Shown one piece after another: positions 1 through 40,144 of a stretch of 40,144 nucleotides of DNA. The stretch is from a virus, in IMG/VR virus record IMGVR_UViG_3300035181_000722, positions 1 to 40,144 of that record, one strand, 5' to 3'. Made by a program: the position numbers and the translations under genes. Position 1 is the stretch's first letter. Each line of letters opens with the position of its first letter. Below the pieces are notes generated by a model that was not told the DNA's origin, did not search any database, and worked only from the letters and a program-made list of their open reading frames with translations.

Positions 1-127
1 TCTGCTTTCAAGCGCTCAATCAACAGCTTGGCTGATGCAACGCTAGTATCATTTGCGCGCTCCAATGAGTCTGAAAGCTTGTCAAGCTGATAATGGATAT
101 TCGCAATCTTTCCCATAACTTGCTTTT
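1..127. repeat. Terminal direct repeat, copy 1 (circular closure)
   Basis: Bases 1-127 are identical to 40018-40144. The minus-strand gene starting at 731 reads off the left end and continues in frame from the right end, so the repeat is an assembly overlap of a circular or circularly permuted molecule, not a biological repeat. A 127-base overlap is what a k=127 assembler leaves. The unique genome is about 40,017 bp. Confidence 0.97.
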
Positions 128-731
128 GAAGCAATGAGGCTGAGTCAACAACGCCGGTCAACTGTCTCGTTAGGTCTTCAAAGCTAAATGATGGCTTTTG
201 AGCGGCTGGAATGTTGATGGTCTTGATTTCAACATCAAGGCTTGCTGAGGTGGCTATAGCGTCGGCAAGCGGATTGGATAGCTCTGAAACTCTTGTGGCG
301 TCTGAGTCTGATTCAATGGTTTCAATGAATGTAATTTCTACGTCTTCACCATCTCTCTTGTTTGACTCAATTGCTGAATGTCCGTTTTGGACCTGAACTT
401 GCCAAGAGCCAAGCAATGGATGGACAAGAATTCCCGATGTTGGCTCATTGCACTTCTTTAGGAATTTGACATATGTTTCAGGATATAGGTTAGACCAATT
501 CTCATTTGGTCCGGTCCAAAGGTTGTTGCGGAAATGGGCTTGGACATCAAACACCATTGGATTTCTTCCAGTGTTTTCGACTCTTGCGCCATCAACGTTC
601 GGGAACTTATGGACCGCTAAATCTTGGGAAAAACTTGTCTTGAAGCTCGAAACAGGAAACTGAATGCCTTTGAAGCTAACAGGAGCAAGCTTTGATAAAA
701 TGTCTCTTGGTAATGGAGGTAATGGAGGCAT
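1..731 (-). CDS. DNA circularisation-like baseplate protein, N-terminal part (gene crosses the contig join)
   Basis: Starts at ATG 731, two bases after the tape-measure stop, and runs off the left end. It continues from the right end to a stop at 39801, giving a 315-residue protein on the closed circle. The N-terminal third has the look of the DNA_circ_N family (Mu gp43/N type): HKFPNVDGARVENTGRNP at about residues 44-61, then SGILVHPLLGSWQVQVQ at about 104-120, matching that family's 'GtLvHPtyG' signature. The C-terminus ends with a LysM-like stretch (LASLNPEW, then IPAKTIVRFY). Mu gpN sits in the baseplate hub beside the tape measure, and the neighbours here (tape measure before, gpD-like hub after) agree. 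The name comes from an older idea about genome circularisation; a structural hub role is more likely. Confidence 0.8.
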   Translation of the reverse strand, partial: MPPLPPLPRDILSKLAPVSFKGIQFPVSSFKTSFSQDLAVHKFPNVDGARVENTGRNPMVFDVQAHFRNNLWTGPNENWSNLYPETYVKFLKKCNEPTSGILVHPLLGSWQVQVQNGHSAIESNKRDGEDVEITFIETIESDSDATRVSELSNPLADAIATSASLDVEIKTINIPAAQKPSFSFEDLTRQLTGVVDSASLLQKQVMGKIANIHYQLDKLSDSLERANDTSVASAKLLIERLKA

Positions 732-733
732 GG

Positions 734-2653
734 TTACTGAACTCCTGTAACGATTGGATTGGCAACGCGCCTGACTCCAAATCCTGGTTTGTTGTCTGAT
801 AACGCGTTGGCTAGCTCATAGTTTGACTTAGTTAGCTCATCAACCAACTTTGCATGATCTGAAAGAGCCTTGCTATTCTTGTCAACCGCAACACCAAATG
901 TAAGCCTTTCAACCTCTCCATTGGCGTTCTTCTTTTCTTGAATATCTAGCAATGGAGGTGCGTTCATTGCTGCGATTGCGTCTTGCTGTTGCTTGTCTGC
1001 GATTGCTTTACCTTCCGCATCAAGAGCCGAGTAATGACGTCTTGCGAACGTTGGATCCATTGTTGACATATGAGAAACGAATGAGTTGATGTCTTTTTGT
1101 TCGACTCCTGAGCCTGGAACGTATTTCATTACGCGAAGCATCATTAGGATCAAGTCACCAACTGTCTTGCCTAGTATCTCAAGAATTGGAACCAAATCGT
1201 TCTTGATTATGTTTATGAATCCTGGCATTGCCGCTTTCATGGCTGGCAATATGTCTTTGCGGACAACCTCAGCAACAGGTTCAAACGCCGCGATTAGCTC
1301 GTTTTTCATCTTGTCAAGTTGGGTTGCTGGGTCATTGTCTTTCATGCTCTGAGCTTGTTTGGCTAGCTCGGTTGAGTCTCCATTCATAACGTCAGTTGTT
1401 TCCTTCAAGGCTTTTTCAAAGCCTCTTGAGTCTTCGTTCAAAGACTTCAATAGGAATGAGAAATATTTAGCAGCCTCAGGATCCAAACCAGCCTGTTCAA
1501 GCTTGCCAAGGTCGCCTTTGGTTTTGGTGTTGAGCATCTTTAGGATTTGCTCGGAACCAATCAAGTTGCCGTTGGTATCTGTGTACTTTGAACCGGCTGT
1601 TCCAAGGTGTTGCTTGATGGCGATGAATGCATGATTTTGCGAGCTTGCCGCCTCCTCGGTTGATGAAAAGCTTTTCTTTGCAACAGATAGAAGACCAACC
1701 AAAGCGGTTGAGTTTGCGTTCTTTGCGTCCGCTGAATCTCCCCCAAACAATGAGCTTGCCTGAGTTGCTTTACCGCCAATGTTGAACAATTCACCCGCTG
1801 ATATGGATGACGTCTTTTGCTTTACCTTGGTTATCATTGCGTTCAAATGCGCTTCCATTTGGTCTTGCGAAGCGTTTGGATTCTTCTGCCATTCATTTTG
1901 AAGGAATGCAGCCGTTTTGCTTGGGTCGAATCCAAGAGCTAGCTTGGCATCAATACCCATCTTGGTTGCGAATTTCGCCTTGTCAGGATCGCCAAAGTTC
2001 TCAACGGCTTTCTGAAGAATTGCCGTTACTTCCTGTTGGCTCTGTCCTGAGTCTTTGGATTGGTCAATTATGAACTTGTGAAGCTCGCTTGCGGTTGCTG
2101 AACCTCCAAGCTGATTGGATATCTGTTGAGCCGAGCGACCAACTTCTAACGCTGGTTTGATGACATCATTAAGCAGATATCCGCCGAATTGAGTAAGCGC
2201 GGCACCCGCTGCAATCGCAGCAGCAGCAAGACCGGCGATTGCCGCCGCTCCCATGGCTGAGGAGATACCCGCTTCCGCCTCTGAGGCGCCCGCTTTGCCA
2301 CCTATGGAGCTTCCGCCGCTTGATCCGCCTCCTGACTTACCGAGGAAGGAACCGACGCGCCTTGCGTGTTCCTTGTGCGCCGCTTCGCGCTTCTTTAGCT
2401 CGGCAAGCTCTTTCTTGGTTTCCGCATCAAGAGACTTTGCTAGTTCCTCTCCAACTCCTTTGGCAAGCTTTGCTTTCCATTTAGCCTCATCAGCATAAGC
2501 GTTGGAACGATCCTTGACCGCTGTTTTAGTCGCGTTGGTCATAGCCTTCTCAGCATTTAATACGCTGTCTTGGATGGACTTGAATGCGGCTTTCATTTCG
2601 GCTAAGCCGTTAACTCTAAACGCAATCTCCAACGCTGGTAATTGTTGTGCCAT
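734..2653 (-). CDS. Tail tape measure protein
   Basis: 639 residues. Sets tail length and is threaded inside the tail tube. The N-terminal 100 residues are charged and helical. They are followed by a Gly/Ser linker at about 102-125 and a very Ala/Gly-rich hydrophobic segment at about 130-165 (AAAIAGLAAAAIAAGAAL), typical of tape measures. Later parts are helical with a further hydrophobic stretch near 480-510. Its position between the tail assembly chaperone and the DNA_circ/hub genes is the standard myovirus order. The length is short compared with many phages, predicting a fairly short tail (about 95 nm at 1.5 angstrom per residue). Start ATG 2653 overlaps the stop of the preceding HNH gene as TAATG. 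Confidence 0.92.
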   Translation of the reverse strand: MAQQLPALEIAFRVNGLAEMKAAFKSIQDSVLNAEKAMTNATKTAVKDRSNAYADEAKWKAKLAKGVGEELAKSLDAETKKELAELKKREAAHKEHARRVGSFLGKSGGGSSGGSSIGGKAGASEAEAGISSAMGAAAIAGLAAAAIAAGAALTQFGGYLLNDVIKPALEVGRSAQQISNQLGGSATASELHKFIIDQSKDSGQSQQEVTAILQKAVENFGDPDKAKFATKMGIDAKLALGFDPSKTAAFLQNEWQKNPNASQDQMEAHLNAMITKVKQKTSSISAGELFNIGGKATQASSLFGGDSADAKNANSTALVGLLSVAKKSFSSTEEAASSQNHAFIAIKQHLGTAGSKYTDTNGNLIGSEQILKMLNTKTKGDLGKLEQAGLDPEAAKYFSFLLKSLNEDSRGFEKALKETTDVMNGDSTELAKQAQSMKDNDPATQLDKMKNELIAAFEPVAEVVRKDILPAMKAAMPGFINIIKNDLVPILEILGKTVGDLILMMLRVMKYVPGSGVEQKDINSFVSHMSTMDPTFARRHYSALDAEGKAIADKQQQDAIAAMNAPPLLDIQEKKNANGEVERLTFGVAVDKNSKALSDHAKLVDELTKSNYELANALSDNKPGFGVRRVANPIVTGVQ

Positions 2654-3150
2654 TATGCAACCTCATTCAATGCGGCAAATTCGCCAAACAACTCAATAGC
2701 CTTTTTGTTGTATGCTATAGCTGCTTCATTTGCTGTCTTGTAACTTCCAATATAGTGTTGTTTTCCGTTGTTACCAATATGTGCGTAAAACGTTCCGCTT
2801 GGTCGCATGTGTACGCCTTTAAAACCAGATTTGTTTGTCTTGAAAAGGTTTGCCTGATTCTGAGTCCTGGTTGCTTCTCTAAGATTTGAAATGCGGTTAT
2901 CTTGCTTGTCTCTGTTTATGTGGTCAATTTCATTCGCAAATGAGCCATGAACAAACAACCAAGCCAATCTATGAACACTGATTCTATGCGTCTTCTTGTT
3001 GTGCCAAATATCAACCACTAGATATGACTTGCCTGCAACAGCATTGTTTGTGCGTTCATATCCAACCGCCTTGCCTGATTTCTTATTTGTCACGATTCCG
3101 GTGGTGCTGTCGTATATGTATTTTTCTTTTATTGTGTCGTCAAGTGTCAT
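2653..3150 (-). CDS. HNH homing endonuclease with AP2 DNA-binding domain
   Basis: 165 residues. The HNH nuclease core lies at about 55-95: HRLAWLFVHG, then EIDHINRDKQDNRISNLREA, giving the His, Asp-His and Asn residues of the His-Me finger. An AP2-type DNA-binding domain follows at about 108-164 (SGFKGVH...YIGSYKTANEAAIAYN...LFGEFA). This architecture is known for free-standing phage homing endonucleases. It sits between the tail chaperone and tape-measure genes, 20 bases after the former and sharing TAATG with the latter, so it interrupts no gene. A paralogue lies at 19977-20486; both end in nearly the same KAIELFGEFA motif. Confidence 0.93.
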   Translation of the reverse strand: MTLDDTIKEKYIYDSTTGIVTNKKSGKAVGYERTNNAVAGKSYLVVDIWHNKKTHRISVHRLAWLFVHGSFANEIDHINRDKQDNRISNLREATRTQNQANLFKTNKSGFKGVHMRPSGTFYAHIGNNGKQHYIGSYKTANEAAIAYNKKAIELFGEFAALNEVA

Positions 3151-3170
3151 GCTGGCTCTATATCGGTTGG

Positions 3171-3868
3171 TTATTTTCTTAGGTATGGGTAACGCTGGTA
3201 AAGCTTCTCTCTTACGAAATTTGCTTCTTCCGCTGATTCGCTCAAATCCGTTGGCTTGTTGACAGGCTCATTTATGGAGTTGATGAATCGTCTTGCGGCA
3301 AGCTTGATAAGGAATTGGATGTCTGTGATTTGGAAAGCTGATTGACCAAATAGATCACTAACGCTATCAACTGAACCGGCGTAGCAGAACCTAAAAAATC
3401 GGTCTTTCCTCCTGCTATGATCCTTTGGATCCATGCCTCCATTTCAGCTTCCGTCAACTGACTTATCCAAGGTCCAAGCTTTGATTGGACCATTACGTAT
3501 TGGTTGATAAGCGTGGCAATTTCATCCTGAGTCAAATACTCCAAGACGTCTTTTGAGGTTCTGAAGAATGGCTTATCCAATTCCTCAGGCATGCGACAAG
3601 CCTTAGAAAGCAACTCAGCCGAACGTTGCAAGAAATAGACTTCCGTTTCATCGGTCTTGGTTCCGCCTTCAAGCTTGCCAAGCAACTTATCAGCTTTTCT
3701 CAAAGCCTCGGCTTGCGCGCTAATTGACTCCTGTTGAGTCAGAATCCAAATCGCAACATCGAATTTCTGGTTTCTAATGCTGCATTCGACCAATTCAAAC
3801 GGTCTTGGTAACTGTGTAATCTTTGCGAAAAACTCATGTGGTTTATCCGCTGTTGATTGGTTGCTCAT
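3171..3868 (-). CDS. Tail assembly chaperone, -1 frameshifted long product (gpGT-like)
   Basis: Long form made when ribosomes slip -1 at TTTTTTA (3392-3398), inside the chaperone gene that starts at 3868. The 0 frame reads GAT TTT TTA; after slipping the frame is TTT TTT AGG and continues about 75 codons to a stop at 3171, ending ...REKLYQRYPYLRK. In lambda-like and Mu-like phages the short G-type and rarer fused GT-type products coat the tape measure and recruit tube subunits. The shifted reading frame overlaps the end of the short product and fills the space up to the HNH gene, as expected. Frameshifting is inferred from the slippery site, frame and synteny. Confidence 0.85.
3272..3868 (-). 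CDS. Tail assembly chaperone, short product (gpG-like)
   Basis: 198 residues from ATG 3868. This start has AAAGGAA six bases upstream; a longer reading frame begins at 3907 but has no ribosome site and would add an unlikely leader. Mostly helical and polar (MSNQSTADKPHEFFAKI...). It lies downstream of sheath and tube and upstream of the tape measure, the conserved location of the chaperone pair. It is not a virion component in known systems. A terminator-like hairpin (3891-3920) lies between its start and the tube gene, which may reduce its expression relative to sheath and tube. Confidence 0.85.
   Translation of the reverse strand: MSNQSTADKPHEFFAKITQLPRPFELVECSIRNQKFDVAIWILTQQESISAQAEALRKADKLLGKLEGGTKTDETEVYFLQRSAELLSKACRMPEELDKPFFRTSKDVLEYLTQDEIATLINQYVMVQSKLGPWISQLTEAEMEAWIQRIIAGGKTDFLGSATPVQLIALVIYLVNQLSKSQTSNSLSSLPQDDSSTP
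3392..3413 (-). promoter_or_regulatory. Programmed -1 frameshift signal: slippery heptamer with upstream Shine-Dalgarno stimulator
   Basis: On the minus strand AGGAGG (3408-3413) is followed after nine bases by TTTTTTA (3392-3398). The heptamer is in the correct register (T TTT TTA) for tandem -1 slippage into the frame that stays open to 3171. An internal Shine-Dalgarno about ten bases upstream stimulates -1 shifting in E. coli dnaX, so both elements are of a known kind. Confidence 0.85.
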
Positions 3869-3890
3869 ATTTGTTCCTTTTACAAACGAG

Positions 3891-3920
3891 AAAAGGCGGA
3901 ATCCCACGAGAGGATCCGCC
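3891..3920 (-). terminator. Terminator or attenuator hairpin before the tail chaperone gene
   Basis: Minus-strand GGCGGATCC (3912-3920) pairs with GGATTCCGCC (3895-3904), with one bulged T and a seven-base loop, followed by TTTT. The short T-tract suggests partial rather than full termination. It lies between the tube and chaperone genes, so it could lower expression of chaperone, tape measure and baseplate genes relative to the many-copy sheath and tube. Confidence 0.55.
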
Positions 3921-3940
3921 GTTTGCTCTCATCATTTGTT

Positions 3941-3970
3941 CATGATGATATGTATTGATATGCAGTGATA
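3941..3970 (-). promoter_or_regulatory. Phased 10-bp repeat element, site A
   Basis: Three contiguous 10-bp units on the minus strand: TATCACTGCA, TATCAATACA, TATCATCATG. Same pattern as sites B, C, D, E and G. Located between the tail tube stop and the chaperone start, upstream of the 3891-3920 hairpin. A possible promoter (TATAAC at 3995-4000) lies just upstream. Function as operator or promoter is inferred. Confidence 0.6.
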
Positions 3971-3993
3971 TGGAACTGAAAGACGCTGTTAGG

Positions 3994-4368
3994 TTATACC
4001 CAATCAGCTATTTCGCCAACGAATGACAAGGATAACTTGGATTCTGAATTGACAGCGTGGTTCAAGTCATCAGTATCAAAGAAGCCTTTGGTTGTTAGAG
4101 TCACACCAGCGGCGAATAAAGTAAGCTCATGAACCTCTTGGTTCTTGATTGCTTTTCCAGCGTTGAACTCGAAACCAGCAGCGGGAACGGCTGATTCAAT
4201 TGAGATTTCAAGCATTGGGGAACCGGGAGAACGACCGGCAAAGCCTTTGGCTACGGTAAAGACGTTGTTCGCGCCTGACTTGCGAGCAACCTTTACGGAA
4301 GCTTCTTCAGATAATAAGGTTCCGTCTAAGTAAACCTCTACTTTGGTATATTGTTGTAAATTGGACAT
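3994..4368 (-). CDS. Tail tube protein
   Basis: 124 residues, beta-rich. Forms the inner tube of the contractile tail, through which DNA passes. Features: an N-terminal YTKVEVYLDGTLL strand, a central basic segment, and a Gly/Asp-rich C-terminus ending GFFDTDDLNHAVNSES...EIADWV. Length and position directly downstream of the sheath match Mu gpM-type tube proteins. The start (ATG 4368) has AAGGATCC just upstream. Very few cysteines and a compact size fit a virion protein made in high copy. Confidence 0.85.
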   Translation of the reverse strand: MSNLQQYTKVEVYLDGTLLSEEASVKVARKSGANNVFTVAKGFAGRSPGSPMLEISIESAVPAAGFEFNAGKAIKNQEVHELTLFAAGVTLTTKGFFDTDDLNHAVNSESKLSLSFVGEIADWV

Positions 4369-4383
4369 ATGTTTGGATCCTTA

Positions 4384-4401
4384 AGTTAAGCTAAGTGTTA
4401 G
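4384..4401 (-). repeat. Leader repeat shared by tube and sheath genes, copy 1
   Basis: The gap between sheath and tube carries GTTAAGCTAAGTGTTA (plus-strand reading), nearly identical to GTTAAGCTAAGGTGTTA at 5925-5941 just before the sheath gene. Each begins with the TAA stop of the preceding gene. The repeat may be a translation-enhancing or RNA-processing leader for the two most abundant tail proteins. Confidence 0.5.
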
Positions 4402-5912
4402 GCTATCTGGTCAACGACTGTTCCGATTTGGTCTAGAATGTCGGCAGTTTGTAATGGAATTCTTGAAGTTAATCTTGTGCGTGGGGTTGTTTCTCTTTGA
4501 ACAGCCATATTCGCGACAACAACGTCAGGATTTTGGACAAGATCATTTGCTGCGAATTCAAAGACAAGCTTGGATAAAAGAGCCTTTAAAACTCTTGGAG
4601 TAACAACGTTTGGTCCTGGCGTTTGCTGTCCACGTTGTGGATCGTCGCCAACCTGTTTACCTGCTAATTGAAGCGCAATCTTTGCCTGAGCCGCATCAGC
4701 GAATAAATCACAAATTGTTACCTTGTGACTGTCTCTGATTCTGTAGTCAGGAGTTGAAGTAGAGTTGATGTAGGAAGTAACGCGCTTGACGATGTATGTT
4801 GAACCGTTTGCGTTTGTTCCGATTGGGGTTACGCCTGAGTTAAGAGCCGCTAAAACCTGTACTCTTGTTGGAGGTGTAATGTTTCTTGGTGCGGTCAATC
4901 TCCAATATGGTCTTGAAGATGGATCGTTTCCGTATGAGTCAAAGTTCAATGTTGGAACCGTTGAAGCCTCTTCAAGAGAAACAGCAGCGGCGAATTGAGC
5001 GGCAACCTCGGCTGGCGTGACGTCTCCCGATGGAAGACAAGCCACCTCAACGCGAGGATTGTTGATGACAGCGGCAATGGCACCCGCTGCTGATAAAGAG
5101 GCTGTTGAGCCGCTTAGAACGCGCTGGCGAATTCCAGTGATTGGAGCCGCTTGGCTAGCAACCTGAGCTTGGACAAGACCAAGGTTTGTTGAATCGTCAC
5201 AAGCTGGAACAATGTAATAGAAACGTCTTGGAAGAATCGTTGCTAATGCGTTGGTGAATACGTCAGCAGCTCCACCGCTGGTTAATGCTGTTGATGCTGT
5301 TGGAGAAACTGTTACGCCTGAGGAAGTTGGAAGCATTTGACCAGAAATCTTAATGCTGTTTCCACGTAAACCTTTCTGCTTTGCCGTAAGAGTAATGACT
5401 CCCAATGAAGCCGTTGCGCTTACTGGTAAATCGGAACGCCCATTGATGTTGATAACAGCGTTTGCGGCTTGGGTAGTTACGTTGTCTCCTGTTACGATTG
5501 AGGTATCAACGAAATCGTCACCAACGAAGATTCTAAGAGTTGCGTTGGCTGTTGCTGTTCCTACAACCGTAATGGTTCCTGTTGCTTGTGCTCCTGCTGA
5601 TTCGGCAACAGCAATCGCGTAAACTGAGGTTGATGCGTTTACGGCTGTTACGCGCTTATACATTCTGTAAAGCTCTGAACCTACGCCGAATAAATCAACT
5701 GCGTCCTGTAAAGAGGTAAGTGCGGTTGCTGTATCTGGACCGTAAACAACGGTATCTGCTGTTGCTGAACCTGCTGATAACTTGTTACCCATCAAAAGAA
5801 TTGAATAGGTAGAACCTGAACCAGCGGCTTGTCCCGCTGCGAAATTGATTTGGATGTAAGATCCTGGAACTACATCGTTTGATGATAATCCTGTTAATGG
5901 TATTGATGGCAT
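4398..5912 (-). CDS. Contractile tail sheath protein
   Basis: 504 residues. Polymerises around the tube and contracts on infection. The N-terminus (MPSIPLTGLSSNDVVPGSYIQINF) is typical of Mu gpL-type sheaths. There is a long beta-rich insertion of Thr/Ala/Val around 100-200, and a conserved C-terminal segment with the DSHKVTICD...ALQLAGKQVGDDPQRGQQTPGP region. Followed directly by the tube gene and preceded by the DUF2635-like gene, as in Mu. This is the clearest evidence that the phage has a contractile tail. Confidence 0.95.
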   Translation of the reverse strand: MPSIPLTGLSSNDVVPGSYIQINFAAGQAAGSGSTYSILLMGNKLSAGSATADTVVYGPDTATALTSLQDAVDLFGVGSELYRMYKRVTAVNASTSVYAIAVAESAGAQATGTITVVGTATANATLRIFVGDDFVDTSIVTGDNVTTQAANAVININGRSDLPVSATASLGVITLTAKQKGLRGNSIKISGQMLPTSSGVTVSPTASTALTSGGAADVFTNALATILPRRFYYIVPACDDSTNLGLVQAQVASQAAPITGIRQRVLSGSTASLSAAGAIAAVINNPRVEVACLPSGDVTPAEVAAQFAAAVSLEEASTVPTLNFDSYGNDPSSRPYWRLTAPRNITPPTRVQVLAALNSGVTPIGTNANGSTYIVKRVTSYINSTSTPDYRIRDSHKVTICDLFADAAQAKIALQLAGKQVGDDPQRGQQTPGPNVVTPRVLKALLSKLVFEFAANDLVQNPDVVVANMAVQRETTPRTRLTSRIPLQTADILDQIGTVVDQIA

Positions 5913-5922
5913 TTAGATTCCT

Positions 5923-5941
5923 GTCGTTAAGCTAAGGTGTT
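5923..5941 (-). repeat. Leader repeat shared by tube and sheath genes, copy 2
   Basis: GTTAAGCTAAGGTGTTA (plus-strand reading, 5925-5941) in the short gap before the sheath gene. It matches 4386-4401 with a single extra G. See the copy in front of the tube gene. Confidence 0.5.
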
Positions 5942-6203
5942 ATTCGGATTTCAAGGCGTCATGGTCAACAACAAACGTTACTTGGCATTTGTCGGCTGTT
6001 TCTTTATCGGCTGGTATTAGGTCGCCATCTCTGACAGCGGCTCGGTATTCGGCTGTTTCTGCAACCTCAAATACATCGTCAACAACAACCCAGTTTGAAA
6101 CAGACTCATCAAATTTCTTACCTACGAATCTCTTGGGCATTGCTTGGAATGCCTCAAAAACTGGAACATGGGAGGTTGGTATCGCGCGGACTTTTAAACT
6201 CAT
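5940..6203 (-). CDS. DUF2635-like small tail protein (Mu gp38 position)
   Basis: 87 residues from ATG 6203. This start has AAGGAAA seven bases upstream; a longer frame would overlap the preceding gene. The C-terminal half (VPxx-like WVVVDDVFEVAETAEY, then RAAVRDGDLIPAD) resembles the DUF2635 signature, which ends '..YY.R.i.dGDL'. In Mu the equivalent gene sits immediately upstream of the sheath, as here. Its function is unknown; it is probably needed for tail assembly. Confidence 0.65.
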   Translation of the reverse strand: MSLKVRAIPTSHVPVFEAFQAMPKRFVGKKFDESVSNWVVVDDVFEVAETAEYRAAVRDGDLIPADKETADKCQVTFVVDHDALKSE

Positions 6204-6213
6204 ATTGATTTCC

Positions 6214-6930
6214 TTATTGGTTAGTCTTGAAATCCACGACATCAGCCAATGTTGATGCTTGTGAATCTGCCAAATCTTCGTTGATGTCTGTTCCTGTCAA
6301 GTTGTCGAATGCTCCCGATACAGGTAACTTGGTTTCAGTTACGTTGATATCCATTGCGACCGTTGGGAAATATAGGCTTGTCTTATCGTTTGGGATGTTT
6401 CCGAAAGCTCGGTTTGCTACGCTGATTGATGCGACGTTGCAGGTTTTCCAAACTTGTTCGCCTGAGTTGTAGTATCCATCAAATCCAATCTCTGTTCTGT
6501 TCTTCAATGTGTCTGAAACACCTTTGAGAATCGGTTGGAGACGTTCGTATTGGGCTGGCGATAAAGGAGGAAGAATCCAAAGAGCCTTCCATACCGATGA
6601 GCCTTGGTAATACTGAATTGAATGTTCTGTGAAATCCTCTGTTGTCCTGAATACGGATAAGATTGGAAATTTGAAGCTTTCTTCTAGGTTGAAGACGAAT
6701 GGATCGTATGGGAGTTTGGATCCAACCAATGAGCTTGAAATGGTTGTCAAGCCCGCTGTTGTTGCTTCTGCTGTCCATCTCTGTAACAAGTAGGTATCAA
6801 GAACAGATTTGAAGAATTCTAATGTTATGTATATTGGGAAATCAGCGTCTCTCAAAAGAGAGTTTGAGGAATACCCATCAAGCGGATAGATGGCTGAGCC
6901 GAATGCGAATGTCTGTGATTCTTTGCTCAT
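6214..6930 (-). CDS. Putative tail terminator / completion protein
   Basis: 238 residues from ATG 6930, which overlaps the preceding stop as ATGA; an extended frame to 7035 is less likely. No strong motif. It holds a mixed alpha/beta core with FPILSVFRTTEDFTEHS and a following LWILPPLSPAQYERLQPIL helix. Position between the HK97-gp10-like neck protein and the DUF2635/sheath genes corresponds to the Mu gp37 slot, where tail terminators cap the tube. The assignment rests mainly on synteny. Confidence 0.5.
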   Translation of the reverse strand: MSKESQTFAFGSAIYPLDGYSSNSLLRDADFPIYITLEFFKSVLDTYLLQRWTAEATTAGLTTISSSLVGSKLPYDPFVFNLEESFKFPILSVFRTTEDFTEHSIQYYQGSSVWKALWILPPLSPAQYERLQPILKGVSDTLKNRTEIGFDGYYNSGEQVWKTCNVASISVANRAFGNIPNDKTSLYFPTVAMDINVTETKLPVSGAFDNLTGTDINEDLADSQASTLADVVDFKTNQ

Positions 6931-7382
6931 GATATTACCGTTGCCACCGTGAAAAATAGGTTGTTGTAAAGGACGTTTGGAAGAACGGTTGCCATATTCG
7001 TAAAGAATGGTCTTGGTGCGGCGGCTCTTACCCACTTTCTGAAAAAGACTTGACCGTCAATTTCAAACCTGAGCGCTTTGGCTTTGGTTGGGTATATCTT
7101 GCCACCGCCCGGATCGTTTCCGTAATTTACGTAATTGCCATAAAAGATGCCTTGTGCGTTCTTCGCATTGGCTGAAACGATTCTTTCAAAGGCTGTTCCT
7201 GAAACTTGGAACTTGATTGAGCTTGTGAGCTTGCCTGTTCTGTTCTTGAAAAGTCCTGAACTCTTGGCGATTTGAACAGCTTGTTCACCAGCCTTGTTGA
7301 GTCCTTGTTGTGCGGCTCCTGGTAACTTGTCGGCAATCTCATTTAACTTTGCCAAAAATGCTGAGGAGTCCATTTCAATCAT
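6927..7382 (-). CDS. HK97 gp10-like neck / tail completion protein
   Basis: 151 residues. The N-terminal helix (SSAFLAKLNEIADKLPGAAQQGLNKAGEQAVQIAK) is followed by NRTGKLTSSIKFQV, which matches the 'tGrLrnSi' signature of the HK97-gp10 family. The later KAKALRFEIDGQVFFRKWVRAAAPRPFF matches that family's 'alrF...g..vf.k.V....prPF' ending. Members act at the head-tail joint. ATGA overlaps join it to both neighbours. Confidence 0.82.
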   Translation of the reverse strand: MIEMDSSAFLAKLNEIADKLPGAAQQGLNKAGEQAVQIAKSSGLFKNRTGKLTSSIKFQVSGTAFERIVSANAKNAQGIFYGNYVNYGNDPGGGKIYPTKAKALRFEIDGQVFFRKWVRAAAPRPFFTNMATVLPNVLYNNLFFTVATVIS

Positions 7383-7834
7383 GGCTGTTGAGCCGTTCTT
7401 CTAATGACTATTTTGTAAGTCAAGTTGGAATGAACGTCTTGGTCAACCTTGACGAAAAAGGATCCTGTTGGCTCAAAGCCATTACCAGTTACCTTGAAGT
7501 AGATTTCAGCGGGGTTGACGCCATCGTCTGAGGAGAAATCTGAGATATTGAATCCGCCTCCTGAGAAACTTGGAGTGAGCGTCAAGCGATAATCGCCTTC
7601 CGCGAACTTCCCAGCCGAGGCGAGAACCTCGCGAGAGGAGAGGCGTTCAAGCCTTGGGTTCTGTCCCCCAACCGTGAGAGCGGTTGACGTTGTGGTTGAG
7701 GTTCCCAACCCAACGCGTTCGCCTGTCCAAGTTCTCTTGATGACGCTGACAGCGAATGGTCTGAGATTCAGTTGACCGGGAATGCCTCTAACTGAGTCAA
7801 TCACAGCCTTTAAGCTTGCTGGTAAATCTGCCAT
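7379..7834 (-). CDS. Putative head-tail connector (stopper-like) protein
   Basis: 151 residues, beta-rich. Begins with a short helix (LPASLKAVIDSVRGIPGQL), then repeated strands with a long Thr/Ser stretch (VGLGTSTTTSTALTVGG). Position, size and beta-barrel-like pattern fit a stopper or joining protein between the adaptor and the tail terminator. No family-specific motif is visible to me. Confidence 0.45.
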   Translation of the reverse strand: MADLPASLKAVIDSVRGIPGQLNLRPFAVSVIKRTWTGERVGLGTSTTTSTALTVGGQNPRLERLSSREVLASAGKFAEGDYRLTLTPSFSGGGFNISDFSSDDGVNPAEIYFKVTGNGFEPTGSFFVKVDQDVHSNLTYKIVIRRTAQQP

Positions 7835-7835
7835 T

Positions 7836-8249
7836 TTAGTATTGCTGTCTTACGTTAAAGATCCATTCAAGCTCATTCACGTTGTCTGATGCTGAGAAGA
7901 TGTCTCTTCTAGGACCACGCAAACCTAATAGAACCGAAAGGTTGGTTACCAAACGTCTTCCTTCCGAGCGTAAGAAGAAGCTTCCTCTTGCGGCATCAAT
8001 CTTAATCTCATCAACGGAACCAACTGTTGCGGTATCCCAAAATGAGGCTAGTTTGGTTTCTAAGGTCTGAAGACTGGTAACGAATGACTTAACCGCCAAT
8101 TCTGTTGAATTGTCCGGTCTTGTTCCGCCATCGGATATTGCCTGAACTGACGTGATTGCATTTTCAAGTCTTGGATCCGCCTGAACGAAGTTCGCTGAGA
8201 AACCAAGCAAGCGGCGAATGTCAACTCTATTTGATTCCGTGAATGCCAT
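7836..8249 (-). CDS. Putative head-tail adaptor protein
   Basis: 137 residues, mostly helical. Begins AFTESNRVDIRRLLGFSANF; ends with GRRLVTNLSVLLGLRGPRRDIF...EWIFNVRQQY. Lies two genes downstream of the major capsid gene, where adaptor proteins that bind the portal ring are usually encoded. It has no cysteines. The call is by synteny and fold impression only. Confidence 0.45.
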   Translation of the reverse strand: MAFTESNRVDIRRLLGFSANFVQADPRLENAITSVQAISDGGTRPDNSTELAVKSFVTSLQTLETKLASFWDTATVGSVDEIKIDAARGSFFLRSEGRRLVTNLSVLLGLRGPRRDIFSASDNVNELEWIFNVRQQY

Positions 8250-8609
8250 TTATTTGCTTGCCTTTTTTCTTGCTGCGATTCTTGCCGCTTCTGCCAAGAT
8301 AAGTTCTTCTCTTGCGCTTTCGTCGGCAATTGACTTGGCAACGGAATCGCGTGTTTCCTTGTCGAAATCTAATGCTTCATGAATTCTTGCGGTTTGACCT
8401 TCTCTGACTAAAGCAGGAGCCGAACCACCCACAATGACTGTTCCATCTTTATTGTATTCGTGAATAGCTCTTGTGTATTGAATTGGAATGTTTACGGATT
8501 CGCCCGGTTGAACCACAACTTGGGTATTCTGCTTTTGCTCATCCATAATTGTAAACTTGATGACTCTTCCGGTTGGGTTGGTCCATTTGACCGTTGATGA
8601 TTGAAACAT
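8250..8609 (-). CDS. Unrecognised small virion-region protein
   Basis: 119 residues. The N-terminal half looks beta-rich (SSTVKWTNPTGRVIKFTI...VVVQPGESVNIPI), and the C-terminal half is a charged, Ala-rich helix ending in AARIAARKKASK. It could be a decoration or head-completion protein because it directly follows the major capsid gene, but nothing specific supports that. It ends one base before the adaptor-like gene. Confidence 0.5.
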   Translation of the reverse strand: MFQSSTVKWTNPTGRVIKFTIMDEQKQNTQVVVQPGESVNIPIQYTRAIHEYNKDGTVIVGGSAPALVREGQTARIHEALDFDKETRDSVAKSIADESAREELILAEAARIAARKKASK

Positions 8610-8687
8610 TGTTGATTTTCCTTTTCGTTAATGTTTGTTGGTTGTTGACCGACCAACCAGCGTCAAGCCGATTGGTCGATTGAATGA

Positions 8688-9728
8688 TTATGCTTCGTTG
8701 ATATCTGTGATAACGCCGCAAGTGTTAGGACGTTTGACAGCTAACTGTAATGTTGCTTGAAGCATGAACTTAAAGCTGTCACCAGTCTTTGCTAATGCGC
8801 TGGTCTTAACGAATGATCCGAATGGAGTTACCATCTTGCCGTTGGTGGATACCAATGAGCTTGATGCGGCGAATTCTTGACCAATGAAGACCTGAGGAAG
8901 ATAGGTTAATTCAATGTAATCTGTATTAAGGAAATACATTGTTCCGGTTGGACAATCCTTGTCGCGAATGATGTTGATTCCTTTGTAAGAAAGGTTATCG
9001 GTTGTTGGGTCAAACTTGACGATTGGTTGATTTGCGAATGTGCTGATTGAGCTAAATAGAGCCTTGTATTTGTTGAATACACCAGGAGAGGTAACGATTA
9101 TGTTAGGACTTTGACCGGATGCGATAAACAAGTTTGCGTCCATTAAATCCATAAGAGCAAGAGTTAAGGATCTTGGAGTACCACCGTTAGCTAACTTGGT
9201 TGATGCCCATAATGGATGTGCAGCCTTTGAGATACCGGCGTAAGTTGTGGTTGCGTCTAATGCGCCTCCACCTAATCCGACGATGTTTGCAGTTGAGCCA
9301 CCGCCTCCGTTTGCGCCGGTTCCGGTGTAAAGGTCAACGTTGATAACTGAAGATAACTGAGCGGCTGAACCAAGGAATCTTTGTCCAAGAATATCCATTA
9401 AAGCTGATGCGGAACCAACTGAGGTTGATGCGGCTTGGACTTCCATTTCTGAAATCCAAAAAGGAGCGCGGTACTGTGCCCAAGAAAGGACAGCAGGTAA
9501 TGGAACGTCAGCGCCGTAATCGCCTGAAACTACGTCGGCACCTTCAACAACAGCCTTTGCGGATGCGTATCCGTCGGCAATGACGGACCAAGCAACGTTC
9601 TTTCCCATTCCAGCCTTCATTTGAAGGATGGACGCTAAACGAGCGGTCTTGTTGTAAGCGGTAATTAATTCTGATTCGTAAACCTGAGACAATGCGGAAG
9701 TTATATTTGAAAGTGCGTCAATAGCCAT
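8688..9728 (-). CDS. Major capsid protein (HK97 fold)
   Basis: 346 residues. Long N-terminal helix (DALSNITSALSQVYESELI), then an AWSVIADGYASAKAVVEGADV...LSWAQYRAPFWISEMEV pattern. The C-terminal half carries the P-domain-like IIVTSPGVFNKYKALFSSIST and FGSFVKTSALAKTGDSFKFML. Preceded by a scaffold gene and followed by neck genes, as expected. The leader CTTACCTTAAGGATACC before the start resembles that of the tube gene, and probably supports high expression. Confidence 0.88.
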   Translation of the reverse strand: MAIDALSNITSALSQVYESELITAYNKTARLASILQMKAGMGKNVAWSVIADGYASAKAVVEGADVVSGDYGADVPLPAVLSWAQYRAPFWISEMEVQAASTSVGSASALMDILGQRFLGSAAQLSSVINVDLYTGTGANGGGGSTANIVGLGGGALDATTTYAGISKAAHPLWASTKLANGGTPRSLTLALMDLMDANLFIASGQSPNIIVTSPGVFNKYKALFSSISTFANQPIVKFDPTTDNLSYKGINIIRDKDCPTGTMYFLNTDYIELTYLPQVFIGQEFAASSSLVSTNGKMVTPFGSFVKTSALAKTGDSFKFMLQATLQLAVKRPNTCGVITDINEA

Positions 9729-9752
9729 TTGGTATCCTTAAGGTAAGTTGAT

Positions 9753-10373
9753 TTATCTGTTGAAAAGAGCCTTTGCTAAGTCTTCTGCAAGTTCTTCCTT
9801 GCTGACTTTGCTAGGTTGTTTGAGTGAGGTATGAGAACTCTTATCGCCTGAGCCGCTTGCGACCTTTGCAGGTCTGAAAAGCTTTGCGTCTTCTGATGTT
9901 GAAAGCCATTGCTTCAAGCCATCTTTTAAGTTGAACGTTTCGCCTTCATGTTTGAAAACGATTGTTTCCCCATCGTCATCGTATCCAACTGAGTTGGAGA
10001 CTTTGGTTAGGTGACCAACCGCCATCTTCTGAGTTGTGCGGTTTGTGATTCCAGCCTCAGAAAGAGATTCGTATAAAGACTGTTCAAGCTTGGTTGACTT
10101 GTTGCGGTTTCTCTCCTCATCACGTTCGCGCTTTATCTTTTCTAGTTCGGCGCGCATTTCCTCCAAGCCTGATTTTGGTTTGGATTCTTGTTCTGTTGGA
10201 GCGGAAACCTGTTGAGTTTGTGAGAAAAGCTTGTCAAGCTTTTGTTCAAACGTCTTGAATCTCGCGGTAATTGCTCTGTTTAATGTCTCTGCTGTCACGT
10301 ATTGAGGCTGTGACTCTGTTTCGCCTTGCACTTCTTCAGTTGGTGAAGCGTTACCATTTGGCTTATTGTCCAT
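9753..10373 (-). CDS. Capsid scaffold protein
   Basis: 206 residues, strongly acidic and basic. It has a predicted coiled coil at about 70-110 (SGLEEMRAELEKIKRERDEERNRNKSTKLEQ) and a charged C-terminal helix (SKEELAEDLAKALFNR). Scaffolds of this kind line the procapsid and bind the capsid protein through a C-terminal helix. It lies immediately upstream of the major capsid gene. No protease domain is seen here. The start is preceded by AAAAGGAA. Confidence 0.82.
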   Translation of the reverse strand: MDNKPNGNASPTEEVQGETESQPQYVTAETLNRAITARFKTFEQKLDKLFSQTQQVSAPTEQESKPKSGLEEMRAELEKIKRERDEERNRNKSTKLEQSLYESLSEAGITNRTTQKMAVGHLTKVSNSVGYDDDGETIVFKHEGETFNLKDGLKQWLSTSEDAKLFRPAKVASGSGDKSSHTSLKQPSKVSKEELAEDLAKALFNR

Positions 10374-10415
10374 TAGATATTCCTTTTATCTGTCTATATA
10401 TGCTGTCCTGTGAAG

Positions 10416-10445
10416 CGTACTGATATGCAAAGATATGCAGTGATA
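10416..10445 (-). promoter_or_regulatory. Phased 10-bp repeat element, site B
   Basis: Minus-strand units TATCACTGCA, TATCTTTGCA, TATCAGTACG in direct contact. They lie in the 80-base gap between the MuF-like gene and the scaffold gene, just downstream of a promoter-like TTGACA (10474-10479). This places the scaffold-capsid unit under separate control. Confidence 0.62.
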
Positions 10446-10451
10446 GGTTGT

Positions 10452-10479
10452 GTTATTTTGAAACAGTTACAATTGTCAA
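10452..10479 (-). promoter_or_regulatory. Sigma70-like promoter for scaffold and capsid genes
   Basis: Minus strand TTGACA (10474-10479), 16-base spacer, AATAAC (10452-10457). The -35 is perfect and the -10 is weak. It lies inside the end of the MuF-like gene and points at the scaffold gene, with site B immediately downstream. Confidence 0.5.
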
Positions 10480-11130
10480 AACGCATCGGCAATGTGGGTG
10501 CAATGGAGGCGATTGAGAGAACGATCCGCTAATTGGAACCGTCTTCCCGTGCATCGCTCGGCACCTTGAACAAGTCACTGAATCCAAGGTTGCATCCCAA
10601 CGGATGAAATAGTCTTGGTTCTTGTCTGTGATATTCTTTTTAATTGCGTCTCTTACGTCTTTCTGAAATTGCCCATTGTGGGCGGTGAAGACAGCTTGTG
10701 AAACTGCGTTCTTGATTGCCTGCTTTGACTCAGACGCAATCTCCTTTGAATCAACTTGCTTGTTGTCCAATAGTCTTTGCGCCATTGCGCGAGAGACATA
10801 AGCAGCAAGCGCCAAGCCAATTGAAGAAGATAAAAGAAACCATTTCTTCTTTTCCTTGGGTGTGTCGGTCAACTCAACGTTTACCAAATCTTCCGAAACT
10901 GACTCATTCGCAAATGAGCGAGCCTCATCAATTATCTTAAATATTGCTTGCTGTAGCTTCTCAGGAATCTTCTTTGAGAACGCTAGACTTGTTGAGTTGG
11001 TTGCTACAATGTAGGTTACAAGATCGGTAAGTTCGCTGATTTGGTCATTCGTTAGCTTGTCAAGCTTGCGGACTCTCTCAGCGATGCGGGCGCGATCCAG
11101 CTTGCTGAGGCTGGTTGTTACCTTCCTCAC
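10453..11130 (-). CDS. MuF-like head morphogenesis (minor head) protein
   Basis: 225 residues. Start is GTG at 11130, overlapping the portal stop as GTGA. The C-terminal signature of the Mu gpF/SPP1 gp7 family is clear: FIRWDATLDSVTCSRCRAMHGK, followed by PPLHPHCRCVLTIV. The Cys and His residues form a probable zinc site. The N-terminus is helical and the protein is short for the family. Minor head proteins of this type enter the capsid and sit near the portal. Directly follows the portal gene, as is usual. Confidence 0.88.
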   Translation of the reverse strand: MRKVTTSLSKLDRARIAERVRKLDKLTNDQISELTDLVTYIVATNSTSLAFSKKIPEKLQQAIFKIIDEARSFANESVSEDLVNVELTDTPKEKKKWFLLSSSIGLALAAYVSRAMAQRLLDNKQVDSKEIASESKQAIKNAVSQAVFTAHNGQFQKDVRDAIKKNITDKNQDYFIRWDATLDSVTCSRCRAMHGKTVPISGSFSQSPPLHPHCRCVLTIVTVSK

Positions 11131-12755
11131 GCAACCTCAGACCTTGCCTTGGAAGGCTTCCCGGTTGGGGCGGGGGGCTTGCCTTGGTCGGAATCGTCAT
11201 CGCTTCCAGGCTCCTCCGTTTCGTCCGCATCGACATCAGGATCCGTCTCCTCATGCCCCATCGATTCCACCGCTTCCTCAATCTCTTTGCGGATAACGCT
11301 GGTTGTTTCTGGTGAAACGTTGCCAAGCAACGCAAGAGCAATTTTGGACTGATAAAGCTTGTTGAATGTTTCTGAATGGATTCCAAGGTTCTGAACCGCC
11401 ATGGCTTCCTTTAGCAATTGGTCGCGATCCGCAAACTCATAATTGGTCAATCCGTGAACTTGCCAAATGATGTCATCGCCTCTTGCTTCCGCAATGATGC
11501 GATAAACAGCCTTTGCCGCCTCTCTTACGATGTTTCCATAAGCCGTAAGTATCTTGTTGGTCGCCTCTTGATCCGCCATCTTGGAAAGACCCGAACGCCC
11601 AAGAGCTTGGGAGTTGTTGGCAATCGAATTCGCCATTTGGGAAACAACTTGCATCATTTGCTCAACAAGTTCGTTTATTTGCTCGTTGACCAATGTGTAA
11701 GCCGCTCCTGTTGGCTCTAGATATCCAAGCTCATCGTCTTTACCAACAACAACATAACCTTTCTGTAACAGGTCTGATTGACGTAATTGGTTGCCGCGGT
11801 TTGGATTGTTTTGAGCCTCGGAAGGTATATCGCCCCCAAATGAACCCATCTCAGAGCCGAGCTTGGCAAACGGAACGCAAAACAATGACTTGGCTTGCGA
11901 AGCAATCAAAGCTGAACGCCTGTTGAAATGCTCTTGAACCATCGGACCAATCTTGTTGCCGATCCAAAGTCCATCGTTTACGCAAACTTCAACAATCGGA
12001 ATGCGCTTGAACGTGGTAGTTCCTTCGCTGGTCAACGATACCTCATCATCATCAGCCGGTTCCTTGTCTAGCTTAATTGGCTGAGTTTCAAATATCTTCC
12101 AATTCACATTGCCCGATTCGTCGCGCTCCCAAACCTTGAATTGTATGACTTTGGTGTCTCTCTTGGACTCCAAGCCTTGACGCTTGGTAATCTCTCTCTT
12201 GATGACGAATAGGACGAAAGATCCATATTCATCCTTTTCAAAGTCAATGACGCATTCATTTGGAAGGATGGTAATGAATGGACTGTTGGAAACGTCTTCC
12301 ATGCCAATCGCATTGATTGGCGGATTGTCAACGCTTGGAAAGTCAACCTGAATATAAGTTGCTTTCTGAAGCATTGCGTTTGTGATTGACTGTTGAAGAA
12401 CGGTTGTGAATGCATTTCCGCCAAGGTCTGAGTTTGCCGCAAACTGTTGGTAAAATGGATCGGTTGTTGTATCGCCCGGTGTTGTTGGATCCTCGGCATC
12501 GCCAGCGGGTAAAACTGCCAAGTCTTGTGAGAAGAGGTTGGATGCGAAATAGTCAATGATTTGGGATAGATAATTGATATAGCTTGATGTTTTGATTCTG
12601 TCTTCGTAGCGTTGTGCGTGCTCTGAAAGGTCTTTGGTCAAGTATTTCTTTGAGTTCTTCAATACTTGAAAGCCTCCAACGTAAAAGTCATCAAGCTTCT
12701 TTACGCGGTCCAAGTCAAAATCAAGGCTCTTTTGGTTTAATATTCCGTATTGCAT
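11127..12755 (-). CDS. Portal protein
   Basis: 542 residues. The N-terminus has YEDRIKTSSYINYLSQIIDYFASNLFS, and the middle FNRRSALIASQAKSLFCVPF with a long stem helix (EQINELVEQMMQVVSQMANS). The C-terminus is a highly acidic tail (DPDVDADETEEPGSDDDSD). Forms the dodecameric DNA channel at one capsid vertex. Between large terminase and MuF-like genes, the universal location. The base composition of the acidic tail is more GC-rich than its surroundings. Confidence 0.88.
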   Translation of the reverse strand: MQYGILNQKSLDFDLDRVKKLDDFYVGGFQVLKNSKKYLTKDLSEHAQRYEDRIKTSSYINYLSQIIDYFASNLFSQDLAVLPAGDAEDPTTPGDTTTDPFYQQFAANSDLGGNAFTTVLQQSITNAMLQKATYIQVDFPSVDNPPINAIGMEDVSNSPFITILPNECVIDFEKDEYGSFVLFVIKREITKRQGLESKRDTKVIQFKVWERDESGNVNWKIFETQPIKLDKEPADDDEVSLTSEGTTTFKRIPIVEVCVNDGLWIGNKIGPMVQEHFNRRSALIASQAKSLFCVPFAKLGSEMGSFGGDIPSEAQNNPNRGNQLRQSDLLQKGYVVVGKDDELGYLEPTGAAYTLVNEQINELVEQMMQVVSQMANSIANNSQALGRSGLSKMADQEATNKILTAYGNIVREAAKAVYRIIAEARGDDIIWQVHGLTNYEFADRDQLLKEAMAVQNLGIHSETFNKLYQSKIALALLGNVSPETTSVIRKEIEEAVESMGHEETDPDVDADETEEPGSDDDSDQGKPPAPTGKPSKARSEVA

Positions 12756-12773
12756 TCGCTGTTCCTGTCTTGG

Positions 12774-14105
12774 TTAACCGATCGGTAAGTGTGTGAAATT
12801 TCGTTGAGGTGTTTGCGTTCCGAACACAAGATCATTAATTGCGAAAACCATCGCATCCATTCGATCGTCATGTTGGCTTGACTGAAGCTCAGGAGAGTAA
12901 GCGCACGATTGGTCTTCTAAGAACTTGAAGCTTCCCGCCAAGTGTGCGGCGCCTCTCTCAAAGAGAGCGGAAACAGGTTCAGCGCGCTTGCTCTTTCCCG
13001 TTGCCGAGCGCGTTACCTTGACGTGAATAAATGGATTGATGGTCTTGATTGTGTTCGCAACCATATCGCCACCATAATTGTTCTCAGCAACAACATGAGT
13101 TGGTTTCCATGTGTTCCAAAGTTGATTGATGACGTTTGCCCATTCGTTTGGTGAATACTTGCCCGAGGCATCAGCCAAAACATAAGCATGGTTATCTAAA
13201 CCAAGACCGGCAACCACAATTCCAGTTTCATCAGAGTTCTTTCCCGTCGAACCAGCGGGGTCAACCGCAACCACAATCTGTTTCATTAAAGGTGGATTGA
13301 GGATCCTTGTTCGCTCAAAGACACCAGCCGAGAACAATGCGCCGGGAACGTCCATAAGCAATTCGCCATAAAGCTCTTGGCGACCAATGCGCGTTCCTTC
13401 ATACATTTCCTTCAATGCGGTTAGCGTTGACTTGGCTAAATTGGCTTCATTGTCGAATGTGGAACCGAACACAACTCTTGTTTTCTTGTCGGGGTTGTAT
13501 GAGTCCTGAATGATGGTTTGAAGGATCTTGTTTGGCTTGGGAGTTGTTGCGATGACGATTCTAGGATTCTTGCCGATACGCGCAATCATGTTTGCTTGCA
13601 TCCAAACGTCTTCCGCATAAATCATGGATGCAAATTCATCAATTACGACAAGAGACATATTTGCGCCTCTTAATCGGTCCGGTTCGTCTGCTGAATAGCA
13701 AATGGCTCTTGCGCCCGTATGAAACTCAATCGTTTGGGTTGAATGAACGAATCTTGGTCTGTGTTTCTTTGGAAATACGTTTAGGATTCCTGAGTCTCCC
13801 ATGACAATCGTATCTCTGATGTCCTTTGAGGTTGGAGCAACAATCGCAATGTTTTTCTCTCCACCGTATACGCATTGCTTGATGTATTCACTTATGGTTC
13901 TGGTCTTGCCAAATCCTCTCCCACACTGAAGCAATAAAACTCTGAAATCGTCATCGGTTATGAGTTGCTTTGGTCTTGCGAAATAATCCCAACAATACGA
14001 AAGGTCTTCAATCACCCGAGGCGGGAACTTCGTTATTGCTTCTTTCTGAAGTTCGATTGGCAACAGCTTTAGCTTGCTGACAATCTCATGTATTGGATGA
14101 ATCAA
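12774..14105 (-). CDS. terL: Terminase large subunit
   Basis: 443 residues. ATPase: Walker A CGRGFGKT at 61-68 and Walker B LVVIDE at 152-157. RNase H-like nuclease: VVAVDPAGSTGK with Asp282, VVAENNYGG with Glu341, and DDRMDAMVFAI with Asp residues near 413-417. This is the motor that pumps and cuts DNA during packaging. All key residues are present, so it should be active. Coupled to the small subunit by an ATGA overlap. The closed assembly agrees with headful packaging but does not prove it. Confidence 0.97.
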   Translation of the reverse strand: MIHPIHEIVSKLKLLPIELQKEAITKFPPRVIEDLSYCWDYFARPKQLITDDDFRVLLLQCGRGFGKTRTISEYIKQCVYGGEKNIAIVAPTSKDIRDTIVMGDSGILNVFPKKHRPRFVHSTQTIEFHTGARAICYSADEPDRLRGANMSLVVIDEFASMIYAEDVWMQANMIARIGKNPRIVIATTPKPNKILQTIIQDSYNPDKKTRVVFGSTFDNEANLAKSTLTALKEMYEGTRIGRQELYGELLMDVPGALFSAGVFERTRILNPPLMKQIVVAVDPAGSTGKNSDETGIVVAGLGLDNHAYVLADASGKYSPNEWANVINQLWNTWKPTHVVAENNYGGDMVANTIKTINPFIHVKVTRSATGKSKRAEPVSALFERGAAHLAGSFKFLEDQSCAYSPELQSSQHDDRMDAMVFAINDLVFGTQTPQRNFTHLPIG

Positions 14106-14617
14106 TTGGATCCTTTATTCTTAATGATCTTTTCGGGAGTTGGATTGAGCTTTTCCAAGTGCGTGAGGATCTTGGTTACAGCCTCATCAGAGTAACTATC
14201 TTGATCCGCTGGCTTCTCAACCGTATAGGCTCCCGCAAGTTGCATTGATAATGCAATGCTTTGGCGTTCTTCATTGATTAGCTTGGCGAATGGAGTTGCC
14301 AACTTGAAATCTTTCTCTGTCGTAAACTGAACATACATCATGCGTATTGCATTATGCATCATTGCCTTTGACTCGGATAAGCGCTCAAGATCCTTGGCGA
14401 TATATGGAGTTACCTTGTCTTTTATATGCTCGCGCATTTCCTTTTCTCTGAGAGACTGATATCTCCTGAGAACGTTGGAAACGGTTCGTGAGTCAACACG
14501 GATATTGTGATTGGACTTTAGCCAATTCTGAATATCAACCGTGCGAAGCGCGGAGTCTTCAACATATAACTTATAGATTTCATCTTGAAGCTCGGGCGGA
14601 ATCTGGTTTTTTGCCAT
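14102..14617 (-). CDS. terS: Terminase small subunit
   Basis: 171 residues. The N-terminal 60 residues form a helix-turn-helix: IPPELQDEIYKLYVEDSALRTVDIQNWLK, then VDSRTVSNVLRRYQSLREKE. This is followed by a helical oligomerisation region and a short C-terminal tail. Its position directly before terL and the DNA-binding N-terminus fit the small subunit that recognises the packaging start site. Confidence 0.78.
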   Translation of the reverse strand: MAKNQIPPELQDEIYKLYVEDSALRTVDIQNWLKSNHNIRVDSRTVSNVLRRYQSLREKEMREHIKDKVTPYIAKDLERLSESKAMMHNAIRMMYVQFTTEKDFKLATPFAKLINEERQSIALSMQLAGAYTVEKPADQDSYSDEAVTKILTHLEKLNPTPEKIIKNKGSN

Positions 14618-14628
14618 TGTGTCCTTAG

Positions 14629-15024
14629 TTACAAATCATCGTCTTCAAGTTCTTTCATAAGACGTTGAGTTTCAATGCTCGATACCTGAAAGCTGTTGAC
14701 GAACACACTTTCGCAAATGGAGTTGTAAAGCTCAGGAAATTTCTCTTTCAAGTCTGAGATATAAACAACGTTGATTGTTCCAAGCTTGCTGAATGGAATG
14801 TCAATCGTCTTGCGATAATGCTTTAGGTATAGAGCGGTATGGGAGGTTCCAAGCAATGCAGCAATTTCCTTAATCGTATAAAAAGGCTTGATAACCATTG
14901 CGTTCTTTACCGTCTTCCTTGGCTTTGGAACATAAGCCTTCTCAGGAGGTGGGATTGGTGGAACGAATGGATATTCTTTATCGTCTTCTTCTATGTTGCT
15001 TGGTGGTTCGTCTTCATATTTCAT
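14629..15024 (-). CDS. Helix-turn-helix protein upstream of terminase
   Basis: 131 residues from ATG 15024, which overlaps the preceding stop as ATGA; a longer frame to 15240 lies within the upstream gene. An acidic, Pro-rich N-terminus is followed by FYTIKEIAALLGTSHTALYL...IDIPFSKLGTINVVYISDLKEKFP, a MerR/excisionase-like winged helix pattern at about 49-100. It may help the terminase or regulate late transcription. The function is not known. Confidence 0.6.
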   Translation of the reverse strand: MKYEDEPPSNIEEDDKEYPFVPPIPPPEKAYVPKPRKTVKNAMVIKPFYTIKEIAALLGTSHTALYLKHYRKTIDIPFSKLGTINVVYISDLKEKFPELYNSICESVFVNSFQVSSIETQRLMKELEDDDL

Positions 15025-15554
15025 TGGTTTTCCTTTTTCGTGCGTTGCTTGAAGCTTGCTGCGTCTTCGCGTTGAATCTGTCTCATGTTCTTTAGGAAAG
15101 CCAAATGAGATTCTGTGTAGAGTTGATTTGCGAACTTGGTTGTTTTCTGCAACATCAATAGCTCTGTATCGGAGTGTCCTTTGATTCTGCAAAGGCGGAT
15201 AAGAATCGGAATATCGCAAGTCTTTGCCATGATGGCGCAAGCCGTATGCTTTCCGAACCTCTTGGAGATTTCCGGCGGGAAGCGATGCCCCCCATACGTG
15301 CCATACAGCGCGACAGAGTAAGCCTTTGGCATCCTGTCTAGCGCCTTCTCAATCCGTCTCAGACGCGCCGTTGCCTCAATCGCTTGCTCGGCTCGGTTCA
15401 ACGCCCATGGGTCGAAATACGAGACTCCTTGCGCTTGATTGACAATGGAATTCCAGGTTGAGGAAATCCCAATCTCTGACTCCGCTTGACCATAACGCCA
15501 ATTTAACTCGGATTCAGCTTTGAGAATGTGAACCCAAGGATTGGAATTATGCAT
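15021..15554 (-). CDS. Unrecognised protein, possible late regulator
   Basis: 177 residues. Helical and basic, with two Trp-rich motifs near the N-terminus (NPWVHILKAESELNWRYGQ). The central stretch RIEKALDRMPKAYSVALYGTYGG resembles the pattern in antitermination or sigma-region-4-like phage proteins, but I cannot confirm a family. It lies at the head of the late operon between two HTH genes, a place where late activators often sit. Confidence 0.45.
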   Translation of the reverse strand: MHNSNPWVHILKAESELNWRYGQAESEIGISSTWNSIVNQAQGVSYFDPWALNRAEQAIEATARLRRIEKALDRMPKAYSVALYGTYGGHRFPPEISKRFGKHTACAIMAKTCDIPILIRLCRIKGHSDTELLMLQKTTKFANQLYTESHLAFLKNMRQIQREDAASFKQRTKKENQ

Positions 15555-15801
15555 TTGAAACCTTTGCTGGCTTTACATACGTTTCATTGCGAATGATCTG
15601 ATAAACCGTGCTTTGGTGCGCGCCAAAAAGCTTTGCAAGGAAATAACCAGAATAACCCATCTTGTTTAGAGTTCTGATTGCCTCGGCTTGTTTGATGGTT
15701 AAAACGCGTTTCTTTGGACCGCCAACGGTAACCTTGCTTGCTCTTGCGGTCTTGATTGTGGTCTTGCTAACTAATTGCGTGACTTTGTTATGTTTGCTCA
15801 T
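15547..15801 (-). CDS. Small helix-turn-helix protein
   Basis: 84 residues. Basic N-terminus, then LTIKQAEAIRTLNKMGYSGYFLAKLFGAHQSTVYQIIRNETY, a resolvase-type HTH (HTH_7-like) with recognition helix HQSTVYQIIRN. Coupled to both neighbours by overlaps. A DNA-binding regulator, or a DNA-recognition subunit for packaging, is plausible. Confidence 0.6.
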   Translation of the reverse strand: MSKHNKVTQLVSKTTIKTARASKVTVGGPKKRVLTIKQAEAIRTLNKMGYSGYFLAKLFGAHQSTVYQIIRNETYVKPAKVSNA

Positions 15802-16061
15802 GCTGTTCCTTTTCTCCTATCGGATACATGAGCAAAGAGAGCGCCAAACACCATACAGAATATCTGGTCTTCTAATTCGCAATCATATGTGAAATCAACT
15901 TGGACTTTCTCTCTTAGGTCGCCAAGATTCTTTCTGATGTAGATGCGGAACCATAAGTCAGGAATGAAGCTTACCAATTCCTCATACGTATCCAAAAGTC
16001 CTTCAACCTCCAATACCATGATTTCGATCGATTCCGAATCTTCCTTTATCTCTTTGCTCAT
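15798..16061 (-). CDS. Small acidic protein, first gene of the late operon
   Basis: 87 residues. Acidic N-terminus (SKEIKEDSESIEIMVLEVEGLL) and aromatic middle (FIPDLWFRIYIRKNL). No recognised domain. The start codon ATG 16061 forms the end of phased-repeat site C, and no Shine-Dalgarno is visible, so translation may begin on a very short leader. ATGA overlap with the next gene. Confidence 0.55.
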   Translation of the reverse strand: MSKEIKEDSESIEIMVLEVEGLLDTYEELVSFIPDLWFRIYIRKNLGDLREKVQVDFTYDCELEDQIFCMVFGALFAHVSDRRKGTA

Positions 16062-16108
16062 AATGATATGCGTTAATATGCATAGTATATAACTGATAGG
16101 CGATGATA
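16059..16108 (-). promoter_or_regulatory. Phased 10-bp repeat element, site C (five units)
   Basis: Minus-strand units TATCATCGCC, TATCAGTTAT, ATACTATGCA, TATTAACGCA, TATCATTATG, all exactly 10 bp apart. This is the longest array in the genome, directly before the first late-operon gene and including its start codon. A TATACT box lies inside the third unit. Likely master control of the late operon. Confidence 0.65.
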
Positions 16109-16140
16109 TTTCTGAATTTTAATCGCCCCGAATCAGAAAT
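16108..16140. promoter_or_regulatory. Dyad-symmetric possible operator
   Basis: ATTTCTGA (16108-16115) and TCAGAAAT (16133-16140) form perfect 8-bp inverted arms with a 17-base spacer. It sits between the divergent operons, next to site C. It has no T-tract and does not look like a terminator, so a dimeric repressor site is the likely reading. Confidence 0.4.
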
Positions 16141-16355
16141 GATAACCGAATCATAATTAGTATAGGTTTATAGTTACTGTATGGTTAGTCTTACTTGGTT
16201 ATCCTCTGTATGGTCATTGACTCTTATATGGTCTGATTTCTATCTTATACCTAGTGTCCAGAGATTTCAATGATTTCTCGATGTTTATTAAGATTCCTTT
16301 ATCTTTAGAGGTACGATGTAATTAAAAATAATTAGCTCTTGAATTATTTTCGATA

Positions 16356-16385
16356 GACATACGCATAACAGGATATATATTACAA
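16356..16385 (+). promoter_or_regulatory. Phased 10-bp repeat element, site H (degenerate)
   Basis: Plus-strand units GACATACGCA, TAACAGGATA, TATATTACAA line up with the units of site D (TATATATGCA, TACTCTGATA, TATAGGTATG). It lies just before the polymerase gene, whose ribosome site AGAGGA follows. More degenerate than the other copies. Confidence 0.4.
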
Positions 16386-16396
16386 GAGGACAATCA

Positions 16397-17821
16397 ATGA
16401 GCGGAGAAATTGTGAAGAATACAACATCAAAGAAATTCAGAGAATATTGCATAAACAAATTTCCAGGTTTGGCTTGCAAGGAATCGTTTCGCAAGTTCTT
16501 TCAATACCTATGCTTTGGAACCATGATCTGCAAAGACACAGGAAGACTTGTCATAACTCACAACTTGCTTGCGGACTTCAACAAGAGCCGAGATGACAAA
16601 GCTTTCATATCTGGTGAATTCTTATCCGAATTCAAAGCGGTTGTCGTGAACAAGCTTGAATGGACGAATCCAATTCCTTTCATTGACTATAGATGGATCG
16701 GGCAATCAAGAACCATTAAGCGCACCGGATTTGATGCTGAACTTGAAGCAATGATAACCGAGGAGATTACAACCGAGGTAAAGGATCCTGTCTTCTTCGT
16801 TTCGGGAGAGGCTTACTATCCAAAGACAAGACGCGAGTACAACGAAAAAGCAGAGAAAGAAATCAAGTCAGAACAATCAACATACGTCTTGAATGAAACT
16901 CAGCAAAAGATATTCAATTACCTTGAAACCGTCCCGTTCGATGCTTTCACCAGAAAGCTAAACAATAACCAAGCTGAGATTCAGAGCGCAATTGACGAAA
17001 TCACGGACCCAATCAGCGAACACAAGGCAACCGAAAAGAAATTGATTCAATATCGTATCATCAACTCCATTCGTGAGAACCCATCGGTTCACTATCGCCC
17101 AAGTGTGCGCGAGAGAACTTCAAGGCTATTTCACTCCTCGGATTGCGTTGTTGCGCTAAAGAAGACCGTTCGTAAGGCTTTCTGTAAAGGTTGGACGGAT
17201 ATCGATCTAAAGTCTTCCCAATTTGCAATATTGGCTGAAATTCTTGACGCAAGCTTGGCAAAGGCGTTCCTCGACTCCAATCAAGACCTTTGGCTTTACC
17301 TAAACAAAACCATATTCAACAAGCATGAAAAGCCAAGCGCGGTTGAGAAAACAGCGTTCAAAGCCGTTATCTACGGCTTGTCATTCGGAAGAAGCAAGAA
17401 AGAGATAACCAAGTCTCTTAAAGAACTAGGCTTAGATGCCAAGCTCTTTTACTCAAATCCAATGATTGCCGAGCTATTCAGCAAACGTGAGGAATGGTTA
17501 GATAGCATCGAACATTACGGATACGTTACCGATGCTTGGGGCAACAAGATTGAGGTTTCAAAGGATCGTTGGGCGGGAGCCGTAGCAGCCGCTAAAATAC
17601 AATCAATTGAAATGGAAATCATTTCCGCTGTTTTCGATGTTGCTAGCCTTCCCGAATATGCAAACAAGTGCAAGATCATGATCTTTCAACATGACGGTTG
17701 CACAATCAGCTTCACAAATAAGGAAACCAAGCCCGTAATTCTAAGGAGAATGCAGGAAGCGCTTGACGAAAAAGCAAAGAAATTCAACGTAATAGCCAGA
17801 CTTGAAAATGAGGATTTATGA
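16397..17821 (+). CDS. Short family-A (PolA-like) DNA polymerase without exonuclease domain
   Basis: 474 residues. The C-terminal half carries family-A polymerase motifs in order. TSRLF (241-245) stands in the place of the usual TGRL. Motif A is TDIDLKSSQFAILAEIL (267-283, catalytic Asp268 or Asp270). Motif B is EKTAFKAVIYGLSFGRSKKEI (K318/K322, Y326-G327). GYVTDAWGNK (375-384) matches the 'GYv.T..GRR' element, and motif C is QHDG (His432, Asp433). The second motif C acidic residue of the usual HDE is Gly. No 3'-5' or 5'-3' exonuclease is present, and the N-terminal 230 residues are unassigned. The enzyme is about half the size of Pol I, so it is a minimal phage replicase or primase-polymerase-like enzyme. 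First gene of the rightward operon. Confidence 0.8.
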   Translation: MSGEIVKNTTSKKFREYCINKFPGLACKESFRKFFQYLCFGTMICKDTGRLVITHNLLADFNKSRDDKAFISGEFLSEFKAVVVNKLEWTNPIPFIDYRWIGQSRTIKRTGFDAELEAMITEEITTEVKDPVFFVSGEAYYPKTRREYNEKAEKEIKSEQSTYVLNETQQKIFNYLETVPFDAFTRKLNNNQAEIQSAIDEITDPISEHKATEKKLIQYRIINSIRENPSVHYRPSVRERTSRLFHSSDCVVALKKTVRKAFCKGWTDIDLKSSQFAILAEILDASLAKAFLDSNQDLWLYLNKTIFNKHEKPSAVEKTAFKAVIYGLSFGRSKKEITKSLKELGLDAKLFYSNPMIAELFSKREEWLDSIEHYGYVTDAWGNKIEVSKDRWAGAVAAAKIQSIEMEIISAVFDVASLPEYANKCKIMIFQHDGCTISFTNKETKPVILRRMQEALDEKAKKFNVIARLENEDL

Positions 17822-18090
17822 AAACAAAAGCATTGACAATAGAAGAGATTGAGTTGGAATTGGAAAAGCAAGGACATTTGGTAAGAGACGAGAATGGAGA
17901 GTTGATAACACCAAGACCGCCAAAGCCAAAGCATTGCCAATGGTGCGGCGGTTCATGCGGATCCAATAGTCTTCGTTGGGTTGCTCATTACACCTTTCAC
18001 AACGCTCCAATATTCACGGGTTGGTTTTCGGACCAATGCGAGGAACTATCAGACTTCGCGTTTCAAGCATACGACAATGACGATTCTTGA
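17818..18090 (+). CDS. Small possible zinc-binding protein
   Basis: 90 residues. ATGA overlap with the polymerase, so it is translationally coupled to it. Central KHCQWCGGSCGS has a CxxC pair plus a third Cys, with a fourth Cys in FSDQCEELSDF. This looks like a single small zinc knuckle. May be an accessory factor of the polymerase; no family recognised. Confidence 0.55.
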   Translation: MKTKALTIEEIELELEKQGHLVRDENGELITPRPPKPKHCQWCGGSCGSNSLRWVAHYTFHNAPIFTGWFSDQCEELSDFAFQAYDNDDS

Positions 18091-18093
18091 GAA

Positions 18094-18123
18094 TATATAT
18101 GCATACTCTGATATATAGGTATG
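18094..18123 (+). promoter_or_regulatory. Phased 10-bp repeat element, site D
   Basis: Plus-strand units TATATATGCA, TACTCTGATA, TATAGGTATG. Aligns unit by unit with site E (TATCTATGCA, TATCATGATA, TATCAGTATG). Ends 13 bases before the start of the ribbon-helix-helix gene, so that protein could control its own synthesis here. Confidence 0.6.
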
Positions 18124-18136
18124 AAAGGAAATCATA

Positions 18137-18310
18137 ATGGAAAAGAAGATTAGAGAGAACGTTCTAAAGAAGGTTCGAGTATGCATTACGGTTGATCCTG
18201 AGCTTCATGCGAGGATCGTAAAGATGGATGCCGAGAACCAATCCGGGTTCAGCTTCCACGTTGGAAAAGCTTTGAAGGCTTATTTGGAAACATTGGGAGC
18301 AAATAAATGA
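18137..18310 (+). CDS. Ribbon-helix-helix (CopG/Arc-like) regulator
   Basis: 57 residues. The N-terminal strand KKVRVCITVDPELHARIVKM is followed by two helices (PELHARIVKMDAE and SFHVGKALKAYLETL), the pattern of CopG/Arc/MetJ proteins. Such proteins bind tandem direct repeats as side-by-side dimers using the beta ribbon. The ribosome site AAAGGAA (18124-18130) sits between site D and the start. Neighbouring genes overlap it (ATGA at the end). It is the natural candidate to bind the phased 10-bp repeats, by analogy with MetJ boxes; that link is inference. Confidence 0.7.
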   Translation: MEKKIRENVLKKVRVCITVDPELHARIVKMDAENQSGFSFHVGKALKAYLETLGANK

Positions 18311-18402
18311 ACCGAGCCAAGATATCGGAGATATTGCACGCAATTACATTGACAACGCTTGGAGCCTGTTGCGGCGCTGTATTGGTATGGTTCTTAATAT
18401 AA
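18307..18402 (+). CDS. 31-residue single-pass membrane peptide
   Basis: Starts by ATGA overlap with the ribbon-helix-helix gene. MNRAKISEILHAITLTTL then GACCGAVLVWFLI: a short basic end and a hydrophobic segment long enough for one membrane span (about 12-31). Function unknown. The tight coupling is the main reason to believe it is translated. Confidence 0.45.
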   Translation: MNRAKISEILHAITLTTLGACCGAVLVWFLI

Positions 18403-18425
18403 AGAGCATTCTACGATGTAGAATT

Positions 18426-18441
18426 CAATATCCATGCCAAA
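18426..18441 (+). repeat. 16-bp repeat CAATATCCATGCCAAA, copy 1
   Basis: Identical to 18668-18683, and a diverged copy lies at 19225-19240. Each copy follows the stop of a small early gene. The first precedes the next gene's ribosome site and the other two precede terminator hairpins. Its role is unknown. Confidence 0.6.
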
Positions 18442-18460
18442 TGGAGAAAAGGAAATGAAT

Positions 18461-18661
18461 ATGAATATGAAATATACTAGAAATGATGGAAGCGAATTGA
18501 TGTTTATTAAGAACAATGATGGTATGTTTATTGTGGTAACATGGAAGGAAGGAAGGCAATTGTTTCGCAACGTTGTCAAGGCTAGCGATTCTAAAGCGGT
18601 TGATGCGCTGATTGATAGCTTGATTGCCGATGGAAAGAAACAGATTGCCGATAACGGATAA
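18461..18661 (+). CDS. Small unrecognised early protein
   Basis: 66 residues if started at ATG 18461, which lies nine bases after AAGGA. Other in-frame ATGs occur at 18434, 18455 and 18467. MNMKYTRNDGSELMFIKNNDG, a beta-like part, then a C-terminal helix (SKAVDALIDSLIADGKKQIAD). Followed by a strong terminator (18719-18745). No family recognised. Confidence 0.55.
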   Translation: MNMKYTRNDGSELMFIKNNDGMFIVVTWKEGRQLFRNVVKASDSKAVDALIDSLIADGKKQIADNG

Positions 18662-18667
18662 ATAAAA

Positions 18668-18683
18668 CAATATCCATGCCAAA
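18668..18683 (+). repeat. 16-bp repeat CAATATCCATGCCAAA, copy 2
   Basis: Exact match to 18426-18441. Lies just after the stop of the 18461 gene and before the terminator. Confidence 0.6.
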
Positions 18684-18718
18684 CAATGAATGAGATTTGA
18701 TTCTCCAAGAGTCGAATC

Positions 18719-18745
18719 AGCCGCCCGATATGGAGCGGCTTTTTT
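18719..18745 (+). terminator. Rho-independent terminator of the early operon
   Basis: AGCCGC (18719-18724), ten-base loop, GCGGCT (18735-18740), then TTTTT. A clear intrinsic terminator closing the polymerase operon. Confidence 0.85.
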
Positions 18746-18764
18746 CTTTTAATTGGCATGCGTC

Positions 18765-18792
18765 TTGACAGCTAAAGATAAATAATTATACT
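18765..18792 (+). promoter_or_regulatory. Strong sigma70 promoter
   Basis: TTGACA (18765-18770), 16-base spacer, TATACT (18787-18792). It follows the early-operon terminator. Site E lies about 21 bases downstream of the -10 box, inside the transcribed leader, where a bound protein would block transcription. Confidence 0.75.
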
Positions 18793-18812
18793 ACATGTAC
18801 GATTTCATGACA

Positions 18813-18842
18813 TATCTATGCATATCATGATATATCAGTATG
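18813..18842 (+). promoter_or_regulatory. Phased 10-bp repeat element, site E
   Basis: Plus-strand units TATCTATGCA, TATCATGATA, TATCAGTATG. Best match to the group consensus and the clearest example of a site just downstream of a good promoter. Located between the promoter and the 18877 gene. Confidence 0.68.
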
Positions 18843-18876
18843 CGAGCATGACAAACAATGCTTGCGAGGAGATAAA

Positions 18877-19218
18877 ATGAGCAAATACTATACATTATCA
18901 ATTGAAACAAATGGCATAAATCTTGATTCTTTGAATTCGTGTGATTTCGATACTGAATGCGATACTTGGACCGCTTACAACAATGAGGATTGGTCTAATT
19001 ACGCTCCAATGTCAGTCAACTTTGATGCTTTGGAAGATGAGACATTCATAATTCGTGCCAATACAAAGGCTAGGAATATCGCTTGCAATGAGGTTCTTAG
19101 CTATGCCGCCCGTAACGGGGTAACAAGTACAACAGCCATTCTAAGAGAAGGTGTGAGCGGTAAGAAGCTTGGAGCCTATGTCAAGGAAGGCAATGCTTGG
19201 AGCTTTTACAATGCATAA
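18877..19218 (+). CDS. Unrecognised early protein under the strong promoter
   Basis: 113 residues from ATG 18877, with GAGGAG seven bases upstream; a TTG start at 18862 is less likely. Acidic and aromatic N-terminal half (SKYYTLSIETNG...CDTWTAYNNEDWSNYAP), then NTKARNIACNEVLSYAARNG and LREGVSGKKLGAYVKEG. It is the only gene between its own promoter with site E and the 19248 terminator. No domain recognised. Small acidic early proteins of this kind are often host-takeover or anti-defence proteins, but nothing shows that here. Confidence 0.6.
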   Translation: MSKYYTLSIETNGINLDSLNSCDFDTECDTWTAYNNEDWSNYAPMSVNFDALEDETFIIRANTKARNIACNEVLSYAARNGVTSTTAILREGVSGKKLGAYVKEGNAWSFYNA

Positions 19219-19224
19219 TTAAAA

Positions 19225-19240
19225 CAAATATCATGCCAGA
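19225..19240 (+). repeat. Diverged third copy of the 16-bp repeat
   Basis: CAAATATCATGCCAGA, matching CAATATCCATGCCAAA apart from small changes. Again right after a small gene's stop and before a terminator hairpin. Confidence 0.45.
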
Positions 19241-19247
19241 ATGAACG

Positions 19248-19272
19248 AAGCCACCAATCAAGGTGGCTTTTG
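19248..19272 (+). terminator. Rho-independent terminator after the 18877 gene
   Basis: AAGCCACC (19248-19255), loop AATCAA, GGTGGCTT (19262-19269), running into a short T-tract. Works for the rightward direction. Confidence 0.75.
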
Positions 19273-19290
19273 TCGTTTCATAGCTACCAA

Positions 19291-19605
19291 CAATGAGAGG
19301 AGCCGAATTCAGGTCAACGGGAAGGCGTCTCCTACGTTGTTTCGGGCGGTCCAAGGATGGTTGAGACCTGAGAGGAGCAAGACGCGTCAAATCGCCTCCC
19401 ATGAGCTTCTGAGGCTAATTCGCCCGGATTGCCTGCTAACCTGTTCAGGCTCGGAAGGTTCGCTTTGCCTCTCAGAGCTTGGCTTGGTTGACGGGAGCAA
19501 CCAAGAGAGGCGGGAAAGAGCTAGCGGGGCGGGGGGTTGCAATGGCTTGGGGGGCGGTTGTGCTCCTCCGATTGAAACCAAGCTCGGCTTGCTGGTCTGA
19601 ATTGA
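19291..19605. ncRNA. GC-rich, highly structured region without a credible gene: candidate noncoding RNA
   Basis: This part of the gap is clearly richer in G and C than its surroundings and offers no open frame that looks like protein. Pairings I can see are AATTCAG (19306-19312) with CTGAATT (19597-19603); GAGGAGC (19372-19378) with GCTCCTC (19562-19568); GCCTCT (19467-19472) with AGAGGC (19506-19511), enclosing CTTGGTTG (19483-19490) with CAACCAAG (19498-19505); CGGGCG (19343-19348) with CGCCCG (19421-19426); and GCCTG with CAGGC (19431-19450). TGAGAGGAGC occurs twice. The strand is undecided: rightward transcription would have to pass the 19248 terminator, while site F lies at the right edge and points leftward. 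Not a recognised RNA family. Confidence 0.35.
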
Positions 19606-19925
19606 CAGTTTCTCTATACCGAATTTGAGTTTTACTAGATGTTTTTGGCATTAGTCTTGATTGAGCTTTACCTATTGACTGATTTGTGAATGTCGGGAAA
19701 AAGAATCATGTAGTATAAAGAATGCAATATAGCGATATGTAATGATAAGTATTGAAACAGGTGTGAACAAATGGATACATATGGTCATTTCCAGGCTGAA
19801 CGGAACGAAAAAAGAATCAGGAAGCCTCACTCAAGAGACACCTTCTCATAACTTGACAACAGCAAACACCGATAAAACAAGCACAATGACAATCAGCCAA
19901 GCAATTCAGAATCAACCAAAAACAG
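19606..19925. other. Intergenic stretch without a supported gene
   Basis: About 320 bases between the structured region and the terminator of the HNH-AP2 gene. AT-rich, with site F (19718-19747) and a leftward promoter-like TTGTTC, 17-base spacer, TATCAT (end near 19742). A rightward 83-codon frame (19742-19993) has no ribosome site and runs through the HNH terminator, so I do not call it. Confidence 0.5.
19718..19747 (-). promoter_or_regulatory. Phased 10-bp repeat element, site F (degenerate)
   Basis: Minus-strand units TATCATTACA, TATCGCTATA, TTGCATTCTT. Two good units and one poor one. It faces the structured region rather than any protein gene. Confidence 0.4.
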
Positions 19926-19949
19926 AAAAAGCCACCTCAAAGGATGGCT
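19926..19949 (-). terminator. Terminator of the HNH-AP2 gene
   Basis: Minus strand AGCCATCC (19942-19949), loop TTTGA, GGTGGCT (19930-19936) with one bulged T, followed by TTTTT. It ends the free-standing endonuclease transcript. Confidence 0.65.
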
Positions 19950-19976
19950 CAATCAGTCCGATTATAATTCCAATGT

Positions 19977-20486
19977 TTATGGAATCTTGTTGATGTTGGC
20001 AAATTCACCAAACAATTCAATAGCTTTCTCATTGTAAGCGTATGCGGCTTCAACCTCAGAGTCATAGCGTCCAACGTGAACCATCTTGTTGTCTTTATGG
20101 ACTCTGACTCTCCAAGATTGGCTTGACTTATCCCAAGCAACACCTTTGAACTTTGAGCTTGTATCGCTGGTTGTTTTCCTATTTCCCGCCTTGATTTGGG
20201 AGTTGGTTGGAACTCTTAGGTTTTCAATTCTGTTGTCAACTCTATTCTTGTTTATGTGTTGGACATTCTTTGCCCAATATCCGTAATGCATGAACCAAGC
20301 CAATCTATGACCATATACCTTTACATTTACTCCATTTATTACGGGGTTGATTGTAATGTATTCATGGCATGTATATTGAATTTGTTTCTTGGTGTAGTTA
20401 CTTGTAATGATTCCTGTGTTTGGGTCATACTTGTAATTCGATTTGATATACGTTGATATTTCGGCGGTGGTTGGTTTGGTTGTCAT
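19977..20486 (-). CDS. Free-standing HNH endonuclease with AP2 domain (paralogue)
   Basis: 169 residues. HNH core at about 58-95: HRLAWFMHYGYWAKNVQHINKNRVDNRIENLRV. AP2 domain at about 112-168 (SSKFKGVAWDKSSQSWRVRVH...VGRYDSEVEAAYAYNEKAIELFGEFA). In the first, the Asp of the usual 'IDH' is Gln (VQH), a change at the residue before the catalytic His of the second motif. Unlike the 2653-3150 copy it has its own control element (site G) and terminator, so it is an independent unit. A homing endonuclease or a simple selfish gene. Confidence 0.9.
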   Translation of the reverse strand: MTTKPTTAEISTYIKSNYKYDPNTGIITSNYTKKQIQYTCHEYITINPVINGVNVKVYGHRLAWFMHYGYWAKNVQHINKNRVDNRIENLRVPTNSQIKAGNRKTTSDTSSKFKGVAWDKSSQSWRVRVHKDNKMVHVGRYDSEVEAAYAYNEKAIELFGEFANINKIP

Positions 20487-20514
20487 ACATAGTATATATC
20501 AGTATGCCAATGTA
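20485..20514 (-). promoter_or_regulatory. Phased 10-bp repeat element, site G
   Basis: Minus-strand units TACATTGGCA, TACTGATATA, TACTATGTAT. The last unit runs into the ATG of the HNH-AP2 gene and no Shine-Dalgarno is visible, as at site C. Contains a TATACT box. Confidence 0.55.
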
Positions 20515-20535
20515 TGCTTATCTTTTCTTTGGGAC

Positions 20536-20575
20536 AAAAATCCGAAAGCCGAGGAACGGTTAGGTTCTCGGCTTT
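20536..20575 (-). terminator. Terminator after the 20.6-21.4 kb gene
   Basis: Minus strand AAAGCCGAGAAC (20564-20575) pairs with GTTCCTCGGCTTT (20545-20557) with one bulged base, followed closely by ATTTTT (T-run 20536-20540). It begins 14 bases after the stop of the -1-frame extension (20589), which supports that extension being coding. Confidence 0.8.
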
Positions 20576-20588
20576 GGTCGGTTCGCTC

Positions 20589-20700
20589 TCAGCGCTTTTG
20601 ATGTTTGAGCTTGGAGCGATAACCTCTAACGGGGGTCTGTTCTGGAATGTCCGCGGCAACGATTAGCTTGGACAGTTCCTCATCAGAGTAACCCGAGATT
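20589..20700 (-). other. Protein-like extension in the -1 frame of the upstream gene
   Basis: Downstream of the 20699 stop, the -1 frame reads EEEEVISGYSDEELSKLIVAA and continues to KHQKR with a stop at 20589-20591. It is open upstream only to about residue 211 of the first gene and has no ATG, GTG or TTG start. It looks coding and ends right before the terminator. Explanations: a frameshift in the AAG-repeat region, a single-base sequence error, or chance. Confidence 0.4.
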
Positions 20701-21424
20701 ACTTCTTCTTCTTCTGGTTCGACCCATCGGCTTTTGGGCTGTTGGATTCTCCCAACAGGTTCTTCTGTCCCGGTTCTGAATCGGGCGCGTCATCGTCGGC
20801 AATGGCTTCTTTCCAACCAGCCTTGCGGAACGCGAACTTCTCGCCCGGACCTTTTTCGCTATAGGCGATGATAGGCGACCGAGGATCGCCAAGATCCTTG
20901 AAGGCGCCATCGTTGGTCTTGGACTTGATGTGAAAGGCGTTCTTGACGCGGGCGATTTCCTGTTCCCAAGAGCCATCGTCGGAAAGCTCATTGGCGCCGA
21001 GCTTCTTTGCGGTGTTGCGGATAAGCCCGTTCAGCGTGACGGATTCGCCATCAATCTTCCCGTCAAGGCTCTTGCGAAGCGACTTGGAGGAAAGCGAATC
21101 GAACACTTCGCAAGCGACCTTCCAGATTTTGGAGTTGGAGTGTTTGGGGGTCGCGCCTTCCTTGGCGCCATGAACCGCCGCCAAGCCTCTCAGCGGCTTC
21201 AGATCGGGGTTTTCGTCCATGTACCGGTCAATTGCCAGTTTGAGGAGGAAAGCGGTTTGAACGCGATTGACCTTCCCGTGGTTCGCCTTGGTTTCGTCAT
21301 TTTCGAGAACCAGGATGGACTCCCAAAGCTTGGCTTTGGCGATGGCGTTGTGGAGGCTAGCAGCCTGCTGAAGCTCGGATTCCGTAACGATGCGCGCTTC
21401 GCGTTCTTTGCGTTCGGTTGCCAT
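20699..21424 (-). CDS. Unrecognised GC-rich accessory protein
   Basis: 241 residues. Charged and helical N-terminus (ATERKEREARIVTESELQQAASLHNAIAKAKLWESIL), middle section with SKIWKVACEVFDSLSSKSLRKSLDG, and a Lys-rich end. No HTH or enzyme motif seen. More GC-rich than most of the genome, with its own promoter (TTGACC 21520-21525, 17-base spacer, TATGGT 21497-21502) and terminator. This monocistronic setup is typical of a moron or a lysogeny gene; it is the only leftward gene in the lysogeny half with its own promoter, so it could take the place of a repressor, though no DNA-binding domain is visible. Confidence 0.6.
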   Translation of the reverse strand: MATERKEREARIVTESELQQAASLHNAIAKAKLWESILVLENDETKANHGKVNRVQTAFLLKLAIDRYMDENPDLKPLRGLAAVHGAKEGATPKHSNSKIWKVACEVFDSLSSKSLRKSLDGKIDGESVTLNGLIRNTAKKLGANELSDDGSWEQEIARVKNAFHIKSKTNDGAFKDLGDPRSPIIAYSEKGPGEKFAFRKAGWKEAIADDDAPDSEPGQKNLLGESNSPKADGSNQKKKK

Positions 21425-21787
21425 GGTTCTTTATTTCCCGGTTGCTTCGTTGCTGTCTTGGGTCGGTTTGATTGCCGCCCGGAATCGGATGAAAGAACCA
21501 TAATAGCGGCTGATAGGTTGGTCAACTCTTTTTCTTTGGTCGGCTGTTCTTTTATTGGTGGATAGAGATTGCAAGGATCATTGGTTCGGCGTCAAGAACC
21601 GTGCCAGCGGCTCAGCCCCATCGACGAACATAAGGATTGGTAAGCGTGGAGACGCTGAGAAGCTTTGCAATCCAAAGCCTTCCCATCGGCGCGCTAAAGT
21701 AGGTAGTATCATCGCCAGGCAACGCCAATCTAACGCAAGGCGTCACAATTGACGCAAGCCCATCTAATAGCATCGGGAGAATTGATC
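21425..21787. other. Intergenic region between divergent accessory and lysogeny units
   Basis: 363 bases without a supported gene. Contains the leftward promoter at 21497-21525, and further right an inverted repeat GCGTC-ACAATT-GACGC near 21742-21757 with TTGACG inside it, possibly part of a rightward promoter for the 21788 gene. Confidence 0.5.
21497..21525 (-). promoter_or_regulatory. Sigma70-like promoter for the 20699-21424 gene
   Basis: Minus strand TTGACC (21520-21525), 17-base spacer, TATGGT (21497-21502). The spacer includes CCTATCAGCC, which resembles one unit of the phased repeats. Confidence 0.5.
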
Positions 21788-22129
21788 ATGAAGACCAAGG
21801 ATGAAGTTGGCATCATTCGTGATTCGGTTCCTGAGAAGGCTCAAGAGGCTTATTTCAAAGCGTTGTTTGGCGACATCAACCGGCGGATCCGTTCTGGTGA
21901 ATTGGTTTCGTATGCCGTTTCCCAGCCAACTAAGACGAGCATTCAGGTTACGGAATTCCAAAAAGGCGATACGCTTCCTAAAAACTTCTCTTGTGTTTGC
22001 GAAATGTGCAAATCAGACGAACATTCAGAAGAAAACATTAGGCATCAAATCTTGATTGCAGAAGCGCAAGGCTTGGTTGTTCACGATAAGGATACAGATA
22101 AGATCCATTTGGTTTCTGGCATGGATTGA
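21788..22129 (+). CDS. Unrecognised small protein with a CxCxxC cluster
   Basis: 113 residues from ATG 21788, with GGGAG nine bases upstream; an upstream in-frame ATG (21749) lacks a ribosome site. Helical N-terminus (KTKDEVGIIRDSVPEKAQEAYFKALFGDINRR), then SCVCEMCKSDEH, which may bind a metal, and a C-terminal KIHLVSGMD. First gene of the lysogeny-side unit and followed by its own terminator. Confidence 0.55.
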   Translation: MKTKDEVGIIRDSVPEKAQEAYFKALFGDINRRIRSGELVSYAVSQPTKTSIQVTEFQKGDTLPKNFSCVCEMCKSDEHSEENIRHQILIAEAQGLVVHDKDTDKIHLVSGMD

Positions 22130-22150
22130 TTAAGTCAAGCGCCAAATAGA

Positions 22151-22190
22151 TGCCTTCAACCTTGATTGGTTGGAGGCATTCGGCTTTTTT
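22151..22190 (+). terminator. Terminator after the 21788 gene
   Basis: TGCCTTCAACC (22151-22161), loop TTGATT, GGTTGGAGGCA (22168-22178) with one G.U pair, then CGGCTTTTTT. Confidence 0.85.
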
Positions 22191-22288
22191 GTTTCAGCGC
22201 GTATTTATATGTTTTGGCGCGTCTTGACGCCAATTTATAAAGATGCATGTTGTTGGAGCCGCAAGAGAGCGGCGGAAAGAAAGAGAAT

Positions 22289-22603
22289 ATGAGCAAAATT
22301 TCATGTTTCAGTAAGTCAGTATCATTGAGTGAGATTGTTTCGAGCTTCATTCCCGGTCCCGCAAATGGATTGGAAGACGATTGTACGGCTCAAATGGTTG
22401 GAATGGTGGTTGCTGGTTTCCATGGGAGCGCTGAGGTTGCGACTGATGAAACGTTTACGGTTGTTTGGGATGCCAATACCAAGACGATTCAAGTCAACGA
22501 TGGTGAACGGTTGTTCACGTTTGAGCCTCAGTTGGTTCCGGGTGAAGAGTTGGTGTCGATTGCCAATAAGGCTTTCAAGTTGGTTGAGGTTTCGACCAAA
22601 TGA
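22289..22603 (+). CDS. Unrecognised protein upstream of excisionase
   Basis: 104 residues from ATG 22289, preceded by AAAGAGA. Beta-rich central part (DETFTVVWDANTKTIQVNDGERLFTFEP), ends VSIANKAFKLVEVSTK. ATGA overlap couples it to the excisionase-like gene. A hairpin GCCGC-AAGAGA-GCGGC (22258-22273) and an inverted repeat GCGTC-TT-GACGC (about 22209) lie in its leader. No family recognised. Confidence 0.5.
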   Translation: MSKISCFSKSVSLSEIVSSFIPGPANGLEDDCTAQMVGMVVAGFHGSAEVATDETFTVVWDANTKTIQVNDGERLFTFEPQLVPGEELVSIANKAFKLVEVSTK

Positions 22604-22803
22604 ACGATTATTGCACTCCTGAGGAGTATTCAGAGAAGCTTGGCATTGGTCGAACGCTTGTGTTTGCTCTCATTAAGAAAGGATTGCCATCCATCAAGAT
22701 TGGAAGGCTTCGCAGGATTCTGATTGAGCAAGCGGACGCTTGGATCCTTGCTGGTGGGGCGGATTCGACCCGCAAGCGCCAAATTCGTGCCAAGCGCGAA
22801 TAA
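22600..22803 (+). CDS. Excisionase-like HTH protein
   Basis: 67 residues. CTPEEYSEKLGIGRTLVFALIKKGLPSIKIGRLRRILIEQADAWI is the HTH_17/excisionase winged-helix pattern, followed by a basic tail. Located 90 bases before the integrase on the same strand. It is likely the directionality factor that favours excision, or a transcriptional regulator of int. Confidence 0.72.
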   Translation: MNDYCTPEEYSEKLGIGRTLVFALIKKGLPSIKIGRLRRILIEQADAWILAGGADSTRKRQIRAKRE

Positions 22804-22818
22804 TTACCGGGACGGAAT
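22802..22818 (+). repeat. 17-bp repeat AATTRCCGGGACGGAAT, copy 1
   Basis: AATTACCGGGACGGAAT, matching 25401-25417 with one difference. In both places TACATTGAYA follows within 25-65 bases and a gene starts shortly after (int here, the lipoprotein at the second). Possible shared control site. Confidence 0.55.
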
Positions 22819-22892
22819 ACCGATGGGAGTTATGCTTTTATTGGTTGATTCGCTGGATAGTTGATTTACATTGATATCCGAAAGGAGGATCC

Positions 22893-24209
22893 ATGGCTGA
22901 TTTGTTCAAAATCTATTGGCACGATAAAAAAGCTATTGATGGGTCCAACATCGGTTATTTCTTCGCTAAATATAAGGACGGAGAAGTTTGGAAATCCAAA
23001 AGCATTCCCGTCAACATCAGGAACAAGGAAGAAGCCGCGGTTTGGTTCCGTGCTTGGAATGCAAACCGCGTTGCTTTCTCCGTTAATCCTCTCAACAGCC
23101 AAATCAAGGTTGTGCGGACGCTTCGCAACCTTGCGCCGCAATGGCTTGAATACAAGCGCGGGAAGGTGACTCCTGATTTTATCAGGCAAGCCAAGACCGC
23201 GATTGATAAATGGATTTTGCCATATTCGATCGCTGATTTGGATCTTGAAAAGGAAGGCGCAAATCCTGAACCTTTCATGGAATGGTTTGGATTGATCAAG
23301 CTTGCCACCTCAGAGCGGACGAAAAAGAAGCTTTCGGCATACTATTTGCGCGGCGTTTTCACGGTTGCAAAGCTGTTGATTCGCGATTCGATGGATAACC
23401 GTTGGATTGCCACGCCACGCAATCCGTTTGACTTTACCCAAGTCAAGAAAGAACGTCCGAAAGCTGTTACGCGATTGGGAAACGATAAGATTCGCTTTTA
23501 CAAGGATGAAATCGCAAAGCTGTTGACCTGTCATGATGCCCCGATTTATCGAAGGATTCGGTATCTTTTCGCCTTTGCAACTGGGTTTCGCGATATGGAA
23601 ATCCAAGGCATGCAATGGAAAGACCTGAAAACCAACGATGGCGTTCCCGTTGCTCATGTGAAGAAGCAATTGGAGAAAGCGGGACGTTTCCCATTGATTG
23701 AGCTTGGAATGAGCGATCCGCTTCCCAAGGTCAAGAACGCTTTGGTTCGACCTTGCAAGGCGGATTCAAGCCGCAAGATGCCGATTCATCCTGAGTTGGG
23801 TAAAGCTCTTGCTTGGTGGAAAGAGAGCGGTTGGCGTGCGTATGTGGGGCGGGAGCCTCAGCCGGAAGATCCTATCTTCCCAACCCCCAACGGAGAATTC
23901 GCAACCCCCCGATCGTCTGAGTTCCTTAGGCTTGACCTACTAAAAGCCAAGCTTTCTGATAAGTACGATGACGAATATCCTTATGATTTCCATTCGACGC
24001 GTCGCACGTTTGCCACGCTCTTGGATAAAGAATCTAAGAATCAGGCTTGCGTAAAGCATCTAATGGGGCATTCGGCGGATGGTGTTACCGCCCGTCATTA
24101 CCTTGGAGATGACTTGCCGAGCTTGTGGGAGGAAGTGTGCAAGTTGCCGCTTCCGAAATGGGTTGACATTTGTTCGGAAACGCGATTGGCGCTTGTTGTG
24201 AACGAATGA
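22893..24209 (+). CDS. int: Tyrosine integrase
   Basis: 438 residues. An SAM-like N-terminal region with core-binding domain at about 80-170 is followed by the catalytic domain. Active-site residues: Arg233 (ATGFRDMEIQGMQW), His367 and Arg370 (DFHSTRRTFAT), His393 (LMGHSADG) and nucleophile Tyr403 (ARHYLGDD); the beta-turn Lys is probably in HVKKQL near 257. All are present. GGAGG five bases before ATG 22893. It is followed at about 220 bases by a tRNA-Arg-derived attP core. It integrates the phage at the host tRNA gene and reverses with Xis. Confidence 0.96.
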   Translation: MADLFKIYWHDKKAIDGSNIGYFFAKYKDGEVWKSKSIPVNIRNKEEAAVWFRAWNANRVAFSVNPLNSQIKVVRTLRNLAPQWLEYKRGKVTPDFIRQAKTAIDKWILPYSIADLDLEKEGANPEPFMEWFGLIKLATSERTKKKLSAYYLRGVFTVAKLLIRDSMDNRWIATPRNPFDFTQVKKERPKAVTRLGNDKIRFYKDEIAKLLTCHDAPIYRRIRYLFAFATGFRDMEIQGMQWKDLKTNDGVPVAHVKKQLEKAGRFPLIELGMSDPLPKVKNALVRPCKADSSRKMPIHPELGKALAWWKESGWRAYVGREPQPEDPIFPTPNGEFATPRSSEFLRLDLLKAKLSDKYDDEYPYDFHSTRRTFATLLDKESKNQACVKHLMGHSADGVTARHYLGDDLPSLWEEVCKLPLPKWVDICSETRLALVVNE

Positions 24210-24299
24210 ACGCGTTGGATAGCGCTTTGGTTCAGTACGCCAAAGCTATCCGGTTTGACTGCGCGCGCACGGATACGGGATAGTCGGGTGAAAAACCGC

Positions 24300-24310
24300 G
24301 TCAACCAAGG
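24300..24310 (+). repeat. Putative integrase arm site P1, GTCAACCAAGG
   Basis: Left of the attP core. Repeated on the right at 24518-24528 (inverted), 24530-24540 and 24617-24626. Such arm-type repeats on both sides of a core are expected of tyrosine integrases with an N-terminal arm-binding domain. Confidence 0.5.
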
Positions 24311-24323
24311 CTGATTGTGGCGC

Positions 24324-24404
24324 TGGCGAACGCGTGCGACCGACGCCGTACGAAAACCCCGACAAATTGCGACGTTGACGCATTGTGGCGAACGTTGGCG
24401 AACG
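24324..24404 (+). repeat. Three TGGCGAACG repeats left of the attP core
   Basis: Copies at 24324-24332, 24386-24394 and 24396-24404; the last two are spaced ten bases apart. Candidate Xis or integrase sites. Confidence 0.5.
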
Positions 24405-24430
24405 CTGAAAAACGTAATAAAATCAATTAG

Positions 24431-24483
24431 ATAGCGGCTTCCTAAGCCGAAGGTCACACGTTCGAATCGTGTCGGGGGCGCTA
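24431..24483 (+). other. attP: attP core: 3' part of a tRNA-Arg(CCU) gene
   Basis: Anticodon arm CGGC-TTCCTAA-GCCG (24435-24449) with anticodon CCT; variable loop AGGTC; T arm ACACG-TTCGAAT-CGTGT (24456-24472); acceptor strand CGGGGGC (24473-24479) with discriminator G. There is no 5' half upstream, so it is not a functional tRNA gene but a fragment that restores the host gene after integration. The mismatch at position 27-43 of the anticodon stem suggests identity with the host starts near 24435. Confidence 0.85.
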
Positions 24484-24514
24484 AAAAACAAGCGGATTAG
24501 TGGTTGAGCTTGAA

Positions 24515-24549
24515 GCGCCTTGGTTGACCGTCAACCAAGGCGTTTCTTT
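24515..24549 (+). terminator. Terminator-like hairpin right of attP, formed by two arm repeats
   Basis: CGCCTTGGTTGA, loop CCG, TCAACCAAGGCG (12-bp perfect stem) followed by TTTCTTTT. Built from two inverted GTCAACCAAGG copies, so it may serve as terminator, integrase arm sites or both. Confidence 0.7.
24518..24540. repeat. Putative integrase arm sites P'1 and P'2 (inverted pair)
   Basis: CCTTGGTTGAC (24518-24528) and GTCAACCAAGG (24530-24540). A further copy, GTCAACCAAG, is at 24617-24626. Confidence 0.5.
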
Positions 24550-24899
24550 TGGCTGGTTGGTCAACGGAATGGCATCGCCAACGCTCTTTCAGGAGTTGGT
24601 TGGAGCGTCATGAACCGTCAACCAAGAGCGCGTGAAACATGCCGTGAAACGCTTCTCACGTTTCATGCCAACAAGCATCAACAAGACGTAAAAAAAACCG
24701 ATGCCTTGGGGGAGATAAACCCAAAGCATCGGTAATTTATGGGAGTTACGTATCTAGAGAAGAGAAATGAGTATCAATTGAAAACAAACAATCATAAGAA
24801 GCGTTAGCCTCTCAAGATATATATCAAAGTATTCGTAAGTTGGTGTTAGGTATTTTCTTAAATAAGGTAATACTTGGGCATACTCTTTAAGGAGAGTTG

Positions 24900-25385
24900 A
24901 TGCCACTAATTGAAAAACATAACAAGAGAGACTTACGATTTAGCAGAATGCACAGAGAAGAATTTCCGGCGGGGTTTGCAATGAGCGATGTTGATTGGAT
25001 GCTTTACGATAAAGAAAACAATTCGATTGCCATGCTTGAAGAGAAGCATGGAAACATCAGGCTTGTTGACTTGACAACGCCTCAGATTGTTCGACACGTC
25101 AAGATGGCTGATAAGCTTGGAATTCCATTGTTTATCACTGTCATTGCCCCGAAAGGTGAAGAGGAAGACGCTTGGAACCATTGGGCGTTCTATGTCATTG
25201 CAGTAAACGATTTAGCCAATGCGTCATTAACTAAGTTCGGATATCGATCCGGTTATAAGCTAATGAGTCAAAGAGAATACTTTAGATTTGAATGTCATTT
25301 AAGAAACGTGAAATCAACAGAGAAAGAGGAGATGAGATATGAAACAGAGTTACCAAAATGGTATGTACCAGAAATCCAATACTAA
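24900..25385 (+). CDS. PD-(D/E)xK-like nuclease, probable moron
   Basis: 161 residues from ATG 24900 (AGGAGAG just upstream). The stretch SDVDWMLYDKENNSIAMLEEKHGN has the spacing of a PD-(D/E)xK core: Asp32, then Glu48-x-Lys-like EEKHG (Glu47/Glu48, Lys49). A following helix (PQIVRHVKMADKLGIPLFIT) fits the fold. Related small proteins are nucleases or restriction-like enzymes; the substrate is not evident. Lies immediately right of attP and ends before a gene for a surface lipoprotein, so it would be at one edge of the prophage, the classic moron position. Confidence 0.6.
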   Translation: MPLIEKHNKRDLRFSRMHREEFPAGFAMSDVDWMLYDKENNSIAMLEEKHGNIRLVDLTTPQIVRHVKMADKLGIPLFITVIAPKGEEEDAWNHWAFYVIAVNDLANASLTKFGYRSGYKLMSQREYFRFECHLRNVKSTEKEEMRYETELPKWYVPEIQY

Positions 25386-25400
25386 AACATCGTCGCGAAT

Positions 25401-25417
25401 AATTGCCGGGACGGAAT
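25401..25417 (+). repeat. 17-bp repeat AATTRCCGGGACGGAAT, copy 2
   Basis: AATTGCCGGGACGGAAT, one change from 22802-22818. Upstream of the lipoprotein gene. Confidence 0.55.
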
Positions 25418-25479
25418 CGGGCTCTATCCAGCGGTTAACCTACATTGACAGGAATTCGGCTCGGAATGAGCTTGGAGGT

Positions 25480-26058
25480 ATGAAGAAGCTGATTGCTCTT
25501 GTGGGTCTTGTGTTGATGGTCGGTTGCGGGGCAACGCCGGTTGAAGCGCAACCAGCGGAACCGAACGTTTGCGCTCAGGTTGTCTCGCCTGTCAGCGAAT
25601 GCGAACTTTTCGTTGATGCCAATGGTACAACCAAGTTCAAAGGAACGATTCAGAGTTGCTCTCAGGACATCAACCCCGATTCCGCCAACTGTGCCAAGGT
25701 CAACGATTCAAGCGCCAACCTGTTCTGTTGTCGCAAGCCTCCAACGTCTCCAAACGATTGCGGCGAGCCTTGCCAATCGCCCGCTACAACCTGCAACGGT
25801 TCGCCCAAGTTCGTTCCAACTGAGAGCGGATTGATAACCAAGGCTCCGAACGTTCCCAACCAATGCGTTGGTGAATGCATCATGTTTTCAATGGGCGTTG
25901 AACTTAACCATTGCCCCCAACCTGGAACGGGATATGTGTTCCTTTGCTCGAATCCTCAGGAAGCGATTCAAGACACCATCAAGAAATGCGCGCCATCGGC
26001 TCATCAGGATACGGAAGGCGTATCGTTCTGGTGTTGTCCTGATAACCTCATTGAATGA
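25480..26058 (+). CDS. Cys-rich lipoprotein, probable lysogenic-conversion factor
   Basis: 192 residues from ATG 25480, where the signal peptide starts; an in-frame extension to 25339 would bury it. MKKLIALVGLVLMVGCG is a lipoprotein signal with lipobox MVGC, Cys16 acylated. The mature part holds many Cys in two similar blocks, each ending in a CC motif (LFCCRKPP and FWCCPDN), probably two disulphide-rich repeats exposed on the envelope. The Shine-Dalgarno GGAGG lies only one base from the ATG, so translation may be poor or start elsewhere. Surface lipoproteins on prophage edges often block superinfection or change the host surface. Confidence 0.75.
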   Translation: MKKLIALVGLVLMVGCGATPVEAQPAEPNVCAQVVSPVSECELFVDANGTTKFKGTIQSCSQDINPDSANCAKVNDSSANLFCCRKPPTSPNDCGEPCQSPATTCNGSPKFVPTESGLITKAPNVPNQCVGECIMFSMGVELNHCPQPGTGYVFLCSNPQEAIQDTIKKCAPSAHQDTEGVSFWCCPDNLIE

Positions 26059-26073
26059 CGTTAGACGCAAAAC

Positions 26074-26112
26074 AAGCCGCATACCGAAAAGGAAGTAAAC
26101 GGTATGCGGCTT
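26074..26112. terminator. Bidirectional terminator between the lipoprotein and late operon end
   Basis: AAGCCGCATACC (26074-26085) and GGTATGCGGCTT (26101-26112), perfect 12-bp stem with a 15-base loop. T-rich on both outer sides. It ends the rightward lipoprotein unit and the leftward late operon. Confidence 0.85.
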
Positions 26113-26140
26113 TGTTGCGTTCGCCTTGCGGCAAATCTGT

Positions 26141-26422
26141 TTATTTGAAGAAGGCTTTGAGAACAAGACCGAGGATAGCAACGAAGATGGTTCCTCCGAA
26201 CCAAACGGAAGCCTTGTTGATGCGACTTTGCCAGATTTCAAGGTTATAGACGCGGGCGGTAACGCCATCATGTGAGAAAACCTTCTCATGGATTTCGTCA
26301 ACCTTTTTCATCATGCGTTCTTGGTTCGATTCCATGCGTTCCATTTTCTCTGAGAGAACGGCTAACTCAACTTTATCTTCCATATCTTCCTTTGCGTATT
26401 TTTTGATTGGCGTTGGTGACAT
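26141..26422 (-). CDS. XhlA-like membrane protein of the lysis cassette
   Basis: 93 residues. Coiled coil at about 20-70 (SEKMERMESNQERMMKKVDEIHEKV, RVYNLEIWQSRINK) and a C-terminal membrane span (VWFGGTIFVAILGLVLKAFFK). The layout matches XhlA-type hemolysin/lysis accessory proteins. An alternative start at 26383 has AAGGAAG close upstream. It is the last gene of the late operon, next to the holin-like gene. Confidence 0.6.
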   Translation of the reverse strand: MSPTPIKKYAKEDMEDKVELAVLSEKMERMESNQERMMKKVDEIHEKVFSHDGVTARVYNLEIWQSRINKASVWFGGTIFVAILGLVLKAFFK

Positions 26423-26444
26423 TGTAAGACCTTATGGCTTGACA

Positions 26445-26756
26445 TCATTTGATGGTTGGTTGGTCGGTTGGTTCGGGAGATACTTTTTGGATTAGGAATG
26501 ATTTGGCGACGCGGTAAACAAGCCCCGACATGAGACCGGCAACAAGACCGGCAAGGATGCCAAGCGCAGCGAAATGACCAACAACGGCGCCAATGCAAAC
26601 CGGCGCAATTGGAAGAACCAAATCAGTCCAAACCTTGGACTTGGCTTTGTCTTTTAGGATGAATTCGCCCGCTGTTTTAAGAGCGAACATAACGGCATAG
26701 ATTGCCAATGAGAGCATTATGAATGAGACTGAAAAGATGAGTTCTAATGGCATCAT
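26445..26756 (-). CDS. Holin-like membrane protein
   Basis: 103 residues. Hydrophobic N-terminal span (LIFSVSFIMLSLAIYAVMFAL, about 5-25), a charged loop (EFILKDKAKSKVW), and two close spans at about 44-85 (LVLPIAPVCIGAVVGHFAAL, GILAGLVAGLMSGLVY), ending in a polar tail. Size, charge pattern and position after the fibre genes fit a holin. Coupled by ATGA to the receptor-binding gene. No endolysin lies next to it. Confidence 0.6.
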   Translation of the reverse strand: MMPLELIFSVSFIMLSLAIYAVMFALKTAGEFILKDKAKSKVWTDLVLPIAPVCIGAVVGHFAALGILAGLVAGLMSGLVYRVAKSFLIQKVSPEPTDQPTIK

Positions 26757-29530
26757 GCGACCTTTCTTGGAGCGCCGATATTGAAAGCGGTTGCTCCTGT
26801 TTTCACGTAAGCGCCATGATTGTCTGATTGTTCAAGTTGCATTGCTTCGCAGTAGACGTTACCTGAACCTACACCGTCTCCACCTTGTGCGATTCTGTTG
26901 TCAAAACCGCAACTTATAGTCGTGTCGTTTGCAACGCTGAATCCTGAGATAGAATATTTTGTTGGTGCGCTTGTTAATATAACGGCAGTTTGAGCTAACG
27001 TTGCTGCATTGCCGTATGTGCGAATTCCTATCGATTTTCCAGGAGTATCAGTCCAAAGCCAAGCTGTGAACGTGAATGGAGTTCCAATTTGGAAGTATGG
27101 TGCGGCTGGAATGTATGATTGATATTTGTAAGCGGCTGTTGTTGTGATTGCTAGTTTGGTTGCGCTTGTGTTGCTGGCGATTCCGGGTTGAGAACCTGTA
27201 ACGGTTACACCTACAACGGAGCCTGCAAACGATCGTGACCAATCCTCAGAATAGGCAAACAAGTTCTGAGAGGTTGTCTGATTTCTTGGTGTTGCTGGAT
27301 TGACAGCGGTTGTTGTGGTTGCAACGTAGGTTCCTGCGACGTTTGCAGCTTCAATCTGATAACCGAATGCTGCTATTGATTCGCCCGCTGGCGTGAAAGT
27401 AGGACTACCCGACGCATCGCAAACGATGACAGATAGAGCAGGCGGCGAAGTTGGAACGAACGTGAATTCGCAACGATAGAATCCGTTGGAGCTTGGTGTG
27501 ATTGCTGCTCTTGTTGCTGCTCCCGCAATGGAAACGACGTTTCCGGCTTGCAGATCAAACTTCGCGCTTGCGGCGTAGACGTCAACGTCTCCAAGCATTA
27601 TGTATTTTGAATTTTGTTGCTTGAAGAAACATGAAACGGTTGTTTGTCTACCTACGATGAATGTTTCTAATCCAGTTACAGAGAAAAACGCGCGATGGTA
27701 TGCGCTGGTTCCGCCTGATGCTGCGATGGTTTGAGCGGTTCCGATGAAATCAGGCGCGGTTCCGGCTGCTAATGGAGTTACCGTGACTGGATATCCTGTG
27801 ATTCCCCAGCCTGTTGTGAATGTCTCTGATGCTTTGACTAGGTTCTGAGGTTGTCTCTGATTTCTTGGAGCGCCAGTATTGATTATGCTTGAAGTTGTCT
27901 TTACATACGGACCAGAAAAGTTAGACTTTTCAAGTTGCATTCCATCAACAAATACCGTTCCTGAAGCAGTTCCGTCGCCTCCAACAGATCCGCCACGATT
28001 ATCTAAACCGAATGTGATTCCGGCTGTTTCCAATGGTGCATAGCAAGCGCCAGTAACGATATACTTCGTTGGTGTTGTAGTAAGTGCTACTGTTGTAACC
28101 TGTAAAGCAGTTCCAGACGGAAGGCTGGCAAGTCGAATTCCAATAGACTTGCCAGGAGTATCAGTCCAAAGCCAAACAGTTCCAGTATAGTATTCGCCAA
28201 CAATCGACGGTTGGTCTGTGTAACTTTGGTATCTGTATGCTGTTGAGCTTGTGACCGTTAGTTTTGTTGCAGATGTTGAACTGTTTACGCCAGGCAAACC
28301 AGCAATAACTGTAAAGCCTGAAGCCGTAGAATAGACAGCAGAAGACATATCTTCGCTGGATTTGGCTAAGTTCTGTGCTGGTCTTGAAGTTCCATAAACC
28401 GTGAGAGGCGTTGCCCCGGTTGCGACATATGGAGATGGTGTTGTCTGACCTGCCGATGCTTCCTCAAGTTGAGCGCCATATACGTAAAAATCAGGAACTA
28501 GGTTATTAATATCAAAGAAACCAACGTTTCCAGTTCCTGAACCTTGCGCAGTGAATAAGAAGCTGAGTCTTTGCCAAGTTGAAGTTGCGTAAATCAAGCC
28601 CGAATAATAAGTTGTAACTAAATCGTATGCTCTGAAGTTGAATCCTTGATCAGAACCAGCATTGCGCAACACGTAACATGAATATATGTATTTCTTACCA
28701 TTCTGAAGCGGACATGTTTGAATACAATAACCACCATTTGTTGTAATGTGCAATTCATCAGCTGTAACAGCACCATCAATTGGATTTGCTGTAACGTTTG
28801 GTGTGACTATGCTTGTTGACTTGCTCCAAACTGCATTGTCGAAAGCGTCTGAGAATTGGAGAAAATTTCTGACAACGCCTCTTGCGAGCATTGGAGAATC
28901 AGCGGAGAAAGCAGCGCCACCCGATAAGGTAAGATTCAATCCGCCAACGGAAGCAAACGCAGTTGTTCCAGCGCCTTCATTCAATAACCATCTATGAGTT
29001 ATGGTTGATGGTTGCTTGTTTAGAAAGTAATCGTCTGAAACCTGTTGTGCGGTCCAAGCGTGTCCGATATCGTAAACAGCATCAGCCATTCCGCCACCAA
29101 TCGGAACGTTTGAGCCTGAGCGAGCGCCAAAGGTTAGAACGCCTGATGAATCAAGCGCGCTCCAAACAGAGCATGATAGTTGGTGAAAGAAGACACCATC
29201 AACGTATATGGATGCCATACGCGCAACAGAATCAACAACCAACGCAAGTCTATGCCAACCTGAGGTAATAATGCCCGGCATCGAAACAGAACAACCGCCC
29301 GTAACAGTCAATGAGAAATTGCTATTTGATGTAACTCCAATGGACCAAACGTTGGTAACGCCAAATTGAGCGATGTTTTGACCATTAGGATTGTTGCAAA
29401 TAGATATCCAGCAAGTAAACGTGAATGAACCAGCGCCAGGAGATAGCGCGGAACTTGATGGCGTTGCTATGTTGCTTGCCCACGCAAGCGATTGCCCGCT
29501 TCCGGTGTAACTTCTATTAAGAAGACGCAT
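26753..29530 (-). CDS. Large receptor-binding protein: LamG-like domain plus four repeat modules
   Basis: 925 residues, the longest gene. Residues 1-210 look like a LamG/concanavalin-type lectin (SFTFTCWISICNN, WHRLALVVDS, ASIYVDGVFF). They are followed by four modules of about 160-180 residues near 220-380, 385-550, 555-740 and 742-925. Each starts with an (N)L..SE/SD..W-like segment and ends GxQLE....YV.T (YGAQLEEAS, DGMQLEKSN, GYQIEAAN, EAMQLEQSD). Modules 2 and 4 share WLWTDTPGKSIGIR and a matching DNA stretch, suggesting a recent duplication. Carbohydrate-binding beta-sandwich modules like these bind host surface glycans. The preceding GIY-YIG gene overlaps its first 14 bases. Confidence 0.75.
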   Translation of the reverse strand: MRLLNRSYTGSGQSLAWASNIATPSSSALSPGAGSFTFTCWISICNNPNGQNIAQFGVTNVWSIGVTSNSNFSLTVTGGCSVSMPGIITSGWHRLALVVDSVARMASIYVDGVFFHQLSCSVWSALDSSGVLTFGARSGSNVPIGGGMADAVYDIGHAWTAQQVSDDYFLNKQPSTITHRWLLNEGAGTTAFASVGGLNLTLSGGAAFSADSPMLARGVVRNFLQFSDAFDNAVWSKSTSIVTPNVTANPIDGAVTADELHITTNGGYCIQTCPLQNGKKYIYSCYVLRNAGSDQGFNFRAYDLVTTYYSGLIYATSTWQRLSFLFTAQGSGTGNVGFFDINNLVPDFYVYGAQLEEASAGQTTPSPYVATGATPLTVYGTSRPAQNLAKSSEDMSSAVYSTASGFTVIAGLPGVNSSTSATKLTVTSSTAYRYQSYTDQPSIVGEYYTGTVWLWTDTPGKSIGIRLASLPSGTALQVTTVALTTTPTKYIVTGACYAPLETAGITFGLDNRGGSVGGDGTASGTVFVDGMQLEKSNFSGPYVKTTSSIINTGAPRNQRQPQNLVKASETFTTGWGITGYPVTVTPLAAGTAPDFIGTAQTIAASGGTSAYHRAFFSVTGLETFIVGRQTTVSCFFKQQNSKYIMLGDVDVYAASAKFDLQAGNVVSIAGAATRAAITPSSNGFYRCEFTFVPTSPPALSVIVCDASGSPTFTPAGESIAAFGYQIEAANVAGTYVATTTTAVNPATPRNQTTSQNLFAYSEDWSRSFAGSVVGVTVTGSQPGIASNTSATKLAITTTAAYKYQSYIPAAPYFQIGTPFTFTAWLWTDTPGKSIGIRTYGNAATLAQTAVILTSAPTKYSISGFSVANDTTISCGFDNRIAQGGDGVGSGNVYCEAMQLEQSDNHGAYVKTGATAFNIGAPRKVA

Positions 29531-30173
29531 TTTCTAATTCCTTTGCTTTTTTGGCGCGTCTAGTCGCCCACGCTTTAGCCATTGATTCCTTGCTCACGTA
29601 AGTTCCTTTGCGGTTCTGGTTTCCAGTTTGAGCCTTAGACATTTTGGCTTTAGATTCTTCTGAGCGTTTAGAACATGTATTTGCTAATGAAATGGCTTCT
29701 TTGGTTGATTCAGGCATTGGAATGCCAGATCTAGAAATTGACATTTTCATTTTTGTTTCTTCTGTAGCCTTTTTGCCAAGGTTGGCTTGTCTTCGCAGTT
29801 CTCGTAATTCTTCGCTTGGATTCTTGTTTGCTTCGCTTATTAATCTCTTTGTCTCTTCTGAATGTCTTCCTATAGATCCGCCTTCTCTAATGTTGTATCC
29901 ATTTGAGATTGTATCAAAATACGTAATCCAAAAACATTCTGAATGATTCAAAGAATCTTGATTATCAATATTATCTTGAATAATTGTAAGCTCAAATGAA
30001 GTCCAGTCGTATTTTGCAAGCGCAGCAACTATCTTAGATTTGTATCTGTTAGCGCCTTTTTTGAATAATTTTATATCGTCATTGTAATCAGAAATTCGAT
30101 CGGCAAGTTTTCTTGTTGTTTGACCGATATATCTCTTTCCGCTTGCAATATGCTTTATTTGGTAAATAAGCAT
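29517..30173 (-). CDS. GIY-YIG homing endonuclease with NUMOD3 repeats
   Basis: 218 residues. GIY-YIG nuclease at about 1-95: MLIYQIKHIASGKRYIGQTT, Arg (RISDYND), then the Glu-containing SECFWITYFDTISNGYNIREGGS. The C-terminal part has NUMOD3-type DNA-binding repeats (HSEETKRLISEAN, TEETKMKMSISRSGIPMP, SEESKAKMSKAQTG). The start shares TAATG with the preceding gene and the end runs 14 bases into the receptor-binding gene. So it is placed exactly in a gene junction without harming either. Intact. Confidence 0.93.
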   Translation of the reverse strand: MLIYQIKHIASGKRYIGQTTRKLADRISDYNDDIKLFKKGANRYKSKIVAALAKYDWTSFELTIIQDNIDNQDSLNHSECFWITYFDTISNGYNIREGGSIGRHSEETKRLISEANKNPSEELRELRRQANLGKKATEETKMKMSISRSGIPMPESTKEAISLANTCSKRSEESKAKMSKAQTGNQNRKGTYVSKESMAKAWATRRAKKAKELENASS

Positions 30174-30442
30174 TAGGCTCCAATCGTTGGTTCAACCAAA
30201 GCAGCCGGAACCAACGCAGCAAACGCCGCTGGTAATGCTGGCGAAACTGCTGATTCCTGAGATTCAAGATATGAAACGATGCCTTGAACCTTTGAGTTCA
30301 ATGCAACCGTATCGCCCGCTGCTAACTGCCATTGATAGACGTTTCCAGGATATTCCGCCTTGTTCGTCTTTACATAAAAGGAGACGTTCCAAACGCCTTC
30401 CGAAACTTGCACAATGCTTGTGATATTGAATGTTGATGCCAT
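30173..30442 (-). CDS. Unrecognised small fibre-region protein
   Basis: 89 residues. Beta-rich N-terminal half (TFNITSIVQVSEGVWNVSFYV) and an Ala/Pro-rich end (SPALPAAFAALVPAAL). It may be a fibre chaperone or a small tail component. Nothing specific seen. Confidence 0.5.
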   Translation of the reverse strand: MASTFNITSIVQVSEGVWNVSFYVKTNKAEYPGNVYQWQLAAGDTVALNSKVQGIVSYLESQESAVSPALPAAFAALVPAALVEPTIGA

Positions 30443-30452
30443 GTTAATTCCT

Positions 30453-31043
30453 TTATAAATACCAAGCGTTTATGTATGAGTCAGCAGCGCCAACGGTCTT
30501 GGTTGCGCCGGTTGATGAGTTGCAAACAACCATTCCAGTTGAGAAGTATTGACCGAATTGCGTAAGGTCCAATGTGAACGTTTGACCGATTGGAACCGGA
30601 ATGGAAACGATTGGAACCGCGGTATCCGCTGGTAATGTGGTTGTGTTATGAATCTGTAAGTAACGAACGGCTGCGTTTCCGTTGGTAAAGACAAGCTTGT
30701 AAAGCTTACCCGCTGAGGCTTTTACGACTAAGTTGGTAACAGCAAAACCGGCAAGGAATGAAACGGCATTTGTTGAGACTGCTAAAGGCTTCTCAGCGCT
30801 CCAACCAACTTGATTGGTGTTGTCTTCATACTGAGGCGCAAACTGTTCAGCGCTGGCTAAATCGCCTCTTGAGTTGGCTTGTAAGCCTGATGTTTGGTTG
30901 TTTACCAATGTTGGTCTTGTGGTTTGGTAAGCAGCGGCAACGCGTTGTCTTCCCGCTCCGTCAAGAGAAACCGGGACAACCGCACCATTTGAAAATGATG
31001 GCGCATAACCATCTAAGTATACTTGTGTTTGAAATTCACTCAT
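30453..31043 (-). CDS. Virion surface protein (fibre/decoration-like)
   Basis: 196 residues, with an N-terminal extended region (SEFQTQVYLDGYAPSFSNGA) and a C-terminal beta-sandwich (GKLYKLVFTNGNAAVRYLQIHNT, VPIGQTFTLDL, STGMVVCNSSTGATKT). This C-terminal pattern is common in phage fibre and head-fibre proteins. The location suggests a tail fibre. Confidence 0.6.
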   Translation of the reverse strand: MSEFQTQVYLDGYAPSFSNGAVVPVSLDGAGRQRVAAAYQTTRPTLVNNQTSGLQANSRGDLASAEQFAPQYEDNTNQVGWSAEKPLAVSTNAVSFLAGFAVTNLVVKASAGKLYKLVFTNGNAAVRYLQIHNTTTLPADTAVPIVSIPVPIGQTFTLDLTQFGQYFSTGMVVCNSSTGATKTVGAADSYINAWYL

Positions 31044-31079
31044 GAAGATTCCTTGTTAATATGTTGGTTTATTGATTTG

Positions 31080-32060
31080 TTATGCCGCGCCAAGAGTTGT
31101 GACGGTTCCAGAAGAACCGCGATACTTCAAAGCCCCACCTTGAACGTAAAGGATGCCACCTCCAACGCTGTTGGCGGTTGGGGCGGTTGCACAGTTGGCA
31201 ATATAGAGAACCAAATCGCCTGAGTTGGTTGGCATTGACGTTGTTGTGATATCGCCAAACATGCCAATTACTCTTCTTCCCGTGGCAACTTCCTTGGTTT
31301 TTAACATCAAGTCTCCGCCCGCTCCGTCAATGCGGATTTCAACCCCACCTTTCAAGCCTGAACCGCCATGGACACCGCCGGTCAAGGTCAATAAGCCACC
31401 ATCGGAACCGCTTGAGCCTTGCGCGCTAATCGCAAACTGCGAACCAGCGGCGGCATGGCTATCCTGAAATATGTTGATGACTCCAAGAGTTCCGTTGAAT
31501 CTCAACCAAGCGGCTTGAGTGTCGCAAATGCCCGAATTTCCAGTTATGGACTTGACGGTTGGCAATGCAGCCGTTCCGCCCAAGTCATTGGTTAGCTGAA
31601 CAATTCCTTTGTTTCCGAATCCAGCATCAGCGGCGGCGCTTGGGTTCTTGACAATGGCGTTGAGCTTTGAAATCCAACCGAAAACGGTTGAACCTTCGAT
31701 GGTTTCGTTTACCGCTCCAAGACGGTTGCTTGCGCCCGTTAGAACGTAAACCCCGAATGTGGTTGTTAGCGTTGGGTCGAACCTTCCGCCGGAATCAAGA
31801 GAGTTGTTGACAACTGACTTGAATATCAATGCTGTTGATTGGTTTGGTGCCGTGAATGTCGCAACCTTTGTTGAGGCATTGATGGATAAGCTGCTGGTAA
31901 TCGTTGCCGCAACTTGGTTTTCATCCGTTCCAATACAGGTCAACGCCCAATTGGTTACGCCTGCTGTTGAAGCAAGAGCGATGGTTACCGTTGAAGAAGC
32001 TGTTACGTTGACGCCGTTTGTCTGAGCGGATCCGTTGATTGTGACTAATGGTGAACTCAT
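31080..32060 (-). CDS. Tail fibre-type protein
   Basis: 326 residues. Begins SSPLVTINGSAQTNGVNVTASSTVT; Ser/Thr/Gly-rich throughout with a repeated Gly-loop stretch (LLTLTGGVHGGSGLKGGVEIRIDGAGGD) typical of beta-helix or trimeric fibres. It ends VQGGALKYRGSSGTVTTLG, like many fibre C-termini. ATGA overlap with the preceding gene. Confidence 0.65.
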   Translation of the reverse strand: MSSPLVTINGSAQTNGVNVTASSTVTIALASTAGVTNWALTCIGTDENQVAATITSSLSINASTKVATFTAPNQSTALIFKSVVNNSLDSGGRFDPTLTTTFGVYVLTGASNRLGAVNETIEGSTVFGWISKLNAIVKNPSAAADAGFGNKGIVQLTNDLGGTAALPTVKSITGNSGICDTQAAWLRFNGTLGVINIFQDSHAAAGSQFAISAQGSSGSDGGLLTLTGGVHGGSGLKGGVEIRIDGAGGDLMLKTKEVATGRRVIGMFGDITTTSMPTNSGDLVLYIANCATAPTANSVGGGILYVQGGALKYRGSSGTVTTLGAA

Positions 32061-32866
32061 GCAAATCTCATATCTGTTATATTTGTGTAATTAAAGTTGA
32101 CAGCATAGAATTGGTTTCCCGCTTGCGCGCCTGAGCCTGACTCATCATAAAGGTTGATGAAATAGATTCTATTCGCCGCAATGACGTTGTTTTGGTTGGT
32201 TGTGAACGTCAGAGCCTTTAGCTTCTGAGAGTCAATCCAAGCGGCTGTATTGGCTGGGTTGGGGGAGTAATATTGAGTTGTGTTGACCGAATGAAGGAAA
32301 GCAGGAGCGGCAACAGCGGAACCAACAGCAAGAGGAAAATAGAAGACCTGAACGTTTGGAAGCGTTGCGGGAATGGTTGTCTTGGAGCTTGGAACCACAA
32401 AAAGAATATCAATGCTTGAAAGCGTTGCGCCAACGTGAAGCGCTTCCTTTGGAACAATCATGTATTCAACGGCGCCAACGCCACCAACGGCGTAAGTAGA
32501 ATATGAAGCCAAGTTGAACGTGGTTCCTGAATATTGAACCGTTGAAAATGGAACGGTTATGGTTCTTGAACGTCCTGTATGACCAACGGGAAGAGTTGGG
32601 TAATCGTTGTTGCCCATTTCGATTGTGCCGGTTCCTGAGGTTGTAACCTTCCCGCCTGAGCCAACCGTTACAGTAGACAATACGGAACCTGTTGAACCTG
32701 AATCGAACGTCAAGCTTGAACCTGTTCCGATATGGATCGCGCCTGTTGTGGTATCGCCTGTCTTGTCAACGGCTTTCGCATGATCGATATCTATTTGAGT
32801 CATTTGGGCTGAACTCAACTTTTCATTGATTGTCCAACCGCTTGGTTTTACGAGTGAGATTGTCAT
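32057..32866 (-). CDS. Tail fibre-type protein
   Basis: 269 residues. The N-terminus MTISLVKPSGWTINEKLSSAQMTQIDIDHAKAVDKTGDTT is a common adaptor-like start in phage fibres, with a Gly/Ser/Thr-rich shaft (GSTGSVLSTVTVGSGGKVTTSG) and a beta-rich C-terminus. Likely attaches to the baseplate below the gp48-like gene. Confidence 0.65.
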   Translation of the reverse strand: MTISLVKPSGWTINEKLSSAQMTQIDIDHAKAVDKTGDTTTGAIHIGTGSSLTFDSGSTGSVLSTVTVGSGGKVTTSGTGTIEMGNNDYPTLPVGHTGRSRTITVPFSTVQYSGTTFNLASYSTYAVGGVGAVEYMIVPKEALHVGATLSSIDILFVVPSSKTTIPATLPNVQVFYFPLAVGSAVAAPAFLHSVNTTQYYSPNPANTAAWIDSQKLKALTFTTNQNNVIAANRIYFINLYDESGSGAQAGNQFYAVNFNYTNITDMRFA

Positions 32867-32869
32867 TGA

Positions 32870-33988
32870 TTAACCTATTTGTATTGTGAGAGCGCTTGGT
32901 AAGCTTGGAACGAATGTTGGTGCGTTGCATTCAATTACATATGTTCCGGCTGGTAAATGATCGTAACGAAGCGTGAAATCAACAGAATCGCCAAATATGC
33001 CAGTTGCTACGGTTGCTGATTGATGAGCAACGATGGTTCCGCCGATATCCCAACCTTTGCTTACGTACATATTGACGGTATCGCCAATGGTTCCGAATGC
33101 GAGCATTTCAAGTTTTAGATTGATGGTCGAAAGAGTTTCAATAATGAAATAGTTTGCAAATGAGTATCTGTCATTTAGTGAATAGACGCTAGTTTTCGTG
33201 ATATCGGTATAAAGCGCGGTGGTTCTTGAAGCTTGCAATTGAGTGTCTGAAATGAATCCGCCCAAAGCCAAAGTTGTATTGTCAAGATTGACCGCTGAGT
33301 TATCCATGTTTGCCTCATCAGCAAGCGTGAAGCCTTGGTATGGGTAAACGTCGCGATACCAATCAAAGGTTGACCAGCAAGGCAAGAAATCATCTAAATA
33401 GTTTCTGACGTTATTTGCTTCATTGTAGAAATCAGGATCGGGCATCCAAGTTGGTTGAGCCATCTTGACCGCAACGTGATGGACGCTTGACCAGTAATCG
33501 GTTGCGGTTGGTGGGATATAAACCCCGCCCGGTATGTCAACCCCGCCCGCAACGCTTGAGTGAGCATGCTTCCAATCGGTTTGAGTGAGGCTTTGGAAGG
33601 TGTTGGGGGCAATCGTCCTGAGAAGGTCGGAAACGCCTTGGTAAGTCGCTGACGTGCCGACAATGGCAAGCTTGGCGCTTATCGCTGCTTTCTTGTCTTC
33701 AAGAGAGGCTTTGTATTTGTGATGAATATTGAGCGCCTTGGACCAGCGATCGATAACCTCGGTTGTGAGTCTCTTTGGCTGATACAAATTGCCAAGCTTG
33801 TTGTTGGCTCTAAAAAGAACCTCAATCGCTCTGGCATACTGGATAATCTCAGCCATGACGGTTGAGGTTGTATCGCTTGAATAAGATGAGCCAAGCTCGG
33901 CAATCATATCGCTGATTACCAAGTCTGAAACCGTCTCTTTGGTCTTTCCGGTTCGGAAAGGTCCGCTTGAATATCTACCTGTTGTCAT
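32870..33988 (-). CDS. Baseplate protein, gp48/gpI-like N-terminus with extra C-terminal domain
   Basis: 372 residues. Residues 60-130 (NKLGNLYQPKRLTTEVIDRWSKAL, SLEDKKAAISAKLAIVGTSATYQGVSDLLRTIAP) have the pattern of DUF2313/YmfQ-type baseplate proteins that link the J protein to fibres. The C-terminal 130 residues form an additional beta-rich domain. It lies after baseplate J as in Mu (gp47 then gp48), here with one gene in between. Longer than Mu gp48. Confidence 0.6.
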   Translation of the reverse strand: MTTGRYSSGPFRTGKTKETVSDLVISDMIAELGSSYSSDTTSTVMAEIIQYARAIEVLFRANNKLGNLYQPKRLTTEVIDRWSKALNIHHKYKASLEDKKAAISAKLAIVGTSATYQGVSDLLRTIAPNTFQSLTQTDWKHAHSSVAGGVDIPGGVYIPPTATDYWSSVHHVAVKMAQPTWMPDPDFYNEANNVRNYLDDFLPCWSTFDWYRDVYPYQGFTLADEANMDNSAVNLDNTTLALGGFISDTQLQASRTTALYTDITKTSVYSLNDRYSFANYFIIETLSTINLKLEMLAFGTIGDTVNMYVSKGWDIGGTIVAHQSATVATGIFGDSVDFTLRYDHLPAGTYVIECNAPTFVPSLPSALTIQIG

Positions 33989-33991
33989 GTG

Positions 33992-34471
33992 TTAGTAAAG
34001 GAAAACGGTTACGAATCCGCCTGCTGATATGTTTGCCAATGTTCCCGCAAGGTTCCAGTTGCGAACCAAGGCGTAAGACGTATGCGTTGGATCTGGAATC
34101 AAGATGCTTGGAGTTGTTGGAACGCTTAGAGTTGCATGAATTGCTCTGAAAACGATTGATTGGGCTGCTCCCAAAGCATCCGTAATTGTTGACGTAAAGG
34201 TTACAACATAATTGCCGGTTGATGGATTCGTAATCGCTGGCGTTAATCCGGCTGCGTTTCCCCAAACGGTATCAAATGCTGTTACTGTCAAGGTTGATGG
34301 ATCGAAGGTTACCCAAGCGCGCGCTATGGTGTGAGTCATTGCGGCGACATCGGCTAAAGCTGTATTCATTGCCGAGGCTGAACGATCGGTTGAAGAGTCT
34401 TCAACTGGATAGTAATCGGTCTTGATTCCTTCAAATGTAGCGTTTAAATCGTCTGTTGCTGGTAAAGTCAT
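33992..34471 (-). CDS. Unrecognised baseplate-region protein
   Basis: 159 residues. Short helical N-terminus (DDLNATFEGIKTDYYPVED, SAMNTALADVAAMTHTIARAW), then Thr/Ala-rich beta strands. Located between baseplate J and the gp48-like gene; perhaps a wedge accessory or fibre-attachment protein. Confidence 0.5.
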   Translation of the reverse strand: MTLPATDDLNATFEGIKTDYYPVEDSSTDRSASAMNTALADVAAMTHTIARAWVTFDPSTLTVTAFDTVWGNAAGLTPAITNPSTGNYVVTFTSTITDALGAAQSIVFRAIHATLSVPTTPSILIPDPTHTSYALVRNWNLAGTLANISAGGFVTVFLY

Positions 34472-34477
34472 ATTGGT

Positions 34478-36001
34478 TTACTTGTAAAAAGCGATCTTGT
34501 TTGGCGTGAAGATGCATGGTTGAAGGTTGATGTCCCCATGAGCCGCAATGGTTGTTGGTGGCGATAGAGATGAAACGATTGGATAGGCATTCTGATAAAG
34601 CCATGAAGCCGAGTAAACTTCCGAACCTGAGTCTTCGAGATTCTTTAGGAATTTAGCATCAAGCGCGTTGCTCCAACTCTGAGAGGCTAATGGACGTCTT
34701 AAAGCTCTTGGAAGCAATCCAACGGCTGTAATTGGTAACTTCTCGCCCGGTCCAAGCTTTGCGAATGAGTCGAGAACAGCAGCCAAATACGTGCTTGCGT
34801 TTGTGATGCCTGGAAATATCCAATGATTGAAATCAGTTCCTTGAAGTCTTGTGTCCAGCGTTATGGTGCAATCCCAAGGTTCCGAGGTTGTGTAAAAGTA
34901 GATGCTTACTATTTTAGCGGTGAATAGCTTGTGATCTGTTGGGCGAATCCAACTGATTGTTTGACCAACAACAGGTTTCGATTGAGACACAATAGAGAAG
35001 TTATTTTCATCGGTGAAATCGTAAATGCTTACGTATTGAGATCCTGTTGATGGCAATGGATATGGATCCGCATCAACCCAACCTCCGCCCGGACCTGGAA
35101 ACGGCAAAGCCGATGTTGAGTCAGGAATGGTAATTGAGAATGATACGTCAGCAGGATAAGCGGTACAATCGGTTATTGTTGCTTCAACGTATTCAGGAAG
35201 CGCGTTCACAACAGCAGACTTTACAAGGTTCAAAGCTGTTGCTGATACGGCTCTTGTTTGATCCGTATTGCTTGACTGGTAGCCAGCAACGGCAATGTGA
35301 ACCGTTCCCGGTCCGTTTGCGGCTGGATATGGAAATGCTTTCTGAACCTCGGAGGAAGCTTCCTCGGCAACTTGGGCAATCTGAGAAGCGTTGCCAGAAC
35401 CAGGAGGCGAGGAGAGGCGAACTAGGAGCCTTGCTCTTAGCGTCTCATCGTCTTCCGCATCAACGCCACCCAAGACACCAGCCGACGACGCCAAAGCGTC
35501 CTGAGAGGCGTAAGCGGGCGGTGAAGACCATTTGAAGGACGTTCCGCCGGAAAGGTTGGTTGCCGTTCCCGTATTGGTCGATTGGATCGGAATCAAAGCC
35601 CCGTTGGCATAGGATCCGCCAAGCTGAACGAAATACTTGGAACCATAAACAGAATCTATTAGTTCTTGACCAGCCGTTACCAATGTGGTTGCCGAGGTGG
35701 CAAGGATTACGTATCCCGTTGAAGAACCAGCAGCGCGACGGGAAAGACCGAATATCTCGCAAAGCCTGTCAAGGTCTGAACCTGAGGCTGAATCAGGCAA
35801 CACAGAATCAGCCTTAGCTATTGTGTTTGCTAATCCTAAAGATATTTGATTCGAGAGAGCGGAAGCGAAACGATAATAATCCGAATTTGGACCAACGTTT
35901 GGATTCGCAATGCCACGAGAAATTAAGCCGTTCTTGATTCCTCTGAGAATATCATCTCTGATTTCGTTTGGGTTCTTGGTGACTATTGGTGTTGGACTCA
36001 T
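34478..36001 (-). CDS. Baseplate J-like wedge protein
   Basis: 507 residues. N-terminal SPTPIVTKNPNEIRDDILRGIKNGLI and DSASGSDLDRLCEIFGLSRRAAGSSTGYV are typical of the J family. VDAEDDETLRARLLVRLSSPPGSGNASQI (about 185-215) matches its 'aEdDe.lR.Rl......p.g.gn..' signature. Forms the baseplate wedge ring. Start ATG 36001 overlaps the stop of the broken GIY-YIG gene as ATGA. Confidence 0.92.
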   Translation of the reverse strand: MSPTPIVTKNPNEIRDDILRGIKNGLISRGIANPNVGPNSDYYRFASALSNQISLGLANTIAKADSVLPDSASGSDLDRLCEIFGLSRRAAGSSTGYVILATSATTLVTAGQELIDSVYGSKYFVQLGGSYANGALIPIQSTNTGTATNLSGGTSFKWSSPPAYASQDALASSAGVLGGVDAEDDETLRARLLVRLSSPPGSGNASQIAQVAEEASSEVQKAFPYPAANGPGTVHIAVAGYQSSNTDQTRAVSATALNLVKSAVVNALPEYVEATITDCTAYPADVSFSITIPDSTSALPFPGPGGGWVDADPYPLPSTGSQYVSIYDFTDENNFSIVSQSKPVVGQTISWIRPTDHKLFTAKIVSIYFYTTSEPWDCTITLDTRLQGTDFNHWIFPGITNASTYLAAVLDSFAKLGPGEKLPITAVGLLPRALRRPLASQSWSNALDAKFLKNLEDSGSEVYSASWLYQNAYPIVSSLSPPTTIAAHGDINLQPCIFTPNKIAFYK

Positions 36002-36498
36002 TGTGATTTTGTTTCAGACCTAAGTTTATGACTCAATACAAGCGAAGCGCTTATCTTTGCTTTGTGGTCGTCGGAATGTTTCGAGCCTTTTCTTGACTCA
36101 GATATCGCTTGCTTGTGAGCCTCAGACATCGGCTTTCGTAAGTCTAATCTTGGTTTCCCACGTAAAGATTCACTTATTTTGCGCTTGGTTTCAGCAGAAA
36201 GCTTGCCGTGCGAACCGCCTTGCTTGATGTTATATCCGGCAATGATTGAATCATACGTGTTGATCCAGAAAGTTTCTAAATAGTCAAGCGTTGTCTGGTT
36301 TTGTGCTGTAGCTATTTGTTCGATCTTGAATGCGTTTCTTCCGTGATTTGCGATGGCGTTGCCCAATTTTGCGCATTCTCATTTGTTGCTAGAATGTTCG
36401 TTTAATCTGCAATTTAGCGCACGCCAAGTTTGACCGATGTAAACCTTTTCATTTACAACATTCGTAATTATGTATATCGTGCCTATTGGTGTTGTCAT
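35998..36498 (-). pseudogene. GIY-YIG endonuclease gene broken by one in-frame TGA
   Basis: Reading from ATG 36498 gives TIYIITNVVNEKVYIGQTW and LNEHSSNK, then a TGA (36379-36381). The same frame continues as ECAKLGNAIANHGRNAFKIEQI, YLETFWINTYDSIIAGYNIKQGGS and NUMOD3-like repeats to 35998. Removing the stop restores a full GIY-YIG protein of about 166 residues. The start shares ATGA with the gp25-like gene and the end shares ATGA with baseplate J. A TTG restart at 36366 would make only the C-terminal part, without the GIY-YIG motif. It is therefore probably inactive, or a rare readthrough product. Confidence 0.85.
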
Positions 36499-36938
36499 AG
36501 GTTTGTAAGCTGTTCTGTGTCGTTTGCTTTGTCGATCCAACGGACATTGACAAGCAATCTAGTTCCTGAGAGCGATGCTTTGACTTGGATAAGCTCAATC
36601 AATCCGCCATCGGTCAAATCAGCAAGAGCGCTTCTGATATTCGTTTCAATATCCAAAGCTAAGCTTGGAGTGATGACTTTTTGACGGATTGCAAATGATC
36701 TGGAATCGGTCAAAGCCAACTCAACTAATTGCTGAGCGGTTGACATTCCAAGCATATTGCCCGATGTGTCGAAATCGTAAGATAAGCTAGCTGGATTTAA
36801 GCGGCGGCAAGTTCCTTGCTGTCTTGTATCCGTTAGCAACGTATCCTTTCCTGAATAGTCGGCAACTGCGTTTGCGCCGAATCCAAGTAGACTTGTGCCA
36901 AATGGAGCTAATCCTAATCCTGATATTGGTGAACTCAT
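36495..36938 (-). CDS. gpW/gp25-like baseplate wedge protein
   Basis: 147 residues. The C-terminal half, AQQLVELALTDSRSFAIRQKVITPSLALDIETNIRSALADL...IELIQVKAS...LLVNVRWIDK, has the layout of gp25/gpW wedge proteins (helix then a beta hairpin ending with VRW). The N-terminal 50 residues are variable. Mu gp46 has the same position between spike and J. Confidence 0.7.
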   Translation of the reverse strand: MSSPISGLGLAPFGTSLLGFGANAVADYSGKDTLLTDTRQQGTCRRLNPASLSYDFDTSGNMLGMSTAQQLVELALTDSRSFAIRQKVITPSLALDIETNIRSALADLTDGGLIELIQVKASLSGTRLLVNVRWIDKANDTEQLTNL

Positions 36939-36969
36939 ACAACCATGCCAAAATATGATAGGAGATGAA

Positions 36970-37317
36970 TTAGTCTAATGGGCAACTGAAAGACATTGAT
37001 AGGTCTAGGCTTGGAAGACTTGGGAGGTTGAATGGGATGGGAGGCGGAGGAATTGGCACGTTGAAGGAAGGCAAGGCGAGATTTGGCAAGCCCAAATCCG
37101 GGAAAACGAATGGCAAAGCAAGGCTTGGGAGCGCTGGCAAAGCAAAGCTTGGGATTGGTAACGGAGGAATCGGAACGTTGAAGGTTGGGAGCGCAAGACC
37201 GGGAAGACCCAAATCAGGCAAGACGAATGGCAATCCAAGGCTTGTAAAGCTTGGAAGGCTTGGAATTGGAACCGGCGGAATTGGTATCGCGGGAATGGAA
37301 AAGTTACACAAACTCAT
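36970..37317 (-). CDS. Proline-rich repetitive baseplate protein
   Basis: 115 residues, almost all Pro, Leu, Ile, Phe, Ser and Ala. A unit of about 37-39 residues (IPPxPIPS ... LGLPF ... PDLGLP ... LALP.FNVP) occurs at about 13-49 and 50-88, then partly again. The ends carry Cys (MSLCNFS and SFSCPLD). It is predicted to be an extended polyproline-like rod. Sitting between the spike and the gp25-like gene, it may form a tip, needle or fibre-attachment part. Coupled by ATGA to the 37314 gene. I know of no family for it. Confidence 0.65.
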   Translation of the reverse strand: MSLCNFSIPAIPIPPVPIPSLPSFTSLGLPFVLPDLGLPGLALPTFNVPIPPLPIPSFALPALPSLALPFVFPDLGLPNLALPSFNVPIPPPPIPFNLPSLPSLDLSMSFSCPLD

Positions 37318-37706
37318 GCAATTGGAATGTAAACGGTTGAAGCTGGATGCACGATTGCGGTTGCTGCGTTGTTAGGATTTGGTGTAACTCCAAGGCTTTG
37401 AGTTGTGACAACTGCAAATGCGTTGGCTTGAATGTATGTCACCAATGTCGAAGCATATGCGTTCGCAAGCCTTGCCGATTCCTGAGCGATGCTGAGAATT
37501 GCGGCAATTACCAAAGCTCTATCATTGGCGTTTGACGGTCTTGAAGCGTTATAAGGCGCAACAATTGAATTGAGCGTGGGAACGGCTGGAATGGTCTTGG
37601 TTGCGAAATCGGCTTGCGCCAATGCCAAAGCCATTCCTGAGCCTGAAAATGAAGCCGTTCCATTGATGTCAACGGATGCGGTTGCGGAACCTGTAACTAA
37701 AGCCAT
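37314..37706 (-). CDS. Unrecognised baseplate-region protein
   Basis: 130 residues. Starts with a beta part (VTGSATASVDINGTASFSG) and has a long central helix (NDRALVIAAILSIAQESARLANAYASTLV). It has no Cys or Trp. Located between the spike and the proline-rich protein. Confidence 0.5.
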   Translation of the reverse strand: MALVTGSATASVDINGTASFSGSGMALALAQADFATKTIPAVPTLNSIVAPYNASRPSNANDRALVIAAILSIAQESARLANAYASTLVTYIQANAFAVVTTQSLGVTPNPNNAATAIVHPASTVYIPIA

Positions 37707-37715
37707 TTGTTTCCT

Positions 37716-38429
37716 TTATGGACTGATAAATACGCTGGTTGATGGGACGGCATATGGAGCGGCAATGCACATTCCGGCGGGGGTTGCGGGCGATGCATTG
37801 GCACCTAGCGCGACGCTTCCACCTTGAACCGCAATGCTTCCACCTTGAACCACAACTTGGTTTGCAACGATTGCGGCGCTTGTCTGAGAGGCGTTTAGGT
37901 CGGCAAGGTTGATAATGGCTCCGGCTGTTGTCCTGAGTTGAATTCCATTCTTGTTGATGACGAATGCTCCAAACTGATTGGACATAAGGATTTCATCGGG
38001 CGCAACTCTCAACATGACGGACTTTCCTTTATCGGTATTGTCTGAAGTCGTTACCAAATTGATTGAACCGTCTTGCTTGATTAGTATTCTTCCTTGGGCA
38101 TTTCCATCGCTTCCGCCCGCATAAAGACAGGTTTCGCCATCGTTCAAGTTGCCATAAATGGCTTGCGAACGAACGTCTTTGGATGCAATGCAAATGTCTT
38201 GATCTGAGGAACGAATCGTAATTCCTTGTGCGGCTGATTGCCCCGCTTTGGGTTGGCTTGGTCTTGAAGCAAAACCAATCTGTTGCCACCATTCGGCACC
38301 ATTGGAATAAACAGAGCTTGTTGTAACGTCTCCCAACTGCGCGGTTATGGAGTTGGTTACTTTGTCAACGGTAGTTCTTAGCAAGTCAACGCCTATCTGA
38401 AAAAGGCTAGATAAATTTGGTACGCTCAT
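37716..38429 (-). CDS. Baseplate spike protein (gpV / Mu gp45-like)
   Basis: 237 residues from ATG 38429, with AAGGAA six bases upstream; a longer frame to 38459 enters the preceding gene. The middle (GNAQGRILIKQDGSINLVTT...MLRVAPDEILMSNQFGAFVINKNGIQLRT) holds the repeated G.I.I...G.I.L pattern of trimeric beta-helix spikes. The following repeats VVVQGGSIAVQGGSVALG extend it. An OB-fold-like N-terminal part precedes. Punctures the outer membrane when the tail contracts. Confidence 0.8.
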   Translation of the reverse strand: MSVPNLSSLFQIGVDLLRTTVDKVTNSITAQLGDVTTSSVYSNGAEWWQQIGFASRPSQPKAGQSAAQGITIRSSDQDICIASKDVRSQAIYGNLNDGETCLYAGGSDGNAQGRILIKQDGSINLVTTSDNTDKGKSVMLRVAPDEILMSNQFGAFVINKNGIQLRTTAGAIINLADLNASQTSAAIVANQVVVQGGSIAVQGGSVALGANASPATPAGMCIAAPYAVPSTSVFISP

Positions 38430-38436
38430 TGATTCC

Positions 38437-39804
38437 TTAGATATTGAAGTCCAGCGCATACAATGGAAGCGCCTTGATGGTGGTTACGGTTCCGCCAGTT
38501 CGACTCTTGGTGAACGTTCGCTCTGAAATCCAAAGTTGTTCAAACATTCCAGATATTGGATCCTCAACCTCAACGATCGTATTGACCGCCCATGGTTGAC
38601 CGTCTTGCGAATGTCCTTTTACCTTGAAGGTTACTGAGAACGCATCGGCTTGGAGCAATGACAACTTGTGTCTTGCCGAAAATGCCAACTGTTTCTGATT
38701 CTTGCTTTCGTCATCAACAATATAGCTTGGTCTGTGTTGGCTGTTTCTGAACCTTGCTTGATATCTGAAAAGCTCTGTTCTTGGAGGAAGAACGGATATG
38801 GCTGGATACTTTGCAAGCTCTTTCTTGACAGCATCAGTGTAAGAGCCATCGGGGTTGTATCCGTTGAACTCATTGACAGCAGCAACGTTGAACTTGGACT
38901 TTCTGAAATCTCCATTGCCTCCAAAGCCTTCCATTACCAAGAGGTTGGTTTGATGGCTCATATCAAGCGATAATTGGTAGTCAATGATTGATGTGTTGTT
39001 TCTGAGAGAAAGGCGGAACGTTGGTTGTTGGGTGTAGTCAGGTCTTGAACAGATAATGGTGTCTCCAATTGCATCAGCCCAAATCCAAAGCCCGAAACGC
39101 TTTGCGAGCTTGGCGGTGAATTGATACCAACTTTCGCCAGGATGCGGCTTGCATGAGTTGACTTGAAAGTCTTTGAGGAAGATGGGTCTTGTTTTATCTG
39201 TTTCAGTAACAACAGATTTAGTTACTGGTTTTGCCATCAAGACTGTATTGGTCTTGCCATCCTTGGTCTTTTCTTCCTTGGCGCTGATAATTACGGTTTC
39301 ATATGCCTTGGAGGTATTCGCAGGATCGTTGCCGGTTATTATGTTTCGATTGGCTGCGTCTGAGGTTGTAATGGTCTTGAAGCCAAACACCCCACCATAA
39401 ATTTGTTTCATTACGTCATCCAAAGTTGACTTTGGAGAAAACGCGTAATCGTATGGGTCAATGCAGCCATCAACAACAGGAGCAAGCGAATCGCGACCTT
39501 GAACCTGCAATACCTTTCCTCCGTTGCGGTCAAGTCTTAAATCAACCTTATCAATGAATCCTGAGGCTTGGATATCGCCATCAATTAGGAGCCTGATTCT
39601 TCTTCCCGGAATCAGCGTGTTTAGCGTTGCCTCGGATACGTCATCGCCCGCTAAGCTGAATGACCAACCATCGGTTGGAGTTGTGAACTGTGAATTATAT
39701 GTGTATTCAACAACGCGCTTGAATTCGACCGATGGATCGATTCCTCCTGAGTCATTTGGCGACGCAACAACAACGAATGATATCTCTTCTAATGGAATGC
39801 TCAT
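38437..39804 (-). CDS. Baseplate hub protein (gpD / Mu gp44-like)
   Basis: 455 residues. WSFSLAGDDVSEATLNTLIPGRRIRLLIDGDIQASGFIDKV is the hub beta-domain entry typical of this family. The centre has LAKRFGLWIWADAIGDTIICSRPDYTQQPTF, its conserved 'lak..Gl.iw.d..g.l...~p' element, and the C-terminus SVTFKVKGHSQDGQPWAVNTIVEVEDPISGMFEQLWI matches its final domain. Forms the trimeric hub to which the spike binds. ATGA overlap with the DNA_circ-like gene. Confidence 0.9.
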   Translation of the reverse strand: MSIPLEEISFVVVASPNDSGGIDPSVEFKRVVEYTYNSQFTTPTDGWSFSLAGDDVSEATLNTLIPGRRIRLLIDGDIQASGFIDKVDLRLDRNGGKVLQVQGRDSLAPVVDGCIDPYDYAFSPKSTLDDVMKQIYGGVFGFKTITTSDAANRNIITGNDPANTSKAYETVIISAKEEKTKDGKTNTVLMAKPVTKSVVTETDKTRPIFLKDFQVNSCKPHPGESWYQFTAKLAKRFGLWIWADAIGDTIICSRPDYTQQPTFRLSLRNNTSIIDYQLSLDMSHQTNLLVMEGFGGNGDFRKSKFNVAAVNEFNGYNPDGSYTDAVKKELAKYPAISVLPPRTELFRYQARFRNSQHRPSYIVDDESKNQKQLAFSARHKLSLLQADAFSVTFKVKGHSQDGQPWAVNTIVEVEDPISGMFEQLWISERTFTKSRTGGTVTTIKALPLYALDFNI

Positions 39805-40144
39805 TTGATATACTTGTCTATTGTGCTTGGTTTATAGAAACGAACGATTGTCTTTGCTGGAATCATTGTGACTTTGATCCATTCGGGGTTGAGTGAAGCA
39901 AGATCGGAAAGGTTGCCTTTCAACTGAGAGGCGAGGCGGGCAAGCGTTGTGCTCTGTTGGGTCAAGTAGACTCCAATTGGTTTCCTTGAAGTTACCGATA
40001 GGTTCATTGCGTTTAGGTCTGCTTTCAAGCGCTCAATCAACAGCTTGGCTGATGCAACGCTAGTATCATTTGCGCGCTCCAATGAGTCTGAAAGCTTGTC
40101 AAGCTGATAATGGATATTCGCAATCTTTCCCATAACTTGCTTTT
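39801..40144 (-). CDS. DNA circularisation-like baseplate protein, C-terminal part (gene crosses the contig join)
   Basis: C-terminal part of the gene that begins at 731. Bases 40018-40144 duplicate 1-127. Contains a helical stretch (IANIHYQLDKLSDSLERA, AKLLIERLKADLNAMNLS), then a LysM-like end (LARLASQLKGNLSDLASLNPEW, VTMIPAKTIVRFY). Stop at 39801 overlaps the start of the hub gene. Confidence 0.8.
   Translation of the reverse strand, partial: KQVMGKIANIHYQLDKLSDSLERANDTSVASAKLLIERLKADLNAMNLSVTSRKPIGVYLTQQSTTLARLASQLKGNLSDLASLNPEWIKVTMIPAKTIVRFYKPSTIDKYIK
40018..40144. repeat. Terminal direct repeat, copy 2 (circular closure)
   Basis: Identical to bases 1-127; see that entry. Confidence 0.97.

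Follow-up and report, generated by a model that had tools for sequence, protein, structure and literature searches.

Ribbon-helix-helix (RHH) repressors that act on tandem operators include MetJ with its boxes, Arc, omega, and ParR, the last of which illustrates the binding of RHH proteins to direct-repeat arrays, at parC. To our knowledge, few phages have a single family of sites that reaches early, head, and tail genes together. Apl, a protein of phage 186, recognizes direct repeats spaced by one turn and requires three operators side by side (PMC7498355). RdfS covers about 10 bp of DNA per molecule (PMC11963761), and L5-type repressors use oriented sites in promoters and in short intergenic gaps (PMC9283540). 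The phage genome analyzed here contained at least six arrays of 10-bp units spaced exactly one helix turn apart.

The phage genome

The window, which is the entire IMG/VR virus entry (40,144 bp, classed as linear), was 89% coding and 11% non-coding according to the gene list of this analysis. Judged by its gene content, the phage is temperate and contractile-tailed. The early genes, including the integrase gene (22893-24209, +), lay on the plus strand, and the late genes lay on the minus strand and included the terminase (12774-14105, -), portal (11127-12755, -), head morphogenesis (10453-11130, -), major capsid (8688-9728, -), and tail sheath (4398-5912, -) genes, as well as baseplate genes between 34 and 40 kb (-). 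ORF 3994-4368 is the probable tail-tube gene by its position, adjoining the sheath gene. No CI-type repressor was recognizable in the phage.

An early 474-aa protein (16397-17821, +) gave no Pfam call at full length, and a trimmed copy of it scored 24.6 bits against PF00476 (E 1.5e-5; cut-off 34.3). The protein is predicted to be DNA polymerase A-like, which is unusual for a 40-kb temperate phage; tblastn returned no relatives of it, and an AlphaFold model made with no alignment was of low confidence and was set aside. Two HNH endonuclease genes, at 2653-3150 (-) and 19977-20486 (-), belonged to one family (phrog_99), with an AP2 domain in the second, and both are likely mobile endonuclease genes. 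Across the 40,144 bp, the word AGCTTGG occurred 41 times versus 5.5 expected, and CCAAGC and AACCAAG were also in excess. In addition, a 15-bp exact direct repeat, AATATCCATGCCAAA, at 18427-18441 and 18669-18683 (+), flanked a small ORF (18434/18455-18661).

Searches of INPHARED and IMG/VR with the DNA and with selected proteins found no close relative of the phage; for the proteins (the terminase, the capsid protein, the tail sheath, the 57-aa protein discussed below, the product of the array E gene, and the 474-aa protein), nothing close was returned. The capsid matched viral contigs at 34% over 67 residues at most and otherwise at about 33% or less, and the best terminase match was 39-40%.

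Arrays of phased 10-bp units

Arrays A to F are real. When a 30-bp matrix was built from four of arrays A to E and used to search about 80,000 positions for the fifth, each of the five ranked between 3 and 7, the intervening entries being known arrays or shifted copies of them; array D, at rank 7, was the weakest of these core arrays. In a second test with the plain consensus (TATCAnTGCA)x3 and a threshold of at least 20/27 matches, 8 overlapping places passed, versus 0.04 per dinucleotide shuffle, and all 8 were within A, B, E, and F. C and D were weaker under the plain consensus, and their case rests on the leave-one-out matrix. The unit consensus was TATCAnTRYA, with a last unit that was TATCAnTATG or near it in A to E. 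Over 21 units, T1, A2, T3, and C4 carried 1.2 to 1.6 bits each, A5, T7, R8, Y9, and A10 carried less, and position 6 carried nothing.

On the minus strand, array A (3941-3970; units TATCACTGCA, TATCAATACA, and TATCATCATG) was 23 bp past the stop of ORF 3994-4368, and the gene that it faced, ORF 3272-3868, was next ahead, separated from the array by a terminator-like hairpin (3891-3917, -). Array B (10416-10445, -; units TATCACTGCA, TATCTTTGCA, and TATCAGTACG) was in the gap from the head morphogenesis gene to ORF 9753-10373, upstream of the major capsid gene. Array C (16059-16108, -) had five units, the final one ending in the ATG of ORF 15798-16061, which is the first gene of the late operon. 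On the plus strand, array D (18094-18123; units TATATATGCA, TACTCTGATA, and TATAGGTATG) began 3 bp after a stop codon, ran into a Shine-Dalgarno sequence, and had the gene of the RHH-like protein directly after it. Array E (18803-18842, +) had the four units TTTCATGACA, TATCTATGCA, TATCATGATA, and TATCAGTATG, with a hairpin 3' of it and a terminator-like hairpin (by eye) at 18720-18745, before its promoter. Array F (19728-19757, -; units TTTCAATACT, TATCATTACA, and TATCGCTATA) had no downstream gene on its own strand and was antisense to the nearest ORF. A GC-rich stretch of about 400 bp within 19219-19700, without a convincing gene, lay between a terminator and array F; it had no match in an Rfam search and could be a non-coding RNA.

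The initial annotation had placed A, B, C (with five units), and D at these same coordinates. It had given E as 18813-18842, an array which was recovered and which a fourth unit extends to 18803, and F as 19718-19747, a real array listed one unit off. Two further proposed copies were not sustained: that at 20485-20514 (G) was out of register, with a single good unit (TATCAGTATG at 20497-20506) and a two-unit site, TATCAACGTATATCA, beside it at 20444-20458 (-), and that at 16356-16385 (H) was unremarkable in the consensus and site scans. Weak extra matches at 22192 (+) and 18761 (-), both in gaps, were left out of the array count.

All six arrays were in the 11% of the window that is non-coding, apart from 3 bp that C shares with the start codon of ORF 15798-16061, and all strong matches to the matrix within this genome fell in gaps, as had been predicted. 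They were confined to 3.9-19.8 kb, a span of about 16 kb, and a scan of the same genome found no array in the tail/baseplate half at 26-40 kb; the description of the family as genome-wide was therefore overstated. Five of the six, A to E, pointed to the next gene and F pointed away, in agreement with the claim that all but F face a downstream gene. Likewise, C does run into a start codon, but the lack of a Shine-Dalgarno sequence there, to which attention had been drawn, is nothing special, because many genes of this phage have a weak one or none.

Three scans of IMG/VR with the array pattern returned satellites or single two-unit matches and no genome with several arrays. The matches in contigs L064 (TGCATATCRC), L230 (TATCATTACA), L224, and L229 were rejected as satellites rather than dispersed arrays; that in L064, a 292-kb viral contig, is a 10-bp satellite at 1587-1651 whose likeness to the array motif was judged a coincidence. 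No arrays of the same design with another motif were found in the relatives' sequences examined.

Promoter-like sequences were found next to arrays B, C, and E. As noted initially, array E is just downstream of a strong promoter: the sigma-70-like sequence TTGACA-16-TATACT (18765-18792, +), the best in the genome, has a -10 box that ends 10 bp before the array. The -10 box of TTATCA-18-TAAAAT (16116-16145, -) ends 7 bp before array C, and that of TTGACA-16-AATAAC (10452-10479, -) ends 6 bp before array B. Compared with random positions, the best upstream promoters had p values of 0.001 (E), 0.011 (C), and 0.039 (B), although A+T-rich gaps may inflate such promoter-like scores. The upstream promoter of A was weak (p 0.13), and the sigma-70-like promoter scan found no convincing one upstream of D or F. 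Since the -10 boxes end 6 to 10 bp before B, C, and E, these arrays would begin at about +1. Array D and, to some degree, array A were in tight gaps behind a stop codon.

Candidate function and alternative explanations

The one-turn spacing, the runs of three to five units, the promoter-proximal position, and the fixed polarity fit a cooperative DNA-binding protein that contacts one face of the DNA, and the chance that the arrays are operators for one phage-encoded protein of this kind is put at about even. We observed the arrays themselves, their spacing, non-coding position, and orientation, and the promoter-like sequences near them, and we infer the binding of a protein, the sign of its effect, and its identity. 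Each 10-bp unit would be occupied by one protomer or dimer; with one helix turn from unit to unit, the protein molecules would line up along a single face of the DNA and could bind three to five units cooperatively. An array that starts at about +1, as at B, C, and E, would block initiation or promoter escape, and one in a short intercistronic gap, as at D and A, would serve as an oriented road-block for RNA polymerase. Acting together, the arrays would silence the first late operon, the capsid unit, the tail unit, and two early units as a group in the prophage, or set their timing during lytic growth. A family of control elements linking early, capsid, and tail units, as proposed in the initial annotation, is still the best reading, less its members G and H.

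The most likely binder of the arrays is a 57-aa RHH-like protein, the product of the gene (18137-18310, +) immediately following array D; in that case the protein would be autoregulatory. Its sequence had an RHH layout by eye, and a home-built profile of 27 RHH_1 domains scored it at 6.8 bits, higher than all 2000 of its self-shuffles and second among 436 frames of the window. Furthermore, its best match in genome G004, although weak (E 0.23), was the only RHH_1 locus there. Pfam (RHH_1 included), NCBIfam, and PHROGs gave no RHH call for the protein, and a single-sequence AlphaFold model of it was all-helical, of low confidence (pLDDT 63), and not usable. A more specific proposal, at present doubtful, is that this one protein serves as a genome-wide silencer. 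It would polymerize on the oriented arrays with their helical phasing, both within operons and at the start sites of promoters, and prevent transcription of early and late genes from starting as well as from continuing. Such a system would have evolved independently as a counterpart of the L5 stoperators, with another protein fold and another design of the sites. If the arrays do block elongation as well as initiation, they would represent a second answer to the stoperator problem, structurally unrelated to the first. The arrays also give a handle on regulation in a phage without close relatives or a recognizable CI-type repressor, and the sites are short and portable, so that the claim is easily tested in a reporter strain.

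A different binder, though an unlikely one, would be the 67-aa Xis/RDF-like HTH_17 protein encoded upstream of the integrase gene (22600-22803, +), a winged-helix protein of the Xis/RDF type that would double as a transcriptional regulator in the manner of Apl of 186 and Cox of P2. Besides HTH_17, it matched the excisionase model TIGR01764 at 26.3 bits, just below the cut-off of 28.8, and phrog_66/575. The architecture of the arrays agrees with the known RDF mode of at least three direct repeats one turn apart with about 10 bp per monomer (PMC7498355, PMC11963761), and a weak two-unit match was found at 22862-22876, immediately before the integrase start. However, the attP region (24210-24896) had no TATCA array, its best score being unremarkable, and it bore instead a distinct phased 10-bp repeat, TGGCGAACG, where RDF/Int arm sites would be expected. 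This repeat occurred at 24324, 24386, and 24396, the last two copies exactly 10 bp apart (three copies versus 0.26 expected). The segment 24324-24481 (+), in which the repeats are followed by the 3' half of a tRNA-Arg(CCT) gene (about 24430-24481, by eye), is the probable attP; a search for the host with its tRNA segment found no match among 385 genomes of the bacterial class of G004.

Somewhat harder to accept is that an activator, or an unusual polymerase or sigma factor, recognizes the arrays, which would then make up a class of promoters specific to the phage and serving middle or late genes. The arrays do face early, capsid, and tail units, their polarity is fixed with a conserved last unit, TATCAnTATG, and neither D nor A has a good sigma-70 promoter. 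Array E, by contrast, is downstream of the strongest sigma-70-like promoter of the genome, where an activator site would not be expected. As for a polymerase, the match to PF00476 suggests a DNA polymerase A-like enzyme for the early 474-aa protein, and the model for phage-type RNA polymerases, PF00940, had no match here, nor in any control genome of that search.

It is improbable that the arrays function at the RNA level, where as parts of 5' leaders or intercistronic regions they would serve translation control, processing, or antitermination. Array polarity follows the gene, D runs into a Shine-Dalgarno sequence and C into a start codon, and hairpins follow A (terminator-like) and E, all of which would suit such elements. 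Nevertheless, the leader RNAs folded no better than shuffles (z-scores of 0.23 for D, 0.16 for B, and 1.02 for C), an exact helix-turn period has no evident meaning in RNA, F is antisense to its nearest ORF, and an Rfam search gave no match. Finally, the arrays are very improbable as centromere-like partition sites for a ParR-type RHH protein, comparable to direct-repeat plasmid centromeres, for despite the ParR/parC precedent, the integrase and the probable tRNA-derived attP point to chromosomal integration, no partition ATPase was recognized in the phage, and the arrays are six small gene-adjacent sites rather than one centromere.

Comparison with known systems

The arrays constitute a well-defined family of phased putative operators whose function and binder we infer. 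Their initial description as undescribed holds for the motif, as far as searched, but not for the architecture, which is known from Xis, Cox, and Apl, nor for dispersed oriented operators, which are known from L5-type phages. In RHH repressors such as MetJ, Arc, omega, and ParR, the resemblance is in the candidate binder, which is small and RHH-like, and in adjacent sites that would permit cooperative binding; the unit length and motif differ, and the candidate was missed by the Pfam RHH models.

With Apl of coliphage 186 and the Xis/Cox-type RDFs, the arrays share one-turn direct repeats, three to seven in a row, located at promoters, and a small phage-encoded protein, represented here by the winged-helix RDF-like gene at 22600-22803. 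The differences are that the six arrays here extend across 16 kb, next to early, capsid, and tail units, and that the motif is absent from the probable attP. With the stoperators of mycobacteriophage L5 and cluster A, the arrays have in common a scattering over the genome, at promoters and in short gaps between genes. Stoperators are mostly oriented with transcription; 5 of the 6 arrays here are as well and F is not, a sample too small for proof. The L5 stoperators are single asymmetric 13-mers with a different motif, bound at over twenty sites by a two-domain monomer, the immunity repressor, which terminates elongation there, whereas this phage has six arrays of phased 10-bp units and no recognized homologous repressor. 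The arrays are best read by analogy, and not as members of either group, as Apl/RDF-like in the architecture of their sites and L5-stoperator-like in their distribution and apparent orientation.
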